Assembly (NCBI GenBank): GCA_027486655.1
Contig: JAIXOR010000059.1
Span: 62,001-126,000 of the forward strand
Source of the DNA: Verrucomicrobiaceae bacterium
GTDB lineage: Bacteria; Verrucomicrobiota; Verrucomicrobiia; Verrucomicrobiales; Akkermansiaceae
Direction: 5' to 3'
DNA length: 64,000 nt
The notes under the pieces are model-generated. The model saw nothing but the letters and a program-made list of their open reading frames with translations, was not told where the DNA came from and did no database searches. Positions 1 to 64,000 of the stretch are shown one piece after another (positions within the stretch are counted from its first letter, which is position 1; the number at the start of each line of letters is the position of its first letter). Position numbers and translations under genes: made by a program.

Positions 1-1
1 G

Positions 2-688
2 ATGATGCTCGGCGAAACCGAAATCTTCGGCCAGGTGAAGCAGGCCTATCAGGCGGCGCTCGACGCCGGAACCACCTCGGGCGTACTCAACCGCCTCTTC
101 CAGCGCGCCTTCGGCATCGGCAAGAAGGTCCGCACCGAGACCTCCATCCAGGAAGGCTCCACCTCCGTCGGCAACGTCGCCGTGGACCTCGCCGAGAAGA
201 TTTTCGGCCACCTCAAGGACAGCGAGGTCATGATCCTCGGGGCCGGTGAAATGAGCCGCATCACCGCCCAAAGCCTGGTCTCGCGCGGTGCCAGATCCAT
301 CTTTGTCTCCAACCGCTCCTTCGACCGTGCCGAGGAACTCGCCAGCGAGATGGGAGGACACGCCGTGCGCTTCGACGATTGGCAGAAGGTCCTGGAACGC
401 ATCGACATCGTGATCTCCTCCACCGGCGCACCGCACTCGATCGTGCAGCGCTCCGATGTCGAAAAAGTCCGCCGCGCCCGCAAATTCCGCCCGCTGTTCT
501 TCATCGACATTGCCGTCCCCCGCGACATCGACCCCGGCGTCGGAGAGATCGAGGAAGTCTATCTTTACGACATCGACACGCTCGAACAACTCGCCACCGA
601 AGCCCGCGAACGCCGCCGCAAGCAGATCGAGGAATGCGAGCGCATCATCGATCTGGAACTCGCCAAACTCAATCTGCCCGGCCTCTGA
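2..688 (+). CDS. hemA: Glutamyl-tRNA reductase, 3' part (gene starts before the window)
   Basis: Reduces glutamyl-tRNA(Glu) to glutamate-1-semialdehyde with NADPH, the first committed step of C5-pathway tetrapyrrole synthesis in the cytoplasm. The visible 228 residues begin inside the catalytic domain with MMLGETEIFGQVK, matching the family motif GExQIxGQVK. The NADPH-binding Rossmann segment follows (VMILGAGEMSRITAQSL, then SNRSFDRAEELA and SSTGAP), and then FIDIAVPRDIDP, which is strongly conserved. The catalytic Cys and the true start lie upstream of base 1. The protein stops only about 45 residues after the Rossmann domain (ERRRKQIEECERIIDLEL...), so the C-terminal dimerisation helix bundle is much shorter than in E. 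coli HemA. Some chlamydial enzymes are also short, so this may be a lineage feature. I saw no sign that another frame continues the family sequence. An imperfect hairpin (about 737-759) follows the stop. Confidence 0.93.
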   Translation: MMLGETEIFGQVKQAYQAALDAGTTSGVLNRLFQRAFGIGKKVRTETSIQEGSTSVGNVAVDLAEKIFGHLKDSEVMILGAGEMSRITAQSLVSRGARSIFVSNRSFDRAEELASEMGGHAVRFDDWQKVLERIDIVISSTGAPHSIVQRSDVEKVRRARKFRPLFFIDIAVPRDIDPGVGEIEEVYLYDIDTLEQLATEARERRRKQIEECERIIDLELAKLNLPGL

Positions 689-845
689 TCCGGGTTGGAA
701 AATCCGTTGCACCCGGTGCCGGATTCGATTAATGGTCCACCGCGTGTTTCGCGAGGTGGTCGGGATCCTTCACCGGGCTCGCCCCTCACCTGGCGGCGCG
801 TTTCCTCCCCGATCGCAAACCCCACCCACCCCACTCCTCCCCACC

Positions 846-1355
846 ATGTTCCGGAATTCCATCCTCCGTCCGCTCCATTTCTCCGTCCTCCCCTTCATCG
901 CCATGGCCGGGCTGCTCGCGCCCGCGGCCCAGGCCGCCGCGCCCAAGGCGGTGCCCAAGACCTTCAAAGGCACCTACACCGCCAGCGGCTTCTGCAGTTC
1001 GTCCACCGACGAACGGAGCGTCAACCGCAGCTACCAGGGCAAGGTCGAGATCGACTCCACCGGCAAGGTTTCCGGGAGAATCTCCAGAACCCAGCTCACC
1101 TACATCACCGGCGGCGACACCAAGGAAAGCAAGTCCCGCGTCACCGTATCCGGCAAGATCACCAAGGTGGTTGCAGACACCCACGCCGGTTTCAAGGTCC
1201 TCGTCGCCACCACCCGCATCACCCTCAGTGACGGCGGTGCCGGCACCCTCACCCTGTTCTATCCCTACACCGTGGCCTCGGCCGGCATGAGCGGCAGCGG
1301 CCCCCTCAAGAACGGCAAGATGGAAGGCAGCATGACCTTCCAGAAACAACCCTGA
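846..1355 (+). CDS. Secreted protein of unknown function
   Basis: A 169-residue protein that I do not recognise. The N-terminus reads MFRNSILRPLHFSVLPFIAMAGLLAPAAQAAAP, a good Sec signal peptide with a likely cut after AQA-A, so the mature protein should be periplasmic or extracellular. The rest alternates short polar and hydrophobic stretches (GTYTASGFCSSSTDE, KVEIDSTGKVSGRIS, GTLTLFYPYTV, GKMEGSMTF), which suggests a small all-beta barrel or lipocalin-like fold. There is a single Cys in the mature part. The same frame stays open upstream into hemA, but the ATG at 846 is chosen because it begins the signal peptide. It follows hemA by about 157 bp and is convergent with the topoisomerase gene. 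Its function cannot be inferred from context. Confidence 0.75.
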   Translation: MFRNSILRPLHFSVLPFIAMAGLLAPAAQAAAPKAVPKTFKGTYTASGFCSSSTDERSVNRSYQGKVEIDSTGKVSGRISRTQLTYITGGDTKESKSRVTVSGKITKVVADTHAGFKVLVATTRITLSDGGAGTLTLFYPYTVASAGMSGSGPLKNGKMEGSMTFQKQP

Positions 1356-1383
1356 CCGGATCACCCGCGCCATGGGCGGGCCG

Positions 1384-3249
1384 TCATGCCAGCACGGCCG
1401 CCGCGTCGATCTGCTTGTCCACGTCCTCGCGCAGGTTCTCGATGATGTAGTCCTGCCGGTCCGGCGTGTTCTTGCCCATGTAGAAGGCGAGCAGTTCCTT
1501 CACGCCCTTGCCCTCTTCGTATTCCACGGGGTCGAGGCGCATGTCCGGGCCGATCATGAAGCCGAACTCGTCGGGTGAAATTTCACCAAGGCCCTTGAAT
1601 CGGGTGATCTCGGCGGCCTTGCCAAGCTTGGCGATGGCCTTGCGGCGCTCGTCATCGTCGTAGCAGTAGATCGTTTCCTTCTTGTTGCGCACCCGGAAAA
1701 GCGGCGTCTGCAGGATGTAAAGGTGGCCGTCCCGGATCATCTCGGGGAAGAACTGGAGGAAGAAGGTCAGAAGAAGCAAACGGATGTGCATGCCATCGAC
1801 GTCGGCATCGGTGGCGATCACCACGCGGTTGTAACGCAGCGCCTCGATGCCGTCCTCGATGTTGAGTGCGGCCTGAAGCAGGGCGAACTCCTCGTTTTCA
1901 TAAACGATCTTCCGCGGCAGCGAGAAGGTGTTGAGGGGCTTGCCGCGCAGAGAAAACACCGCCTGGGTCTCCACGTCGCGGGACTTGGTGATGGATCCCG
2001 AGGCGGAGTCACCCTCGGTGATGAACAGCGTGGATTCCGCCCGGCGCTTGTGCTTGGTGTCCAGATGGATGCGGCAGTCGCGCAGCTTCTTGTTGTGAAC
2101 CTTGGCCTGGCGGGCCCGTTCGCGGGCGATCTTCTGCACACCCTTGAGATCCTTGCGCTCACGTTCGGCAGCCTGGATCCGCTTCTGGATGGCCTCGGCG
2201 ACGGCCGTGTTCTTGTGCAGGTAGTTGTCGAGGTTGGTCTTGAGGAAATTGCCGATGAACGTGCGCAGCGATTCACCTTCCGGAGCGATGGTGGTGGAGC
2301 CGAGCTTGGTCTTGGTCTGCGACTCGAAGACCGGTTCGACGATCCGGACGCAGACGGCCGCTTCGATGCCGGCACGGATGTCCGCCGGATCATACTGCTT
2401 CTTGTAAAATCCGCGGACCACCTGCACCAGCGCCTCGCGGAAAGCGGCGAGGTGGGTGCCGCCCTGGGACGTGTTCTGGCCGTTGACGAAGGTGTAATAC
2501 TCCTCGCTGCTCTCCGCGGTGTGCGTGAAGGCGATCTCGATGTCCTTGCCAACCAGGTGGATGGGCGGATAGAGCGCCTCATTTTCCATTTCCTCGCGCA
2601 GGAGATCCAGCAAGCCGTCCTTCGAGCGGAATTTCTTGCCATTGAATACCACGGTGAGCGCCGGATTCAGGTATGAATAATACCGGCACATCTTCTCCAC
2701 AAAGGCCTCCTTGTACTTCGCCTTGGCGGGGAAGATCGTGCGGTCGACCTCAAAGGCCAGGCGGGTGCCGTTCGCTCCTTCATCGCGCCGCGGATGCTTC
2801 ATGTCCACGGTGAGCTGGCCTTTCGAAAACTCGAGCGCCTTGGTCTCGCCATCGCGCCAGGCCTGGATCTCGAAGAAATCGGAAAGCGCGTTCACCGCCT
2901 TGATGCCCACGCCGTTGAGTCCCACGGATTTCTTGAAGGCCTCGCTGTCATACTTCGCCCCGGTGTTGATCTGGGCGGCGCAGTCGAAGAGCTTGCCGAG
3001 CGGAATGCCACGGCCGAAATCCCGCACCTCGACGCGGCCCTGCTCGTCGATGTCCACGCGCACCTCCTTGCCGTGGCCCATGATGTGCTCGTCGATCGAG
3101 TTGTCCACCGCCTCCTTGAGCAGGATGTAGAGGCCGTCATCGGGCGAGGAGCCGTCGCCAAGCTTTCCGATGTACATGCCGGGGCGCATGCGGATGTGTT
3201 CGCGCCAATCGAGGGATTTGATGTCAGCTTCGGTGTATTCTGCGGCCAT
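1384..3249 (-). CDS. parE: DNA topoisomerase IV subunit B (ParE/GyrB family)
   Basis: ATPase subunit of a type IIA topoisomerase, which hydrolyses ATP to drive strand passage together with a ParC/GyrA partner. Visible elements in order are the GHKL ATPase domain with [20 protein letters not shown] (Asn/Asp of the ATP site), DFGRGIP and [14 protein letters not shown]; the transducer with [10 protein letters not shown]; the TOPRIM domain with [10 protein letters not shown] and the metal-binding [10 protein letters not shown]; and the C-terminal [13 protein letters not shown]. At 621 residues it has the compact ParE length and lacks the insert of proteobacterial GyrB. No parC/gyrA lies next to it in the window. 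The motifs are shared by GyrB and ParE; length and the [14 protein letters not shown] region favour ParE. I am sure of the family and fairly sure of the subunit name. Confidence 0.9.
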
Positions 3250-3315
3250 GGGAAAATCGTTTCGGGAGTCCTAAACGGTTCCCCGGCGGCACGCAAGGGC
3301 GGGAAGCGGCGGGAA

Positions 3316-3579
3316 TCAGCCGCTCCACTCGTCGAGATTCCGGTGCTCGAGCAGGAAGTCCGCCTGCGACAGGGGGGCGACGTGCGGGCAGGCCCCCAGC
3401 CACTGGTGAAGCTGTTCTTTTTCGAGGTTGCCGAGGATGCAGGAGGCGGATCCGCCGATCACCCCGTCGCCGTACATGGCGGCGAGGAGCCTGCGCTTCA
3501 GTTCCACTTCGAGAGGCAGGTGGCGGCCTCCCGCCGGCCAGTGCGGGTCATACGGAACTTCACGGTGGATTCCGCCCAT
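3316..3579 (-). CDS. Small protein of unknown function
   Basis: An 87-residue reading frame, MGGIHREVPYDPHWPAGG... to ...HRNLDEWSG, using the ATG at 3579. The frame stays open upstream to 3645, but that extension (MRIVIPRRNLWRSC...) is Arg-rich and unlikely. The sequence has ordinary amino-acid composition, with hydrophobic helices around KRRLLAAMYG and EKEQLHQWLG. There is no signal peptide or membrane segment and no recognised motif. It lies between parE and terC on the same strand, with about 66 bp to parE and 96 bp to terC. It could be a real small cytosolic protein or a spurious frame. The absence of a long competing frame on the opposite strand argues mildly for a real gene. Confidence 0.45.
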   Translation of the reverse strand: MGGIHREVPYDPHWPAGGRHLPLEVELKRRLLAAMYGDGVIGGSASCILGNLEKEQLHQWLGACPHVAPLSQADFLLEHRNLDEWSG

Positions 3580-3675
3580 GACGGACACCCTAGCACGGCC
3601 GAAGCACGAGCGCCAGAGGTTTCGCCGGGGAATTACGATGCGCATCGTAGAACCGCACCGGACGCCTGCGGATCC

Positions 3676-4491
3676 TCAGTGTGCCTTGGCAAGGACCGCT
3701 TTGAAGGGCCAGAGGAGGGTGCCGATGAGCGAGCCGGACACCTTGGCGTAGGCGATCATCGGCAGGGTACCGATGCGGATGAGCGGCTTCACCGTGCGGG
3801 CCAGCGCCTCGCTGCGCGAATACCAGACGGAGAGCGTCATGATGATCGTGATACCGATGAACTTCTGGCCGGGCGTGATGTGGAGCTTGGTGTGGAAGAA
3901 GGTCTCGGCAGTCATCTCGACGAGGAGGATGAGTCCCACGTAGCCGATGAGAAGAAAGGCGGTGTGCTGGAGGATGGGATACTTTTCCACCAACCTGAGG
4001 CTGAGGGTGGCGAACATCCACAACGCAAGCAGACCCAGGCAGACTCCCACGCAGACCACCCGGATGTCCGGGCTCATCGCCACCGCGGTGACGACGTTGT
4101 CCACGCTGAGGCTCAGGTCCATGAGCTGGATGGCGAACACCGTGGGCCAGAAGCCCCTCGCTTTGGTGGGGTTGGTGTCCGGATCGTCATCGTGTTCGGC
4201 CGCGAAGTTGCTGAAATGCTCCGCCATCAGGTGGATCAGATAGAAGGCGCCAAGGAACTTCACCCACAGGTTGGCCATGATGAAGCCCACGAAAAACAAA
4301 GCGATCCCGCGGAAGAGGTAGGCCCCGGCGAGGCCCATCCTCAGAGCAAGCTTCTTCTGCTTCTCCGGCAACTGCGCCGCGAGCGTGGCGATGGCCAGAA
4401 TGTTGTCCACCGAAAGCAGTCCCTCGATGATGATGAGCGAGATGATGACGGGAGCAGCCTCCCGGAGGTAGGGAATGATTTCGGCGAACAT
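3676..4491 (-). CDS. TerC/Alx-family integral membrane protein (probable metal exporter)
   Basis: A 271-residue polytopic inner-membrane protein. The TerC hallmarks are both present: EGLLSVDNILAIATLA near the N-terminus and MDLSLSVDNVVTAVAM in the middle. Each carries the acidic/Asn pair of this internally duplicated family, with about seven to eight hydrophobic helices and a charged cytoplasmic loop, HDDDPDTNPTKA. Family members (Alx, MeeF/MeeY) export Mn2+ or help metallate exported enzymes; older annotation links TerC to tellurite resistance. The ATG at 4491 is preferred over the GTG at 4500 because AGAAGG sits about 8 bases upstream of it. I looked for a yybP-ykoY manganese riboswitch in the leader and did not recognise one. 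The metal specificity cannot be read from the sequence. Confidence 0.85.
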   Translation of the reverse strand: MFAEIIPYLREAAPVIISLIIIEGLLSVDNILAIATLAAQLPEKQKKLALRMGLAGAYLFRGIALFFVGFIMANLWVKFLGAFYLIHLMAEHFSNFAAEHDDDPDTNPTKARGFWPTVFAIQLMDLSLSVDNVVTAVAMSPDIRVVCVGVCLGLLALWMFATLSLRLVEKYPILQHTAFLLIGYVGLILLVEMTAETFFHTKLHITPGQKFIGITIIMTLSVWYSRSEALARTVKPLIRIGTLPMIAYAKVSGSLIGTLLWPFKAVLAKAH

Positions 4492-4812
4492 GGCGGGCAC
4501 CTTCTGATTTCGGGGTTTTTTGTTAGGCGAGGGAAGCGAAAAGAAAATGAGCGGACCGCGTTCCTTCCGCTGGACGGTGCATAAATGAAAAATCCCCGCT
4601 TGGCACCTTCATGATAAGATACAGGCGGCAAATGCCAAGCCACGCGGAGCAAGCACGCTTGTCGCGGGACACCGCATTTCGCATGCTGCGATCAGAAAAG
4701 GGCCGGACGGGCTCATTGCGGTTCCAAGCCCCTTGAAGGGATGGGGCCGCGGAAACCACCGCCTTTCATCCACATCCACCGCCCCGACCGGGGGCTCAAA
4801 TGAACCAATGCC
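4492..4812. other. Divergent intergenic region between terC and the oad-like pair
   Basis: A stretch of about 320 bp without a credible gene. It must hold the minus-strand promoter of terC and the plus-strand promoter of the oadG/oadB pair. It contains one copy of the dispersed heptamer (TGTTAGG at 4521-4527) and a T-run just before it. Short open frames here lack coding character. I see no recognisable riboswitch or operator. Confidence 0.5.
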
Positions 4813-4953
4813 ATGGACAACCTCACGTTCGGACTGACCATGCTCATCGTCGGCATGGGAGGCACATTGATCACCCTGTGGACGCTTGCCATTTTGATCG
4901 GCTGGCTGACACGCATCTGCCAATCCAAGGAGGAAGGAGGCTCCCGTGAGTGA
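4813..4953 (+). CDS. OadG-like small gamma subunit of a sodium-pumping decarboxylase
   Basis: A 46-residue single-span membrane protein beginning MDNLTFGLTMLIVGMGG. The hydrophobic helix GLTMLIVGMGGTLITLWTLAILIGWL is followed by a short charged tail. This size and layout, directly upstream of an OadB homologue, is the signature of the gamma chain (OadG/MmdC) that anchors the carboxyltransferase to the membrane pump. Its stop at 4951-4953 overlaps the GTG start of the next gene by 8 bases, so the two are translationally coupled. Its own ribosome site is weak, while the coding end carries AAGGAGGAAGGAGG, which serves the downstream gene. The tail is shorter than in classic OadG, which has a longer metal-binding C-terminus, so the name is an inference from size, helix and neighbour. 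Confidence 0.7.
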   Translation: MDNLTFGLTMLIVGMGGTLITLWTLAILIGWLTRICQSKEEGGSRE

Positions 4954-6115
4954 AGCCATCCTCAATGCCCTGACCGCTCTCGGAGCAGGCGCTCGCTACT
5001 TCGTATCGCCGGACGGCTGGCCGAACCTGGTCATGATCGGCATCGCCCTCGGAATGTTCTGGTTGGCCATCCGCAAGGATGTGGAACCGCTGCTTCTCCT
5101 TCCGATCGGCTTCGGGTGCCTGCTGGCCAACCTGCCCCTCAGTGACGTGATGGACCAGGATGGCTTCCTTCGCGTGATGTACAACATGGGCATCGAGAAC
5201 GAGTTGTTCCCTCTGCTGATCTTCGTGGGCATCGGTTCGATGACGGATTTCACTCCCCTCTTGGCGAGGCCGAAGATGATTCTTTTCGGCGCGGCGGGCC
5301 AGTTGGGGATTTTCCTCACGCTGTTGGTGGCGCTTGCGCTCGGATTTCCGAAAGAACTGGCGGTCTCGGTGGCATCGATCGGCGCCTGTGACGGGCCTAC
5401 GGTGATCTACGTGTCCAATCTGTTCGCCGGGCTTGGAAAGATCGATTCCTCGATGGTGGGCGCGCTGGCGGTCGCTGCCTACTCCTACATGGCCCTGGTG
5501 CCAATCATCCAGCCACCGATCATGCGCCTGATGACCACCGAGAAGGAGCGGGCCACGAAGATCCCTCCGTCGAGCAACAAGGTGCCGAAGAGCGCCCTCA
5601 TCTTCTTCCCGATCCTCGTGGTGGTGCTCACCGGCATCATCGCGCCGAAAGGGCTGCCGCTGATGGGCTCGATCATGCTGGGGAACTTCCTCAAGATGAG
5701 CGGTGTGGTCACGCGACTCACCAAGGCCAGCGAGAACGAGATCGCCAATGTCAGCACGCTTTTCCTCGGCCTCGCCATCGGCGGCACGATGGACGGGCAT
5801 GAGTTCCTCAAATCCCAGACGCTCCAGGTTTTCGCGCTGGGGCTGATGGCCATCATCGTCGACACCGTGGGCGGACTCGCACTCGGGAAAATCTGGTACC
5901 GCCTCTCCGGCGGAAAAATGAACCCGCTGGTCGGCGCGGCGGGAATCTCCGCCTACCCGATGGCGGCCCGCATCGTTCAGGTGGAGGGGCTCAAGGCCAA
6001 CCACCAGAACCACCTGCTCATGCACGCCATGGGAGCCAATACCGGCGGACAGATCGGCTCGGTGATGGCCGCCTCGATCATGCTCGCCATCCTCAAAGGC
6101 CTCGGCCTGATCTGA
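4946..6115 (+). CDS. Sodium ion-translocating decarboxylase beta subunit (OadB/GcdB/MmdB family)
   Basis: A 389-residue multi-span membrane protein that couples decarboxylation of a carboxybiotin carrier to Na+ export. Family landmarks are GIENELFPLLIFVGIGSMTDF, the ion-binding loop SIGACDGPTVIYVSN with its conserved Asp, PIIQPPIMRLMTT, the loop STLFLGLAIGGTMDG, NPLVGAAGISAYPMAARIVQ, and HAMGANTGGQIGSVMAA near the end. The GTG start at 4946 is set by a strong purine-rich ribosome site and by overlap with the gamma-like gene. No carboxyltransferase (alpha) or biotin carrier gene lies in the window, so the substrate (oxaloacetate, methylmalonyl-CoA or glutaconyl-CoA) cannot be assigned. The pump presumably pairs with an alpha chain encoded elsewhere. 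The family assignment is very secure. Confidence 0.93.
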   Translation: MSEAILNALTALGAGARYFVSPDGWPNLVMIGIALGMFWLAIRKDVEPLLLLPIGFGCLLANLPLSDVMDQDGFLRVMYNMGIENELFPLLIFVGIGSMTDFTPLLARPKMILFGAAGQLGIFLTLLVALALGFPKELAVSVASIGACDGPTVIYVSNLFAGLGKIDSSMVGALAVAAYSYMALVPIIQPPIMRLMTTEKERATKIPPSSNKVPKSALIFFPILVVVLTGIIAPKGLPLMGSIMLGNFLKMSGVVTRLTKASENEIANVSTLFLGLAIGGTMDGHEFLKSQTLQVFALGLMAIIVDTVGGLALGKIWYRLSGGKMNPLVGAAGISAYPMAARIVQVEGLKANHQNHLLMHAMGANTGGQIGSVMAASIMLAILKGLGLI

Positions 6116-6139
6116 TTCCGGCGCGCCCGGTCCGGAATC
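6114..6139 (+). terminator. Hairpin at the end of the oad-like operon
   Basis: An inverted repeat, GATTCCGG at 6114-6121 and CCGGAATC at 6132-6139, gives a perfect 8-bp stem with a 10-base GC-rich loop, starting at the stop codon of the beta-subunit gene. There is no clear T-run, so it may be a Rho-assisted terminator or a 3' stabilising stem rather than a full intrinsic terminator. Confidence 0.4.
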
Positions 6140-6258
6140 CGGCGCTGCGGTGGATTGCGGATTGACGGGACGCCCGTGTTTCGGCGAATACCGGGCAGGC
6201 CCTCCCCTTCCACCTCGCGGCTCCGGGAGGACGCGGACCCTCCATCCGGCATCCCGAC

Positions 6259-6828
6259 ATGAGTCTCCTCTTCTTCAAGCGCGTCCTCGCCAACCCGGTC
6301 CAGGTTGGTTACCTCGTGCCAAGCTCGCGTTTCCTCACCCACAAGACGGCGAAGTTCATCGACTACTCACGCGCCAGGACCATCGTCGAACTCGGCCCCG
6401 GCGAAGGCTGCCACAGCCGCCGCATCGCCCGCCGCCTTGGCGACCACTCGAAACTCATTCTCATCGAGCTGGACCCTCATTTCACGGAACACCTGCGCAA
6501 GCAGTTTTCCCACGACAAGCGGGTCTCGGTGGTCAATGCCAACGCCCTCCAGCTCTCCGAAACCCTGGACTCGCTCGGCATCTCCGAGCCGGACTACATC
6601 GTCTCCGGCATTCCTTTCACCATCATGGAACGCGGCCTGCGCGAGCGCCTGCTCGCCAACATCGCCAACTCGATGGGCCCCGAAACCCGCTTCATCACCT
6701 ACCAGGCCTCGCTCAAAATCTCCGACCGCGAGGACTTCGACCTCGTCCGCCGCGAGCGCTGCCTGTTCAACGTGCCCCCGCTCCACGTCATGGAGCTGCG
6801 CAAGTCCGCCAACCCGGACCCCAACTGA
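6259..6828 (+). CDS. PmtA-like class I SAM-dependent methyltransferase
   Basis: A 189-residue cytosolic protein. The SAM-binding motif I is TIVELGPGEGCHSRRIAR, followed by the acidic motif LILIELDPHF and by the segment DYIVSGIPFTIM, typical of the phosphatidylethanolamine N-methyltransferase group related to rRNA adenine dimethylases (ELGPGTG... SGLPF). Members methylate phospholipid head groups, and the N-terminal VPSSRFLT segment is typical of PmtA-like proteins. The ATG at 6259 follows about 140 bp after the oadB-like gene. It is convergent with the small membrane protein gene at 6835-7056, leaving only 6 bp between the stops. Substrate assignment to phosphatidylethanolamine is tentative; an uncharacterised small-molecule methyltransferase is the alternative. 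Confidence 0.75.
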   Translation: MSLLFFKRVLANPVQVGYLVPSSRFLTHKTAKFIDYSRARTIVELGPGEGCHSRRIARRLGDHSKLILIELDPHFTEHLRKQFSHDKRVSVVNANALQLSETLDSLGISEPDYIVSGIPFTIMERGLRERLLANIANSMGPETRFITYQASLKISDREDFDLVRRERCLFNVPPLHVMELRKSANPDPN

Positions 6829-6834
6829 CCCGCA

Positions 6835-7056
6835 TCACCGGATCAGGAAATACAGCGCGATCTTGAACACCCCCACCCAGACGATCGAGACCTGGGTCAC
6901 ATTCAAGGCCCGCGCCCCGGACGACTCCGCCGGATCGTCCGGATGCAACCCGAACAAGCGGTCGTAGCGCAGCAGCATCCACAACCCGAGGCCACACCAG
7001 CCCACCAGGAACAAAAACAGGACGCACTTGAGCAAAACCATAACCTCTGCCCGCAT
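6835..7056 (-). CDS. Small membrane protein of unknown function
   Basis: A 73-residue protein with two hydrophobic spans: MVLLKCVLFLFLVGWCGLG near the N-terminus and VSIVWVGVFKIALYFLIR at the C-terminus. A polar loop (RYDRLFGLHPDDPAESSG) lies between them, which suggests an inner-membrane hairpin. I do not recognise the family. The start is uncertain: ATGs at 7056 and 7101 are in frame and neither has a strong ribosome site. I chose 7056 because it leaves a short basic N-terminus before the first helix. The much longer minus-strand frame reaching to 8103 is an antisense shadow of the AraC gene in its upper part. The gene is divergent from the regulator at 7149 and shares the interval containing the Fur-box-like palindrome. 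Confidence 0.5.
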   Translation of the reverse strand: MRAEVMVLLKCVLFLFLVGWCGLGLWMLLRYDRLFGLHPDDPAESSGARALNVTQVSIVWVGVFKIALYFLIR

Positions 7057-7118
7057 CGAAGCCCCGCACCGCCCCGCAGGCAATCGCATTCCTTGGTTCA
7101 TCGCAGGTTTTTGTTGAT

Positions 7119-7137
7119 ATTGAGAATCGATTTCAAT
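7119..7137. promoter_or_regulatory. Fur-box-like palindrome
   Basis: ATTGAGAATCGATTTCAAT, with the core TGAGAAT-C-GATTTCA, matches the 7-1-7 Fur operator pattern TGATAAT-N-ATTATCA at most positions. It is an AT-rich island in GC-rich surroundings. It lies 11 bp upstream of the AraC-type regulator start at 7149 and about 63 bp upstream of the divergent small membrane gene start. Iron control of the regulator is an inference. Confidence 0.5.
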
Positions 7138-7148
7138 AAGATCGAGCG

Positions 7149-8060
7149 GTGTCCGATTCCGCTTCCTGGTTGCCCTTGGATTGTCCCTCGCGAACGCTTT
7201 GCCGGACGACCTGGGGGAGATCGGAGGACTTACAGATCGGGATGCTGAAAGGGGTGGTCGCGGAGAGCGGGTGGAAGTGGCGGATCCGCTCGGCGGAGTC
7301 CTTGTGGTTGTGGCTGAACGTGGCGGGAGAAGGGCTGATCTGGGGTCCGCGGGAGCGGTTTGTTCTGAAGCCCGGGATGTTTGCGATGAGCGGCGGTGGG
7401 TCGGAAGGGCTGTGGACCTGCATCCGTCACCCGGGAGAGCACCGGGTGGACTGGGTGGAAATCCCCCGCCCCTGGCTGCGGCAGCGGGTGGGTGCGGAGA
7501 CGTCGGCGCTGCGCGGCGGTCTGGCAAGCTGGCTGCAATCCGGGACGGCAGTGGCGTTCTGTGGGCTGATGGGCGTCTGGGAGAGAGACCTGAGCGAGGC
7601 GCTGGGAAAGGCGGATGAAGGCAGCGGCCCGGCACGATTCGTGGCGGAGGCGCGGGTGCTCGAGTGGGCGGCAGAGAGGATTTTCGAGCATCCGGCATCG
7701 ATCGCATCCGCCGCCGGGGGTGACTGGGTGGCTGGAGGAGATCCGGTGAAGCGCGCCGTGCTGCTGCTGCGGGAACGCATGGACCAACCGCTCGACCTCT
7801 CGAAGATCGCAAAATCCGTCGGAGTTTCCCCCCATCATCTGTCGCGGCGGGTGCGTGGGGAAACGGGCATGACGCTGCAGCAGCATCTGCGCCGCTTGCG
7901 GATCGGCCACGCCTGCGAGGCACTGGCGGGCGGCAGGATGAATGTGACCGAAGCCGCGCTTGAGGTCGGTTATCAAAGCTTGAGCCACTTTGCGAAAGCC
8001 TTCCGCGAGGAAACCGGGATGAGCCCGCGGGACTGGCTGGCCTCACGGCGATCCGGGTGA
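7149..8060 (+). CDS. AraC-family transcriptional regulator, siderophore-regulator (PchR-like) type
   Basis: A 303-residue regulator starting at a GTG. Residues about 1-190 form an effector or dimerisation region rich in Trp (GWKWRIRSAESLWLWLNVAGEG, WGPRERFVLKPGMFAMSGGGSEG), which resembles the sensor half of PchR-type AraC proteins. The last 100 residues are the double helix-turn-helix domain. Helix-turn-helix one lies in PLDLSKIAKSVGVSPHHLSRRVRGETGMTL (residues about 210-240). Helix-turn-helix two ends with the diagnostic NVTEAALEVGYQSLSHFAKAFREETGMSPRDW. A Fur-box-like palindrome sits directly upstream, consistent with iron-repressed expression. No TonB receptor or siderophore gene is adjacent, so its targets are elsewhere or are the divergent small membrane gene. 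Confidence 0.85.
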   Translation: MSDSASWLPLDCPSRTLCRTTWGRSEDLQIGMLKGVVAESGWKWRIRSAESLWLWLNVAGEGLIWGPRERFVLKPGMFAMSGGGSEGLWTCIRHPGEHRVDWVEIPRPWLRQRVGAETSALRGGLASWLQSGTAVAFCGLMGVWERDLSEALGKADEGSGPARFVAEARVLEWAAERIFEHPASIASAAGGDWVAGGDPVKRAVLLLRERMDQPLDLSKIAKSVGVSPHHLSRRVRGETGMTLQQHLRRLRIGHACEALAGGRMNVTEAALEVGYQSLSHFAKAFREETGMSPRDWLASRRSG

Positions 8061-8149
8061 ATCCGGAGCTTCCAAAACGCAATCCACCGCTCAATCCGCG
8101 CATCCGGCCGTTAGCGGGAGCCGGGCCGGGCCGCTAGCCTGCGGCCCTC

Positions 8150-9829
8150 ATGAATGCCTGCACACGCGCTCTTCCCTTCCTTTGCCTCCTGGCAGGTGCC
8201 AGCCCCACATCGGCTGCGCCGACACTCACCAAGCTCGCTGATTTCAACAACAGCGCGCCGCTTTTTCAGGCACATCCGCAAAACGTGAACGACTCGCCTG
8301 TCCTCATCGGCAACCAACTCTGGTTCACCTGCGAGAAGGGCGGATCCAACGGAGCCGGCTCCATCTCCACCTTCGACATCGCCACCCACACCGTCGCCAC
8401 CGTGCTGTCGATGGACAACGCCACCGGCCAGACGCCGAAAGCCACTCCCACCGTGGACGGGGACTTCCTCTATGTGACGACCATCGGCAGCACCTCCGGA
8501 TCGATCTTCAGCACCCTCTTCCGCTTCAACCACCGCACCGCAGGCTACGACGCCGAGCTGTGGGAGGCCGCCAGTGGCAGCAATCCCTCGGCCCGCGCGC
8601 CTTGGGGCGGAGTCACCGTCATCGATCGCGGACCCGGCCAGGGAAAGGATCTCTATTTCACCACCTACAACGGCGGACCTAACAACACCGGCACCATCCA
8701 ACGCCACCGGACGGACACCGGCATCACCACCCAGATCCATGTCTTTCCCAACTCGCCCGGTGGAAAGTTTCCCTACAAGGGCTTCACCGCCGTGGGCACG
8801 GACCTTTATTTCACCACCTTCAACGGCGGCGCCGGCCTTGGCACCATCGGCAAGCTCGATGCCTCCATCCGCGGCGCGGAAACCGTCACCACGCTCGCCG
8901 CCATGCCCGCCTCCGCGGAACCCGCCACCCAGCTTCCCTCCCACAACCCCTACTACCGGGCCCTCGACCACTCGCTCTACTTCACCACCGTAGGCACCAA
9001 CACCCAGCCGGGCGCGTTGATGAGGTTCGATCTCACCCTCCACCAACTCAGCATCGTCCACCGCATCCAGGGCGGCCCCACCACCGGCAACTACCCGGAG
9101 GGAAACAAATGCTACGGCCCCGTGGCGGAGTGGAACAAGGCGCTCTACTACACCACCATCGGCGGCGGTGCGAATGTGCCGACCGGCACCGGCGCAGGCG
9201 GCACCATCAACCGCTACGACCTCCGCACCGGCGCGCACGAGACGCTCTTCCACCTCGATGCCGGCACCAACAACGGACCCGGAGGCGAGATCCGCGGCGG
9301 CTGCGTGTTCAACGGCTCCCCCACCCAGCCTGCCTTCTATCTGATTCCGAAACAGGGCGGGCTCCACGACCACGGCACCGTCCTGCGCATGGACCTCGAT
9401 CCACCGCTCCCGCCATCGACCTACGAGACCTGGCTCTCCCTCCACCCCTCGCTCACCGGCCCCTCATCCGTCCTCGCGGCGGATCCGGATCAAGACGGAT
9501 TCGACAACCGCACCGAGTTTGCCTTCGGCACGGACCCGGCTTCCGCCAGCGGTGGCACCGGCCACCAGGCCCTCGCGGAGGCCGGCCAACTGGAGATCCG
9601 CTGGACCGCACGCAGCGACGGCAGCATCATCTATCAGATTCTCGGCAGCCCCACCCTCGGTGCGGCACCGCAGCCATGGCAGGCGATCCCGGCCACGCAG
9701 GAAATCATGACCTCGCCGGATATCGCCGTGCCCGTGGGCTACGAGCGCCGCCGCGTGATCCTCCCGCTCGCCGATGCCCGCGGCTTTTTCCGTGTGCAGG
9801 CCACTCTTCAAGCCAACGCCCTGCCATGA
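8150..9829 (+). CDS. Secreted propeller-like protein with C-terminal DxDxDG module
   Basis: A 559-residue exported protein. The signal peptide is MNACTRALPFLCLLAGASPTSA-A. Residues about 25-420 contain repeated units of the type DLYFTTFNGG..GTIGKLD, LYYTTIGGG..GTINRYD and LYVTTIGST..SIFSTLFRF, the pattern of GTIF-type propeller repeats common in Verrucomicrobiota and Bacteroidota. From residue about 445 comes the calcium-loop motif DPDQDGFDNRTEFAFGTDP, then a roughly 100-residue beta segment that ends in GFFRVQAT. That module recurs in three other secreted proteins of this window (at 35088, 51189 and 55040). The stop overlaps the start of the pseudopilin gene (ATGA), so the two are co-translated. 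The ligand or substrate is unknown. Confidence 0.75.
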   Translation: MNACTRALPFLCLLAGASPTSAAPTLTKLADFNNSAPLFQAHPQNVNDSPVLIGNQLWFTCEKGGSNGAGSISTFDIATHTVATVLSMDNATGQTPKATPTVDGDFLYVTTIGSTSGSIFSTLFRFNHRTAGYDAELWEAASGSNPSARAPWGGVTVIDRGPGQGKDLYFTTYNGGPNNTGTIQRHRTDTGITTQIHVFPNSPGGKFPYKGFTAVGTDLYFTTFNGGAGLGTIGKLDASIRGAETVTTLAAMPASAEPATQLPSHNPYYRALDHSLYFTTVGTNTQPGALMRFDLTLHQLSIVHRIQGGPTTGNYPEGNKCYGPVAEWNKALYYTTIGGGANVPTGTGAGGTINRYDLRTGAHETLFHLDAGTNNGPGGEIRGGCVFNGSPTQPAFYLIPKQGGLHDHGTVLRMDLDPPLPPSTYETWLSLHPSLTGPSSVLAADPDQDGFDNRTEFAFGTDPASASGGTGHQALAEAGQLEIRWTARSDGSIIYQILGSPTLGAAPQPWQAIPATQEIMTSPDIAVPVGYERRRVILPLADARGFFRVQATLQANALP

Positions 9830-10440
9830 AGCGCCGCCCCTCCCACTTCGCGGCCGGGTTCACCCTCGGGGAAATCCTCACCGTGATTCTCATTCTCTCG
9901 GTTCTCGTCATTCTCATTTTCCAGATGGCGTCCCGCTCCATCGAGCGAGCCCACCATGCGGTGGACATCCTCAAACTGCGCCACATCAACTCCGCCATCG
10001 TCGCCCGCGCCATCGAAAACAACGGCATCGCCTACACCAAACAGGAAACCGGAAACTCGGTCTACCGCCAGTGGGACGATCCGCTGAGCCTCTGCCAGGT
10101 GCTCTCCGGCTTCCTCTCCGGCGAGGAAGCCTGGATGAGCCCCTCCGCCAACTCACGCCACCGGAAATACCGCAACAGCTATGCCTGGTCCCAGGCGCGG
10201 AAGATCTCGTTCGACCTCGAAAACCCGGAGAAAAGCCAGCGCACCACCCAAATCGAAAACCCCGCCACCGTGCTCACCGTTTGGAACAACTTCTGTTACA
10301 CCCTGCCTTCCGGATTCAACCGCCCGGAATCCAACAGCGTGGGCCCCAAGCCCGCCGCCGCCAACTTCCACCACCGCCCGTGGAACCGCAGGACCGCGGT
10401 GAACTGGTTCTACCTCGACGGCCATGTGGAGACTTTCTAA
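9826..10440 (+). CDS. Prepilin-type N-terminal cleavage/methylation protein (pseudopilin-like)
   Basis: A 204-residue protein whose N-terminus (MKRRPSHFAAGFTLGEILTVILILSV) has the type IV prepilin signature. A basic leader is cut after Gly by a prepilin peptidase, then FTLxE with Glu5 and a hydrophobic assembly helix. The C-terminus ends in RTAVNWFYLDGHVETF, where the DGHV motif is typical of verrucomicrobial and planctomycetal type II pseudopilin-like proteins. It should sit in the inner membrane or a secretion pseudopilus. It overlaps the upstream propeller gene by 4 bases and the downstream peroxidase gene by 17 bases, so the three form a tight operon. The assembly machinery is not in the window. 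Confidence 0.85.
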   Translation: MKRRPSHFAAGFTLGEILTVILILSVLVILIFQMASRSIERAHHAVDILKLRHINSAIVARAIENNGIAYTKQETGNSVYRQWDDPLSLCQVLSGFLSGEEAWMSPSANSRHRKYRNSYAWSQARKISFDLENPEKSQRTTQIENPATVLTVWNNFCYTLPSGFNRPESNSVGPKPAAANFHHRPWNRRTAVNWFYLDGHVETF

Positions 10441-11572
10441 CATTCTAACATCAACGCTGGTGGCCACCGCGTTTGCGGCCACCGCCACTCCGGAATTCGC
10501 CACCCGCGAGGAACTCCTCGCCTGGCTGCGCACCGAGTATGCCAAGCCCCCCGCCGCCTGGCCCGCACCCGTGCTCGATGAAGGCGTGCCGCACCGCGAA
10601 CTCGCCACCCCGGGCCCCGCCCCCTTCCCCGAGGGCATGGAGCCCACCCGCGAGAAAAAGGAACTCGGCCTCTCGCTCTTCTTCGATCCCCGCCTTTCCG
10701 GATCGCAGCAGATCTCCTGCTCGCGCTGCCACGATCCGGAAAAAGGCTGGGCCGATGGCCGCTCGCTCGCCCAGGGCGTCTTCATGGGCCAGCTCACCCG
10801 CAACACCCCGGGCCTCCAGGGCGTCGGACACCACACCTCGATCTTCTGGGACGGCCGCTCACCCAGCCTCGAAGCCCAGGCCGCCGCCGTGATCACCCAC
10901 CCCAAGGAAATGGCGGGAAACCCGGAGAAAATCGTCCGACGACTCGCCGCCGTGAAGGACTTTTACCCGCCGAGATTCAAAGCCGCCTTTGGCGATGAAT
11001 CGATCACCTTCGAGCGCATCCTCCAGGCCATCGCCGCCTTCGAGCGCGGACTCACCACCGGCCGCAGCCGCTTCGATCGCTTTCTCGCCGGCAAACAAGA
11101 CGCCCTCAACGATGCGGAGCTCCACGGCCTCCACCTCTTCCGCACTCAGGCCCGCTGCCTCAACTGCCACAACGGCCCCCATTTCTCCGACGGGCTTTCC
11201 CACAACGCCGGACTCACCTACTATGGTCGCCGTTTTGAGGACCTCGGCCGCCACACGGTCACGGGCAAGGCTGAAGACGTCGGCAGGTTCCGCACCCCCT
11301 CGCTGCGCAACGTCGGCCGCACCGGGCCCTGGATGCACCACGGACTCTTCCCCACCATGCGCGGCGTCCTCAACCTCTACAACGCCGGCATGCCGCGCCC
11401 CGCCCGCAAGGATCATCAAAAGGACGATCCCCTCTTCCCGGAAACCAGCCCGCTCCTCAAGCCGCTCCATCTCAGCCCCGACCAACGCGCCGACCTTGAG
11501 GCCTTCCTCATGTCCCTCGACGAGCCCCCCATGCGCGTGCTCACGCCGCCTTTCCCGCCACTCGGCCCCTGA
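10424..11572 (+). CDS. Di-haem cytochrome c peroxidase / MauG-family protein
   Basis: A 382-residue periplasmic protein with an N-terminal signal (MWRLSNILTSTLVATAFAATA). Two c-type haem sites are visible: CSRCH (residues about 99-103), followed by a family-typical GWADGRSLAQG, and CLNCH (about 245-249), followed by GPHFSDGLSHN. The segments FWDGRSPSLEAQA and FRTPSLRNVGRTGPWMHHG match the CCP/MauG family, which reduces hydrogen peroxide or oxidises protein side chains at the high-potential haem. The gene begins inside the last codons of the pseudopilin gene (17-base overlap). That overlap carries two tandem TTCTAACA units (10435-10450). Coupling to a secreted propeller protein and a pseudopilin suggests a dedicated envelope oxidation function, but the substrate is unknown. 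Confidence 0.88.
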   Translation: MWRLSNILTSTLVATAFAATATPEFATREELLAWLRTEYAKPPAAWPAPVLDEGVPHRELATPGPAPFPEGMEPTREKKELGLSLFFDPRLSGSQQISCSRCHDPEKGWADGRSLAQGVFMGQLTRNTPGLQGVGHHTSIFWDGRSPSLEAQAAAVITHPKEMAGNPEKIVRRLAAVKDFYPPRFKAAFGDESITFERILQAIAAFERGLTTGRSRFDRFLAGKQDALNDAELHGLHLFRTQARCLNCHNGPHFSDGLSHNAGLTYYGRRFEDLGRHTVTGKAEDVGRFRTPSLRNVGRTGPWMHHGLFPTMRGVLNLYNAGMPRPARKDHQKDDPLFPETSPLLKPLHLSPDQRADLEAFLMSLDEPPMRVLTPPFPPLGP

Positions 11573-11628
11573 AGGAGGGCGCTTGGTTGTTAGATGCCGG
11601 TTCGCCAGCACCTCGCCTGCGGGCAAGA

Positions 11629-11657
11629 TTGACTCGCCGCAGGGCGCGGATGAAGCT
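11629..11657 (+). promoter_or_regulatory. Candidate -35/-10 promoter for the Hsp70 gene
   Basis: TTGACT at 11629-11634, a 17-base spacer, then the weak -10 GAAGCT at 11652-11657, only 8 bases before the ATG at 11666. The same TTGAC layout occurs upstream of several other starts in the window. The -10 match is poor and the transcript would be nearly leaderless, so this is tentative. Confidence 0.35.
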
Positions 11658-11665
11658 CCGCGGCG

Positions 11666-13444
11666 ATGAACGACCTCATTCTGGGAATCGACCTTGGCAC
11701 CACCCATTCGGCCGTGGGCGTGGTGGATTCCGGGTTTCCGATCCTTTTGGCCGATGCCGACGGCCGGCGGATCACGCCGAGCGCGGTGTATCTGGGGGCG
11801 GACGGCACGGTGGAGGCAGGATCCCGGGCCTTGCGCCGGCGGACACTGGAGCCGGGCCGGGTGGTCACCAGCATCAAGCGCCTGATGGGCCGCCGGGCGG
11901 CCGAGGTGGAGGACGATTTCCCGCTGCCTGTGGAAGCGGGCGGCGATGGCCTGCCGCGCGTGCTCGGAAAGACACCGGAGGAAATCAGCGCGGAGATCCT
12001 CATCGAGTTGAAACGGGTGGCCGAGTGGCGCATGGAAACCCCGATCCACAAGGCGGTCATCACCGTGCCTGCCTATTTCAACGACGCCCAGAGAGCCGCC
12101 ACCAAACGGGCCGGGGAAATGGCCGGGCTGGAGGTGCTGCGCATTCTCAACGAACCGACCGCCGCCGCACTGGCCTACGGTCTCGACAAACTTGGCGAGC
12201 GCTCACGCGTCGCCGTCTATGATCTCGGCGGCGGCACCTTCGATCTCTCGATTCTCGAAATGCAGGACGGCGTCTTCCAGGTGCTGGCCACCCATGGAGA
12301 CACCCGTCTGGGCGGCGATGATCTGGACGCGCTCATTCTGCACCGGATCGAGGAACGGGCGGGCATCGACCGGGTGTCCGGCACCGAACGCGTGCGCTTC
12401 ATCGAGGAGGCGGAGCGCGTGAAGCGGCTTCTATCCGAATCGGAGGAGGCGGTGTTCCGCATTCCGTTCCGTGAAAACGGGCCGGGCATCGAGGAAACCC
12501 TGACCCGCGCCGAACTGGAGGCCCTTGCGGCGCCATGGATCCAGCGGAGCATCCGCCACTGCCGCCAGGCCATGGCCGATGCGGCGTTGAAGCCCGCCGA
12601 TCTGGATGCGGTGGTGCTGGTGGGCGGCAGCACCCGGATTCCCGCCGTGCGCCGCGAGGTGGCGCGCTTTTTCGAACGCGAGCCGGATGTTTCCCAACAC
12701 CCCGACGAGGCGATCGCACTGGGTGCGACCATTCAGGGCGGAGTGATGAGCGGGGCCCTGCGCAAGATGGTGCTGCTGGACGTCACTCCGTTGAGCCTCG
12801 GCATCGAGACCTTCGGTGGATTGATGAACGTGCTCATCCCGCGCAATACGACCATCCCCTGCAAGGCCGGCGAAATGTTCACGAATGCGGCGGACGGCCA
12901 AAAGGCGATGAAGGTGCGCGTGCTGCAGGGCGAACGCGAGATGGCGCGGGACAATTGGGAGCTGGGCGGCTTCGAGGTCGCTTTCGAAGCCTCGCCCAAG
13001 GGCCGTGCCCGGGTGGGCGTGCAGTTCCGCATCGACGAGAACGGCATCCTGGAAGTGCTCGCGCGCGACGTCGCCACCGGCATGGACACCGTGGTGAAGC
13101 TCGGCAATGCGGCTGTGAATGTGGACGATGAGGCCGTGGAAAATATGGTCAGCGAGTCGGTGGAACACGCTTTCGAGGACATGGCCGAGCGCGTGTTCAC
13201 CGAAGCCAGGCTGAAGGCGGAGGAACTGCTGCCCGCCGTGGAAACCGCACTTGCCGCAGGTCTCGCCACCGATGCGGAACGCGTGGAAATCGAGAGCGCC
13301 GCCGCCGCGGTCCGCGCCGCCCTTGCGAGCGGAGCCGCCAACCCGCTCAAGGCCGCCGTGCAAAAGCTCGATCAGGCCACCGAGGCCCTTGCCGCCCGCC
13401 TCGTGGAGCAGGCGATGGACGAGGCGCTCGAACGCCGCTTGTGA
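11666..13444 (+). CDS. Hsp70 family chaperone (short DnaK/HscA-like)
   Basis: A 592-residue ATP-dependent chaperone. The nucleotide-binding domain shows phosphate loop 1 ILGIDLGTTHSAVGVV, IHKAVITVPAYFNDAQRAATKRAG, ILNEPTAAALAYG, phosphate loop 2 VAVYDLGGGTFDLSIL and the adenosine motif VVLVGGSTRIPAVR. The linker DVTPLSLGIET leads into the substrate domain with TTIPC. It is shorter than canonical DnaK (about 640 residues): the Gly/Asp-rich C-terminal tail is missing and the lid is short, ending ...MDEALERRL. Starting MNDLILGIDLG and lacking a neighbouring grpE or dnaJ, it resembles secondary Hsp70 paralogues such as HscA/HscC rather than the housekeeping DnaK. No iron-sulfur assembly genes are adjacent, so I do not name it hscA. 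Confidence 0.88.
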   Translation: MNDLILGIDLGTTHSAVGVVDSGFPILLADADGRRITPSAVYLGADGTVEAGSRALRRRTLEPGRVVTSIKRLMGRRAAEVEDDFPLPVEAGGDGLPRVLGKTPEEISAEILIELKRVAEWRMETPIHKAVITVPAYFNDAQRAATKRAGEMAGLEVLRILNEPTAAALAYGLDKLGERSRVAVYDLGGGTFDLSILEMQDGVFQVLATHGDTRLGGDDLDALILHRIEERAGIDRVSGTERVRFIEEAERVKRLLSESEEAVFRIPFRENGPGIEETLTRAELEALAAPWIQRSIRHCRQAMADAALKPADLDAVVLVGGSTRIPAVRREVARFFEREPDVSQHPDEAIALGATIQGGVMSGALRKMVLLDVTPLSLGIETFGGLMNVLIPRNTTIPCKAGEMFTNAADGQKAMKVRVLQGEREMARDNWELGGFEVAFEASPKGRARVGVQFRIDENGILEVLARDVATGMDTVVKLGNAAVNVDDEAVENMVSESVEHAFEDMAERVFTEARLKAEELLPAVETALAAGLATDAERVEIESAAAAVRAALASGAANPLKAAVQKLDQATEALAARLVEQAMDEALERRL

Positions 13445-13586
13445 GAGAGAACAAGCGAGCGGGCGTTTTCGGTTTTCTCTGGCGGCATGATTTGCCACGA
13501 TGTTGGAGTGAAACGAATCGGATGGGTGCTGTTGATCCGGCTCCTGAGGGTGTCTTGGGATTGCCTAGGGAGGCTGCCGAGTCCGC

Positions 13587-14705
13587 TCACCAGTCGTCGC
13601 CGAGGCCGTAGCGGCCGGCGAGTTCCAGCAGGTCGCCGCGCATCGGCCATTCGTCCGGGCGTTCGCTGGACTGGTGGCGCTTGCTCGCTCCCTTGAGCAT
13701 CATGCAGCCGGTGTTGTCGCCGATCTTGCCGATGGCATCCACCTCGTCGGGCGAGAGGCGCACGTCCGGCAGCGCGGCAAACTCGCGGATCTTGTCCTCG
13801 ATGGGCCGCGCGCCTTCTCCGGATTCCTGGATGAAGGTGGGCACCACGCTTTCCACGGCGGGATGGCTGAGGTTCCAAATGGAAGCGAACTGGAGCAGGG
13901 TGAGGCCGTATTTCTCGGCCACGGGCTTCATGCGCTCCGCCTTCTCCATGCCGTGCTGCACCCAGCCCTCGGGGCGGTAGGTGCGGTGGTCGCCGGGTTT
14001 GAACTCATGGCCGGGCAGGGCGAGGTCGCCATGGAAGACGCCGCCGTGATCGACCACGCGCGTCATCACCTTCACGCCATGGGTTTCACAAGCGGGCAGC
14101 GTGAGGCCGACGGGCCAGGGCTCCAGCGGATTGAGAATGAGCATCGCCCAGTCGATCAGTTCGCCGAAGCGCTCGAAGCTGCCCACCAGGTCGAGCGAGA
14201 ATCCATTGGCCGGCCCCGGCGCGATGCCGAGCATGCGGGTGAGGCCTTCGTCCTTGGCGTCCTTCATCGCATTCCAGACGGCGTCGCTGGTGTAGCCGAG
14301 TTCGTCGGGATTGTGGAGCATGAGCAGGTCGAAGTGATCCGAGCCGCAGCGTTCGAGTTCCCTGGAGGCGGCCATGCGGACGAAGCCGGCATAGCCCTCG
14401 GGCCCGCGCAGTTCGGCATCGGTGAAACGCGGGTAACCCCTGGCCCCCTGCCGCTGGCCTTCGTAGAAATCGTGGCCGATCATGCCCACCAGGCTGTAGG
14501 TCGAGCGATCCACGCCTTTGAGCGCACGGCCTAACAGCTCGTCCGCCTTGCCGTTTCCATACACATCGGAAGTGACGAAGGTGCGGATACCGGCCTGATA
14601 GGCGGTCTCGATGCAGCCGATGAAGCGGTCCTCGGGCAGGGTTTCTCCGAAGTGCATGAAGCGGCCGCCGCTCCAGGTGCCGTAGGCTGTGGTGGTGGGA
14701 TCCAT
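13587..14705 (-). CDS. Aldo/keto reductase-like protein with an altered catalytic site
   Basis: A 372-residue TIM-barrel oxidoreductase of the AKR superfamily. Visible features are the YQAGIRTFVTSDVYGNGKADELLGRAL segment (family Asp and Tyr), the strand FDLLMLHNPDELG with the conserved His, and a C-terminal EKYGLTLLQFASIWNLSHPAVESVVPTF that binds the NADP phosphate in relatives. The usual catalytic Lys strand (xxTK) is replaced by YSLVGMIGHDFYEG, where I see no Lys, so activity may differ from standard aldehyde or ketone reduction. An extra region rich in charged residues (KRHQSSERPDEWPMRGD) follows the barrel. It is convergent with the Hsp70 gene and divergent from nothing close; a candidate promoter precedes it. 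The physiological substrate is unknown. Confidence 0.8.
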   Translation of the reverse strand: MDPTTTAYGTWSGGRFMHFGETLPEDRFIGCIETAYQAGIRTFVTSDVYGNGKADELLGRALKGVDRSTYSLVGMIGHDFYEGQRQGARGYPRFTDAELRGPEGYAGFVRMAASRELERCGSDHFDLLMLHNPDELGYTSDAVWNAMKDAKDEGLTRMLGIAPGPANGFSLDLVGSFERFGELIDWAMLILNPLEPWPVGLTLPACETHGVKVMTRVVDHGGVFHGDLALPGHEFKPGDHRTYRPEGWVQHGMEKAERMKPVAEKYGLTLLQFASIWNLSHPAVESVVPTFIQESGEGARPIEDKIREFAALPDVRLSPDEVDAIGKIGDNTGCMMLKGASKRHQSSERPDEWPMRGDLLELAGRYGLGDDW

Positions 14706-14719
14706 AATCGCGTGGCGGA

Positions 14720-14748
14720 TGACTAGTCCCGCGCCTGCGCCCGGTCAA
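14720..14748 (-). promoter_or_regulatory. Candidate promoter of the aldo/keto reductase gene
   Basis: On the minus strand, TTGACC (14743-14748) is followed 17 bases later by TAGTCA (14720-14725), about 15 bases before the ATG at 14705. The spacing is ideal and the -35 good. The -10 is partial, and the predicted leader is very short. It also overlaps the 3' end region of the LOG-family gene. Confidence 0.4.
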
Positions 14749-14750
14749 CC

Positions 14751-15824
14751 TCAAGCCGCGGAGACCCGGGAGGATTCCAGCAGCCGTGTGACCTCCGGGA
14801 TCAGCCCGTCGAAGTGGCTCACCACGCTGAATTCGCCGTCGTAGCACCAGGTTTCCAGCAGCTTGATGAGGGGCGTCCAGAAGGAGCGGCCTGCGGCGTC
14901 CACGCGGTCATAGACGACCACCGGTTTGTCGCGCATCGAGGGATGCCGCTGATGCTTGAAGATCATCAGGGCGAGCATTTCCTGCACGGTGCCCGATCCG
15001 CCCGGGAAGATGACGAAGGCGTCCGAGCGCTCGATCATGATTTCCATGCGCGTGTAGATGTCCGGCTTGAGCCAGAAGCTGGAGAGCCCCTCGGGCAGGC
15101 CTTCGAGCTCGATGATGTGGGGCACATTCGATCCACCGGTCCAGCCGCCGGCATCCACCGCACCGCGGACGACCTCGCCCATGATGCCGGAGTTTCCCGC
15201 ACCGGAGACGCAGCCGTATCCCGAGCGCGCCAGATCGCGGCCGAAATCGTAGCCATCCTTGAGGTAGGCCGGATCCTCGATCGAAGCGGAGCAAAAGACA
15301 CAGACATTACCGGCGTGATCCGCAGGCAGCGGGGTCTCGAAGGAATCGACCGGCTGTGCGCCGCTGCTGTGGCGCCCGGCGTCCGGCAGCGGGCGGCTGG
15401 AGGCGGCCTGGAGGAGATCGATCACCTCGTCGGTGGTGCTGGCGGTGAGCAGGTAGTCGCGGTGGTTCTGGCGGATGGTGCCGAGCGCGTTGAGATGGTC
15501 CAGCAGCGCGAGGAAACCATCCCACGAGCCGTCCGAGTTGAGCAACACGGTGGGCTTGGAGGCCAGGTTGCGGTCGAGCGTCTGATAGCCGACGAAAATG
15601 GAGACCGCTTTGAAAAGATCCTCCAGCGTGGCTCCCGGAGTGAAGACGAAGGCGTCCGACTCGATGATCTTGCGCTCGATGTTGGAGAGCGAGATGCGTT
15701 GGTCGCCATTCGAATTGTAAATGTCCCAGCCGCGGGAAAAGAGGCTGTAGAGGAGGCGTGCGCGGATTTCACGGTTGGGGTCCCGTTCGCTGCGAACGGT
15801 TCCCGCGAGTCTGACTTTGGGCAT
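14751..15824 (-). CDS. LOG-family protein with two tandem LOG-like domains
   Basis: A 357-residue cytosolic protein. The C-terminal half is a full LOG (lysine decarboxylase-like / TIGR00730) domain: VCVFCSASIED, RSGYGCVSGAGNSGIMGEV, IYTRMEIMIERSDAFVIFPGGSGTVQEM, with the PGGxGTxxE motif that forms the nucleotide-monophosphate site. LOG proteins release bases such as cytokinins from ribonucleoside 5'-monophosphates. The N-terminal half (residues about 1-140) repeats the same fold in decayed form: NIERKIIESDAFVFTPGATLEDLFKAVSIF aligns with the active segment but lacks the second Gly and the GT. The start at MPKVRLAGTV (15824) is chosen because the longer upstream frame overlaps other DNA and reads as non-coding. 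The true substrate in bacteria is uncertain. Confidence 0.82.
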   Translation of the reverse strand: MPKVRLAGTVRSERDPNREIRARLLYSLFSRGWDIYNSNGDQRISLSNIERKIIESDAFVFTPGATLEDLFKAVSIFVGYQTLDRNLASKPTVLLNSDGSWDGFLALLDHLNALGTIRQNHRDYLLTASTTDEVIDLLQAASSRPLPDAGRHSSGAQPVDSFETPLPADHAGNVCVFCSASIEDPAYLKDGYDFGRDLARSGYGCVSGAGNSGIMGEVVRGAVDAGGWTGGSNVPHIIELEGLPEGLSSFWLKPDIYTRMEIMIERSDAFVIFPGGSGTVQEMLALMIFKHQRHPSMRDKPVVVYDRVDAAGRSFWTPLIKLLETWCYDGEFSVVSHFDGLIPEVTRLLESSRVSAA

Positions 15825-16024
15825 GGGAGGGGTGGGTGAAACGGGTGAAACAAATCCCCGGATCGCGTGGAACGCACCCGGGAATCTCCAAAGGAAAGCA
15901 GAAATCCCCGGATTTGCAATGCGCCGTTGCATCTTGCCGCCACCCCGCCCCCTCCCCACCGTGGCGATCCTGCGGACTCGATCCGGTATCGACAGCGGGC
16001 CCTCCCTGCGCCATCGTCGCGGCG

Positions 16025-16672
16025 ATGATGATCCGTTTCCCCTCCGTCCTGATGATCCTTGCAGCCACGGCGCTCGCGGCCTCCGCGGCCCCGCGATTCG
16101 CGCTGATCCGGGTGAAGGACATTTACTCCGAACTGCCATCGACCGCGGCGCTCCAGGAGGAGGTCAAGAAGGACCGCGAAGGGATCATGAAGGACTCGCG
16201 CGCCGAGGACCTGCGCCGCATCATCTCCGAACTCCAGGGCATCCAGGCCAAGCTTTCCGACAAGGACAATCCGCCCGACGAGGAGACCGGCAAGAAGCTC
16301 GCCCGCTCCTACGAAATCAAACGTCAGGAAGCCCAGACGCTGCAGAAGGAATTCGAAAACTTCCGCACCGAGCGCGAAAAGGAAATCAACCGGCGCATGG
16401 TGGCCGGCATGCGGGCCTCGCTCGACCGGATCGTGGACACCTCGCGCCGCATCGCCAAGGAGCGGGGCTTCGACATGGTGCTCGACAGCTCCGGCAACAC
16501 CAACACCGGCGTGCCCTTCGTCCTTCACAGTGCCCGCCAGACCGACCTCACCGACGACGTGCGGGCCGCCATGAAGGATGCGGAAAAGGCCGCCGCCCCC
16601 GCCACTCCACCGGCCCCGGCCGCTCCGGCACAGGCGGATGCCGCCAAGCCCGCCCCCAAGCCCAAACGTTGA
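16025..16672 (+). CDS. Skp/OmpH-like periplasmic chaperone
   Basis: A 215-residue exported protein. The signal peptide MMIRFPSVLMILAATALAASA-A is followed by a short strand (RFALIRVKDIYSE) and then a long charged helical region (residues about 40-140, rich in Glu, Lys and Arg: EEVKKDREGIMKD, KRQEAQTLQKEFENFRTEREKEINRRM). Next come the strand RGFDMVLDSSG and a Pro/Ala/Lys-rich tail. This helix-arm layout and the closing motif [A/G]xDxVLDxSG match the OmpH/Skp family, which holds outer-membrane proteins during periplasmic transit. Typical neighbours bamA and lpxD are absent. It is followed 13 bp later by a coiled-coil membrane protein on the same strand and is divergent from the LOG-family gene. 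Confidence 0.8.
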   Translation: MMIRFPSVLMILAATALAASAAPRFALIRVKDIYSELPSTAALQEEVKKDREGIMKDSRAEDLRRIISELQGIQAKLSDKDNPPDEETGKKLARSYEIKRQEAQTLQKEFENFRTEREKEINRRMVAGMRASLDRIVDTSRRIAKERGFDMVLDSSGNTNTGVPFVLHSARQTDLTDDVRAAMKDAEKAAAPATPPAPAAPAQADAAKPAPKPKR

Positions 16673-16685
16673 TCCTTCCAAGCTC

Positions 16686-17198
16686 ATGGACCTTCTTCAC
16701 AAAGCACTTCAGCAGGAATTCAGCTGGGGCCTCATGGTGGGCCTGCTGATCGCCGGGTTTTTATGGAAATCCGGCTTCACCGCCCGCCGCCAGGCCGCGC
16801 GGGAGATCAAGCGGCTCGAAGCTGAGATGAAGGAACTGCAAGGGCATCTCAACACCCAGCTCAAGATCAACGCCACCGGCAACGAAACGCTCCAGGCCGA
16901 GCTCAACGCGCTGAAGCAACAGAACGAGACCCTGCGCGTGAACCACGCCACCCTCCAGCAGAAACCCGGCCGCGCCGAACAACGGCAACTCCAGATCTAC
17001 GACATCGCCATCCGCGCCATGCGCGAGCAGGCCCCGGGATTCGCCCCGGCCTGGGAAAAGGCCCTGCGCCACGGCGAGGCAGAGGTGGACGCCGCAGAGT
17101 CCGGCCTGAAAAAACTCGTCCGCCGCGTCATCCCCGGCCTCGGCAACAGCACACCTTCCAGCCCCGTCACCCTCGAAGACCCCGGCAGCAACGTATGA
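16686..17198 (+). CDS. Membrane-anchored coiled-coil protein of unknown function
   Basis: A 170-residue protein. An N-terminal single span (FSWGLMVGLLIAGFLWKSGF) is followed by a predicted coiled coil (residues about 35-100: REIKRLEAEMKELQGHL, QAELNALKQQNETLRVNHATLQ) and then a basic helical segment ending SGLKKLVRRVIPGLG. The likely topology is an inner-membrane anchor with a cytoplasmic coiled coil, reminiscent of DUF-type RmuC or YhcB-like proteins, but I do not recognise a family. It is in the same direction as, and 13 bp after, the Skp-like gene, so the two are probably co-transcribed. The ATG at 16686 begins the membrane anchor; an upstream in-frame extension is Pro/Arg-rich and antisense-like. 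Confidence 0.65.
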   Translation: MDLLHKALQQEFSWGLMVGLLIAGFLWKSGFTARRQAAREIKRLEAEMKELQGHLNTQLKINATGNETLQAELNALKQQNETLRVNHATLQQKPGRAEQRQLQIYDIAIRAMREQAPGFAPAWEKALRHGEAEVDAAESGLKKLVRRVIPGLGNSTPSSPVTLEDPGSNV

Positions 17199-17342
17199 TG
17201 GCGGGTTTTCTCCATCGAGGGATGTTAGAGTTGTCAGCCATCGGCTCCACTGGGCCCGGAAACCCGGGTTGATTCCTGAATCCGGGATTTTCAAACTACT
17301 GAAAACACGGGCAATGCCATCAAACGCTCGACGTGTTGTCTC

Positions 17343-18194
17343 ATGAGGATCCTTCCTCAAGTGTTCGCTATTCTCCTTGCCGCATCCGGCGGGTTGAGGG
17401 CTGTCTCACCGGAAGACTTACGTCCGCCGGACGATCTGATGTATGTCTTTGAGCGTCCGCCCATGTACGGGTCCAAAGACGAATTCACCGCATTTTTTTC
17501 CGAACAGAGAAAGAAGATCCTAGAAGCGAAGGACATTACCGACCGCTTGTATGATTTGCTCTGGCCCGCGGTTGAGGCAGGCAGGGAGGACCTGTATCAG
17601 CCGATTTTCCGTGCTTTGAGAATACGCGGCGATTTGGCTCCCGATCAACTGGACAAAATCGCCGAGCGCGTGAGGGAAACCGCCACACCTGCCGTGGCTA
17701 ACACCAGTACCACCGAGCGCTACTTCGTGGAAAGCGCGGCGAGCATGCTGGGTTCCTATCCTTCCCCCAAACACGAGGAACTCCTGCTTTCGTTGCTCAC
17801 GATGGGTGATGAATGCTGGAGTCGAGCGGCTGCCGGTTCGTTGGCAGAATCCGGCTCTAAGCGCTCGATCGAACCCTTGCGTCGATGGATGGCAGAACGC
17901 GCTGCGCAGGGAGACCCAAAGATCAGGGATGAATTGTCCGCCGGGATGGGCAAGACCACTTGGAATGACCGGATGGCAAAGGCTATCGAAAAACTCGAAA
18001 AGCGCGTCGCCGCCGTCGAGCGCCAATCATCGCAACGCCATCGCCAGGTTCCCACGCCACAAGAAGCCAACTCCAATCCACCGAAGTCCAGCTTCCCTCA
18101 GGAGCAGGCCAAATCCATCGCAGTGCTCTTTGCAGGTGTGTTGTTCGTGCTCGCCTTTGTTTATTACCTCCTTGGACGGCGCGGCCGCGCCTAG
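17343..18194 (+). CDS. Exported helical-repeat protein with C-terminal membrane span
   Basis: A 283-residue protein with a signal peptide (MRILPQVFAILLAASGGLRA-V). The helical middle looks HEAT-like: TERYFVESAASMLGSYPSPKHEELLLSLL, then CWSRAAAGSLAESGSKRSIEPLRRWM. A coiled-coil-like stretch (KAIEKLEKRVAAVERQSSQ) and a polar linker follow, then one C-terminal membrane span (SIAVLFAGVLFVLAFVYYLLGRRGRA). It should be held in the inner membrane with most of its mass in the periplasm. Base composition is somewhat lower in GC than in the genes upstream, and it borders the AT-richer island that follows. No function is evident. Neighbouring genes in the island also encode exported helical proteins, which may be a shared theme. 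Confidence 0.65.
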   Translation: MRILPQVFAILLAASGGLRAVSPEDLRPPDDLMYVFERPPMYGSKDEFTAFFSEQRKKILEAKDITDRLYDLLWPAVEAGREDLYQPIFRALRIRGDLAPDQLDKIAERVRETATPAVANTSTTERYFVESAASMLGSYPSPKHEELLLSLLTMGDECWSRAAAGSLAESGSKRSIEPLRRWMAERAAQGDPKIRDELSAGMGKTTWNDRMAKAIEKLEKRVAAVERQSSQRHRQVPTPQEANSNPPKSSFPQEQAKSIAVLFAGVLFVLAFVYYLLGRRGRA

Positions 18195-18573
18195 ATTCGG
18201 ATGGGCGATGTTTCGGCGATGGTTTGCTTGCGGTGAATCAATCTAACAAAGATGGGAACGCTATGACCCTCTGGGTTTGTGTTCTTGTGGCAAGTGTCCC
18301 GTTAGTCAGAAGTCGTTTCCGAAACGGTTGAAACGCCCTGCATGTGGTCGATCGTTCGGAGTTCAAGGATTCAGCTCGAGTCTCGCTATTCTGCATACAC
18401 AGCCGTAAAAGTAAGCAATTCGATGACACCGATGATCAAGCGGCCGTGCGAGCGGCTTTGGAAGTGCGGGCGTCGAGCCATTTTTCCGGGGTGATGCCAC
18501 CGGCCTGACCGGCTTTCATGGCGGCAGGCGGGTGAGCACACTGTAATTCGCGGAAAAGGACCGGACTTGCTCA
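18195..18573. other. Gene-poor interval with a gene-tail remnant
   Basis: About 380 bp with no intact gene. One dispersed heptamer (TCTAACA, 18242-18248) is present. On the minus strand, just downstream of the double stop of the decayed gene at 18574, about 40 codons stay open, reading FRELQCAHPPAAMKAGQAG, then GITPEKWLDARTS and a stop near 18437. That looks like the 3' tail of a lost gene, possibly transposase-derived, but I cannot name it. Confidence 0.35.
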
Positions 18574-19032
18574 TCAATCCACCCCAAGCATGGAACTTCG
18601 GCACCCATAAGGAAGGAGAACACGCCTGTCCGCCACCGCCCCCAGGTAGGGACCGACCTCCGGGCGGTCCTCGCCAAGGAGTGGCGAATGAAATGAAACG
18701 CTAAGCGCCGCCGCCTCCTCTCCGCTCGTGCAATGCCTCATCGGATTGCGCCGCGACAGGCGCTCCCAATCCATCGTCCGAATGTATTCCTCCTGCGGCT
18801 CGATGAGGCCCTTGGCTTCCGGTAGCAACTCTTTAATGACCGAGGCATCCAGCACTGTGTCCGCCTCGCCTGCCCGGGGGTTCCGCACCTCAGCGACATC
18901 CCAAGAATGGTAAAACAGCTCCACTGGGCCGAGGCGTTCCAAGGGCGCAATCACATGCCGGCGCAGACATTTAATCGTGTAAGGCAGGCTTCGGTGAACG
19001 AGGCCGTGGAGGAGGAGAAATGTGGAGCGCAT
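18574..19032 (-). pseudogene. Truncated or decayed gene, 152-codon remnant
   Basis: The first 100 residues look like a real protein: MRSTFLLLHGLVHRSLPYTI, then CLRRHVIAPLERLGPVELFYHSWDV and RNPRAGEADTVLD. This resembles the N-terminus of an uncharacterised glycan-related family in which a polar strand, a helix and an HTWD-like motif recur. After ERLSRRNPMRHCTSGEE the sequence loses that character and ends in two adjacent stop codons at about 18571-18576. This suggests a frameshifted or truncated gene rather than a complete 152-residue protein. The ATG directly abuts the stop codon of the upstream gene (TAG at 19033-19035), so it may be translated by reinitiation. It lies at the GC-richer edge of the AT-rich island. 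A complete small gene is the alternative. Confidence 0.4.
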
Positions 19033-19887
19033 CTAATCTCGGATAGCTCTTTTTCTGGCCTTGGGATCTGAAATAGCATCAATCCAAGGCTTCGCCTCGG
19101 CAGCAGAGCCGGAATTCTTCAGCCATACCACCATTTCGGCTATGGCTTCGTCGCGAACGAGACCTTTGGGCAACTTTGAAATCGTCGAACTGGCTGCCAG
19201 CGGGCCGCTTGCCATTGCAGCACCAGCGATTGTCGATGCTGCAAGACGCACAGACGACTCATTACTCCCCTCAGAGGCCAAAGCAAACCCTTCAGAGAGA
19301 CTCTTCAAGCCAAGGGAGCGGCAAACGATGCTAAAATCCGCATCGTTCAAACTCTTTAATACCCCCTCTTCACGCATATCCCCAATTCGATAAATGGCTT
19401 CAGCACCCAAAATCGCCTCGCGGAGATTCTTTAAATCGTTTTGGTTGTTAGATAACTTCTCAGCGAGCAGAAATTTCTGTTTGATGTCATGGACTGGACC
19501 TAGTTTGCTAAAAATCCGAGGCAGATGTACAAACAATATCGCCCTTTTTTCTAAAGGAATGTCATTAATAAGCTGGTGCAAGTAGCTGTAGTTTCCATTG
19601 GCAGCGATGACTTCAGAAGCTTTTAAAAACTCGGAGATTAAGCGCTGATTGTCTGACATCATGAGCGTATCAGCGTCCACAATTTTAAGTTTTTCATCTT
19701 TTGAACGCTTCCTTCTCGTTACATCTCTCCCATTTTCAAATTGACTACGCGCCTGCCTGCCTTGCTTTCCGAAATCGGTTCCCACATCTTGACTCCGCCT
19801 CAAAGGCGCGAGGGTCTCGTTAACCAGAAAAGCGCTGGCCAAGACACAAATCGCAACTGCAATGAATATAACTGAGAGACGTGGCAT
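19033..19887 (-). CDS. Exported alpha-helical protein of unknown function (island gene 3)
   Basis: A 284-residue protein. The N-terminus MPRLSVIFIAVAICVLASAFLV is either a signal anchor or a signal peptide. The rest is helical, with repeat-like units: GNYSYLHQLINDIPLEKRAILF, LKNLREAILGAEAIYRIGD, EGSNESSVRLAASTIAGAAMASG, and a closing AEAKPWIDAISDPKARKRAIRD. The WxxxIxDPxxR pattern recurs in the gene at 20741 (DPLKAAEWCSKIEDKELHESV), so the two look related. Codon use is AT-rich (many AAA, GAT, TCT, ATT), unlike flanking genes, which suggests a different origin or relaxed selection. It is the last of three same-strand genes, 27 bp after the lipoprotein gene. Function unknown. Confidence 0.6.
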   Translation of the reverse strand: MPRLSVIFIAVAICVLASAFLVNETLAPLRRSQDVGTDFGKQGRQARSQFENGRDVTRRKRSKDEKLKIVDADTLMMSDNQRLISEFLKASEVIAANGNYSYLHQLINDIPLEKRAILFVHLPRIFSKLGPVHDIKQKFLLAEKLSNNQNDLKNLREAILGAEAIYRIGDMREEGVLKSLNDADFSIVCRSLGLKSLSEGFALASEGSNESSVRLAASTIAGAAMASGPLAASSTISKLPKGLVRDEAIAEMVVWLKNSGSAAEAKPWIDAISDPKARKRAIRD

Positions 19888-19914
19888 AAGACCGAGGAAT
19901 GATTTGCCGTTTTA

Positions 19915-20646
19915 TCAACGTGTCCTTGGCTGCTGCTTCAATAGCTCTTCCAGCGGCTTGGTCAATGGGCTATCAGGCATGTCAGATAACTTCAAATGCT
20001 GACTCAAGACTTGTTGTGCGTATTTGCTCTCGGTCGGGAATTCGATGGAATCAACAAACTTCTGCGCTTCGTTGCGACCTTCTTCAAGACACAAGCGCAC
20101 AGCGAGATCTCCAGCTATACTTGAACGATCTAACGACTCAGGAATACTAGCATGAATCTCTTTCAGAAGATTCAGCGGAATATCCGTTCCGCGCATGTAG
20201 GTAATCGTTAGAGTTCGAAGTTCCCCAGCGGGCATTGTTGCCAGCCTGGCGGGTATTTCTTCGGGAGATTCAATCATAGCCCTCCCAAAAATTGCTTTTA
20301 TTCCGGCGAGAGTGACTCCGGATTGACCTGCGGAAACTGCCACATATAGTTCATTGAGGGCCTCTGCTTTTGTTAATCTTTCGTTCTGAGAAAGTTCATC
20401 CGATAGTTGATTAAGAATGTGGACGGTATCATAATACAACCTCTTGGAAACTAAATCTCCTCTCTGGAGTTTCGTTTTTGCAATGCCTCTTATATCCCGA
20501 TTGATACTCAGATTTCTGGAGGTATGAGATTCATCAGTAACCAATTCCTGCGTGGAGGATTTTGGTTTTTTGTCACACGAGATTAGAATTCCGAGAAGCA
20601 GAAAGGCAGCAACACCAATGAAAGAGGCTTGATGGTTTTGCTTCAT
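19915..20646 (-). CDS. Lipoprotein with helical domain, unknown function (island gene 2)
   Basis: A 243-residue protein with a lipoprotein signal: MKQNHQASFIGVAAFLLLG then ILISC-DKKP, where the Cys at about residue 24 is the predicted acylation site. The mature region is charged and helical: QLSDELSQNERLTKAEALNELY, EEIPARLATMPAGELRTLTITYMRG, and SIAGDLAVRLCLEEGRNEAQKFVDSI near the end. The last segment again resembles the ALxxAxxW/F-xxxI helical-repeat theme of its neighbours. It is AT-rich in codon use. It stands between two other exported helical proteins on the same strand, 94 bp after the first and 27 bp before the third, so the three are probably one transcription unit. No known family is recognised. 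Confidence 0.6.
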   Translation of the reverse strand: MKQNHQASFIGVAAFLLLGILISCDKKPKSSTQELVTDESHTSRNLSINRDIRGIAKTKLQRGDLVSKRLYYDTVHILNQLSDELSQNERLTKAEALNELYVAVSAGQSGVTLAGIKAIFGRAMIESPEEIPARLATMPAGELRTLTITYMRGTDIPLNLLKEIHASIPESLDRSSIAGDLAVRLCLEEGRNEAQKFVDSIEFPTESKYAQQVLSQHLKLSDMPDSPLTKPLEELLKQQPRTR

Positions 20647-20740
20647 TCTTTTATTTGGAATTTAGAAATTTTCACAATTGACTGACTTCGGACTGCGTGG
20701 AAGCTCTTGCCGAATTCTAAGGTCTTCTTGCAGAAATGAT

Positions 20741-21832
20741 TTAATGATCAAGTTTTTCGACGATTGATTTGGCAGTGGTAATTGTCATGTTCGAAGCATA
20801 TCGCAGGATAGATTCCTTCACAGATTCATGAAGCTCTTTATCTTCGATTTTGCTGCACCATTCCGCAGCTTTCAAAGGGTCTATTTGATAGTATCTCTCT
20901 GCGAGATTCGCTAGTCCTACGCTGGTGGATTCACCATTAGGCTTGGCCGAAAGCGCTTCGCCCATTTCCCTGATTGCTTCCAATGGGGCGTTTCTTGACG
21001 CTTTCTCCCATGCTAGGTTCCGCAGACTCTGATCCCCAATGCTGAGTATTTTTTCAACGGAGCAATGCGGATCTTTGTAATGGATGAACGAAAAGAAGCG
21101 CGTCACTTCATCTTTTGATAGCTCAGATTTACCGTCTGAGTTTGCAATAATACTCCAACCTGAATGCTCGTCCTGCATCAGGATGGAATTGATCGTTGCA
21201 TCTTTCGTGATTGATCGAATTTTACCCTCCCGCAGAAGATTGTTGGCTTGGTCTAGTGCCTTGTATGGATTTACTCCCGCTACTCCGATCAAAGCGCCAC
21301 CGATGAATTCTTGCCTGCAGGCCTCAGTCGTGTCTATCGGGATGGAGTGCAACCAGTTTTCGGGTCTTGAGGAGGCAAATGAGGAGGCAAATGCACGGTG
21401 GGCACGCATGCCTTCTTTGAATTCTCCCAGAGATTTTAACCAAGCAAATCCTTGAACTGGATCGTCACTGCCGAGTGTGCGAGCGATCTCTAAGATAAGA
21501 AAATCTCTTTCTTCGGATCCAAGAGCGAGGCCATCTAGTGCTTTCAAAGCTGAATTGATGTTGCTGTCATTTGAGATATCTCGTGCCCCCTGATTTTTCT
21601 TTTGGTTGCGGGGATTGGCTTGAATCCTCGATTCGGCATGTTTGGAAAGATCCCGACCAGAAGGAATCGCCGTTGTCTGGATTTCCCTAATAGGAAGATT
21701 CGGTCTGTGGTATAAACCCACCACAGACACCAGAATGGAAACGACCAGAATCAAAACCATTCGGTACGTTAGGAAATCATTGAACGGCCGTTTCATCGAG
21801 AATGTAAGATTAGGAGACGTTTTCAAACTCAT
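20741..21832 (-). CDS. Exported alpha-helical repeat protein, unknown function (island gene 1)
   Basis: A 363-residue protein from the start at 21832, or 351 residues if MKRPFNDFLTYRM (21796) is the true start. A hydrophobic span (MVLILVVSILVSVVGLY) follows a basic N-terminus, indicating a signal anchor. The remainder contains several copies of a helical repeat whose units read DPVQGFAWLKSLGEFKEGMRA, DPLKAAEWCSKIEDKELHESV and NPYKALDQANNLLREGKIRS, that is D/N-P-x-x-[AG]-[LF]-x-W-x-x-x-[LI]. The pattern resembles Sel1- or TPR-like solenoids. Such secreted W-rich helical repeat proteins are common in Verrucomicrobiota but uncharacterised. The AT-rich composition contrasts with the cys operon beyond the intergenic terminator. 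A 24-bp palindrome lies immediately upstream and could be its operator. Confidence 0.6.
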   Translation of the reverse strand: MSLKTSPNLTFSMKRPFNDFLTYRMVLILVVSILVSVVGLYHRPNLPIREIQTTAIPSGRDLSKHAESRIQANPRNQKKNQGARDISNDSNINSALKALDGLALGSEERDFLILEIARTLGSDDPVQGFAWLKSLGEFKEGMRAHRAFASSFASSRPENWLHSIPIDTTEACRQEFIGGALIGVAGVNPYKALDQANNLLREGKIRSITKDATINSILMQDEHSGWSIIANSDGKSELSKDEVTRFFSFIHYKDPHCSVEKILSIGDQSLRNLAWEKASRNAPLEAIREMGEALSAKPNGESTSVGLANLAERYYQIDPLKAAEWCSKIEDKELHESVKESILRYASNMTITTAKSIVEKLDH

Positions 21833-21839
21833 CCCCTTT

Positions 21840-21863
21840 GATTGATGTTTGCAAGCATCAATC
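21840..21863. promoter_or_regulatory. 24-bp near-perfect palindrome upstream of the island operon
   Basis: Arms GATTGATG (21840-21847) and CATCAATC (21856-21863) surround TTTGCAAG, giving a palindrome with one mismatched pair. It lies 8-31 bases upstream of the first island gene on the minus strand and could be a repressor operator or a leader hairpin covering the ribosome site. No known operator was recognised. Confidence 0.35.
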
Positions 21864-21891
21864 GTAGGTGGTGGTTAAGGTTCCAGCCCGC

Positions 21892-21920
21892 AAAAAAACG
21901 GGCGGTCCGGAGACCGCCCG
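21892..21920 (-). terminator. Intrinsic terminator of the cysJIHK operon
   Basis: Read on the minus strand, CGGGCGGTC-TCCG-GACCGCCCG forms a perfect 9-bp GC-rich stem with a four-base loop (21899-21920), followed at once by seven T residues (21892-21898). It lies about 30 bp past the cysK stop, exactly where the operon should end, and separates it from the AT-rich island. Confidence 0.9.
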
Positions 21921-21950
21921 TTGGGAGAGACGAAGGAAGCTTCGAATCGA

Positions 21951-22910
<960 letters not shown>

Positions 22911-22984
22911 GGTGGTGGGGTGGTTGGGAGTTTAGGGAATCGTGGGATGGAGAAACCGGAAATCGATCCGTGCAGACCGGCGTT

Positions 22985-23722
22985 TCAAATCTGGAAATCG
23001 GAGGAGCCGGAGTCAAGGTGGAGTCCGCATTCGTACTTCCTGCCATTGAAGCGGGTGGCCTCGGCATCGCCATCGGCGGCGGGCACCGTGCTGTGCCAGT
23101 CGCCCATGGTGACGTATCCCTTGGCGGCGAGCGGATGGCGCGGCAGGCCGTGCTGGTGATAGTAGAGGTCCACCTGGGCATCCGCCCAATCGAGGATCGG
23201 ATAGGCCTTGAGTGTCTTTTTCTGGCGCTCGACGAAGGGTCGGTCGCTGCGCGTGCTGGACTGGGACCGGCGCAGTCCGCTGAGCCAGACATCGGCCCCG
23301 GTTTCGCGCAGCGCGCGGTTCATCGGCTCGATCTTGGTGAGCATGGCGTAGCGGTCCTGGTCCTCCTTGGTGCCTTCCCAGAGGTTTCCCCAGAGCGCCT
23401 GCATGCGGGCGGCGGAGAAAGTGGGCTGATAGACACGGAGGTCGAGCTTGGGCAGGAGGCCGGTGAGTTCCTCGATGTATTGATAGGTCTCGGGGAAGAG
23501 GAATCCGGTATCGATGAACACGACGGGAATCTCCGGCGCGTGTTCATGGATGAGGTGGAGCATCACCGCGGCCTGGATGCCGAAGCTGGTGGTGGCCACG
23601 AGGTGATCGCCCAACTGGTCGTAGAGGAGGCGGATCCGTTCGCCCGCGCGGAGCGGGGCGATATCGGCCGAGAGGATCTCGGGATCGAAATCGGGTTCCG
23701 CGTGGAATTTGAGTGCTTGCAT
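22985..23722 (-). CDS. cysH: Phosphoadenylyl-sulfate (PAPS) reductase
   Basis: A 245-residue cytosolic enzyme that reduces PAPS to sulfite with thioredoxin. It shows the adenylyl-sulfate PP-loop ATTSFGIQAAVMLHL, then VVFIDTGFLFPETYQYIEEL, DVWLSGLRRSQSSTR and the C-terminal catalytic KYECGLH (the Cys that carries the S-sulfo intermediate). The paired cysteines (CC...CxxC) that bind the iron-sulfur cluster in APS reductases are absent, so PAPS rather than APS is the likely substrate. That predicts an APS kinase elsewhere, because no sulfurylase or kinase gene is in the window. The start ATG at 23722 lies 10 bp after the cysI stop, giving tight coupling. A longer upstream in-frame extension (to 23857) runs into cysI and is rejected. 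Confidence 0.92.
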   Translation of the reverse strand: MQALKFHAEPDFDPEILSADIAPLRAGERIRLLYDQLGDHLVATTSFGIQAAVMLHLIHEHAPEIPVVFIDTGFLFPETYQYIEELTGLLPKLDLRVYQPTFSAARMQALWGNLWEGTKEDQDRYAMLTKIEPMNRALRETGADVWLSGLRRSQSSTRSDRPFVERQKKTLKAYPILDWADAQVDLYYHQHGLPRHPLAAKGYVTMGDWHSTVPAADGDAEATRFNGRKYECGLHLDSGSSDFQI

Positions 23723-23732
23723 GGGGTGGGGG

Positions 23733-25454
23733 TCAGGCCTTGAGGGCCTCTGGCTTGATATTGAGGTGGAAATCCCTGCCCTGGACGGTCTCGTTGACGT
23801 AACCGGCGCGGATGCAGAAATCGCCGAAGCGTTCGCCCGTTTCACGTTCCTTGGCATAGCGCGTGATGATGGGGGCGAGCAGGGGTTTGATATCCTCGGA
23901 CTTCACGCTTTCCTTGAAGAGCTTGGAGAGGCGCTGGCCGGCGAAGCCGCCGCCGAGGTAAACATTGTATTTGCCCGGAGCGCGGCCGATGAAGGCGATC
24001 TCCGAGATGTAGGGACGGGCACAGCCGTTCGGGCAGCCGGTCATGCGGATGGTGATGGCATCGTGGCGCAGGCCGTTTTCCTCGATGGTTTCCTCCAGCT
24101 CGGTGAGCAGATCGGGCAGGTAGCGCTCCGCCTCGGCCAGCGAGAGTCCGCAGGTGGGCAGGGCGACGCAGGCCAGCGAGTTGAGACGCAGGGCGCTCTT
24201 GAGGTGGCTGTCCTTGATGCCGTATTGTTCGAGGAGCTTCTCGATCTGCGGGCGCTTGGCCGGCGAGACGTTGGCGATGATGAGGTTCTGGTTGGCGGTG
24301 AGGCGGAAGTCGCCCTCGTGCACCTTGGCGATCTCGCGCAGGCCGGTGAGCAGCGGATAGGACGGTGTGTCCAGCACGCGTCCACCCTGGATGAAGAGGG
24401 TGAGGTGGGAGTTGCCGTTCTTGTCCTCCACCCAGCCGAAGCGGTCGCCGTTGTCCTCGAACTTGAACTCGCGCACGGGGCCGAGTTCGTAGCCGAGGTA
24501 TTCGTTCAACTTGGCGAGGATCCAGTCCGGGCCGTAGTCGTCCACGGTGTACTTGAAGCGCGAGTGCTTGCGGTCCGTGCGATCGCCGAAGTCGCGCTGC
24601 ACGAGCACCACCTTCTCCGCGACGTCCACCGCCTGCTCGACGGTGCAGAAGCCGATGACATCGGCGAGGCGCGGGTAGGTTTTCTCATTGCCGTGGGTGG
24701 AGCCCATGCCGCCGCCGACGGCGACGTTGAAGCCGACGAGTTTTCCGTCCTCGACGATGGCGATGAAGGAAAGGCAGTTCGCATAAATGTCCACATCGTT
24801 GGAGGGCGGGACGGCGATGGTGATCTTGAACTTCCGGGGCAGGTAGGTCTTGCCGTAGATGGGCTCCACCTCTTCCTCGGAGGATTCGATCTTCTCCCCA
24901 TCCAGCCAGATCTCATGATAGGCGCGGGTCTGCGGAGTGAGGTGATCCGAGATGCCCTGGGCCACCTTGAGCACGTCCGCGTGCACGTCGGAGAGATAGG
25001 GGTTTGGGTTGCACATCACGTTGCGGTTCACGTCGCCGCAGGCCGCGATGGTGTCCATGGCGGTCTGGTTGATCTCCTTGATGGTGCGCTTGAGGTTGCT
25101 CTTGATGATGCCGTGGAACTGGAAGGCCTGGCGGGTGGTGAGCTTGATGGTGCCGTTGGCGAACTGGGAGGCCATGCGGTCCACCTCCAGCCACTGGGCG
25201 GGAGTGGCCACGCCGCCGGGAACGCGGATGCGGATCATGAACGAGTAGGCCTTGTCCAGCTTGTTGCGGCGGCGCTCGGCGCGGATGTCGCGATCGTCCT
25301 GCTGATAGGTGCCGTGGAACTTGAGGAGCTGCTGGTCATCCTCGGACATCGAGCCGGTGGATGAATCGGCGAGGCCTTCCGCAATGGTGCCGCGCAGGTA
25401 GTTGCTGCGGGTCTTGATGTATTCGTTGGCGGAGAGTTTCTTTTCTTCGGACAT
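23733..25454 (-). CDS. cysI: Sulfite reductase (NADPH) hemoprotein beta subunit
   Basis: A 573-residue enzyme with a sirohaem and [4Fe-4S] centre that reduces sulfite to sulfide with six electrons from CysJ. Both halves of the duplicated ferredoxin-like fold are visible: [19 protein letters not shown] in the first, and [16 protein letters not shown] in the second. The cluster ligands are in [17 protein letters not shown] (C-x5-C) and [18 protein letters not shown] (C-x3-C), the strict family arrangement, and GGGMGSTHG is also conserved. It is 39 bp after cysJ and 10 bp before cysH. The length matches E. coli CysI (570). A very long open frame on the opposite strand (about 23.7-25.4 kb) is an antisense shadow. 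Confidence 0.95.
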
Positions 25455-25493
25455 GGGACGGGAGATTTGAAATTTGAAGTTTGGAATGTGATA

Positions 25494-27254
25494 TCAATAC
25501 ACGTCGCGCTGGTAGCGTTTGGTTTTCTTCAGTTCCTCAACGTAGGCTTCCGCGGCTTCGCGGGATTTTCCTCCGGCGGTCTGGACGGCCGTGATGAGGG
25601 CCTCGTGGACATCCGCGGCCATGCGGGAGGCGTCGCCGCAGACATAGAAATGGGCGCCGTCCTCAAGCCAGGCGTAGAGATCCGCGGCGCGCTCGCGGAT
25701 GCGCTGCTGCACGTAGATCTTCTCCGGTTGGTCGCGCGAGAAGGCGACGTCGAGGCGGGTGAGCGTGCCATTCTTGAGGTGATCCTGCCATTCGAGCTGA
25801 TAGAGGAAGTCGTAGAGGTAGTGCTGGTCGCCCATGAAGAGCCAGTTGCGCCCGGTGCTGCCGAGGGCGGCGCGGTGCTCGACGAAGGAACGGAAGGGGG
25901 CCACGCCGGTGCCGGGGCCCACCATGATCACAGGGGCGGAGCCATCGGCGGGCAGGCGGAAGTTTTTGTTAGGCTGGACGAAGATCTCGGCGTGGTCGCC
26001 CGGTTTCACCAGATCCGCGAGATAGGTGGAGCAGACGCCCTTGCGGCTGCGGCCGTGCGTTTGGTAGCGGACGGCGGCCACGGTGAGGTGGACCTGGTCG
26101 GGATGGGCGAGCGGGCTGGAGGCGATCGAGTAAAGGCGCGGCGGGAGTTTCCGGAAGAGCCCGGCGAGTGACGCGGCGGGCAGTCCGGAGGGGGCGAAGT
26201 CGTGCAGGGCATCGATGATCTCACGGCCGTCCACGTAGTTCTTGAGGCCTTCCTTGGCGTCGTCCGCGAGGAGTTCCTTGAGACGGGGAGAGCTGACGGT
26301 TTCCGAGAGCTTGGTGAGCACGTTGCGGGAGAGCGCGGTGATGTCGAAGTCCTCGCGCAGGGCGTCGGCGAGCACCTTGGTGCCGATGGCTTTGACTTCC
26401 ACTTCCTCGGTGCCGGTGAGCTTGGCGGCCTCGAGCACGGCCTGGACGACATCCGGCGCGTTGACGGGCACCACGGCGAGGGCGTCCCCGGGTTCGTAGC
26501 TCATGCCGGAGCCGGCGAGCGAGAATTCCAGGTGGAGCGTCTCCTTGGCGGAGCCGCGGCCGTTGAGGTGCACGACTTCGAGGACTTCGGCAGGAAACGG
26601 GTGCTTCTTGCCATACTCGGTGGCGGGAGCCGGGGCCAGGGAGGAGGTCTCGACGACGGCGGTGGAAGCGGGAGCAAAGGCACCGAGCGAGAGTCCGAGC
26701 CAGGTGCTGAAGGCCTCTTCGTAATCGACATCGCAGTCCTGGCGTGCGGCCACGCGTTTGGCACCGAGCGCCTCGAGGCGGGCATCGATGTCCTTGCCGG
26801 TCTGGCAGAACTTTTCATACGAAGTATCGCCCAGGGCGCAGACCGAGAAGGAAAGCCCCGAAAGATCGAGCCCGGCCGACATGAACTCCTTGTAAAACCC
26901 GGAGGCGGTCTCGGGTGGTTCGCCGTCGCCCCAGGTGGAGACGATGACCAGCAGGTTGGAGAGCTTGGTGAGATCGGCGGGAGCGGTCTCGGACATGTTC
27001 CGCATCACCGCTTGGAATCCGCGTTTGCGGGCCTCTTTCACGGCGCGGTCGGCGAGCGCTTCCGAGTTTCCGGATTCGGTGCCATAGAGCACGGTGAGCT
27101 TGCCGGCAGCCGGGGCGGCGGCGGGCTTGGCCACGGGCGAGCCCGCAGCCAGAAAGCCGCTGAGCCAGCCTTTTTGGTGGGCGTCCAAGGAGGAAATGAG
27201 GGCGTCCAGCGACTTGCGCTGCTCGGTGCTGAATGGGGCGTGCTCTGGAAGCAT
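25494..27254 (-). CDS. cysJ: Sulfite reductase (NADPH) flavoprotein alpha subunit
   Basis: A 586-residue diflavin reductase that passes electrons from NADPH through FAD and FMN to CysI. The flavodoxin domain starts LTVLYGTESGNSEALADRA, followed by VIVSTWGDGEPPE and FSVCALGDTSYEKFC. The FAD domain shows PRLYSIASSPLAHPDQ and KGVCSTYL, and the NADPH domain shows APVIMVGPGTGVAPFRSF and WLFMGDQH. The protein ends ..KRYQRDVY, the conserved terminal aromatic that stacks on FAD. The start at 27254 (MLPEHAPFST) is preferred to the longer frame reaching 27359, which lacks family sequence. It is the first gene of the operon. Its 170-bp leader is shared with the divergent sialate O-acetylesterase gene, and I recognised no SAM riboswitch in it. 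Confidence 0.94.
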   Translation of the reverse strand: MLPEHAPFSTEQRKSLDALISSLDAHQKGWLSGFLAAGSPVAKPAAAPAAGKLTVLYGTESGNSEALADRAVKEARKRGFQAVMRNMSETAPADLTKLSNLLVIVSTWGDGEPPETASGFYKEFMSAGLDLSGLSFSVCALGDTSYEKFCQTGKDIDARLEALGAKRVAARQDCDVDYEEAFSTWLGLSLGAFAPASTAVVETSSLAPAPATEYGKKHPFPAEVLEVVHLNGRGSAKETLHLEFSLAGSGMSYEPGDALAVVPVNAPDVVQAVLEAAKLTGTEEVEVKAIGTKVLADALREDFDITALSRNVLTKLSETVSSPRLKELLADDAKEGLKNYVDGREIIDALHDFAPSGLPAASLAGLFRKLPPRLYSIASSPLAHPDQVHLTVAAVRYQTHGRSRKGVCSTYLADLVKPGDHAEIFVQPNKNFRLPADGSAPVIMVGPGTGVAPFRSFVEHRAALGSTGRNWLFMGDQHYLYDFLYQLEWQDHLKNGTLTRLDVAFSRDQPEKIYVQQRIRERAADLYAWLEDGAHFYVCGDASRMAADVHEALITAVQTAGGKSREAAEAYVEELKKTKRYQRDVY

Positions 27255-27424
27255 AAACCTTAGTTTGTTACCTTGTATTGTGAGGTTTCGGGAAAAATGT
27301 GGAGCCAATTGCCGGGGGAGGCAACCATTTTCTTGGAGAAAGGCGGGCTCGCGGCCCATGGGAAACGGCTTTGGAGAGCCACTTCTTGCTAGGAAGACCG
27401 GGCCGCGGGCGTATGGTCGCCGCC

Positions 27425-29404
27425 ATGTTGAAAGCCCTGCCCGCCGCCTTTATCTGGATCCTCGCGCAACCGTTGTCTGCCGCGATCACCCCCGCGCCCT
27501 TGTTTCAGGATGGCGCGGTGCTCCAGAGGGACAAACCGGTGCCGGTCTGGGGTCGGACGGAAGCCGGAGGCAAGGTCACCGTTTCCTTCGCCGGTCAAAC
27601 CAAGACCACCACGGCGGATGGCGCGGGCCGGTGGTTGGTTGAGCTCGCACCGCTGGCAACCAGCGCGGAGGGGCGGCCGATGAAGATTCAGGGCGACGGG
27701 TCCCAGGAGATCGAGTTGAAGGACATCGTGGTCGGCGAGGTCTGGCTGGGCAGCGGCCAATCGAACATGCAGTGGAGCATCGCCCAGACGCGCAAGGAGG
27801 ATCAGGACGCAGCGGCCGCCGGACCGGTGCCGCTGCTGCGCCTCTTTGATGTTCCGCGCACGCTGAGTCACTCACGCAATGAGACGGTGGATGCCTCGTG
27901 GAAGCCCGCCACTCCGGAAACGGCGCGCACGTTTTCCGCCGTGGGCTACTTTTTCGGGCGTCGGCTTGCCGAGGAGCTCAAGGTGCCCATCGGCATCATC
28001 CACAGTTCCTGGGGCGGCTCGCGCATCGAGCCATGGTGGGCGGAGGAAGGGCTGGCCGGCATCCCGGAGCTGGATGCCGTGCGGAAGGACCGCCTCGCGA
28101 AAAGCCCGGGCTTCCCGGAATACGACAAGCCGTTCCGGCGCTTTGTGGGTGAGACCGAAACGTGGGCAAAAAACGCCGCTCAGGCACTCGATGCGGGCCT
28201 GCCGACGCCGGCGATGCCGATAGCTCCCGAACTGCTCCAGCTCGGCCACAACCAGGAGACCGGCACCTATCAGGCGATGATCCATCCACTGGTGCCCTTC
28301 GCATTGCGCGGATTCCTCTGGTACCAAGGCGAGTCTAACAACGGCGAAGGCATGCTCTATGCGACCAAGAAACTCGCGCTCATCCAGGGCTGGCGCCAGC
28401 AGTTCCGTGCAGCGGAGGCTCCATTTCTCTTCGTCCAACTCGCCCCCTATCAATACGGACCCCAACGCGACAAAGACCTGCCCGGCATCTGGTGGGCGCA
28501 GCAGGAAACCCTGAAAATCCCGCACACCGGCATGGCTGTCATCAATGACATCGGCAATCCGAAGGACATCCACCCGGGCAACAAAAGCGAGGTCGCCCGC
28601 CGCCTCTCGCTGTGGGCCTTGGCAGACACCTACGGCCGCAAGGACCTGGTGAAATCCGGCCCGCTCTTCCGCGCCTACAAGGTGACCGATCGGGGAATCG
28701 CCATCGCCTTCCATCACAGCGGCGGCGGACTCGTCTCGCGCGATGGCAAGCCGCTCAGCCACTTCGAGATCGCAGGGCCGGACGGCATCTATCAGCCTGC
28801 CGAAGCTGCCATTTCCGCCGACGGAAAATCGTTGCTGCTCACCAGTGCCGCCGTTCCGAAGCCGGACCGCGCCCGTTTCGCCTGGTCCCAGATCGCCGAG
28901 CCAAACCTGATGAACCGCGAGGGGCTGCCCGCCGCCGCGTTCAACACCCACTGGCCGGTGGACCCCACGCTTGGTAAAAAGGTCTCCGGCGGCAAAGCCC
29001 ACCAGAGCAGCCACCCCAACACCCACGGCTGGGACCTCGGCCTCACCGACGGCAACTGGGGCAATGCCGCACCCGCCTGCTACGCCACCAGCGAGGCCCC
29101 GGAGTTCCCGAAAACCGTGACCATCGACCTCGGCTCGCCACAAACCCTGCATGCGGTGATTTACGGCACTCCGGAAATCGGAGCCACCAAGACCGTCGCC
29201 ATCTCGCTGAGCACGGACGGCAACGAATTCTCCGAAGTGGGCCGCAACGATTTCCCGGCCAAGCAGGCGGCACGCGCCGAGGCCCGTTTCGCCCCGCGGC
29301 CGGCGCGCTACATCCGCGCCACCTTCCTCGGCAACCACCCGCAGCAGGACAATTTCACGGCGAACTTCGGCTTCCTCTCGGAAATCGAGGCCTATGCTCC
29401 CTGA
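27425..29404 (+). CDS. Sialate O-acetylesterase-like SGNH hydrolase
   Basis: A 659-residue exported esterase. The signal peptide (MLKALPAAFIWILAQPLSAA-I) is followed by the family opening LFQDGAVLQRDKPVPVWG. The SGNH-type active centre is block I VWLGSGQSNMQW (catalytic Ser), with the later blocks GGSRIEPW and GFLWYQGESN and the His in PKDIHPGNKSEVARR. After about residue 520 there is an extra beta domain resembling a discoidin or F5/8-type module (HGWDLGLTDGNWG, ATFLGNHPQQDNF). Family members remove acetyl groups from sialic acids or, in Verrucomicrobiota, from other acetylated polysaccharides. It is divergent from cysJ and convergent with the OsmC gene. An in-frame ATG at 27413 is an alternative start. 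Confidence 0.85.
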   Translation: MLKALPAAFIWILAQPLSAAITPAPLFQDGAVLQRDKPVPVWGRTEAGGKVTVSFAGQTKTTTADGAGRWLVELAPLATSAEGRPMKIQGDGSQEIELKDIVVGEVWLGSGQSNMQWSIAQTRKEDQDAAAAGPVPLLRLFDVPRTLSHSRNETVDASWKPATPETARTFSAVGYFFGRRLAEELKVPIGIIHSSWGGSRIEPWWAEEGLAGIPELDAVRKDRLAKSPGFPEYDKPFRRFVGETETWAKNAAQALDAGLPTPAMPIAPELLQLGHNQETGTYQAMIHPLVPFALRGFLWYQGESNNGEGMLYATKKLALIQGWRQQFRAAEAPFLFVQLAPYQYGPQRDKDLPGIWWAQQETLKIPHTGMAVINDIGNPKDIHPGNKSEVARRLSLWALADTYGRKDLVKSGPLFRAYKVTDRGIAIAFHHSGGGLVSRDGKPLSHFEIAGPDGIYQPAEAAISADGKSLLLTSAAVPKPDRARFAWSQIAEPNLMNREGLPAAAFNTHWPVDPTLGKKVSGGKAHQSSHPNTHGWDLGLTDGNWGNAAPACYATSEAPEFPKTVTIDLGSPQTLHAVIYGTPEIGATKTVAISLSTDGNEFSEVGRNDFPAKQAARAEARFAPRPARYIRATFLGNHPQQDNFTANFGFLSEIEAYAP

Positions 29405-29423
29405 TCCGCGCCTTCCAGGAAAC

Positions 29424-29831
29424 TCAACGCCATTTCCAGTTCATCACCACGTCGATGTCCGGATGGATGCTGTGATGGACCGGGCAGCCGCGCGCGGCGC
29501 TCTCTAACAATTTCGCATCCGGATGATCCGCCGCCAGCGGCATCTCCAGATCCAGCTCCAGCCTGGCAATGCGCCGGGGAGCCTCGGTGGTCATGAACTT
29601 GCGCACGGCCACCTTCATGCCGGTCACATCGATCTCCTTGCGGCGGGCGACGATGCCGATGACCGTGGCCATGCACGATGCCAGCGCGGTGGCCACCAGG
29701 TCGGTGGGGGAGAACGACTCGCCGCGGCCGTTGTTGTCCACCGGCGCATCGGTGGCGAGCGTGGTGCCGGACGGACCGTGCACCGCGTGGCAGTGGAGGT
29801 CTCCTTCGTAAGTCAGTTTGATTTCAACCAT
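29424..29831 (-). CDS. OsmC-family peroxiredoxin-like protein
   Basis: A 135-residue cytosolic protein of the OsmC/Ohr fold, which reduces organic hydroperoxides using two cysteines. The opening (MVEIKLTYEGDLHCHAVHGPSG) matches the family. The peroxidatic Cys is in TDLVATALASCMATVIGIVA and the second Cys in ARGCPVHHSIHPDIDV, in standard positions. It is the YhfA-like subgroup by sequence. It lies 19 bp after the kinase gene on the same strand and could be its last cistron, but the functional connection is unclear. It is convergent with the sialate esterase gene, only 19 bp away. It contains one dispersed heptamer (29503-29509) that uses a TTA leucine codon (KLLES). Confidence 0.88.
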   Translation of the reverse strand: MVEIKLTYEGDLHCHAVHGPSGTTLATDAPVDNNGRGESFSPTDLVATALASCMATVIGIVARRKEIDVTGMKVAVRKFMTTEAPRRIARLELDLEMPLAADHPDAKLLESAARGCPVHHSIHPDIDVVMNWKWR

Positions 29832-29850
29832 GAGCGTGAGGGGGCGGGCT

Positions 29851-32397
29851 TCATTCGGCCTTCGGCGGCACTTTGGCAAGCACGACGCGGAATCCGTAGA
29901 TCGAATCCCGGAACGAGGGCGGCTGGGCATTGCGCGATCCGGTGAGCAGGTTTTCCTGCTGATAGGTATTCCACCCGCCGCCACGAAGGACGCCCAGCAC
30001 ATTGGCACCGACCTTGGAATACGCGTCCTCCACCCATTCCTGGACGTTGCCGCTCAAGTCGAAAAACCCGGTCGCGTTCGGCGGGAAGGAGCCCACCGGC
30101 GAGGTGTAGGCAAAACCGTCGTCGTAGCCCGGGATCGTCCGGTCAACCGGCACGCCGGGCGTCCGGGCCAGCGCCATGTCCGCGAAGTTTCCGACCTTTT
30201 GGGAATCCGGCCATGCCATGCCCCACGGGAAGACCCGCGGCTTCCTCAGGTCCCGCCCGCCGGGGCTCATCGCCTCGTCCTCCTCCAAGCCGGCCATGAG
30301 GCTCCACTCAAGGTCGGTGGGCAGTCGATAGACATGGGACTGGGCAATGCGCTCCGCCTTGCGCTCCCTCTCGGTGAGCCAGGCACAAAAGGCCTGCGCA
30401 TCCTCGCGTGAAACATTCACCACCGGATGATCCGGCTCCTGGACAAACGACGGCGAGGCCGGCGGCGGACGCCGCGCCTCACGCACAAACAGCGCGTAAT
30501 CCGCCACCCGCGTTTCCCAGATCGACACCATCAGATCCTGACCCAGCGGCGCGAACTTCATCTTCACTCCGTTCTCCCAGGCTCGGCCGAAGACCACTCC
30601 CTGGTTCTTTTCCATCGTGAGATCTTCTTCGATCGATTGCCCCTCGGCGAGTTGATAGGACTTCGAAAACGGTTTGTATCCCTCGAGCACCAGCAGCAAC
30701 TCCACCGGACCCGGCTTCACCTTTTGCACGAAAGGCGATTCTCCGGTGAATCCCACCGACTGGCCATTCACGTAAACCTCCGCCCCAGGCGGTGTGGTGC
30801 GGATCGCCAGGTTGCCATACACGATGCGCCTCACCATCAATCGGAACGGCCTCAGGTTTTCACGGCGCGCCCTCTCGCTCAATCCGGGATGCTCGAAGCC
30901 GGTGTCCCGCAGCGGCCGCACTTCGTGATCCTCCGTCAGATAGCCCGCCTTGATCGCCGAGGTCCGATACCACCCGCAATAGGCCTCCATCGCACCTTCG
31001 GACGCGAGCACCGCCTCCACCGGCCGGCCGTTCTGGGAAACCCCGAGCATTTCCGCCTGATTCGCAGGTGCCTTCGGTGCCTTGGAAAACACGGTCCATG
31101 CCTCCTTGCTCACGTATCCGGGCGATTCATGGTGATCGACCACCGGCTGATAGACGCCACCCATCTGATCAGTCCACGTCTCACCCTGGATCGGCGGGCT
31201 GAAGATCTTGAGCTGGCCGGAGAGCACCATCGGCTCGTTCACCGCGGAGAGCGTCATGCGCCCGCTCACCTCCAGCGGGCTGAATCCGCCTTTTTTCAAC
31301 GTGAAAACCACATCCTCGCCCACCCGTGCGGTCATCGTCGGCGTCGGAGTGGTGCCGACCAAGCGCCCCTCCGCATCGAGCACGTCGGCACCTTCCGGTG
31401 TGCTGAACACACGCAGCATTCCCACCGTGGTGCCCGGCACCGGATCACTGACGAGCAGATCCTTGACCCACTTCGAGTCTTTCACCACTTCCCAACCGGC
31501 CCATCCCGCGAAGGCAGTCAGCATGAAGGTGGTGAGCCACACCGCCAGTCCGCTGCTGCGCCGCCGCTTCCCTCGCTGGATGCGCCGCAGCGCGTCGGCC
31601 AGCTCCGCCGCCGTGGAGATCTTCCGCTTGGATATGCGCGGCTCGCAGACGTCGCAAATGATCCGGTTGAGCTCGAGCCAGCGCTTGCGGTCAAGCCCGC
31701 TCGGCATGTCGTCCGGAAGCTCCGGGAAATTCATGCGGTCCTTGCCGGTCGCGATCTCATACAGCACCTTGCCCAGGCTGTAGACGTCCGCCCTCGCCGA
31801 GCCCGGCCCCTCCGGTGGCACGAAGCCCTCGGTGCCCACAAAGGTGCGCTGACCCCTCGCCGCCACGAGGCCGATGTCCGCAAGCTTGGCCTTGCCGCCG
31901 ACAAAAATCACATTGGACGGTTTCACATCGCGGTGGGCCAGCCCGCGCTCGTGAAGGTGGTCGAGCGCCTCGGCAAGCCGCAAGCCCACATCGATGCATT
32001 CCGCCGTCTCCCAGCGCTCGCCGGAAGCCACCTGATGGTCCGCACGCAAGGTGCGCGGTTCATACTCGATCGGATTGATCTCGCGACCGGTGCGCACATC
32101 GTCGCCCAGCTCCATCACATAATAGTAGAACGATTTGCCGTCCGGACTCCGGCCGACGTGAAGGATGTTCACCAGGCCCGGATGATCCCGCGAGATCGGC
32201 TCGAACTTGAGGATGCCCTCAAACTCCCGCTCGAAACCGCGCTCGTCCTCGAAGTCCTCCCGCCAGACCACCTTCACCGCGCGCAGGGCACCAGTCACCC
32301 CCCTCGCCAGCCACACCTCGCCATAGGCTCCGCCGCCGATCTTCCGCAGAACCTCGTGATCCGGAATCGTCGGGCTCGGTCGGATTCTAACCGGCAT
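29851..32397 (-). CDS. Membrane Ser/Thr kinase with PEGA and FGE-sulfatase-like domains
   Basis: An 848-residue signalling protein. Residues about 15-285 form the Hanks-type kinase: KIGGGAYGEVWLA, AVKVVWRE, HRDVKPSNVIF, LADIGL in place of DFG, and GTEGFVPPE. A basic stretch and one span (GLAVWLTTFMLTAFAGWAGW) follow. The outer part holds PEGA units (FSTPEGADVLDAEGRLVGTT; NLAIRTTPPGAEVYVNGQSV), a C-terminal FGE/SUMF1-like domain with FFDLSGNVQEWVEDAY, and LRGGGWN. The active-site cysteines of true formylglycine generators are absent here (LTGSRNAQPPSFRDS), so this domain probably senses or binds a ligand. The start at 32397 overlaps the ECF sigma stop by 11 bases, giving a sigma-kinase operon; an alternative start is 32442. 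Confidence 0.85.
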   Translation of the reverse strand: MPVRIRPSPTIPDHEVLRKIGGGAYGEVWLARGVTGALRAVKVVWREDFEDERGFEREFEGILKFEPISRDHPGLVNILHVGRSPDGKSFYYYVMELGDDVRTGREINPIEYEPRTLRADHQVASGERWETAECIDVGLRLAEALDHLHERGLAHRDVKPSNVIFVGGKAKLADIGLVAARGQRTFVGTEGFVPPEGPGSARADVYSLGKVLYEIATGKDRMNFPELPDDMPSGLDRKRWLELNRIICDVCEPRISKRKISTAAELADALRRIQRGKRRRSSGLAVWLTTFMLTAFAGWAGWEVVKDSKWVKDLLVSDPVPGTTVGMLRVFSTPEGADVLDAEGRLVGTTPTPTMTARVGEDVVFTLKKGGFSPLEVSGRMTLSAVNEPMVLSGQLKIFSPPIQGETWTDQMGGVYQPVVDHHESPGYVSKEAWTVFSKAPKAPANQAEMLGVSQNGRPVEAVLASEGAMEAYCGWYRTSAIKAGYLTEDHEVRPLRDTGFEHPGLSERARRENLRPFRLMVRRIVYGNLAIRTTPPGAEVYVNGQSVGFTGESPFVQKVKPGPVELLLVLEGYKPFSKSYQLAEGQSIEEDLTMEKNQGVVFGRAWENGVKMKFAPLGQDLMVSIWETRVADYALFVREARRPPPASPSFVQEPDHPVVNVSREDAQAFCAWLTERERKAERIAQSHVYRLPTDLEWSLMAGLEEDEAMSPGGRDLRKPRVFPWGMAWPDSQKVGNFADMALARTPGVPVDRTIPGYDDGFAYTSPVGSFPPNATGFFDLSGNVQEWVEDAYSKVGANVLGVLRGGGWNTYQQENLLTGSRNAQPPSFRDSIYGFRVVLAKVPPKAE

Positions 32398-33058
32398 CGT
32401 CGTCGTCCTCGAGTTTGGCCAGCTCCCGCTTGAGCACGGCACCCACCCGGTGTTTCGCCAGATAGACCTGGGCCATGCTCACGTTGAGCTTTTCCTGCAC
32501 CTTTTTCGCATCCCACTGCTTGATCACATAACAATCGAATATCTGATACTGCTTCGGCGAGACCTGGGCCTTCACCCGGGAAAGCGCGGCGTCCGCCACG
32601 TTCTTCTTCCACTCGATGTTCCAAAGCCGGGAAAGCACATCCCCGGCGGGATCCTCGACGCGGTCGATCACCGCCGTCTTGCGGTCATTCTCCCACTCAC
32701 CGGTGATCATCGCGGTGTCCTTCTTGCGCTTGCGGAACTGGTCGTTGATCCGCCACCGCGTCATGTTCATCAGCCAGGTCTTGAACGAACCCTGCTCGGG
32801 ATCGTAAAGCTTCTTCTTGCTTTGCTTGGCGATGGAAAGAATCGTCTCCTGCACGCAGTCGAAGGCCTCGTCCTGCCGCAGCCCGGCCTTCACCGCCACC
32901 GAGTAAATCAGGCGCCAGTAGGTCTGATAGAACTCGTCCCAGGTGCGCTGGTCCTCCCAGTTGTCCAACCGCGCGATCAGGCTTTTGCGGGTCTTCGCAT
33001 AGGCCTGGGTGAGCACTTCGTCACGGTCATCTTCTTTTTCCTCTTCGTCCGCCGGCAT
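32387..33058 (-). CDS. ECF-type RNA polymerase sigma factor
   Basis: A 223-residue sigma-70 family protein of the extracytoplasmic-function class. Region 2 is seen in DEFYQTYWRLIYSVAVKAGLRQDEAFDCVQETILSIAKQS and KTWLMNMTRWRINDQFRKRKK. Region 4 is in QYQIFDCYVIKQWDAKKVQEKLNVSMAQVYLAKHRV, the DNA-binding helix-turn-helix. An acidic N-terminal tail (PADEEEKEDDRDE) precedes. Planctomycetes and Verrucomicrobiota have large ECF groups paired with Ser/Thr kinases, and this fits: the kinase gene starts inside its last codons. No anti-sigma factor is visible, so the kinase may replace it as the control protein. It is divergent from the coiled-coil gene at 33293, so their shared 234-bp interval likely carries both promoters. 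Confidence 0.9.
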   Translation of the reverse strand: MPADEEEKEDDRDEVLTQAYAKTRKSLIARLDNWEDQRTWDEFYQTYWRLIYSVAVKAGLRQDEAFDCVQETILSIAKQSKKKLYDPEQGSFKTWLMNMTRWRINDQFRKRKKDTAMITGEWENDRKTAVIDRVEDPAGDVLSRLWNIEWKKNVADAALSRVKAQVSPKQYQIFDCYVIKQWDAKKVQEKLNVSMAQVYLAKHRVGAVLKRELAKLEDDDDAG

Positions 33059-33292
33059 CGCGAAACCCTTAACCGATTCCCCGCCCGGTGTCTTTCACGG
33101 ATTCGGGAAATTCACAAGTTGCTGACTCTCAAACCCGAAAGTGGCGCTTAGCAAATCCAAACCATCCGGCAGAGCGAAATAGCGCCGTTCTGATTTACAT
33201 TTTCCCCGAGCTTTCCCATCCTGTCGCCCGCCGTTCAAGCACCCGTGTTCCGGATTCCCCCGAGTCCGGAACTCCCCCCACGGAGAACCGCA

Positions 33293-33910
33293 ATGTCGCC
33301 CAGCCCCCCATCCCCCATCAATCCGTCCCAGACGGTCGAACGCATCCGCGAGATCATCGTCGGTCGCCATCTCGAACGCATCGAGCAACGCGTCGCACGC
33401 CTCGAAGGAGCCTCCCCCACCCCGCAAGGCATCCCCAGCCAATGGGAGGACCGCCTCTGCACCAGCGAGGCCAAACTGGAAGCCCTGCACGAATCCGTCC
33501 AGCGCCTCGGCGAGACCGTCCGCGAGGAAACCCAATACCGCTCGGAACGCTACCAGTCGGAAATCCACCGCCTCGCCAGCCAGATCCAGCAGGTCGCCGC
33601 CACCCGCGCCTCGGAGTCGAATCCCGCCGCCATCCAGCAACTCGAAGCACGCCTTGGAACCTGGCTCACCAATTGGCAGGGAGCCCTCCAAAACCACCTC
33701 AACGAACGCGAGGAACGCCTTGCCGGACAGATCCGCGAGGAAGTCGCCCGCCTTTGGGAAAACACCGAGTCCCAGCTCACCCGCCTCCAAAGCCGCACGC
33801 CCGACCGCGACCAGATCGAAGAACGCTTCCGCCGCATCGCCGATGCGGCCCGCGCCCTCGCCGAGAGTGCCTCGCCCGCCCCCACCACAGCCGAATACGC
33901 CACGTTGTGA
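33293..33910 (+). CDS. Coiled-coil protein of unknown function
   Basis: A 205-residue, very Gln/Glu/Arg-rich protein. After a Pro/Ser-rich start (MSPSPPSPINPSQTVERIRE) it is almost entirely helical with heptad-like spacing: HLERIEQRVARLEGA, EAKLEALHESVQRLGETVREE, RYQSEIHRLASQIQQVAATRA, HLNEREERLAGQIREEVARLWEN. It has no signal peptide or membrane span, so it is probably a cytosolic scaffold or rod. The ATG at 33293 is chosen over the upstream GTG at 33245 because GGAGAA lies 6 bases before it. Its stop overlaps the next start (TGATG), so the two proteins are made in fixed ratio. It is divergent from the ECF sigma gene. Confidence 0.6.
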   Translation: MSPSPPSPINPSQTVERIREIIVGRHLERIEQRVARLEGASPTPQGIPSQWEDRLCTSEAKLEALHESVQRLGETVREETQYRSERYQSEIHRLASQIQQVAATRASESNPAAIQQLEARLGTWLTNWQGALQNHLNEREERLAGQIREEVARLWENTESQLTRLQSRTPDRDQIEERFRRIADAARALAESASPAPTTAEYATL

Positions 33911-34911
33911 TGTCCGCCGCCCTCACCCCTCTCCCCGCTCCCCCCAAGGGCATCGCCACCGGCTCCAACCCGGCCCGCACTTGGAACATCCTGCCCTTCC
34001 CCCCGCCCGCAGGGACCGCGGACGCCGCGCCTCCCTCACCCTCCTTGCCCGCCTGGCCGGAAACACCGGGCACCGCGGATCCGCAGGCATCCTTTCCAGA
34101 ATCGTGGCCATCCCCGCTCAGCGTGCTGCCCGCGGCACCCGCTCCGGGTTCCTTCTTCACCACACCCGATCTCATGTCGGCTCCGGTCCTTGCAGAGCCC
34201 TCGGAACCCGTCGCGGAACCCACGCCCCCGAGCACGGAACCAAAACCGGAATTCACCGACGACGATCTCCGCGACGCCCTCGGCCCGATCGTCGAGCAGG
34301 CGGTTAGAAACTCGGTTTACGCCCGGGAGAACGGCATCGATACCTACCTGGAGCCCATGCTCCGCTCGACCATCCGCCGCGCGCTCGCCGAATACGCGCC
34401 CGCATCAAGGCCCTTCCAGCCGCCCGGCGCGCTGGACCGCTTCATCTGGCACATGAAGGCCCTCTTCACCAGCCGCACCTACGAAGACATCCTCTTCGAG
34501 AAAACACGGCGCTTCCAGGTCGAGGAAGTCTATCTGCTCGATGTGGACACACTCGCGCTCGTCTCCTTCGCCAGTTGCGATCCCGCACGCCACGCCTCGG
34601 CACGCCGCGTCATCGGCTCGGCACAACGCCACGCCCTGCTCGTCCGCGATGAACAGGGCGCGATCCGCCGCGAAGCGCCGCTCTCGGAAAACCGCCACCT
34701 CGTCTCCCGCGAGGGCAGCCACGTCGTGCTCACCGCCGTCGTACGCGGCCGCCCCGGCGAACTCGTCTCCGCGGACCTGGAATTCGCACTGCGCCGCATC
34801 GAGGACCACTTCCGCGAGCGCTTCCGCCAGCAAGGCTCCGAACTCCTGCTGGAACTCCAGCCCTTCCTCGAGGACTGCCTCCTCATCCAAGCACCCGCCA
34901 CCGCGGCCTGA
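33910..34911 (+). CDS. Pro-rich N-terminus plus envelope-associated sensor-like domain, unknown function
   Basis: A 333-residue protein coupled to the coiled-coil gene by a TGATG overlap. Residues 1-110 are a Pro/Ala-rich low-complexity region. After it comes DDDLRDALGPIVEQAVRNSV, then LEPMLRSTIRRALAEY, FIWHMKALFTSRTYEDILFEKT and RFQVEEVYLLDVDTLALVSF. This order resembles the N-terminal conserved region of an uncharacterised OmpA-associated family (cyanobacteria and others), where LxxxLxPxIxxAIxxxI is followed by a RVEQVFLIHRETGLLL-like segment, but the OmpA C-terminal domain is missing. There is no clear membrane span. A role as a cytosolic sensor near the envelope, working with the coiled-coil partner, is inference only. 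Confidence 0.5.
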   Translation: MSAALTPLPAPPKGIATGSNPARTWNILPFPPPAGTADAAPPSPSLPAWPETPGTADPQASFPESWPSPLSVLPAAPAPGSFFTTPDLMSAPVLAEPSEPVAEPTPPSTEPKPEFTDDDLRDALGPIVEQAVRNSVYARENGIDTYLEPMLRSTIRRALAEYAPASRPFQPPGALDRFIWHMKALFTSRTYEDILFEKTRRFQVEEVYLLDVDTLALVSFASCDPARHASARRVIGSAQRHALLVRDEQGAIRREAPLSENRHLVSREGSHVVLTAVVRGRPGELVSADLEFALRRIEDHFRERFRQQGSELLLELQPFLEDCLLIQAPATAA

Positions 34912-34948
34912 GTGACGCCAGGCGCGGATCTAACAGACTACCGCTCGT

Positions 34949-35007
34949 CTCAATGACATCACCCGGCCATTGAGGGGCCAACCATTGGCAATCTCTCCTC
35001 AATGACA
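34949..35007 (+). repeat. Spaced direct repeat upstream of the secreted nucleotidase gene
   Basis: CTCAATGACA occurs at 34949-34958 and again at 34998-35007, with an inverted partial copy (CATTGAG, about 34968-34974) between them. It lies about 80-140 bp upstream of the gene at 35088 and may be an operator. No known regulator site (Pho box or similar) matches well. Confidence 0.3.
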
Positions 35008-35087
35008 ATATCTTCACACGCGTGATGGATTCGTAACACAGATGCGGTTGGAGCCATGAAAGCCGCGTCTAACTTGGCGACGCGCCG

Positions 35088-38000
35088 ATGATCGCGCGTT
35101 ACCCAATGAAACCACGATTCAACAAACACACGACCACCGCACTCTTCCTCGGCCTGCTATCACCCGCGCTGAATGCAGAAGTAAGCGGCCTCAAAGCCCT
35201 TCAAACCAAACCGATGTCCGTAGGCTCGGGTGAAGTCGTCTCATTCTCGCAGGAGCAGGATACACTCGCCGTCACCGACAACTCTGCGGGCGGAATCCGC
35301 CTTTTCCGACACAACGGAACCTCGTTCGCGGCCCATGCGGTTGTCGATATCGCCACCTGGTTTGCTGCGAATCCCGTGCCCGGATATACTTACCGCGACG
35401 TGACAAGCGTTTCGCTCTCCACAGACGGATCCGGTCTGGGAGTCGCCACCGCCCTCAACGGATCGACCGTCAACATCAGCGGCACGGACTACACCAATAC
35501 CATTCCCCAACAAGGTCGGGCGGTATTCTTCAATCTCAATGACGGCACCGTCCTCGGCTCTCTGCCCGTCGGTTTCCATCCCGACATGGTGACCATCAAA
35601 AACGGCCGGATCGCCATCGCAAACGAAGCTGAACACGCTTGGAACGGCACAGGAGTGAATATCGCCACTTTTGATTCGGTCCAGCAACCCGGGTCGGTCA
35701 GTGTGATCGATGCCAGCGCCGTCAACTCCGGCAACCTTTCATCCTTCGACTTCTCTGCTCTGACCGTCAATACGGTGGACTTCAGCGGAGTACCCGCATT
35801 GATTGCAGGCTTGCGGGACCACACATCGTTCGAGCCAGCCAACACCAAGGCCAAATACTTCCACATTGAACCGGAGTACATCGCATTCTCTCCAGACAAC
35901 ACGAAACTGTTCGTCACCCTTCAGGAGAACAACGCGATTGCCACTCTGGACCTTGCCACGCTCTCTTGGGAGAACGTCACCAATCTCGGCCAGCTCGCCA
36001 TCACCATCGATGCATCCGACAACGACGACATCTTCGATCCCAGCAACGCCGCCACCGGCCTTCCCATGCCGGATTCGCTCGCAACCTGGAGCAAGGATGG
36101 CACCACCTACGTCATCACCGCAGACGAAGGTGACGCCCGAGTTGATGACGGCGACATCCAGCGATTCGCCTCCGCGGTCACCACCTACGGCCTCGCCGCC
36201 GGTTTCAATCCCTCCACCAACAACAACGACTATGGACGCCTCAATATCCTCAAGGACCAGTCACTAAACGGCCCGGTCGATCCCGCGTCGGACATCAACA
36301 AGATCGTCTCGATGGGCACTCGCGGCCTTTCGCTTTGGAAAAAGGAAATCGACGGATCGCTGAGCTTTGTCTCTCATCTCTCCCTGGAAAACGAACTCTT
36401 CAACCGCGACCCACAGCGCCACAACGCAAACAACGGTGGACTCAAGAATGCGTTCGATTCACGCTCCGACGACAAGGGTCCCGAACCAGAAGCTGTCGCC
36501 GTCACCACTCTGGCAGACGGCACGGTCGTCGCGGTGGCCGGAATGGAACGCCAGAACGGGGTGATCGTCGCGGACATCACCGACCCGCTCTCGCCACGGG
36601 TACTGCGCTACATTAACAACAGTGATTCCGGCCTGATCTCGCCGGAAACCGTCACCATCGTGGATGCCCCCCAGAGTCCGACCGGAACCGTGATCGCCAT
36701 CGTCGGCTACGAAGGGATCATCGACGGCGGTATCGCCGGCGGCTTCGGAGTCTATGAAATCAATCCTTCGTCCTATCGCCTTCAAGTGCTGCATGCCTCG
36801 GACATGGAGGCGGACCTTTCTTCGATCACAAGCGCTCCGAAATTCGCAGCTTTGGTGGACAAACTGGAAGATCTTTCATCCAACAGCGCTTCAATCACCA
36901 TCGGAGCGGGAGACTGCTTCATTCCCGGTGCGTTTCTATCAGCCGGAAACGACATCACCACCCGCAACGCACTCAAGACCGCACTGGGTTACGCCTTCGG
37001 CTACAACGCCTCCGGAACAAACACCGACTTGCGCGAGAACCCCGGCCGCCCGGATATCGCGATCATGAACTCCATCGGTTTCGACGCCACCTGCATCGGC
37101 AATCACGAATGGGATCTCGGTGCCACCGAGTTCGCCAACATCGTCCTGCCTGTGCCACAGACCACCCGCACCAACATACGCCATTACGGAGCGGCGTTCC
37201 CGTTTCTCAGCGCAAACCTGGACTTCACCGCGGAAACCGCGCTCAACGCCCGCTACACCTCGCAGATCCGGAATGTCGGCGCCTTTGCACCGCACCCGAA
37301 CGAGAACTATCCCGGCATCAACGCTACACCCACCAACGCCAAACTCGCAAAATCCGCCATCATCGAGCGAGGTGGAGAGAAAATCGGCGTGCTCGGCGTG
37401 ACACCGCCCGACCTGGCCAACATCTCGTCACCCGGGCTGGTCACGGTCACCGGCCCGCAAGGAGCCGTGGTGGTCTCACCTCGCACTTATGACATCGACG
37501 CGCTTGCTGCACACCTCCAACCGACCATCGACGCGCTTGTCACCGCAGGCTGCAACAAGATCGTCATGGCCACCCAACTCCAGCAAATCGACAACGAAAA
37601 GCTGCTCGCAACCAAACTCCGCCACGTCGACATCATCGTCGCCGGAGGCTCCGGCACCATCATGGCCAAACCCGGAACAGTCCTCCAACCGGGTGACACC
37701 AGCGCGGAAACCTACCCATTCACCACCAATGACCTCGACGGCCGCACCGTCGCCGTCGTCAGCGGCGAAGGACAATACCAATACCTTGGCCGCCTCGTCG
37801 TTGACTTCAACGCCGACGGCCACATTACGTGCATCGATGCCGCAAGCAACAACATCCCCGTCAATGCCACCGAAGTCACCAGCCTTTGGGGCAGTGCCGA
37901 TCCATACGCTGCAGGGACGCGCGGCGGCACAGTCAAGGCCGTGACGGATGCGGTCAATGCAGTCATCGCCGCCAAGGACGGACTCATCCTCGGCAAGTCC

Positions 38001-39212
38001 TCCGTCTATCTGGAAGGACGCCGAACCAATGTCCGCCAGCAGGAAACCAACCTCGGCAACCTTTCCGCCGAAGCCAACCTCTGGTATGCGAAACAAGTGG
38101 ATCCCACCGTTGCTGTATCCATCAAGAACGGCGGCGGCATCCGCAATGCCATTGGCTCGGTGGACAGCTCAGGAAACCTCCAGCCAACGGTACCAAACCC
38201 CTCCGTCGGCAAACTCGCAGGCGACATCTCGCAACTCGATGTCGAGGATTCGCTCAAGTTCAACAACACCCTCACGATGGTCACTGTCACCGCGCAGCAA
38301 CTCAAGTTGTTGCTCGAACACTCTGTGGCAGGAAGCAACGGAACCGGAGCCGATAAAGCCACCCCCGGGCAGTTCTGCCAACTCGCGGGCATCATGGTCG
38401 TGGCGGACCTGAATGAATCCGCACTCACCTACACTTCCGCCGGCACCCCGCCGCTGATCAGCTCGGTGAACGGTGGCAGCCGCATCCGATATGTCGCACT
38501 GGTCGACTCCAACGGAAACCCAACGGACGTCCTTGTCGCAAACGGCATGCTGGTGCAGCCGAACCGGAAGATCCGATTGGTCACACTCGGTTTCCTTGCC
38601 TCCTCCTCGCCTCCCGGTTCCGACTTCGGCGGCGATTCCTACCCTTTCCCCTGGACCACCAGAAACCTCGCGACCTCGAACCGCGTGGACATCACCACCG
38701 ACGGCTCGGCCAACCTCCGCACCTTCGCCGCAGCGGGCAGCGAACAGGACGCATTCGCGGAATACCTCGCTGCCTTCCACTCCACCACTCCCTACAACGG
38801 GGCGGAAACCGCGGTTGGCCTCGACCGACGCATCATACAGGGCAACACCGACAGTGACGGAGACGGCTACTCAAATGCCTTCGAGGTCGCCTCCCTGAAT
38901 CTCGATCCGGATGTTTCCAACGGTTCAACCGAAATCAACACCGCACTCGCCAACCTGCTCCACGCCACCCGCACGGCTGGCCAGGGCGATGTGACTTCGA
39001 ACCCCAACGCCTTCAGCCTATACACCGCGCCAAGCCTGCGGCTTGACGATCAGATCATCGAGTTCTCGGCTAACGCCACAGCAACCATGACGCTCCAGTC
39101 TTCGGGAGACCTGTCCAACTGGGTTGACGAAGCAACCGTTCCCAACGTCGAAGTCGATCTTTCCCAACAGAAGCGATTCTTCCGCTTCAAAGCGGCGACC
39201 ACCACGCCGTGA
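35088..39212 (+). CDS. Large secreted choice-of-anchor-I / 5'-nucleotidase fusion protein
   Basis: A 1374-residue exported enzyme. A signal segment (KHTTTALFLGLLSPALNA) leads into a roughly 530-residue propeller of the choice-of-anchor-I type: FSQEQDTLAVTDNSAGGIRLF, PEYIAFSPDNTKLFVTLQENNA, DEGDARVDDGD, SDDKGPEPEAV. The metallophosphatase part of a UshA-like 5'-nucleotidase begins at about residue 564 with LQVLHASDMEADLSS, then GAGDCFIPG and the signature GNHEWDLG. The nucleotidase C domain follows at about 955-1180 with NLSAEANLWYAK and SIKNGGGIRNAI. The end has a calcium-loop motif DSDGDGYSN (about 1254) and the shared module ending KRFFRFKA. It probably hydrolyses nucleotides outside the cell. 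Start could be 35106. A strong terminator follows. Confidence 0.88.
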   Translation: MIARYPMKPRFNKHTTTALFLGLLSPALNAEVSGLKALQTKPMSVGSGEVVSFSQEQDTLAVTDNSAGGIRLFRHNGTSFAAHAVVDIATWFAANPVPGYTYRDVTSVSLSTDGSGLGVATALNGSTVNISGTDYTNTIPQQGRAVFFNLNDGTVLGSLPVGFHPDMVTIKNGRIAIANEAEHAWNGTGVNIATFDSVQQPGSVSVIDASAVNSGNLSSFDFSALTVNTVDFSGVPALIAGLRDHTSFEPANTKAKYFHIEPEYIAFSPDNTKLFVTLQENNAIATLDLATLSWENVTNLGQLAITIDASDNDDIFDPSNAATGLPMPDSLATWSKDGTTYVITADEGDARVDDGDIQRFASAVTTYGLAAGFNPSTNNNDYGRLNILKDQSLNGPVDPASDINKIVSMGTRGLSLWKKEIDGSLSFVSHLSLENELFNRDPQRHNANNGGLKNAFDSRSDDKGPEPEAVAVTTLADGTVVAVAGMERQNGVIVADITDPLSPRVLRYINNSDSGLISPETVTIVDAPQSPTGTVIAIVGYEGIIDGGIAGGFGVYEINPSSYRLQVLHASDMEADLSSITSAPKFAALVDKLEDLSSNSASITIGAGDCFIPGAFLSAGNDITTRNALKTALGYAFGYNASGTNTDLRENPGRPDIAIMNSIGFDATCIGNHEWDLGATEFANIVLPVPQTTRTNIRHYGAAFPFLSANLDFTAETALNARYTSQIRNVGAFAPHPNENYPGINATPTNAKLAKSAIIERGGEKIGVLGVTPPDLANISSPGLVTVTGPQGAVVVSPRTYDIDALAAHLQPTIDALVTAGCNKIVMATQLQQIDNEKLLATKLRHVDIIVAGGSGTIMAKPGTVLQPGDTSAETYPFTTNDLDGRTVAVVSGEGQYQYLGRLVVDFNADGHITCIDAASNNIPVNATEVTSLWGSADPYAAGTRGGTVKAVTDAVNAVIAAKDGLILGKSSVYLEGRRTNVRQQETNLGNLSAEANLWYAKQVDPTVAVSIKNGGGIRNAIGSVDSSGNLQPTVPNPSVGKLAGDISQLDVEDSLKFNNTLTMVTVTAQQLKLLLEHSVAGSNGTGADKATPGQFCQLAGIMVVADLNESALTYTSAGTPPLISSVNGGSRIRYVALVDSNGNPTDVLVANGMLVQPNRKIRLVTLGFLASSSPPGSDFGGDSYPFPWTTRNLATSNRVDITTDGSANLRTFAAAGSEQDAFAEYLAAFHSTTPYNGAETAVGLDRRIIQGNTDSDGDGYSNAFEVASLNLDPDVSNGSTEINTALANLLHATRTAGQGDVTSNPNAFSLYTAPSLRLDDQIIEFSANATATMTLQSSGDLSNWVDEATVPNVEVDLSQQKRFFRFKAATTTP

Positions 39213-39271
39213 CATCCCTCTGATCGGATCACCGCACCTGGTTGCGGTTCATGTTCAGCGTTGACCTGTGG

Positions 39272-39297
39272 GCCCCGTCCGGATTTCCGGGCGGGGC
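39272..39297 (+). terminator. Intrinsic terminator after the secreted nucleotidase gene
   Basis: GCCCCGTCCGG (39272-39282) and CCGGGCGGGGC (39287-39297) pair over 11 positions (one T-G wobble) around an ATTT loop, followed by the T-rich TCCTTCTT. It lies 60 bp past the stop codon. The T-run is interrupted, but the stem is very strong. Confidence 0.7.
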
Positions 39298-39405
39298 TCC
39301 TTCTTGCACTGACGCCGGCGGGCATGTGACGGAACCGTCCCAAGTTTCCCATGCACCTGTGAACTTCCAATCTGATATACAATATCCCGGCGTTGGGAAA
39401 TCCAG

Positions 39406-41379
39406 ATGAAACTCATGAAAATCGAGATCGTGACGGACACCTTCCTCCCTGACATCAACGGCGTGGCCATGACTCTCGGGCGCCTGACAACGGGTCTGCG
39501 GCGGCGCGGACACGAAGTGCATGTCATTCACACCGGAACTTCCGCTGAAAACGGTGAGACCTGCGTGGCCGCAGTGCCGCTTCCCGGCTACAAAGACGTC
39601 CGCATTGGCCTGCCTAAACCGCTCAAGTTGAAAAACCGGTGGCGTGAAAGCCGGCCAGACGCGATTTATGTGGCGACCGAAGGTCCGCTTGGGAAATCTG
39701 CCATGAAGGCCGCCCGGTCCCTCGCGATTCCCGTCGCCTCCGGCTTCCATACCAATTTCCATCAATACATGTCCCAATACGGCCTCGGCAAACTGGAGCC
39801 GATGGCAATGGCTTATCTCCGAAGCTTCCACCAGAAAGCGGACCGCACTCTGAGCCCCTCAAGGGAAATGGTCGCAAAGCTTCAATACGAAGGATTCTCG
39901 AATGTTGGCTTCCTTGGCAGGGGCGTGGACACCGATTTGTTCCATCCGGACAAGCGCTGCGAAACCCTGCGCACCTCATGGGGCGCGCGAGCCGCCACTC
40001 CGGTCGCCATTCTCGTCGGCCGCATCGCCCCTGAAAAGAACTGCGACTTCGCCATTCAGGTGTTCACACGCATGCGTGAGGCCATTCCCGATCTGAAATG
40101 CGTCGTGGTGGGAGACGGTCCTGTGCGGGCCAGACTACAAACCGCCCATCCCTGGGTCCACTTTTCCGGTGTAAAAACCGGCACCGAACTTGCGAAACAC
40201 TACGCATCTGCCGATGTCTTGATTTTTCCCAGCGAGACCGAAACCTTTGGCAACGTTCTGTTGGAGGCCCTTGCGAGCGGACTCGCAACGGTCAGTTATG
40301 ACTACGCGGCTGCCGGATTGCATGTGATCCACGCAGTCAACGGATTCAAGGCCCCAACCGGAGACAGCACTTCTTTTCTCGATTTGTCCGTGGCGGCTCT
40401 TTCCGAAAGCCGCGACTCGGAACTCCGGGTCGCGGCCCGCGCTTCTGCGAAACACCTGGGCTGGGACACCGTGGTCCGCGAGTTCGAAGGCCACCTCGCG
40501 GAGATCTCCGGCAACGAACCTTCGCTTCCACTCTTCGCAAGCCCCGAAACAAAACGTAAAAAGCTTTCTTGCAGAGCTGTTTTTATCTCGGACATCCACT
40601 TGGGCACTCCCGACAGCAAGGCGGACGAACTGGTGGATTTCCTCAAGCACATCCAATGCGGTAAGCTGATCCTCAATGGCGACATCATCGATGGCTGGGC
40701 ACTGCGTCGCGGCGGAGGCTGGAGCTCAAGCCACAGCAGGGTGATCCGGCGAATTCTCAAAATGACCGAAAGGGACGATACCGAAGTCATCTACCTCCGC
40801 GGCAATCATGACGAGGTCATGGACCGGTTCCTGCCTGCAACGCTGGGCCGGATCCGACTCGACAGGGAACACCTCCACGTCACCGCCCGCGGGAAAAGAT
40901 ACCTGGTCATCCATGGCGACGGATTTGACAGCATTTCCACACACCACGGCTGGATGGCAAGAATCGGTGCGGCAGGCTACAACACCCTGCTCAAGATCAA
41001 CCGCACTTACAATCTCTACCGCGCCTGGAGAGGCATGGAATATCACACCATCAGCAAGCAGATCAAGGCCAAGGTCAAATCCGCCGTCAAATTCGTTGAT
41101 CGCTATGAAGAACTTCTTCAGGACCTGACCCGTCACCGCAAATGCGACGGCATCATCTGCGGACACATTCACACCCCCGAGGACAAGCACGTTGGCGGGA
41201 TCCATTATCTGAATTCCGGCGACTGGGTGGAAAGCCTCACTGGCGTGATCGAACACAATGACGGAACCTTGGAATTGATCGAATACAAATCATTCATGAA
41301 TCGCTTCCATGCCAGCAGCGATTGGCTGCGAGTTCAATCCACTGGAACGCAACCCGAATGCCCCATGACGGCTATTTGA
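39406..41379 (+). CDS. Fusion of GT4 glycosyltransferase and LpxH-like metallophosphoesterase
   Basis: A 657-residue two-domain protein. Residues about 1-375 are a GT-B fold glycosyltransferase of family 4: IVTDTFLPDINGVAMTLGRL, GFHTNFHQYMSQYG, VAILVGRIAPEKNCDFAIQVF, and the donor-binding PSETETFGNVLLEALASGLATVSYDYAA. Its closest named type is the MgtA / alpha-mannosyltransferase-like group that transfers sugars to lipids. Residues about 395-640 are a calcineurin-like phosphoesterase resembling UDP-2,3-diacylglucosamine hydrolase: AVFISDIHLGTPDSKADEL, LILNGDIIDGW, LRGNHDE, YLVIHGDGFD and GIICGHIHTPED, all metal ligands present. The fusion suggests coordinated glycolipid or lipid A-related envelope synthesis. 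It overlaps the convergent gene at 41372 by 8 bp. Confidence 0.88.
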   Translation: MKLMKIEIVTDTFLPDINGVAMTLGRLTTGLRRRGHEVHVIHTGTSAENGETCVAAVPLPGYKDVRIGLPKPLKLKNRWRESRPDAIYVATEGPLGKSAMKAARSLAIPVASGFHTNFHQYMSQYGLGKLEPMAMAYLRSFHQKADRTLSPSREMVAKLQYEGFSNVGFLGRGVDTDLFHPDKRCETLRTSWGARAATPVAILVGRIAPEKNCDFAIQVFTRMREAIPDLKCVVVGDGPVRARLQTAHPWVHFSGVKTGTELAKHYASADVLIFPSETETFGNVLLEALASGLATVSYDYAAAGLHVIHAVNGFKAPTGDSTSFLDLSVAALSESRDSELRVAARASAKHLGWDTVVREFEGHLAEISGNEPSLPLFASPETKRKKLSCRAVFISDIHLGTPDSKADELVDFLKHIQCGKLILNGDIIDGWALRRGGGWSSSHSRVIRRILKMTERDDTEVIYLRGNHDEVMDRFLPATLGRIRLDREHLHVTARGKRYLVIHGDGFDSISTHHGWMARIGAAGYNTLLKINRTYNLYRAWRGMEYHTISKQIKAKVKSAVKFVDRYEELLQDLTRHRKCDGIICGHIHTPEDKHVGGIHYLNSGDWVESLTGVIEHNDGTLELIEYKSFMNRFHASSDWLRVQSTGTQPECPMTAI

Positions 41380-43084
41380 AGATCACATCGACACCCATCG
41401 CCGAATTCCTCAGAAAGGGAGGTAGCTTTCCCGAGTGCCGGTCCCGGACCACCCGATACGCCATACCTGCCAGACCAAGCGTGAAGATCCGGTCCCATAG
41501 TCGGTAACCCCGTTTTCTCCGTATCAGCAAACCAACCAAAAGCCCCAGCGTCCTGCGCTTGAGCGGAAATGGTTCAAACGAAACCTTTATCCGGTAGCGG
41601 CTTCTCCTCTCCGATGGCCAAGCCGCCTTGTAGGCCCGCTTCGCATCGCGGATTGCATCGACCGTTGCGGAGTCAAACCGGTCAAAATAATAGCTCTGCG
41701 CAAGGATGAGGAGGTTGAAGAAATCCGCCATATGCCGGATATCTTCAACCGGCAGTTCCGCCTTTCCCGCAATCTCCTCCATACGCCGGAAGGCATGGCT
41801 GACATCCGGCATCCTCACTGCAGGACCCGATGGTCGCCCTACGAAATGTCTCAACACCTTTCGGACTGCATGATTGATGAACAGGCAATCCCAATAGACA
41901 TGAAACAAGGGAGGGATACGAACCCTGCGGAAGAAGAGCTTTTGCCGAGCAAAATCGCCGATATAGAGAATCTCGCGGATCGCCTTGTCCGCATGCCGGA
42001 GGATCTCGATCGCAGCCTCCGCTCTTGCACTACCAAGCATCCGCACGACCGCGGCTTGCGCAGGCTCCCCATGCTTGAACACTGAAATGACCGCCGCTGT
42101 ATTCAAGAGAATCCAGATGTCCCTTCCCTCCTTTTCAAGGAAAGCACGGCGGTGGAACCGGTGCCAGCCACCGGTCTGGCACCAAACTGAGACCCCCGCC
42201 ATTCCATCGACGTCAGCAAGCCCGGCTGCGAAGATCTCGCAGTCCCAACCGATGAACGATGGATACTCTCCCGCCCCTTCATACTCGCGCCTTGCCTGCA
42301 GTTCGAGAAGCTTCCGCTGTTTCACCCGGAAGAAGGCACGGTTGAGCGGCAGATAACGGAAGAAGTCGCTTTCCCCGTGCTTCATCGAGACGATGAAATT
42401 CGGGGAGTCAATTCCTTCCAATACTTCCTCAAGCGTGTCCCTGTGCCAGATCAGGTCCCCGATACGGTGCGCGCCGACAGTCCAGGTCCGGAAGATGAGT
42501 TCGCGCCCCCTCGCCTCGAACTCGGGTAGAAGCCGTTTCAGAAACCCGTTGGTTTCCCTCGAATCCCTGAGATGAAGCCTCGTCCGAATAGGATCTTCGA
42601 CGTCATTGCCATCGCTTTCACCGATCCTCATCACGATCCCGGCCAATTGGGGGAAATCATCCAAAACCCCTGCCACGAGATGGCGGTAATAGGCTTCAAG
42701 ATCCGCGGCGGAGTTTCCGAGACATGCTTCCACACAGCTGGGCAGCGGAAGAACATCCGAGGTCAGGAACACCCGCAATCCATAATCCCGTGTGAGCCAG
42801 TCGATGTATCCGCCAAACCGCTCCCGAAACATCCGGACCCTCCGCGCCACATCGGCATCGTGCATCGGATGGGTGGCGAGATGCGCCACATCATCCAGAG
42901 TCACCGCATTGTATCCCTGTCGCGTCGCTTTTTCGGCAAAGATTCTCAACTCCGCTTCAATCTCCTCCCAATCCTCCGGGCTTGCCTCTGTAAGATGCGT
43001 GAAGGGGATTTTCGACCAATTCACCCGCTTCCTCCGATAGCCACGGAAGAAGGGCCCGATCGCATCAATCAGAAAGAGATCCAT
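41372..43084 (-). CDS. Large protein of unknown function, possibly a TIM-barrel glycosidase
   Basis: A 570-residue protein starting MDLFLIDAIGPFFRGYRRKRVNWSKIPF at 43084; a longer frame to 43153 is mostly antisense-like. There is no signal peptide. The first 300 residues have alternating strand/helix character suggesting a TIM barrel: AEKATRQGYNAVTLDDVAHLA, GGYIDWLTRDYGLRVFLTSDVLPLP, GIVMRIGESDGNDVED, GRELIFRTWTVGAHRIGD and NFIVSMKHGESDFFRYLPLN. These recall the GH67/GH20-like hydrolases with acidic and His residues at strand ends. A C-terminal helical domain follows. I cannot assign the family by eye. Its stop overlaps the fusion glycosyltransferase gene by 8 bp, end to end. The adjacent glycan-active genes support a carbohydrate-related role. 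Confidence 0.55.
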   Translation of the reverse strand: MDLFLIDAIGPFFRGYRRKRVNWSKIPFTHLTEASPEDWEEIEAELRIFAEKATRQGYNAVTLDDVAHLATHPMHDADVARRVRMFRERFGGYIDWLTRDYGLRVFLTSDVLPLPSCVEACLGNSAADLEAYYRHLVAGVLDDFPQLAGIVMRIGESDGNDVEDPIRTRLHLRDSRETNGFLKRLLPEFEARGRELIFRTWTVGAHRIGDLIWHRDTLEEVLEGIDSPNFIVSMKHGESDFFRYLPLNRAFFRVKQRKLLELQARREYEGAGEYPSFIGWDCEIFAAGLADVDGMAGVSVWCQTGGWHRFHRRAFLEKEGRDIWILLNTAAVISVFKHGEPAQAAVVRMLGSARAEAAIEILRHADKAIREILYIGDFARQKLFFRRVRIPPLFHVYWDCLFINHAVRKVLRHFVGRPSGPAVRMPDVSHAFRRMEEIAGKAELPVEDIRHMADFFNLLILAQSYYFDRFDSATVDAIRDAKRAYKAAWPSERRSRYRIKVSFEPFPLKRRTLGLLVGLLIRRKRGYRLWDRIFTLGLAGMAYRVVRDRHSGKLPPFLRNSAMGVDVIFK

Positions 43085-43162
43085 TGCTTGGCGATTCCAG
43101 CATCCTTGCGGAGGGCTGCTGCATCGAGTCCTTAAACATGACGGAAGCGTCACATCCCGGTG

Positions 43163-45328
43163 TCACTTCTTCTTCCCGCCCGCGTCGCGGTTGGATGCGT
43201 CCACGTCGATCTGGGAATCGAAGGGTTTGGAGGTGTCCTTTCCGCGCAGAGCCGCAAGGTCGCGTGCTGGCAGGGATTTCCGGATCCCGTCGATCTGCAG
43301 GCCGATGTCCTTGACGAAAGCTTTCACAAAACCCGCGGGAAGGCCTTCCATGCCTTCGGGAATGCGGACTGTTAGATGATCCGGATCGATGAACGGCGTG
43401 GCGTCCTGCAACTCCTTGTTGTCCTCCTCGACGAGTTCCTTGAAATGCGCGGCCGCGCCCGACTTCCGCATCGCGGTCTCGCAACCGGCGATCACATTGC
43501 CACGGATCACCACGTTGTGCGGAGTCCGCGTGTCGCGATCAAGGATGCGGAACAACTCCGGATACCTCGATTTCCAGGGTTCCTCGCGATAGGGAACGGA
43601 TGCGAGGTCCGCCGCAAACCCCGGATCCTGGATCGTGTATCCCCGGCTCACTCCGCGGGAATCGATGTGGATGCCGCGCGTGCATTCGAGAAACAGGTTG
43701 TTCACCAGCCGTTGATCGTGCCCGCCGCCGATGAATCCGCCGCTGGCCGCCTTCCAGACGATGTTGCCCTCGATCAGCGATCCGCAGCTGCCATCATCCA
43801 TGTAAAGCGCGTTGGCGTTCATGCTGTGATGGATGAAGTTGTGCCGGATGATGTTGCCGCGGGCGGTCCATGCGGAGTTGGTGTAGATGGCGCCGAGATC
43901 GCTGGAGCCCAGGCCGACCCGATAGATTTCGTTGCGCTCGATGAGGTTGTCATTTCCGCCAAACACGATGCCCGCGTTCGGTACGTCGTGAATGCGGTTG
44001 TGGCGCACCACATTGCCCACGGTCTCCGAGCGCCGACCTTCGCCCGCGGTGATCGCCGGGACCGGGGAATGCGCACCGGTGTGGTGGATGTGGTTGTTGA
44101 GGATCCGGTGCCCGCCGGGCGTCAGCGACTTGCGGATGCCTCCGGTGAAACGCACGCCCTCGCGGCCGGTGCCGGTGATTTCGCACGAGCGCACCTCGTG
44201 GCGGGTTCCTCCAGTGAGGTTCACCCCGCACTCGGCGGTGTCACGGATCCGGCAGGCTTCCACGCACACTCCGGTCCCGCCGCGAACGGTGATTCCGTTT
44301 CCAAATCCTCCGGCGATGTCGAGATCCCTGAAAACCACATGGGAGGCATCCCGGAGTTCCACCACCGCGGCGCGTGCGGCGGAAATCACCACCCGCCCTT
44401 TTCCCGGTGGCCAGAAAAACAGGGTCCGTCCCTTGGCATCCACACTCCACTCGCCGGGCTCGTCGATTTCCTCCAACAGGTTGACCGCCTGCCATTGCTC
44501 CTCGCCAAGCTTGCCGGCGTGGCCCGCTCCATACTTCGATCCGATCCCGCCGGGCACGGGCACTGCGAAGCGGATGGTTTTGGTCGCCGGGTCGACCGAG
44601 GCCACCCTCACCGATTGCCGCGTCCAAGGCACGCGCCAGAACCCTCGCAGCCAGAGACCATCTTCGGAGGCCGCTTGGATCCAACGTTCAGCCCGCTCGT
44701 TGCGATACTTGAACACGCCGCCGTGCTTGGCCGGAGACATCGCCCGATCCAGCACCTCCCCCATGCGCTCGTAGCCTTGGTTCGGCCAGCGGGACAGCGG
44801 CATTCTCAGCCCCTCGTGATACAACTCCAGCCACGCATGACCTCCGAACAGCTCAGGCGGACGCGTGACCCGCACACCGAACTCCGCCAGATCAAGGGCG
44901 ACCACCCGGCTGCGGGCTTCCGGAACCATCCGCGCGAGCAAGGAGGGATCGCGCACGGGTTGGAAGTCCTCCGTGCCCACCTGCCTGCCCAGCGAAAGCG
45001 TCGCCCGCCCCCCCGCGGCCGGGCGGATGGATGTCGGTGCCTGTGCCGTGCCGGAATGACGCGCATCCAGCACAAGCGGGCGGTCGGCCAGGTAAGTCCC
45101 CGGCGCGAGAACCAATTCCACCGCCTTGGAAGGATCGGCCTTCCGGCGCGCGGCAAGGGCCTCCAGCGCCCGGTGCATCCCGACCACCGGCGTCGATGCG
45201 GAGGATCCATCCCCCTCCTTGCCGGATGCAGCCACATGAAGAACCGCCCCGCACAACACATCGGTCATCAGGAAAGGCAGCGTCAGCAGTATGGCTCGGG
45301 TCATCGGAACGAAGGAGGGGTTTGCCAT
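43163..45328 (-). CDS. Exported right-handed beta-helix protein, possible GH141-like glycosidase
   Basis: A 721-residue exported protein with a signal sequence (MTRAILLTLPFLMTDVLCGA). The middle shows parallel beta-helix coils with repeating short strands and turns: VVFRDLDIAGGFGNGITVRGG, EVRSCEITGTGREGVRFTGG, NVVRHNRIHDVPNAGIVFGGNDNLIERNEIY, GNIIRHNFIHHSMNANALYMDDG and SLIEGNIVWKAASGGFIGGGHDQRLVNNLF. This matches the beta-helix enzymes of the GH141/pectate-lyase type, whose best-known member is an alpha-L-fucosidase/xylanase. It is divergent from a GH95-like gene with 100 bp between starts, so the two are probably regulated together. Starts at 45352, 45328 and 45304 are in frame; I chose 45328 with low certainty. 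The catalytic role is inferred. Confidence 0.72.
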   Translation of the reverse strand: MANPSFVPMTRAILLTLPFLMTDVLCGAVLHVAASGKEGDGSSASTPVVGMHRALEALAARRKADPSKAVELVLAPGTYLADRPLVLDARHSGTAQAPTSIRPAAGGRATLSLGRQVGTEDFQPVRDPSLLARMVPEARSRVVALDLAEFGVRVTRPPELFGGHAWLELYHEGLRMPLSRWPNQGYERMGEVLDRAMSPAKHGGVFKYRNERAERWIQAASEDGLWLRGFWRVPWTRQSVRVASVDPATKTIRFAVPVPGGIGSKYGAGHAGKLGEEQWQAVNLLEEIDEPGEWSVDAKGRTLFFWPPGKGRVVISAARAAVVELRDASHVVFRDLDIAGGFGNGITVRGGTGVCVEACRIRDTAECGVNLTGGTRHEVRSCEITGTGREGVRFTGGIRKSLTPGGHRILNNHIHHTGAHSPVPAITAGEGRRSETVGNVVRHNRIHDVPNAGIVFGGNDNLIERNEIYRVGLGSSDLGAIYTNSAWTARGNIIRHNFIHHSMNANALYMDDGSCGSLIEGNIVWKAASGGFIGGGHDQRLVNNLFLECTRGIHIDSRGVSRGYTIQDPGFAADLASVPYREEPWKSRYPELFRILDRDTRTPHNVVIRGNVIAGCETAMRKSGAAAHFKELVEEDNKELQDATPFIDPDHLTVRIPEGMEGLPAGFVKAFVKDIGLQIDGIRKSLPARDLAALRGKDTSKPFDSQIDVDASNRDAGGKKK

Positions 45329-45428
45329 CAGGAGTTCGCCCCCTACGCGCATCTTGGCAAGTCCCCTTTCAACGATGGAATCCGGGATCCTCCCGCGTAT
45401 CCCATGAAACTCATTTCACCCATCCGCC

Positions 45429-47747
45429 ATGAAAGCCCTGCTTCTCGCCGCACTGTTTGTCGTTTGCGCCCATTTCAACAAATCCGCGGCCTCCGAGCAT
45501 CCGGTGGAATCGCTGGTGAACTGGGAGGACTTTCTCAGCCGCCATGATCCACTCTGGGAGCAACTTCCCAGGCAGTGGAACGAAGGGGCCTTCGTCGGCA
45601 ACGGCCAGCTCGGAATGATGGTCTACGCCACCCTCAAGGACAACCGCATCGACTTCCACCTCGGTCGACAGGATGTGACCGACCACCGCAAGGCCCCCGA
45701 TCGCAAGACGTCGATGGGCGTGCCCGGCGCATCCGTGCTCTGGGACCACCCGCGCCTCGACATCGGCCGCATGGCGCTCCGCCCCGCAGGCCGCATCCAG
45801 GATGGCACGATGCGGATGCACCTCTGGAATGCGGAAATCACCGGCAGCGTCGTGACCGACCTCGGGGAACTGAAAATCCGCGCCTACACACCGCGCGACC
45901 GGATGGTCCAGATCATCGAGGTGGTCTCGTCCGAAAAGACCCCGGATGGGAAACCCGCACTCTGGAAATGGGACTTTCTTCCCGGCAACCCGATGTCGCC
46001 CCGCGCCCAGGTCTTTCCCGATCAGGCGAAGAAATCCAACTACGTCACCAATCCGAATCCGGTTGCCGGTGAGACCGCCGGAGTGAAGACCTGCGTGCAG
46101 CCCCTTCTCGCCGGGGGCGACTACGCCACCGCCTGGCAGGAAAAGAAACGCGCGGACGCCCACGCATCCACCCTCTTCATCGCCACCGCCAATGAGATCC
46201 CCGCCGCCGGTGCCTCCGCGGCCGCCGCCGTGAAGGAGGTGAAGGAGGCCGCGGAACTTCCCGCCGTGGATGTTCTAACAGCCCACCGCGGCTGGTGGCA
46301 CGCGTTCTATCCGGAATCCTTCCTCACCATCCCGGACGCGCGTCTCGAAGCCTTCTATTGGATCCAGATCTACAAGTTCGCCAGCGCCTCGCGCGAGGGC
46401 GGACCGGCCGTGGACCTCTTCGGCCCCTGGTTCCGCGTGAGCCAGTGGCCGGGCATCTGGTGGAACCTCAACATCCAACTCACCTACTGGCCCGCCTACG
46501 CAGGCAACCGCCTCGCCCTCGGCACCAACTACCTCGACGTCGTGGACCGCCACTTCGACGACCTGCTGAAGGGATTCATCCAGGCACCCACTCTCGGCGA
46601 CTTCGCCTGGGCCATGCACAACTACTGGTGGCAGCTCCGTTTCGCCGGCGACTGGAAGGGCGTCAACGATCGCTGGCTGCCCAAGGCCAAGGCCGTGCTC
46701 GCCGGTTACCTCCCGCGCCTTCGCAAGAACCCGGAGGGCCGTCTGGAACTCACCGAAATGGGCTCGCCGGAATACAACGGATTCAAAACCTATCCGAACA
46801 CCAACTACAACCTCCACCTCCTCCGCTGGCTGCTCAACGCCCTGCTGGAAGCGGACGCACGCAGCGGCAAACCCGCGGACCCCGCCGCCGCGGAATGGAA
46901 ACGCATCCTCGGCGAACTCATCCCCTGCCCCGCCGATGAAAACGGGCTGCGCATCGCCTCCAACCAGCCGATCGACATGTCCCACCGCCACTTCTCCCAC
47001 CTGCTCGGGCTCTATCCGCTCTATCAGCTGGATCCGGACTCCGCCGCCGACCGCGAGCTCGTGGTGAAGTCCGTGCTGCACTGGCACCGCATCGGCGGAG
47101 GCAAGGCCCTTGCCGGCTACTCCTACACCGGCGGGGCCTCGCTCTACGCCTCCCTCGGCATGGGCAACGAGGCACACGGCATGCTGCGTGACTTTCTAAC
47201 AGGCAACATCGGTATCAGCGAGCTGCTGCCCAACACGATGTATGTCGAAAGCGGCGGCCGCAACCCCGTGATCGAAACACCCCTCAGCGGCGCATCCGCC
47301 ACCATGGACCTCCTGCTCCAAAGCTGGGGCGGAAAAATCCGCATCTTCCCCGCCATGCCCGCCGCCTGGAAGGACGCCGCCTTCGACAAACTCCGAGCCA
47401 TGGACGGCTTCGTCGTCAGCGCGATCCGGAAAAACGGCAATACCCAATGGGTCGCCATCACCAGCGAGGCCGGCGAACCGTGCCGCATCCACGTGCCGGA
47501 CTGGCGCATGGCTCCCCGCGCCGAAGGAACGCGCAAACACCAGCTGCGTCCCGGCAAGCGTCCCGGCGAATTTGAAATCGATCTCCGCAAGGGCGAAAGC
47601 GTGCTGCTTTTCCCCGGAAGAGCCACCGGTGGCGCTTCCGTCCAGGCCCTCCCGATCGCTCCCGGCGACCGCAACCTCTACGGCGTCAAAAAAGGCAGGC
47701 ATCTCAAGAAAACCCAGGCCTGGCCGGAAGTCCCGCTGCCGGACTGA
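45429..47747 (+). CDS. GH95-family glycosidase (alpha-L-fucosidase-like)
   Basis: A 772-residue exported enzyme with signal MKALLLAALFVVCAHFNKSAA. The N-terminal beta domain begins QWNEGAFVGNGQLGMMVYATLKDNRIDFHLGRQDV, the family opening. The (alpha/alpha)6 barrel includes FASASREGGPAVDLFGPWFRV, WPGIWWNLNIQLTYWPAYAGNR, LELTEMGSPEYNGF and SHRHFSHLLGLYPLYQLDP, and closes with SWGGKIRIFPAMPAAWKDAAFDKLRAMDGF, diagnostic of GH95. GH95 enzymes remove fucose or galactose from plant and algal glycans by an inverting mechanism using Glu/Asp residues. The divergent beta-helix gene supports a fucose-containing substrate. Two dispersed heptamers (46274 and 47195) sit here on CTA-ACA (Leu-Thr) codon pairs. 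Confidence 0.87.
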   Translation: MKALLLAALFVVCAHFNKSAASEHPVESLVNWEDFLSRHDPLWEQLPRQWNEGAFVGNGQLGMMVYATLKDNRIDFHLGRQDVTDHRKAPDRKTSMGVPGASVLWDHPRLDIGRMALRPAGRIQDGTMRMHLWNAEITGSVVTDLGELKIRAYTPRDRMVQIIEVVSSEKTPDGKPALWKWDFLPGNPMSPRAQVFPDQAKKSNYVTNPNPVAGETAGVKTCVQPLLAGGDYATAWQEKKRADAHASTLFIATANEIPAAGASAAAAVKEVKEAAELPAVDVLTAHRGWWHAFYPESFLTIPDARLEAFYWIQIYKFASASREGGPAVDLFGPWFRVSQWPGIWWNLNIQLTYWPAYAGNRLALGTNYLDVVDRHFDDLLKGFIQAPTLGDFAWAMHNYWWQLRFAGDWKGVNDRWLPKAKAVLAGYLPRLRKNPEGRLELTEMGSPEYNGFKTYPNTNYNLHLLRWLLNALLEADARSGKPADPAAAEWKRILGELIPCPADENGLRIASNQPIDMSHRHFSHLLGLYPLYQLDPDSAADRELVVKSVLHWHRIGGGKALAGYSYTGGASLYASLGMGNEAHGMLRDFLTGNIGISELLPNTMYVESGGRNPVIETPLSGASATMDLLLQSWGGKIRIFPAMPAAWKDAAFDKLRAMDGFVVSAIRKNGNTQWVAITSEAGEPCRIHVPDWRMAPRAEGTRKHQLRPGKRPGEFEIDLRKGESVLLFPGRATGGASVQALPIAPGDRNLYGVKKGRHLKKTQAWPEVPLPD

Positions 47748-47823
47748 CAGCTTCATCATTCCCTCACGGGTTTTTCACCAAGCGGGGATCGCCACCCCAG
47801 CCCGCGTCCGCAAGACTCGTTCC

Positions 47824-48303
47824 ATGACCGTTCTGGGACAGATCCGCGCCGCCATCCTCATCGTCATCATCGGCTTGGTCCTCAGCGGAGTCACCGCATT
47901 TCCGCTGCTCCATGAGATGAACCTGCTCTCCGCCATCCTCGCCGGAGACTCACTCGACCCCGCAGCCCACCAGGGCCTCGTGCGATGGATCCTCACCGTG
48001 CGCGAGGGGCTCCACGTCACCTATCAGAAATACCCCTTCATCGCCTACGGCACCGACTGGCTCGCCTTCGCCCACCTCATGATCGCGCTCTTCTTCATCC
48101 TGCCCTGGCGCGATCCGGTGAGATACGAAGGTGTGCTGCGGATCGGCGTGGCTATGTCAGTGCTGGTCGTCCCGCTCGCCCACCTCTGCGGCCCCCTACG
48201 CGGCATCCCCTTCGGCTGGCGCATGATCGACTGCTCCTTCGGCATCCTCTGCCTCCCCCCTCTCCTCTTCGCCCTCCACCGCACCCGCAGTCTCCAGTCC
48301 TGA
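47824..48303 (+). CDS. Polytopic membrane protein of unknown function
   Basis: A 159-residue protein with four predicted spans: AAILIVIIGLVLSGVTAFPLL, WLAFAHLMIALFFILPW, GVLRIGVAMSVLVVPLAHLC and DCSFGILCLPPLLFALHRT. Short loops carry conserved-looking features (REGLHVTYQKYPFIAYGTDW, RGIPFGWRMID), in a pattern seen in small uncharacterised membrane proteins of Bacteroidota and Verrucomicrobiota. No function is known. The ATG at 47824 is chosen as the first Met before the first helix. It follows the GH95 gene by 76 bp, so it could be co-transcribed or independent. It is convergent with rapA, and a long palindrome lies between them. Confidence 0.7.
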   Translation: MTVLGQIRAAILIVIIGLVLSGVTAFPLLHEMNLLSAILAGDSLDPAAHQGLVRWILTVREGLHVTYQKYPFIAYGTDWLAFAHLMIALFFILPWRDPVRYEGVLRIGVAMSVLVVPLAHLCGPLRGIPFGWRMIDCSFGILCLPPLLFALHRTRSLQS

Positions 48304-48339
48304 TCCCCTTTCCGCCCACGAACCCCACCCGCCCCCCGT

Positions 48340-48373
48340 ACGGATTATCTGTGCGGCCGCATCGATAATCCGT
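48340..48373. repeat. 34-bp imperfect palindrome between convergent genes
   Basis: Outer arms ACGGATTATC (48340-48349) and GATAATCCGT (48364-48373), with a palindromic TGCGGCCGCA in the centre, pair at 15 of 17 positions. It lies between the stops of the membrane protein gene and rapA. It may be a bidirectional terminator without a T-run or a protein-binding site. Confidence 0.6.
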
Positions 48374-48390
48374 CACGGCGGGTGGATGGA

Positions 48391-51081
48391 TCACATGCGC
48401 CAGACGAGGCGCAGGGAGTCGAGGCGGAGGCGGGGGAAGTCGATGGCGGTGATGACCTCGTCCCGCAGTCGGCGGAGTCCGTGGATTTCGTCGGCCGAGA
48501 CCATCGGGTTGCGGGATGCGAGGTCTTGGAGGCGCTTGAGTTCGGCATCGAGGGATTCCGCGGCGCGGGTGCCGGCGGTTTCGATGAGTGCGGCGCTCTG
48601 GCGGGTGGCGATCGAGCGTGAGGCATCGAGCATCATGGGGAACATCTCGCGGCGGAAGGTTTCCTGGCCGACCAATCCGCGTGGATCTGCTGGGCGCAGT
48701 GCGGAGGCGGGAGGAGGATCGGCGGGGCGGCCCTGATGATCGGTGCAGGTGCGGATGACGGTGGGTGGCAGGAAGCGGTCGATCTGAAGCCGGGTGGGTG
48801 CGGTGGATTCGAGGATCCATGCGCATTCGAGCAACACGCCCTTGCCGCTGCCGGATTTCCAGACGGCGAAGGAGGCGTTGCCGGTCTCGCCATGGAGCAG
48901 TTGGTCGAGGGCGCCGAGAAACACCGGATGATCCGCGGTGAGGTAGGCGAGGTCCTCACGGGCAAGCGCCGTGGTGCGATCGAAGGTGGCGGAGAGTCCC
49001 TCCGGCGGCAGGTCGGCAAAGGCCTCGCTGTGGCGCTGGCCGCGGTGGAAATGATAGGCGCGGGAAAACAGGTCCGAGACATCGAGGCCGAGGCGGTCGA
49101 ACAGGTGGACGACGAAGCGTTCGAACCGCGGGTCGTCGCCGGCGGAGCGGATCTCCTCTAACAACGAAGCCGCGGCGGATGGCGGTGGCGCGCCGAGTTC
49201 GATGAGACGGTCGTGTCCGGTGGAGAGCTCGCGGGAGATCCGGTCCTTGAGAGTTCGGCTGCGCTGGAGGAAGGTCCCCAGGTTTTGGGGGTCGAGGGAA
49301 TCGAGCTCCGGGAGCAGGGCGGCGGCGAGGGCGGTGGCCCCTTTGAGCGGGCGGCTGAAGGCATCCAGTCCTTCGTGGAGCCAGCGGGCGTGCCATTCCG
49401 AGCGGCTGCCGCGGCCGAAGGGGACGTGGATGTGGACGGTGCCGGTCTGGCCGATGCGGTCGAGGCGGCCGATGCGCTGCTCTAACAACTCCGGATCACG
49501 TGGCAGCCCGAAGAGCACGAGGTGGCGGGCGAACTGGAAATTGCGGCCCTCGCTGCCGATTTCCGAGCAGATCAGGATGCGTGCGCCGTCGGGGTCGGCG
49601 AACCACGCGGCGTTGCGATCCCGCTGGAGCAGGGTGAGTTCTTCGTGGAAGAGCGCGGCTTCGATCTGGATCCCGGCGAGCAGTTTCCCATGCACGGCGA
49701 TGGCGGCATCAGGCGAGGAGGTGATGAGCAGCACTTTGGCATCCTGCGGCAGCGAGCGGAGCAGCCCGGCCAGCCAGGTGTAGGGGGACTCGCCCTCCTC
49801 CAGCGGATGAAGTTGAGGCCGGCGCTCCGGGAATCCGCTGAGACGTTCACGGGTATTTCGGAACAGGACGCGCCCGGTGCCGAAGGAATCGATCAATCCG
49901 GAAACCAGCGGCGCGCGCGCGGATTCATCGCCGCCGAGGAGCGCGTCGAGGTGGGCCATCGCACGTGGGGAGTTGGCCGCGAACGATGCGATGCCGTCCG
50001 GAATGCCGCCGGATTTCAAGGTTTCCACGGCGGCGGCGAGCGGGGCGTAGGCGGCGGCTTCCGCCGCAAAGGCGTCGAGATCCGGATAGCGCTCGGGCTC
50101 CAGCAGACGGAGCCGGGCGAAGTGCCCGGCTGGTCCGAGCTGCTGGGGCGTGGCAGTGAGCAAGAGCAGCGAGGGGATGGCGAGAGCGAGCGATTCCACC
50201 ATCGCATAGGCCTCGGAAGGTGCGCCGGGCGACCATTCGAGGTGGTGGGCTTCATCGACGATGAGCAGCTCGAATCCGGCATCCCGGGCCTGGGCGGCGC
50301 GTTCCGGATCGTCTGTTAGGAAACCGGTGGCGGCGAGGACGAGCTGGGAGTCGAGAAACGGATTGGTTTCCGGGTCGTGGGCCTGGATGGATTGGCAGCG
50401 GTCCTCATCGAAGATGGCGAAAAGCAGGTTGAAGCGGCGGAGGAGTTCGACGAACCACTGGTGGACGAGGGGCTCCGGCACAAGGATGAGGATCCGCGCG
50501 GCGAGGCCGGTGAGGTGGAGTCGATGCAGGATGAGGCAGGCTTCGATGGTTTTTCCAAGGCCCACCTCATCCGCGAGGAGGACGCGCGGATGAAACCTGG
50601 CGGCGGTCTCAGAAACGATGGCGAGCTGGTGGGGAATGAGGTCGATGCGGGCGCCGGCGTAGCCACGGGCGGGCGACTGGCGGATGCGGGTGTTCCAATC
50701 GAGCGCCTCAAGGCGCAGGTCGAACTCTCGGGGAGGGTCCGCGAGGCCGGCGAGCAGGCGCTTGTCCGGACGGATGAAATGAAGGGTGTCTAACAACTCC
50801 TCCTCCGGCACCCGGACTCCGAGGCAGTCGTATGACAACCGTTCGCCCTCGTGATGGATCGAGGCGACCACCAGTTCGCGTCCATCGCGATGATGAATGG
50901 TGTCCCCCGGCTCGAAGCGCACCCGGACGAGTGGCGCGGTGCTGAGGGCGTAGGCCCGGGTTTCCTCGGCGGCGGGGAAGCGCAGCCGGACGATGTCCCC
51001 CTCCACGGAAATGACGCGGCCCAGACCGAGCGCGGGTTCGGAGGTGGAAATCCATCGCTGGCCGGGGGCGGGGCGTGACAT
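48391..51081 (-). CDS. rapA: RNA polymerase-associated SNF2-type ATPase RapA (HepA)
   Basis: An 896-residue protein that recycles stalled RNA polymerase. The N-terminal Tudor-like beta domains are seen in MSRPAPGQRWISTSEPALGL, then GRVISVEGDIVRLRFPAAEE and FEPGDTIHHRDGRELVV. The SNF2 motor follows: HPRVLLADEVGLGKTIEACLIL (Walker A), LLIVDEAHHLEW, LLLLTATPQQ, and the second RecA lobe with ARILICSEIGSEGRNFQFARHLVLFGLPRDPELLEQRIGRLDRIGQ. The C-terminal RapA domain covers the last 350 residues. It is shorter than E. coli RapA (968 residues) but keeps its architecture. The start at 51081 is chosen; the longer frame to 51195 overlaps the divergent gene's promoter. Four heptamers lie in this gene. 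Very secure. Confidence 0.92.
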   Translation of the reverse strand: MSRPAPGQRWISTSEPALGLGRVISVEGDIVRLRFPAAEETRAYALSTAPLVRVRFEPGDTIHHRDGRELVVASIHHEGERLSYDCLGVRVPEEELLDTLHFIRPDKRLLAGLADPPREFDLRLEALDWNTRIRQSPARGYAGARIDLIPHQLAIVSETAARFHPRVLLADEVGLGKTIEACLILHRLHLTGLAARILILVPEPLVHQWFVELLRRFNLLFAIFDEDRCQSIQAHDPETNPFLDSQLVLAATGFLTDDPERAAQARDAGFELLIVDEAHHLEWSPGAPSEAYAMVESLALAIPSLLLLTATPQQLGPAGHFARLRLLEPERYPDLDAFAAEAAAYAPLAAAVETLKSGGIPDGIASFAANSPRAMAHLDALLGGDESARAPLVSGLIDSFGTGRVLFRNTRERLSGFPERRPQLHPLEEGESPYTWLAGLLRSLPQDAKVLLITSSPDAAIAVHGKLLAGIQIEAALFHEELTLLQRDRNAAWFADPDGARILICSEIGSEGRNFQFARHLVLFGLPRDPELLEQRIGRLDRIGQTGTVHIHVPFGRGSRSEWHARWLHEGLDAFSRPLKGATALAAALLPELDSLDPQNLGTFLQRSRTLKDRISRELSTGHDRLIELGAPPPSAAASLLEEIRSAGDDPRFERFVVHLFDRLGLDVSDLFSRAYHFHRGQRHSEAFADLPPEGLSATFDRTTALAREDLAYLTADHPVFLGALDQLLHGETGNASFAVWKSGSGKGVLLECAWILESTAPTRLQIDRFLPPTVIRTCTDHQGRPADPPPASALRPADPRGLVGQETFRREMFPMMLDASRSIATRQSAALIETAGTRAAESLDAELKRLQDLASRNPMVSADEIHGLRRLRDEVITAIDFPRLRLDSLRLVWRM

Positions 51082-51150
51082 GCGGGTTGGCGTATAGAAG
51101 CGGGACGGGACGGGGTCGAGGCCAATGGCAGCGGCGCGGGCACGAATTTT

Positions 51151-51179
51151 TTGACAGTCCGCCCGCGGAGAGCGCAGCA
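51151..51179 (+). promoter_or_regulatory. Candidate promoter of the secreted protein gene at 51189
   Basis: A run of T and then TTGACA (51151-51156, a perfect -35), a 17-base spacer and a weak -10 GCAGCA (51174-51179), ending only 9 bases before the ATG. The same short-leader layout occurs before the Hsp70 gene. The -10 is poor. Confidence 0.35.
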
Positions 51180-51188
51180 TCCGCCGCG

Positions 51189-52244
51189 ATGACACGCCCC
51201 CCCGTTCTCATGCTCCTGATGGTTTCCCGGATGATCGCCGCTCCGGCGGTGACGACGCTCACGCTGGTGGACGAGCCGGGATACAACACGCTCCAGATCA
51301 CGGTGAGCGGCCAGTATCTCTCGACCTCCCACACGCAGAGCAAGCTGACCGGCACGGTGGGTGCCTGGCTGGATGTGGATCACCCGAGCGAGACCACCCG
51401 CGAGCTCACCTTGTTCAACGGGTTGATTGCGGGCAGTGATTTCTCGGCCACGGGCACCGCATCGAGCTTCGGGTTTCCGTTAGGCACCTATCAGCTCAAC
51501 GCGACGGGTCTTGCCGGAACATTCTTCACCATTCAAGCGCCGGGGACGGTGACTCCGGCGACGGGCACCTTCAACGCCGCCCAACACCGGTTCGTGATCG
51601 ATCAGGGAACGGTCACCGGAAACGCCTTGGGGCAGTCCTATCAGTCCGCCTTCAACAGCCAGAATCCCTTCGCGGGGACGGGATCGGGGACCGGATCCGT
51701 CACACTGACGCCGGCGGGTGCGGATGCGGATTCGATCCTCTATCAGGTCGTGGTGGTGGTGCCCGGAGTAAGTGTGAGCGACTCGATGCTGGTGGGCAAT
51801 CCGCCGTTCACCAGCAACGTCACGGTGACCGGCACCGGCACGATCAAGGCGGCGGGCGTGATCGACGTGCCGCGCAGCGGATACGTGGCCTGGACGCTTC
51901 GCGAGGGGATCGGAGGAGCCCCCTTCAACGGCGATGTGAATGGCGACGGAGTGTCCAACGGCATGGCGTGGGCGATGGGGCTCGGATCCCTGCCATCGGC
52001 AGCGGCGCATTTGCCGCGGGTCACCTCTTCGGAGCCTCCGGAATTTGAGATTCCATTCGCCAACGGCGGATCGAGGGCACCGTTGTGGATCGAAGTGGCG
52101 GAATCCCCCGGTGTCTGGACCGTGCTGCCTCCGGAGGATTGTTCGGCAGGAGAGAACCCGCTGTCGGTGGGGACGCAGGGCACGGTGCGGGTGGCCGCGA
52201 CGGGAGCCAGCCGCCGATTCATCCGTTTGCGGACGGAGGAATGA
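51189..52244 (+). CDS. Secreted beta-rich protein with C-terminal DxNGDG module
   Basis: A 351-residue exported protein with a signal region MTRPPVLMLLMVSRMIAAPA. The body is Ser/Thr/Gly-rich beta sequence (TTLTLVDEPGYNTLQITVSGQYL, SDFSATGTASSFGFPLGTYQ, GTGSGTGSVTLTPAGADADS, SNVTVTGTGTIKAAG), with no recognised family. A calcium-loop-like DVNGDGVSNGMAWAMGLG begins at about residue 249, and a roughly 95-residue tail closes with ASRRFIRLRTEE. That tail repeats the layout of the modules in the genes at 8150, 35088 and 55040, including a W at a fixed place (SPGVWTVLP). It is divergent from rapA. It is likely extracellular or on the outer surface; function unknown. Confidence 0.68.
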   Translation: MTRPPVLMLLMVSRMIAAPAVTTLTLVDEPGYNTLQITVSGQYLSTSHTQSKLTGTVGAWLDVDHPSETTRELTLFNGLIAGSDFSATGTASSFGFPLGTYQLNATGLAGTFFTIQAPGTVTPATGTFNAAQHRFVIDQGTVTGNALGQSYQSAFNSQNPFAGTGSGTGSVTLTPAGADADSILYQVVVVVPGVSVSDSMLVGNPPFTSNVTVTGTGTIKAAGVIDVPRSGYVAWTLREGIGGAPFNGDVNGDGVSNGMAWAMGLGSLPSAAAHLPRVTSSEPPEFEIPFANGGSRAPLWIEVAESPGVWTVLPPEDCSAGENPLSVGTQGTVRVAATGASRRFIRLRTEE

Positions 52245-52272
52245 GCCGGGGAGGCCGGAGGAGGCCGATGTA

Positions 52273-52734
52273 TCAGCGTAGCTCCTTGGAGAGCGAGTAG
52301 GCGGAGACGGTTGCGTGCATGAGGCGTGCTTTTTCCGCACTCACTCCGTAGGCCAGCAGGACTTGATGAAACAAGCGGTCTGCGCGGCTCCGCGACATTC
52401 CCGGCTGGGTGAACAACCAGTCGTGAAACACGGCCGCCCAGGTTTCCGGATGATTCACGCCATCGCCAAGGCGCGACTTGATGGCCGCAGGCGCGGTGAT
52501 GCCGTTGCTGGTGTATCCCTTCTGGACCACCCAGCGTTGGCCATCCAGATCCACCGACCATTCCTTCTTCACCCGGTAGTGACCATTGGCAAGGCGCTTC
52601 AGTTTGGGAACCTCGGGAGTGCCCGGAGCCCGGTTGATTCCACCCGTGTTCGGAGAACCGCCAGCCATGCCATATGGCACGCAAGAGGAAACCAGGATGA
52701 TGGCCAGCAAGGCAGCAAGTCCGCGGAAGTTCAT
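52273..52734 (-). CDS. DUF1353-like lipoprotein
   Basis: A 153-residue protein. The start MNFRGLAALLAIILVSSCVPY is a lipoprotein signal, with the acylated Cys in VSSC. The mature region carries DUF1353-like features: YRVKKEWSVDLDGQRWVVQKGYTSNGITAPAAIKS, then NHPETWAAVFHDWLFTQPGMSRSRADRLFHQVLLAYGVS. In that family, the HDWLY segment and the DR-x-F pair are highly conserved. Its role is unknown; phage and bacterial members suggest a structural or hydrolytic envelope function. The ATG at 52734 starts a canonical signal, and a short in-frame extension to 52770 is not needed. It is convergent with the secreted gene at 51189, 28 bp away. Confidence 0.72.
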   Translation of the reverse strand: MNFRGLAALLAIILVSSCVPYGMAGGSPNTGGINRAPGTPEVPKLKRLANGHYRVKKEWSVDLDGQRWVVQKGYTSNGITAPAAIKSRLGDGVNHPETWAAVFHDWLFTQPGMSRSRADRLFHQVLLAYGVSAEKARLMHATVSAYSLSKELR

Positions 52735-52919
52735 GGGATCTGGCTCCGATTGATTCGCGCTTCCGGGCATTCGTCAACCGGGGAATGCATGATTTGCATG
52801 AGATGAGCCGGATGGATTGATGCTGGGGATAGCCAGCCCGGAGGAAAAATCGGAACCGAAGTTCTGTCCGGAAGGGGGCCCCGGGAGCAAAGCGCCTCAC
52901 TCCATGGCACCCTGATCGT

Positions 52920-53651
52920 TCAAGCCCCTTCGCGGACGATCAGCAACACCTTGCAAATGAGTCCTAACAGAGCAGACGTTCCGGTCATCGCAATGATGGA
53001 GATGGCCACGGATTCGAAGCGGCGTCCATCCATCAAGCGGATGACTGCGAACGAGGCGAACATCAGCCCGAGAAACATCGCGGGCATCAGGGACCCGGCC
53101 GAGACACCGAGCTTCATGAAATGACGGTATGCCGCCGCGAGTTGATAGGAAGCGGCGGCATGGCAAATGATGAGCGCGGAGAGCAGCATGCCATGGCGGG
53201 CCCAGAGCCCCTCCAGTTCGGAGACTCCCGGAAGCCGCATGCGGTGCCTCATCTTCTTGTGTCTAGAGCGCTTGGCGATCCGGGCGCCTTTCACGTTGGA
53301 AACCGCCGCCACCGGGGAGGCTGGGGCATGGTTCGTGATGACCTCATCATCAAGCTCGGTGTTGAAGACTTCCGATTCACCGTCAGGGAACGAGCTGGTC
53401 ATTTCGGGAACCGTGTCCCGATCTGGAGCCGGAGCTTGGATCGACGCTTCTCCGGACTCCGGCGAGGGGTCGAAAGGATAGAGAAGCAGCAGCGGATGCA
53501 TGGCATCGGCACCGGGAGAATCATCGTGTGCCAGTGACGGGGGCGCATCCTCCGCTCCGGGTGCCTGGGCCGGGCCCAGACCGATATTCAAGCGGACCGC
53601 CCCAGTGGGTCTCCGGGCGAACACAAGGTCACGGGCTGCTGGCTCCTTCAT
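52920..53651 (-). CDS. Membrane protein with long disordered N-terminus, unknown function
   Basis: A 243-residue protein. The first 110 residues are low-complexity and rich in Pro, Ala, Asp and Glu (ARRPTGAVRLNIGLG, PESGEASIQAPAPDRD), followed by a basic patch (RIAKRSRHKKMRHRMRLPG). Then come three hydrophobic segments: HGMLLSALIICHAAASYQLAAAY, LMPAMFLGLMFASFAVIRLM and SVAISIIAMTGTSALLGLICKVLLIV. The likely topology has a cytoplasmic N-terminal tail and a C-terminal helical membrane bundle. I do not recognise a family. The ATG at 53651 (MKEPAARDL) is chosen over the frame start at 53732. It is divergent from the small lipoprotein gene at 53794. One dispersed heptamer lies near its 3' end on a CTG-TTA (Leu-Leu) pair. 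Confidence 0.6.
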   Translation of the reverse strand: MKEPAARDLVFARRPTGAVRLNIGLGPAQAPGAEDAPPSLAHDDSPGADAMHPLLLLYPFDPSPESGEASIQAPAPDRDTVPEMTSSFPDGESEVFNTELDDEVITNHAPASPVAAVSNVKGARIAKRSRHKKMRHRMRLPGVSELEGLWARHGMLLSALIICHAAASYQLAAAYRHFMKLGVSAGSLMPAMFLGLMFASFAVIRLMDGRRFESVAISIIAMTGTSALLGLICKVLLIVREGA

Positions 53652-53793
53652 CGGACACCGACTCGGAAAAACGCTTGTCAGCCTCAAGACCGCAGCGCGG
53701 AAAACTGGGGATCCCCCGTGCAATCCTTGCACTACAGGCCACAGTTTGAAGCGACTTGCGCCGATCGGCGGTTTCCGCTAGGGAGGTTTCACC

Positions 53794-54024
53794 ATGAAAC
53801 ACCCCCTCACTCTGGTTCTATGCGCCCCGTTTGTCGTCGTTTTGAATTCCTGCACTGCGGAGGACGCGGATTATTTCTGGAATGGCCCGAGTGGCGGCTA
53901 CAGCAGCGGCAATGACCAGCAGCAGTGGCAGAACCAGGTGCGCCAGGCGGAGTATCAGCAGCAATCACAGGCATACCGCAGTGGCTTCACCACCACTCCT
54001 CCGGCAGGTTACTCGCAGTATTGA
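53794..54024 (+). CDS. Small lipoprotein of unknown function
   Basis: A 76-residue secreted lipoprotein. The signal MKHPLTLVLCAPFVVVLNSC-T has a good lipobox (LNSC). The mature part is short and rich in Gln, Ser, Tyr and Gly (FWNGPSGGYSSGNDQQQWQNQ, then QAEYQQQSQAYRSGF), suggesting a disordered, possibly surface-bound peptide. A clear ribosome site, GGGAGGTTT, lies 6 bases before the ATG at 53794. The gene is small and lies between convergent and divergent neighbours. No homologue is recognised. Confidence 0.7.
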   Translation: MKHPLTLVLCAPFVVVLNSCTAEDADYFWNGPSGGYSSGNDQQQWQNQVRQAEYQQQSQAYRSGFTTTPPAGYSQY

Positions 54025-54037
54025 GAGGACGCCTGCT

Positions 54038-54979
54038 CTAACAGGCCTTCCATGCGGCGGCGGCTCCGGCCAGATCACCCAGCGCACAGCCTACGGATTT
54101 GAAGAGGGTAATTTCGTCCGCACCGCGGCGGCCGGCGGCCGATCCGCGGCAGAGGTCGGCAAGTTCGCCCTCCACCTGATCGAGCGAGAAGGAGCCCTCC
54201 GCCACCGGAAGCAGCAACTCGCCTGCTTCGCGGAAGCAGTTGGCACGGTTGTCCACAAAGACCCTGGAACGTGTGACCAGCGAGGTATCGCACTCGCGTT
54301 TGTCCGCGTGGTGATTGCCGAGGAAATCGGTGTGCGTGCCAGGGCGGATCCAGTCGCCGTGCACGAGGATGTCCGGACTGCCGGTGGCGGCCACCACGAT
54401 GTCCGCCTCGGCACAGGCGTGGCGAAGGTCGGTCGCCCGCTCGAACGAGATCGCGGGAAAGTCGGGAGAAACCAGATGTTTCAGTTCCTCCAACCGCTCG
54501 GGGCGGCGTCCCCAGAGGAGGATGCGGCGCAGCGGGCGGACCGAGGCATGGGCACGGATGAGGAAGGGAGCGAGCCGGCCACTTCCTAACAGAAGCAGGG
54601 TTTCCGAGTCCGGCCGCGACAAATGCCGCGAGGCGAGTGCCGAGACCCCGGCGGTGCGGAAACAGGTCACACTCACGCCGTCCACCACAGCGAGCGGTTC
54701 GCCCGTGGCGCGGCTGAAGAGAAGGATCTGCGAGTAGAGCGTGCGGGCCGGCGGCAGGTTTTCCGGAAAGTAGGTGAATGCCTTCTGGGCGATGACTTCC
54801 TCATTCCAGCAGGGAAGCATGGCGAAGGCGTCGTGGCGGCCCGATCCCGGATCGAGCGGAAGCACCTGCCGAGGTGGCATCGTGTGGGGCCCGGCGAAGG
54901 CCTCATCCAGCGTATCGATGAAATCCGGGTAACGCAGGGTGGCGTGGACGTGATCCGAAGAAATGACTTTGAGACTCAT
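54038..54979 (-). CDS. Ornithine cyclodeaminase / mu-crystallin family protein
   Basis: A 313-residue NAD(P)-dependent enzyme of the OCD family, whose members convert ornithine to proline, make opines, or reduce cyclic imines. Landmarks are the N-terminal MPPRQVLPLDPGSG region, QKAFTYFPEN with the conserved Lys, and the Rossmann domain with TLLLLGSGRLAPFLIRAHAS and the NAD-binding acidic position at LLWGRRPERLEELK. ADIVVAATGSPDILVHGDWIRPGTH and, near the C-terminus, GADEITLFKSVGCALGDLAGA (the family signature) follow. It lies 13 bp from the stop of the lipoprotein gene, end to end. A heptamer (54585) overlaps the Rossmann motif LLLGSG on CTG-TTA. The true substrate is not determined by this alone. 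Confidence 0.85.
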   Translation of the reverse strand: MSLKVISSDHVHATLRYPDFIDTLDEAFAGPHTMPPRQVLPLDPGSGRHDAFAMLPCWNEEVIAQKAFTYFPENLPPARTLYSQILLFSRATGEPLAVVDGVSVTCFRTAGVSALASRHLSRPDSETLLLLGSGRLAPFLIRAHASVRPLRRILLWGRRPERLEELKHLVSPDFPAISFERATDLRHACAEADIVVAATGSPDILVHGDWIRPGTHTDFLGNHHADKRECDTSLVTRSRVFVDNRANCFREAGELLLPVAEGSFSLDQVEGELADLCRGSAAGRRGADEITLFKSVGCALGDLAGAAAAWKAC

Positions 54980-55039
54980 GCTGGCTCCGCAGGGTGGATT
55001 CCTTCAGGTTTCTTTTCCGAAAACGGTCGCTTGCAGGAT

Positions 55040-57028
55040 TCACTCGGCCTTGGCCCGGAGGAACCACTTGCCCGGAGCTGGAACCGGGCGGCTGAAGGTG
55101 ACCGTGACGGTCGAGAATGCCGGATCCGCGGCAAAGGAAGCCGTGGCCGTCCCCAGAACAGCGACCGAACTCCACTGGGCAAGGTTTAGCGATGCCTCAT
55201 GACCGAAGACCAGGGCAGGGTCGTTGCCGCGTCTCACGTAGGTCCATGAAACGACCGGTCCGGCAAGCGGTGCGGATGCCGGGTAAGCGGCGTCGTGAAG
55301 CGAAGGATGCCCGCCGAAGGCGTATTCCTGAAGGTTGTCGCGGCCGTCACCATCCGGATCGGCGGATGCCTGTGCGGAACCACCAGAGAGGCCTTTGGCC
55401 ACGGTCCATTGAGCATAGCCGTCCGTCGAATAGGGCAGGAAACTCTGGACGGCGGTGCCTGCACCTTCCAACCATCTGTTAGGACTGCCGAAGGTGGAGT
55501 CCGTGGCACCATCTCCATAACCCTGAACGGACGGGCTGGATGCCACGATCGGCGAAATCGCGGGTGAAGGATGGTTTTCCAGCTCGAAGACCTCGCGCGA
55601 GCTGGTGCCGCTGAGTGGAGCCACGCCTTCTCCGACCGGTCCGCAGACGATGCGGTTGGCGGCATCGACCACGCGGAACTGGGTGCCGCTGTTGTCGATG
55701 GAGATTCCACTGACGATTCCTCCGCTGAGGACGAATCCGTTCACGGTGGAGTTCGTGTAGGTGAGGAAGGTCGGATCCCCCATCCAGATGTTCGTCCAGG
55801 TGTCACCAAGGGTGGAGCGCCTGTCTCGGGTGGCGAAGCCGGAGTCGAGTCCGCCCTGCGAGGTGTTGTTTGCGGTGAACGTGAGCAAGGTGCCGGTTGG
55901 AATGGCTTGCCAGTTCGCGTGATTCGAAAGGACCAATGTGTTCTGTGCGACGAATCCCGAGCCGAGGTTGCGGCCGATCTGGATTTTCCATCCCCGCAGG
56001 TCGAGTGTTCCAACACCACCGTTACCGACGACGGCGAATTCGACCCATGGCCCGCCATTTCCTGCAATGCGGCCGAAGTAGGCATCCGAAGACAGGGCCC
56101 CTCCATCGTCGTCGCTGGTGAGGGTTCCGCCGTTGAGGAAGTTGGCCGCGGACACCGCATTGTATTCATTGAGGATCACGCTGGGTGACGGATTGAGCAC
56201 GGTGACGAGAAACTCCTGGACGGTGCTTGTGGATCCGTTGCTCGCGAGCAGCCGAACGAGATGATTTCCCGCATCTGCCAGTGTGAGCGCGCGGTTGCTT
56301 GCGAGCACGGCCTTGCCGGTGGCGCCCGGCGTCAGGGTGAGGAAGGAGGGAACGGTCAGAGCCGAGATGGTGGGAGTCGCGGCACCGGGGGCCGTGGCGT
56401 TCACTGAGTAGGAATAGGACGACATGCCGTAGATCGTCGGCGGGCTCCTGAAGTGGATGCGCGCGTCGCCCGGGGATCCGATGTCCGCCGGCGACTGGGT
56501 GGAGGAAACCGCACCATGTTCGCCCACCGAGCTGGTCAGACCATAGATCGGGGTTCCATCGCGAAGGAAGGCCGCGGACTGGCCAGCAGGCACGGTTCCG
56601 AATTCCGCGTGAGCGACGAGGTTTCCGAAGGGATCGTAGACATTCACCTCGTCTCCGGCCTCGCCGAGTCCGGAAAAGGACTCGCCCCCCACGAACAGCT
56701 CGCGGCTGAGGACCTGGGTGGAGCCAAGACCCCATGCCGTCTTCCATATCGCGACATTGGCTACCGCTTCCTGGAGGATGATGATCGATTCACCGGGCTG
56801 GATGGTGACGTTCGGGAAATAGCTGATCGATGGAAGCAGCGGCGTTGGAGTGTCGTCCCACGTGTAGCCGGCGAGGTTGACGGCGCTGCTGCCTGTGTTG
56901 GTGAGTTCCCACCAGTCGCCGTCGACCGCCGTGCCGGTGTGGGCGCTCTTCGGCATCACTTCCGTGATCACCAGATCGGCGTGGGCGATGGAAACTATAC
57001 AGGCGAGGATCGGAGCAAGGGTTTTCAT
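55040..57028 (-). CDS. Secreted lamin-tail-domain protein with C-terminal DxDGDG module
   Basis: A 662-residue exported protein. The signal MKTLAPILACIVSIAHA-D leads directly into a lamin-tail domain (LTD): LVITEVMPKSAH, WWELTNTGSSAVNLAGYTWDD, TIQPGESIIIL, WGLGSTQVLS. A second LTD-like unit appears at about 290-430: ILNEYNAVSAANFLNGG, GPWVEFAVVGNGGVGTLDLRGWKIQI. LTDs often bind surfaces or DNA in bacterial secreted nucleases and phosphatases. No catalytic motif is visible. At about residue 553 comes ADPDGDGRDNLQEYAFGGHP, followed by a roughly 100-residue beta module ending PGKWFLRAKAE, shared with three other exported proteins in this window. It may be an adhesin or matrix protein. Confidence 0.8.
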   Translation of the reverse strand: MKTLAPILACIVSIAHADLVITEVMPKSAHTGTAVDGDWWELTNTGSSAVNLAGYTWDDTPTPLLPSISYFPNVTIQPGESIIILQEAVANVAIWKTAWGLGSTQVLSRELFVGGESFSGLGEAGDEVNVYDPFGNLVAHAEFGTVPAGQSAAFLRDGTPIYGLTSSVGEHGAVSSTQSPADIGSPGDARIHFRSPPTIYGMSSYSYSVNATAPGAATPTISALTVPSFLTLTPGATGKAVLASNRALTLADAGNHLVRLLASNGSTSTVQEFLVTVLNPSPSVILNEYNAVSAANFLNGGTLTSDDDGGALSSDAYFGRIAGNGGPWVEFAVVGNGGVGTLDLRGWKIQIGRNLGSGFVAQNTLVLSNHANWQAIPTGTLLTFTANNTSQGGLDSGFATRDRRSTLGDTWTNIWMGDPTFLTYTNSTVNGFVLSGGIVSGISIDNSGTQFRVVDAANRIVCGPVGEGVAPLSGTSSREVFELENHPSPAISPIVASSPSVQGYGDGATDSTFGSPNRWLEGAGTAVQSFLPYSTDGYAQWTVAKGLSGGSAQASADPDGDGRDNLQEYAFGGHPSLHDAAYPASAPLAGPVVSWTYVRRGNDPALVFGHEASLNLAQWSSVAVLGTATASFAADPAFSTVTVTFSRPVPAPGKWFLRAKAE

Positions 57029-57177
57029 GAAGGGTGGCGGACCTCGGCAACGTCCTTGAATCGCCCCCGCGCGTCAAGGTGCCAGATGACGGGAACTGCG
57101 GCGCGGACTTGCAAATCCCCGCCGCGGGGCGCATGGTGGTGGTGGGAGGAATCGCGCAAGCTCCGGCCCCGGGATCC

Positions 57178-57777
57178 ATGTCAAAACCGATTTCAGAGAT
57201 CGCCTCCACGCTGAAGCACCTGGGAGACATCCAAGTGACCGATGTGGATTATACGGAACTGCTGCACAAGGACATCCGGGACTTGGAAATCTCCCGCTCG
57301 CTGCGAAGGCTCGGCCGTATCCGGGTCACCGACTGGGAGTTCAAGGATGTGTTTCCGGCCGTGAACAAGCTGGCTCATCAGGAGGTGGACCTTGTGGATC
57401 TGCTGAAACGAACCGCCTCCTACAAGGTGATGGAGTGGGATTTTCGCAAGCATCCCGAAGTGGAAATGACAGCCCGGCCCGACGCAGCGGCCATGCAGCG
57501 GCTGATCCTGCGGCTCAAGAGTTTCCTAGGCTACGTGGCGGCCAATCTGATCGAAGAACCCGGTCACGCGCAGATCAAGGTGGCGGAAATCGCGCCCGGC
57601 GTGCTTCGATTCCGTCTGGTGATGGTAAAGCGGGATGTGGCGATTCTGATCGGCACGGAGGGCCACAGCGCCGCCGCCCTTCGCAGTCTGTTGAAAGCCG
57701 CGGCCGGTATGCATGGCGTGCATGCGCTGCTGGAAATCCTGTCGCATGAAGAGGAAGCCGCTCTCCGCGATTCCTGA
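57178..57777 (+). CDS. KH-domain RNA-binding protein (KhpA-like C-terminus)
   Basis: A 199-residue cytosolic protein starting MSKPISEIASTLKHLGDI. The first half (ITRVTD-type repeats: DIQVTDVDYTELLHKDIRDLE, RIRVTDWEFKDVFPAV) contains two similar [DR]IxVTDxx units and is not a known domain. The second half is a type II KH fold: LKSFLGYVAANLIEEPGHAQIKVAEIAPGVLRFRLVMVKRDVAILIGTEGHSAAALRSLLKAAAGMHGVHALLEIL. Its GxEGHSAAALR loop takes the place of the GxxG RNA-binding motif seen as VIGRQGRTIKAIR in KhpA. The gene follows a secreted-protein gene divergently and precedes the long-helix protein. Its longer in-frame N-terminus to 57034 overlaps the divergent gene and is not used. Confidence 0.78.
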   Translation: MSKPISEIASTLKHLGDIQVTDVDYTELLHKDIRDLEISRSLRRLGRIRVTDWEFKDVFPAVNKLAHQEVDLVDLLKRTASYKVMEWDFRKHPEVEMTARPDAAAMQRLILRLKSFLGYVAANLIEEPGHAQIKVAEIAPGVLRFRLVMVKRDVAILIGTEGHSAAALRSLLKAAAGMHGVHALLEILSHEEEAALRDS

Positions 57778-57992
57778 GTGCCGCGGGTGCACTGCATGAC
57801 GATGGACCGGGCCTTGGACACCGGGTTTTTCAGGACGTTCGGCGCATGGCCGGAAATGGGATCACTTGGCCGGATTCGGGGCATCAAAGACGTTCCGTTC
57901 TCCGGATTTTCAGGCAACGTTGAAGCTTGTCGAAGCCATCCAATCCGGAGGGGCAGGACAAAGGAAAACCCCCGCACGTTCGAACCGAGCCC

Positions 57993-60758
57993 ATGGCCTC
58001 ATCCCGCACCAACGCCATCGCCGATGCGAAAGCCTCGCTGCGGGTGATCGCCGAGGAAGAGGCGCGCCGGGTGATCGAGGAAGCCAAGGCCAGCGCGGAA
58101 GCCCGGTCCGCAGCCAGAGAGCGGGCTCGTGCGGAAAACGAGGTGCTTGCCGCAGTCGCCAAGGAAACCGCAAAGGCCCGTGCGGAAGCCATGGCCGCCG
58201 AAGAGGCACGCATCGACGCCATTGGCCGCGACGAGTGGTATTACATCGTGGACGGAGAACAGTTCGGCCCCGTGCCCGTGGCGGAACTCCGGCGAATGAT
58301 CGCGGATGCCTCGATGCAGCCGTCCATCCGGATGGTCTGGACCGAAGGAATGGAAGTCTGGCGGGCGGTGTATGAGGTGAATCGCCTCTGCGATCCCACG
58401 CCCGGAAAACCGATGCAGGCGACTGGCGAAAACTCCACCCGTCCTTCCGGGGAAAGCCAGCCGATCCCCTCGACCAACGATTTGGCGAAGAAGGCGGACA
58501 CGATTTCCAGCGAGCGCAAGACCACCAGCCCCAGGGAAGATGCGATGGCCCGCCAACTCGAACAGGCACGGCGCCACGCCGAGGCGGAAGCACGGGTGAT
58601 CGAGAAAGCCAAGGCGCTCGCTGCGGAAAAGGAACGGGCGAAGTCCGAGCGGGAAGTCCGGAGTCCGGACCAACACGAGGAGGAAACCCGTTCTAACAAA
58701 TCCGCGGCAATCGCCAAGGAGGCCGAAAAGAAACTCCAGGCCGCCGAAGCACGGGCTGTGGAAGAATCCCGATTGCGGGCCGCTGCCGAAGCCAAGGCCA
58801 TGCAGGAGGCAAGGCTCCGCGCCGAGGCGGAAGCCAAGGCACGTGAGGAATGCAAGCTCAAGGCGGCGGCCGAGGCCAAGGCCACCGAAGAGACCCGCCT
58901 TCGCGTGGCCGCCGAAGCGAAGGCCGCGGAAGAGGCCAGACTCGCCGCGGAAGCCAAAGCCCGCACCGAGCATGAAGCGAAAACCCGCGCACTGGAGGAA
59001 GCCCGGCTGCGAGCCATCGCGGAGGCCAAGGCACTCGAAGAATTGAAACTCCGCGCCGCCGCCGAACTGAAGGCGGCTGAAGAAGCACGCCTGCGCGCCG
59101 CCGCGGAGGCCAAGGCACGCGAAGAGGAAAAACTCAAAGCCATCGCAGAAGCAAAAGCCGCCGAGCAGGCCCGAAGCGCGGCCATCGCCAAGGCCAAAGC
59201 CGAGCAGGAAGCCCGTGCCAAAGCCGAACTGGAAGCGAAAGCCGCCGAAGAAGCCAGAGTGGCCGCCGCCGCAAAAGCAAAGGCCGAGGAAGACGCTCGT
59301 CTCAAGGCGGCAGCAGAGGCCAAGGCCGAGGAGCTGGCGCGCCTCAAGGAAATCGCCGAAGCCAAAGCCGCGGAGGAGGAGCGTCGACGCCTGGAAGCCG
59401 AAGCCCTCGCTGCGGAAAAAGCGCGCGCCGCCGAGGAACTCGCGCGCGCCAAGGCCAGGGAGGAGGCCCGACTTCAAGAAATCGCCCAAGCCGCCGAAGA
59501 AAAACGCCGCCTCGAGGAAGCGGGGAAACGAGCCCGCGAGGAAGCCCGGGCCGCCGCCCGCCTGGCCAGGGCCAAGGACGAGGAGGAAGAAGAAAAGTTG
59601 AGGCAGGAAATCGAAGCCCTCGCAGCGAGTGAGGAACGCCTTGCCGCAATTGCCAGAGAACGCGAGGAAATCCGGCTTCGAACGGAAAAGGAAGCACGGC
59701 TCAAAGCCGCAATCACCTCGGAAAAGGCAAGGGCTCGCAAACAAGCGCGCGAAAAGCTCCGCGCCCTCGCCAGGAACCGCAAGGAGGAGCTCGAAAAAGC
59801 CCGCAGCGCATCGAGCGAAGAAGTCCATCCCTCCCCTTCCATCCAAGCGCCCGAGCCTCCCGACAGCGGCGTAGAGACGGCTGTGATCCACATGGAGGAA
59901 GCGGTTTCGTCCCCGCAGGAAAGCACGCTCCTTCCAAGCACCTTTGCGGAACCCGAAGCGGACGGGGATCTCGGCGAAGCGGTCCTCCCGCCCAAGCCCA
60001 AAACCCCGATCTTCTCGCTCAAGTGCGTCTGGCACTACACCAGCGAGGGCGACCGCCTCGGGCCGGTCACCTTCGACGAACTGCGGGCCATGGCCGCCGC
60101 ATCGAAACTCGACCCGCGGCTTGATCTCGTTTGGAAGAAAGGCATGCGCGAGTGGCAGCCCGCAGGCCGGATCGACGGGTTGTTCGAGCGCCGCACAATG
60201 CCCGCTCCGGGAATGCAGCCACCGGCCACACCCACGTCCAGCTATCGTCCTGCCGCCCATGGCTCGCAGGTGCTCACCCGGGATGACGCGCCATGGCCCG
60301 GAGCCCGCCGGCGGAGTCTTCTGGCGGCTTTGCTGGTTTTTCCGGTTGCCTGGCACTTTTTGTTAGATGCGCTGTCTCCGCTTGTGGTCCAAGGCCTCGG
60401 CCCCGCCCTGGCCGGCGCCGTTCTGCCGGCTGCGACGCTGCTGCCACTCGCGGTGCTCGCGCATTTCATCCTCCGCCGCCTGCTCAACCTTGGCATGAGC
60501 CGCTGGTGGCTGCTCGGCATGCTCGCCCCCTTCATGAACCTGTGGATCGGCTACCGCTGCTTCGCCTGCCCCGCGGGATACGCATGGAAACGGCGCATGG
60601 ACAAACCCGGGCTCGCACTGGCCGCCGCTTACTGGGCCCTCACGCTTGCCGCGCTCCTCGTCATCGCCACGTCGGCGGCATCCCTCCAGGGCATGATCGA
60701 CAGCCCGGGAGTCGTCAAACACCTGCGCTCCGCCGTGGAGGGCATCGCCACGCGCTGA
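57993..60758 (+). CDS. GYF / long charged helix / GYF / membrane protein
   Basis: A 921-residue protein. Two GYF_2-type domains flank a giant helical rod: EWYYIVDGEQFGPVPVAELRRMI with a WxxGMEVW-like end (residues about 80-135), and WHYTSEGDRLGPVTFDELRAM (about 680-735). Between them, residues about 180-610 are almost wholly Ala, Glu, Lys and Arg in repeats such as AEAKAAEEARLRAAAEAKA, like TolA or single-alpha-helix rods. The C-terminus has about four hydrophobic helices (LLAALLVFPVAWHFLLDALS, LAGAVLPAATLLPLAVLAHF, and others), similar to DUF805-type membrane parts. GYF domains bind Pro-rich peptides. The ATG at 57993 is used; an upstream TTG (57927) is in frame. A possible envelope-spanning tether. 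Confidence 0.75.
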   Translation: MASSRTNAIADAKASLRVIAEEEARRVIEEAKASAEARSAARERARAENEVLAAVAKETAKARAEAMAAEEARIDAIGRDEWYYIVDGEQFGPVPVAELRRMIADASMQPSIRMVWTEGMEVWRAVYEVNRLCDPTPGKPMQATGENSTRPSGESQPIPSTNDLAKKADTISSERKTTSPREDAMARQLEQARRHAEAEARVIEKAKALAAEKERAKSEREVRSPDQHEEETRSNKSAAIAKEAEKKLQAAEARAVEESRLRAAAEAKAMQEARLRAEAEAKAREECKLKAAAEAKATEETRLRVAAEAKAAEEARLAAEAKARTEHEAKTRALEEARLRAIAEAKALEELKLRAAAELKAAEEARLRAAAEAKAREEEKLKAIAEAKAAEQARSAAIAKAKAEQEARAKAELEAKAAEEARVAAAAKAKAEEDARLKAAAEAKAEELARLKEIAEAKAAEEERRRLEAEALAAEKARAAEELARAKAREEARLQEIAQAAEEKRRLEEAGKRAREEARAAARLARAKDEEEEEKLRQEIEALAASEERLAAIAREREEIRLRTEKEARLKAAITSEKARARKQAREKLRALARNRKEELEKARSASSEEVHPSPSIQAPEPPDSGVETAVIHMEEAVSSPQESTLLPSTFAEPEADGDLGEAVLPPKPKTPIFSLKCVWHYTSEGDRLGPVTFDELRAMAAASKLDPRLDLVWKKGMREWQPAGRIDGLFERRTMPAPGMQPPATPTSSYRPAAHGSQVLTRDDAPWPGARRRSLLAALLVFPVAWHFLLDALSPLVVQGLGPALAGAVLPAATLLPLAVLAHFILRRLLNLGMSRWWLLGMLAPFMNLWIGYRCFACPAGYAWKRRMDKPGLALAAAYWALTLAALLVIATSAASLQGMIDSPGVVKHLRSAVEGIATR

Positions 60759-60778
60759 GCCGTCAGCCCGACGCAGGC

Positions 60779-61675
60779 TCAGTTCGGGCTGCCCGCGCCG
60801 CCGAGAAGTTCCATGTAGAAATCCTCCAGCGACCTCCGCACCGGAGCCATCGCCCGGACGCGAATGCCGGCACCGACCAAACGCTCCACCAACACCGAGG
60901 GATCCGCCTCCCGCGGCAGATGGATGCGGCCCGCGGCCTGCGCCTGTCCGCCCAGTGAGTGAAGAATCGGAAGTGCGCGCTCCCAAGGATCGAGATCCAC
61001 ATCGAACCTCAGATCCTCGTCCTGCATGCCGCCCACCGCGCCTTCAAACACCAACGCGCCTTCCCGCAGGATGGTCACCCGGTCGCACATCAGCTCCACC
61101 TCGGCAAGCAGGTGGGAGTTGAACAGGACGGTCATGCCACGCTCGTCACGCAGGCCGAGGATGAAATCACGAAACCAGCGGATGCCTTCCGGATCCAAAC
61201 CGTCGGTGGGCTCGTCGAGAAGCAGCACCTCCGGCTCCGGCAGCAGCGCCTGGGCAAGCGCCAGCCGCTGGCGCATGCCGTGGCTGTAGGTGCGGACCTT
61301 AGAGTGGATCCGCTTGGAAAGCCCCACCCGCTCGACGGTCTCGCGGGCCGATTTCTCATCGAACCCACCCGAGTAGCTCATCAGGATCCGCAGGTTCTCC
61401 CAACCGCTCAGGTATTCATAAAACGCCGGGGATTCGAAGATCGCACCCACCTTGCGCAAGGCCTGCGAACGGTCGGCAAGCACCGAGACTCCGCCGATGG
61501 TCACGTCCCCCGCATCCGGCATCACCATTCCGAGGATGATGCCCAACGTGGTGCTCTTGCCCGCGCCGTTGTGGCCTAACAGCCCGTGGATCTCCCCCTT
61601 GCCGACGCGGAAGGAAACCTCCTTGAGCGCGGGTTTCGCACCGAAGGTCTTGGAAAGGGCTGTGGCTTCGAGCAT
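60779..61675 (-). CDS. ABC transporter ATP-binding protein (ABC-2 type)
   Basis: A 298-residue ATPase starting MLEATALSKTFGAKPALKEVSF. Motifs are the Walker A GLLGHNGAGKSTTLGIILG, the Q-loop region VGAIFESPAFYEYLSG, the signature VRTYSHGMRQRLALAQALL, Walker B VLLLDEPTDGLDPEGI, and the H-loop VLFNSHLLAEVELMCDRV. A C-terminal extension of about 75 residues (FDVDLDPWERALPILHSLGG...) follows, typical of CcmA/YxlF-type ABC-2 exporters. No permease gene is adjacent in the window, so the transported substrate is unknown. It is convergent with the long-helix gene and lies 10 bp after the pseudopilin gene on the same strand. One heptamer is at 61575 on the Walker A region (GLLGH). Confidence 0.9.
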   Translation of the reverse strand: MLEATALSKTFGAKPALKEVSFRVGKGEIHGLLGHNGAGKSTTLGIILGMVMPDAGDVTIGGVSVLADRSQALRKVGAIFESPAFYEYLSGWENLRILMSYSGGFDEKSARETVERVGLSKRIHSKVRTYSHGMRQRLALAQALLPEPEVLLLDEPTDGLDPEGIRWFRDFILGLRDERGMTVLFNSHLLAEVELMCDRVTILREGALVFEGAVGGMQDEDLRFDVDLDPWERALPILHSLGGQAQAAGRIHLPREADPSVLVERLVGAGIRVRAMAPVRRSLEDFYMELLGGAGSPN

Positions 61676-61685
61676 GACGGTGGAT

Positions 61686-62198
61686 CTAACGGTTTCCGGT
61701 GGAGAAACGGACCTGGCTGGAACTGCTCTGGTCCGCGTAAAGGAAATTGGTCCCGCCCGGATGCCAGGCTTCCTTGTCAAATACCAGCGGGATCCGCTCC
61801 GGCCGGTCCTCCATGAAGAAGGCCAGCTTCGAGACATGGAGACCGCTCTGGGTCGAGTTCCACACGTAGCTGGAACCGCTCTTCGCGTGCTGCTCGGCGT
61901 CCTGGGGACAACGAAACGCGTCCTCGTTCTCCAGATACGGCTTCAGCGCCACATCGAGCACCGGCACATCCTCGGTCTTCGACGCGCGCGCCGCCACCAG
62001 ATCCGGCAAGGTCTGATTGTGGTCCTGGATGTGGCTTTGCAGCGCCGCACCGATCGACCTCAGCTGGTTCAGACAGGCCGCCTGCCGCGAACGCGCGAGC
62101 ATCGGCCGGGCGATGGCCAACCCGATGCCGCCGAGCGCGGCCAGGATCGCGATGACGACCAGCAACTCCACCAAGGTAAATCCACGGCGTTTCATCAT
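61686..62198 (-). CDS. Prepilin-type pseudopilin protein
   Basis: A 170-residue protein with an exact prepilin leader: MMKRRGFTLVELLVVIAILAALGG, where cleavage follows Gly and Glu5 is present. The globular part contains ARSRQAACLNQLRSIGAALQSHIQDHNQTLPDL, with two Cys further on, and FLYADQSSSSQVRFSTGNR at the end, typical of verrucomicrobial H-x9-DG type pseudopilins, although the C-terminal DGHV is missing. The ATG at 62198 overlaps the stop of the upstream gene (ATGA), so it is coupled to it. It should be part of a type II secretion-like pseudopilus or an envelope protein. Confidence 0.85.
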   Translation of the reverse strand: MMKRRGFTLVELLVVIAILAALGGIGLAIARPMLARSRQAACLNQLRSIGAALQSHIQDHNQTLPDLVAARASKTEDVPVLDVALKPYLENEDAFRCPQDAEQHAKSGSSYVWNSTQSGLHVSKLAFFMEDRPERIPLVFDKEAWHPGGTNFLYADQSSSSQVRFSTGNR

Positions 62199-62830
62199 TG
62201 CTGGCGCGGCGGGCCGAACTCGTTGCCGCGGAGCCCCTGCATGGTTTCGTTCACTGCCTCCATGAGCGGGGCGAGATCGAGTTTGGTATCGGCACTGGAT
62301 TTCTCAAAATAGGCGCGCATGCCTTCCTGGCTGATCTTTTCCAACAGATCCGCCCCCATGTCCTTCGCCCGCATCATCTCATCGGCCGTCCGTCCGTCCT
62401 CGATCTCCTTGAGCCCCTGCTCAACGAATTTCCGCCGCTGCGCCGGGGGCATCGCATCGAGCGACTCCATGAAGCGGTTCATCGATTCGGTGACGGTCAA
62501 GTCGATGAAGCGGTTCTTCTCCTCACGGCTCAGCTTGCGGAAAAACTCCTCCCCGCCCCGGTTCTGCCGGTTTTTTTCCCGCTCGGCGAAATCCAGGCGG
62601 TTCACCATGCCCGCGATTTCCTCGATCTTCTCCATGCGCCGACTGCCCTCCGGTCCCTCCCCGGCCGCTTCGCGCGCCGACCAATCCTCGAAGTTCGCCG
62701 CGGCGATCTCCCGGTTCACACGCTCCGCCGTCAGCTTCCGCGAGCCGGCATACGCGCGGACCGCCCACACGGCGGCCCAGACGATCACCAGGATCGCCGC
62801 CGCCCGGATCATCACCTTGCGCCTTTGCAT
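62195..62830 (-). CDS. Membrane-anchored helical protein of unknown function
   Basis: A 211-residue protein. It has a basic N-terminus and one span (MQRRKVMIRAAAILVIVWAAVWAVRAYAG), followed by a charged helical domain: NREIAAANFEDWSAREA, RLDFAEREKNRQNRGGEEFFRKLSREEKNRFIDLTVTESMNRFMESLDAMPPAQRRKFV, and DTKLDLAPLMEAVNETMQGLRG. The LSREEKxxFIDLT and MPPAQRRKFVEQGLKEIED segments recall periplasmic Spy/CpxP-like zinc-resistance helical proteins, but this is a weak resemblance. It is translationally coupled to the pseudopilin gene downstream and divergent from the outer-membrane barrel gene at 62973. The ATG at 62830 is chosen at the membrane anchor. Confidence 0.65.
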   Translation of the reverse strand: MQRRKVMIRAAAILVIVWAAVWAVRAYAGSRKLTAERVNREIAAANFEDWSAREAAGEGPEGSRRMEKIEEIAGMVNRLDFAEREKNRQNRGGEEFFRKLSREEKNRFIDLTVTESMNRFMESLDAMPPAQRRKFVEQGLKEIEDGRTADEMMRAKDMGADLLEKISQEGMRAYFEKSSADTKLDLAPLMEAVNETMQGLRGNEFGPPRQQ

Positions 62831-62917
62831 GTCGGCCCGACCATACGGCGGCCATCTTCCCGCGCAAGGGGCCAGTTCCGGCAACCCTACGCGACCACGT
62901 AGGGGCGGGGTCTTGGG

Positions 62918-62946
62918 TTGACACCCCGATCCCAAGGGACCAAGAC
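62918..62946 (+). promoter_or_regulatory. Candidate promoter of the outer-membrane barrel gene
   Basis: TTGACA (62918-62923), an exact -35, then a 17-base spacer and CAAGAC (62941-62946), a weak -10, about 27 bases before the ATG at 62973. The spacing is right, and no other -35 candidate is as good nearby. Confidence 0.4.
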
Positions 62947-62972
62947 TCGGCTTCCCACCCGGAAATCCCCCC

Positions 62973-64000
62973 ATGTTCCACCGTCCAAGCCTCTCCCCCC
63001 GGAAGCGTTGGATCACCGCTGCGGCCTGCATGGCCGCCTTGTGTGGTCACGCGTCAGCGCAGAATTTCACCATGCGGGTGGCCGATTCCAACCCGCTCAA
63101 CATCGGCGGCTTCATCCCCGGCGCGGGAGAGACGCTGCCGGACCTCTCGGAGCTTACCGATGGCATCAAGGGCAGCGCGATCTACGGGCTCGACACCGAG
63201 GCGGCCTACAATTCCAACCTGTTTCTAACGGAAACCAAGGAGGAGAGCGATCTCTCGTTCTTCTTCACCCCGTGGATCCGCTACATCTCGGACCCCGAGG
63301 GTGGCGCGCCGTTCTCGTTCAACGTGAACTACAATCCGGTGGCCCGCGTTTACATGGAGAACTCCGATCTCAACGGATTCGACCAAACCGGCGACGTGAT
63401 GGTGACCTTCCGTGGCGGCAAGACCGAGATCACGCTTTTCGGCCTCTACAACGAGCTTTCCGGGACCGACCGCATCACCGGGGACTTTGTGGAAGGCTCG
63501 CTGATGACCGCCGGCATCCGCGCGGCGCGACAACTGGCCCCCCGCACCTCGCTCAACGCCGGATTCTCAGCGGCCATGTCCGACTACGGAAACAGCACCG
63601 ATGAGGGTTCGGACATCTACACCACCTACCTCGGCGCGATGTGGGACGCCTCGCAGAAACTCTCCATCGGCAACACCCTGCGCCATACCCTCAGCGAGTC
63701 CGACAACATCGGAAACTACGAAGCCATCGCGCTGCTCTTCGAGGCACGCTACAAGCTCGGCGAGCGCATCCTGCTGTCCGCTTCGGTAGGCCCGGAGCTC
63801 GGCCAGGGCGAGGACAACGACTCGACCGTCCGCTTCACCGGCGATCTCAACATGCGCTACGCCATCAACGAGCGCCTCACCTGGGTGAACTCGCTGCGCT
63901 CCGCCACCGTACCCTCGCCGGATGAAACCAACTACATGGTCTACGATGTCCGCGTCGCCACCACGCTCGAGCGCCAGTTCGTCCGCGGCTGGCTCGCCAC
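62973..64000 (+). CDS. Outer-membrane beta-barrel protein, 5' part (continues past the window)
   Basis: An open frame from the ATG at 62973 through base 64000 without a stop, so the gene is cut by the window edge; 342 residues are visible. A signal peptide (MFHRPSLSPRKRWITAAACMAALCGHASA-Q) leads to a short linker (PLNIGGFIPGAGETLPDLSEL), then strand-turn sequence typical of outer-membrane barrels: AIYGLDTEAAYNSNLFLTE, DLSFFFTPWIRYISDPEGG, FSFNVNYNPVARVYMEN, AARQLAPRTSLNAGFSAAMSDYG, LSIGNTLRHTLSESDN, LTWVNSLRSATVPSPDETNY. Alternating hydrophobic residues and the motif AAYNSNLFLTETKEESD recall exopolysaccharide or surface-lipid porins of the DUF560/OMP type. A TTGACA promoter candidate precedes it. 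It is divergent from the helical membrane protein gene. Confidence 0.72.
   Translation, partial: MFHRPSLSPRKRWITAAACMAALCGHASAQNFTMRVADSNPLNIGGFIPGAGETLPDLSELTDGIKGSAIYGLDTEAAYNSNLFLTETKEESDLSFFFTPWIRYISDPEGGAPFSFNVNYNPVARVYMENSDLNGFDQTGDVMVTFRGGKTEITLFGLYNELSGTDRITGDFVEGSLMTAGIRAARQLAPRTSLNAGFSAAMSDYGNSTDEGSDIYTTYLGAMWDASQKLSIGNTLRHTLSESDNIGNYEAIALLFEARYKLGERILLSASVGPELGQGEDNDSTVRFTGDLNMRYAINERLTWVNSLRSATVPSPDETNYMVYDVRVATTLERQFVRGWLA

What the first reader, a model, noticed from the sequence alone, without database searches (positions are those of the whole stretch)
4521..61581. Dispersed heptamer YCTAACA (TGTTAGR) kept across genes and frames
I count about 25 copies, for example at 10436, 10444, 14530, 18242, 28334, 34929, 46274, 47195, 49157, 49481, 50314, 50789, 54037, 58692 and 60361. 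At an assumed 63% GC, base composition alone would give about 7. Inside coding DNA it appears in three codon modes: [C/T]TG-TTA-G (Leu-Leu; 14530, 29503, 49157, 49481, 50789, 52963, 54585, 60361, 61575), CTA-ACA (Leu-Thr; 43370, 46274, 47195, 50314) and [T/C]CT-AAC-A (Ser/Pro-Asn; 25967, 28334, 55477, 58692). TTA and CTA are very rare leucine codons in such GC-rich genes, so their use here looks imposed by the DNA word, not the protein. About 17 copies are on the plus strand and 8 on the minus, so the orientation may be skewed. It could be a site for chromosome organisation or segregation, recombination, modification or transcript processing.
Basis: partly seen in the sequence, partly recalled or inferred. 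Interest (0 to 1): 0.72.

Follow-up and report, generated by a model that had tools for sequence, protein, structure and literature searches.

The report
Genome-wide DNA word, uptake-signal-like
A short DNA word is repeated over a thousand times across the chromosome of this uncultured Verrucomicrobiota bacterium, inside and between genes, common around a core repair gene and rare around restriction systems, much like the self-recognition tags that some bacteria use when taking up DNA, though that use is untested here.

Summary
The window holds 27 YCTAACA (18 +, 9 -), 24 of them YCTAACAR against 0.7-1.2 expected. In 441 kb of the genome YCTAACAR occurs 123 times (4.6 expected); in genes 104 times against 4.5 in synonymous-codon shuffles, and 63 of 94 TTA codons sit in TG-TTA-G. 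It occurs in every stop-free frame, both orientations and between genes: a double-stranded DNA word. It exceeds its control in 31 of 49 genomes of the genus (up to 8.5 times) but in 8 of 288 phylum-wide. In 15 motif-rich genomes it runs at 2.1 times the genome mean at mutS loci, 1.27 at tRNA-synthetase loci, 0.58 near DDE transposases, 0.19 at N6-methylase loci. No strong replication-strand bias. This resembles the DNA uptake sequences of Neisseriaceae and Pasteurellaceae. Against: no one-mismatch excess, weak retention in rapA; uptake is untested. Best reading: an independent uptake-sequence-like word, confidence 0.55.

The parts
4520..4527 (-). YCTAACAR copy, outside called genes
8678..8685 (+). 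YCTAACAR copy, gene 8150-9829 reads CCT-AAC-AA
10436..10442 (+). YCTAACA copy followed by T, at the end of called gene 9826-10440
10444..10450 (+). YCTAACA copy followed by T, outside called genes, 8 bases from the previous one
11587..11594 (-). YCTAACAR copy, outside called genes
14530..14537 (+). YCTAACAR copy, gene 13587-14705 (-) reads CTG-TTA-GG
17223..17229 (-). YCTAACA copy followed by T, outside called genes
18242..18249 (+). YCTAACAR copy, outside called genes
19445..19452 (-). YCTAACAR copy, outside called genes
25966..25973 (-). YCTAACAR copy, gene 25494-27254 (-) reads CCT-AAC-AA
28334..28341 (+). YCTAACAR copy, gene 27413-29404 reads TCT-AAC-AA
29503..29510 (+). YCTAACAR copy, gene 29424-29831 (-) reads TTG-TTA-GA
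34929..34936 (+). YCTAACAR copy, outside called genes
43369..43376 (-). YCTAACAR copy, gene 43163-44980 (-) reads T-CTA-ACA-G
46274..46281 (+). YCTAACAR copy, gene 45429-47747 reads T-CTA-ACA-G
47195..47202 (+). YCTAACAR copy, gene 45429-47747 reads T-CTA-ACA-G
49157..49164 (+). YCTAACAR copy, RapA-like gene 48391-51180 (-) reads TTG-TTA-GA
49481..49488 (+). YCTAACAR copy, RapA-like gene reads TTG-TTA-GA
50313..50320 (-). YCTAACAR copy, RapA-like gene reads C-CTA-ACA-G
50789..50796 (+). YCTAACAR copy, RapA-like gene reads TTG-TTA-GA
52963..52970 (+). YCTAACAR copy, gene 52920-53402 (-) reads CTG-TTA-GG
54037..54044 (+). YCTAACAR copy, at the end of gene 54038-54979 (-)
54585..54592 (+). YCTAACAR copy, gene 54038-54979 (-) reads CTG-TTA-GG
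55476..55483 (-). YCTAACAR copy, gene 55040-57028 (-) reads CCT-AAC-AG
58692..58699 (+). YCTAACAR copy, gene 57993-60758 reads TCT-AAC-AA
60360..60367 (-). YCTAACAR copy, gene 57993-60758 reads TTG-TTA-GA
61575..61582 (+). YCTAACAR copy, gene 60779-61675 (-) reads CTG-TTA-GG

Best explanation
YCTAACAR (reverse YTGTTAGR) is a genome-wide, double-stranded DNA self-recognition word that most likely works like the DNA uptake sequences (DUS/USS) of Neisseriaceae and Pasteurellaceae. Free DNA of the same or a related species that carries the word would be bound preferentially by a surface receptor of the transformation machinery and then recombined. Each such event would spread and mend the word, so that it accumulates where homologous DNA recombines (core genes, permissive codons, spacers) and stays rare in newly arrived DNA. 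Shown: the word, its sharpness, its DNA-level nature, its large differences between species, the contrast between mutS and restriction or transposase loci, no strong strand bias, ComEC in the genus. Inferred: the receptor, the uptake preference and the recombinational drive.
For: DNA-level word: 104 in genes against 4.5 +/- 2.0 in codon shuffles, all four stop-free frame and orientation modes used, 17 of 123 copies between genes. Gene classes in 15 motif-rich genomes, observed/expected at each genome's mean: mutS loci 48/22.8 (above the mean in 14 of 15 genomes), tRNA-synt_1 loci 70/55.2, DDE_Tnp_1 loci 24/41.2, N6_Mtase loci 8/42.4 (below the mean in 14 of 15); the reversed control word does not follow (7/6.7, 10/16.5, 9/11.9, 7/13.1). 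[quoted passage not shown] Here too there is no strong replication-strand bias (177:185 and 53:51), and YTGTTAGR is the commoner reading in genes (59:45 in G000; 240:122 in G045). Density in the richest species, 3307 in 3.0 Mb, is in the range printed for DUS (943-5918 copies per genome, PMC3630211 section 6). Two mutS sites are shared by 10 and 9 of 14 species, with 164 of 249 retained in pairwise comparisons against 234 of 860 for TTA/CTA codons outside the word. ComEC (PF03772) in 58 of 61 genus genomes and in the own genome.
Against: No uptake or transformation data. One-mismatch forms show no overall excess over the codon null (G000 234/271.9, G045 467/441.1, CTATCA left out), whereas H. 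influenzae and N. gonorrhoeae show an excess of 2.0 and 4.8 in the units of PMC1939737 Table 1; only positions 4 and 6 of the core are relaxed in G045 (2.5-4.0 times). In rapA the word is not retained better than other rare Leu codons (22 of 110 against 158 of 499). Ribosomal-protein stretches, which are core, are nearly free of it (0 in 20 kb of L012; 2 in 20 kb of L146). The tRNA-synthetase excess is not significant (p = 0.06). ComEC is present in motif-rich and motif-poor species alike. No gene-end bias and no inverted pairs, unlike some DUS/USS. The word is short (6 fixed plus 2 half-fixed bases).
Confidence: 0.55

Rival explanations
1. A Chi-like recombination word: it would switch the end-resection nuclease (AddAB/RecBCD type) and promote repair of the cell's own broken DNA, and therefore be common in core DNA and rare in foreign DNA.
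For: Non-palindromic 8-base word, richer at mutS and poorer at restriction and transposase loci. In G004, 109 of 179 forward copies lie in the positive-skew part (53% of the genome), p = 0.043.
Against: Chi sites are strand-polar and G-rich (recalled). Here 177:185 (G045) and 53:51 (G000) by GC3-skew proxy, and the G004 bias is weak and its boundaries were set by eye. The proxy is noisy, above all in G000.
Confidence: 0.15
2. A methylation-linked word like HIP1 of cyanobacteria: a methyltransferase recognises it, and a linked repair or replication process creates and keeps it.
For: Sharp word with gain and loss between species. HIP1 is at times low or replaced by other words, and methyltransferases go with it (PMC4390886, abstract).
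Against: The word is not palindromic as HIP1 is. One-step conversion would need a depleted source word; no one-off neighbour lacks the roughly 118 copies needed in 441 kb, the largest Markov deficit is 18 (CTCACA). It does not by itself explain the rarity at restriction loci. Not tested: methyltransferase content of rich against poor species.
Confidence: 0.12
3. A binding site of a chromosome-organising protein or another sequence-specific DNA-binding protein with a genome-wide role.
For: Dispersed dsDNA word, close to random spacing, nearly absent from the ribosomal operon stretches L012 and L146.
Against: A silencer of foreign DNA would be enriched there, the opposite of what is seen. Species of one genus range from 0.018 to 8.5 times control divided alike into rich and poor (ratios 0.18 to 8.5), which is odd for an essential organiser.
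Confidence: 0.1
4. A codon-pair or dipeptide artefact (Leu-Leu written as YTG-TTA before a G).
For: 55 of 104 coding copies are in the YTG-TTA-GR mode. A neighbouring word, YCTATCAR, does look like such an artefact (82 of 95 coding copies in one frame).
Against: 45 of 104 coding copies are read in the opposite orientation as YCT-AAC-AR (25) or CTA-ACA (20), and 17 copies are intergenic. Intergenic density is 0.33 per kb against 0.27 in genes in the own genome, though lower in G045 (CTAACA 1.10 against 1.82).
Confidence: 0.03

Closest known systems
DNA uptake sequence (DUS) of Neisseriaceae
   Same: Thousands of copies of a non-palindromic word, in genes and spacers, both strands; rich in core and genome maintenance genes and absent from recently acquired genes (PMC2397512, passages); variants between species (PMC3630211, section 6).
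   Different: Unrelated word in another phylum; shorter (8 bases, two of them half-fixed, against 10-12); no inverted-pair hairpins; no one-mismatch excess; uptake not shown.
Uptake signal sequence (USS) of Pasteurellaceae
   Same: As above; like the USS (recalled) it has a weak AT-rich flank on one side, here an A-rich 3' tail.
   Different: Unrelated, shorter word; no bias to gene ends, which is reported for Pasteurellaceae (PMC2346458, passages).
HIP1 of cyanobacteria
   Same: Highly iterated 8-base word with species-level loss (PMC4390886, abstract).
   Different: HIP1 is palindromic and goes with known methyltransferases; neither was found or tested here.
Chi sites
   Same: Non-palindromic short word, common in core DNA (recalled).
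   Different: Chi is polar with replication and G-rich (recalled); here no strong polarity and the word is not G-rich.

Membership tests
DUS/USS | Most over-represented short word of the genome, in hundreds to thousands of copies | tested here: met
   CTAACA is the top hexamer at Markov orders 2 and 3 in 441 kb; 1335 YCTAACAR in 5.33 Mb, 3307 in G045.
DUS/USS | DNA-level word on both strands, in genes and spacers | tested here: met
DUS/USS | Enriched in core and maintenance genes | tested here: inconclusive
   mutS loci 2.11 times the mean (p = 5e-6), but tRNA-synthetase loci 1.27 (p = 0.06) and ribosomal stretches nearly empty. One repair family only was tested systematically.
DUS/USS | Absent or rare in acquired DNA | tested here: met
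   N6_Mtase loci 8/42.4, DDE_Tnp_1 loci 24/41.2. That these loci are acquired is inferred from the families.
DUS/USS | No general replication-strand bias | tested here: met
   177:185 and 53:51 by proxy; weak bias in G004, p = 0.043.
DUS/USS | One-mismatch forms over-represented | tested here: not met
   G000 234/271.9, G045 467/441.1 without CTATCA.
DUS/USS | Copies conserved in alignments of the core genome | tested here: inconclusive
   mutS 164/249 against 234/860; rapA 22/110 against 158/499.
DUS/USS | Competence machinery present | tested here: inconclusive
   ComEC in 58 of 61 genus genomes, the 3 without being 57-66% complete. Pili, DprA and ComEA not searched.
DUS/USS | Word promotes uptake and transformation; specific receptor | not testable with these tools
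   Needs a cultured strain.
Chi site | Polar with replication | tested here: inconclusive
   No bias by GC3-skew proxy; weak bias in G004.
Chi site | Attenuates the RecBCD/AddAB nuclease | not testable with these tools
   Biochemical property.
HIP1 | Palindromic word | tested here: not met
   YCTAACAR is not its own reverse complement.
HIP1 | Cognate orphan methyltransferase goes with the word | not tested

The most novel reading that the evidence does not exclude
A third, independently evolved lineage of DNA uptake sequences, in Verrucomicrobiota: many species of one genus (and some in neighbouring genera and families) tag their own DNA with YCTAACAR, with strong gain and loss from species to species. 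This implies an unknown sequence-specific DNA receptor and frequent transformation in a phylum for which my literature searches listed neither.
Probability: 0.5. Interest if true: 0.85.

Novelty: new variant of a known kind. Interest (0 to 1): 0.72.

Why it matters
[quoted passage not shown] A third, unrelated case in another phylum would show that such self-recognition evolves repeatedly. A genus in which the word ranges from about 0.02 to 1.1 copies per kb (G032 and G045) would make the old question of why such words accumulate (drive, repair or species recognition) testable by comparison. It would also point to an unknown DNA receptor, and stretches without the word could help to flag recent arrivals.

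Tried and rejected
YCTAWCAR as one motif (tried): the T variant YCTATCAR was set aside because 82 of 95 coding copies are in one frame, TAT-CAR, and the C variant YCTACCAR is short in genes (7 against 39.9).

Promoter -10 element: rejected on the window logo, no preferred base where the last T of a -10 box would lie. RNA element: no Rfam family reached its gathering score in the window. Hairpin or terminator pairs: no excess of close neighbours. One-step Vsr-like repair: no neighbour word is depleted enough.

Dialects: samples of G009 (260 kb) and G001 (157 kb) are motif-poor. In G009 the top codon-independent words are of the GGAAA/TTTCC and repeat kind; in G001 CTAGCAG stands out (44 against 4.8), but 37 of 44 are in one frame, so it is undecided. 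G032 was sampled with 30 kb only.

ComEC as a discriminator between rich and poor species: uninformative. Gene-end bias: none significant (p = 0.70 and 0.056).

Literature: seven searches of the held PMC subset; among the titles listed (part of the hits) I saw no uptake sequence or over-represented word described for Verrucomicrobiota. Papers: PMC3630211 abstract and section 6; PMC1939737 abstract and section 5; PMC12616744 passages; PMC2397512 passages; PMC4390886 abstract and outline; PMC2346458 passages.

Rows left out before counts: the five weakest N6_Mtase loci in the 25-locus count (all 30 give 8/42.4); L218, a second piece of G010 mutS; L217 (G010) from the mutS alignment; CTATCA from the one-mismatch totals. 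Search outputs 43, 51 and 54 listed more matches than the 30 loci fetched. Expected counts use the rounded genome sizes shown. L138 read as N only. In one search some mutS genes were read on the wrong strand; one search replaces it.
Full report
OBSERVATION. 27 of 28 CTAACA hexamers have Y before them and 24 of 28 have R after them, so the word is YCTAACAR. Expected numbers in the window are 7.8 (composition) or 1.5-2.5 (Markov order 1-3) for YCTAACA, and 0.7-1.2 for YCTAACAR, of which there are 24. The window is G000:C25:62001-126000 of a 5.33 Mb genome in 87 contigs. The relatives found by protein similarity to its RapA-like gene are Akkermansiaceae and other Verrucomicrobiota; the genome itself is unnamed.

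A DNA WORD, NOT A CODON EFFECT. In 441 kb of the genome (window plus L001-L019) YCTAACAR occurs 123 times, 4.6 expected at order 2; CTAACA is the top hexamer at orders 2 and 3. The 18 single-base variants of the core stand at 0.16-1.7 times expectation, except CTATCA at 7.1. With my own gene calls (321 genes, 88% coding) 104 copies are coding, 17 intergenic and 2 at edges. Genes read it as YTG-TTA-GR 55, YCT-AAC-AR 25, CTA-ACA 20 and xYT-GTT-AGR 4, and never in the two frames that would put a stop codon in the gene. Shuffling synonymous codons within genes gives 4.5 +/- 2.0 (maximum 10 in 100 shuffles) against 104; drawing codons from genome-wide usage gives 4.0; 63 of 94 TTA codons are in TG-TTA-G. 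CTAACA density is 0.445 per kb between genes and 0.316 in genes in G000, but 1.10 and 1.82 in G045. The flanks add a weak 5' preference and an A-rich 3' tail; spacing is close to random and close inverted pairs are not in excess.

SPECIES DISTRIBUTION. In 49 genomes of the genus the word exceeds its reversed control in 31, is below it in 17 and equals it in 1; the ratio runs from 0.18 (G032) to 8.5 (G045, 3307 copies in 3.0 Mb). Twelve further genus genomes were counted. In a phylum-wide sample of 288 genomes, own included, I read 8 with more word than control (G000, G028, G267, G321, G055, G059, G062, G255), and most are far below it. Outside the genus G063, of another family of the order, has 3105 against a control of 1005. 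Words of the YCTAACAR family also lead the codon-independent 7-mers of G045 and are not among the leading ones of G009. Gain or loss within the genus is inferred from these counts, without a tree.

GENE-CLASS DISTRIBUTION. In G045 copies are overdispersed (variance/mean 2.78 in 10 kb bins). Nearly empty stretches hold ribosomal protein and SecY genes (L146, 2 in 20 kb) and a type I restriction island (L154, last 10 kb); dense genes include gyrA, ligA, clpB, dsbD and GMD. These genes were picked by density, so they only suggested a test. The test took 15 motif-rich genomes and four families, with the expected count from each genome's own mean: N6_Mtase 8/35.5 in 25 strong loci and 8/42.4 in all 30 loci fetched (p = 6e-8 and 2e-10), mutS 48/22.8 in 15 (p = 5e-6), tRNA-synt_1 70/55.2 in 30 (p = 0.06), DDE_Tnp_1 24/41.2 in 30 (p = 0.005; middle parts alone 15/21.9). 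The reversed word gave 7/13.1 (all 30 N6_Mtase loci), 7/6.7, 10/16.5 and 9/11.9. The 18 one-off words pooled ranged from 13.9 to 20.1 per 10 kb over the four classes (with the 25 strong N6_Mtase loci), the motif from 0.9 to 9.1. That N6_Mtase and transposase loci are acquired DNA is inferred from the families.

CONSERVATION. Aligned mutS genes of 14 species share a YTG-TTA-GR site in 10 and a CTA-ACA site in 9. Where amino acids agree, the word is kept in 164 of 249 ordered comparisons, TTA/CTA codons outside it in 234 of 860. In rapA of 12 species it is 22 of 110 against 158 of 499, so there the word turns over. Ordered pairs are not independent, and the rapA set includes species with little of the word.

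STRAND. With the leading strand inferred from GC3 skew, leading:lagging is 177:185 (G045) and 53:51 (G000, where the skew signal is weak). In the one-contig relative G004, 109 of 179 forward copies lie in the part with mostly positive skew (53% of the genome) and 70 in the rest, p = 0.043; the boundaries (0.35 and 2.40 Mb) were set by eye from 20 samples. There is no strong polarity.

MECHANISM. A double-stranded word without strong polarity, in both orientations, rich at mutS, poor at restriction and transposase loci, with large differences between related species, is close to the published profile of DUS and USS (PMC2397512 and PMC2346458, passages). A Chi-like site or a translocase guide would be polar; a silencer of foreign DNA would be enriched there; an RNA signal would be one-sided; one-step mismatch repair lacks the source words. 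Against the uptake reading stand: no one-mismatch excess overall (compare PMC1939737 Table 1), no better retention in rapA, empty ribosomal stretches, and ComEC in rich and poor species alike. Hence 0.55.

KNOWN OR NEW. PMC12616744 (passages) names Neisseriaceae and Pasteurellaceae as the only families known to use such words at the binding step. Seven literature searches listed none for Verrucomicrobiota. In distribution the thing works like a DUS; it is not filed as a DUS, because uptake is untested and one usual feature, the one-mismatch excess, was tested and not met.

Noticed in passing
Own genome, 441 kb sample (window and L001-L019): YCTATCAR is 7.1 times over the order-2 expectation, but 82 of 95 coding copies read TAT-CAR (Tyr-Gln): a codon-pair preference rather than a DNA word.
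   Followed up: partly
Samples of G000, G009 and G001: GGAAA/TTTCC-type words (for example GATTTCC) are 2-3 times over the codon null in several frames in motif-rich and motif-poor species alike; unexplained.
   Followed up: no
G001 sample (L035, L036, L127-L132): CTAGCAG/CTGCTAG 44 against 4.8 in genes, 37 of 44 in frame CTG-CTA-G: a possible dialect of the word or a codon-pair effect.
   Followed up: no
G254, contigs C9, C23, C28 (another family of the phylum): CCTAACAG and TCTAACAG octamers in head-to-tail tandem, up to three in a row (positions listed).
   Followed up: no
G021: Forward and reverse counts of the word differ, 1316 against 1054, unlike most relatives.
   Followed up: no
window 48391-51195 (-): A RapA/DrmD-like SNF2 helicase gene (NCBIfam NF003426 above its cut-off) with four copies of the word.
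   Followed up: partly
window 35088-39212 (+): A 1374-residue protein joining a choice-of-anchor I-like part with a 5'-nucleotidase-like part (below the curated cut-offs).
   Followed up: no
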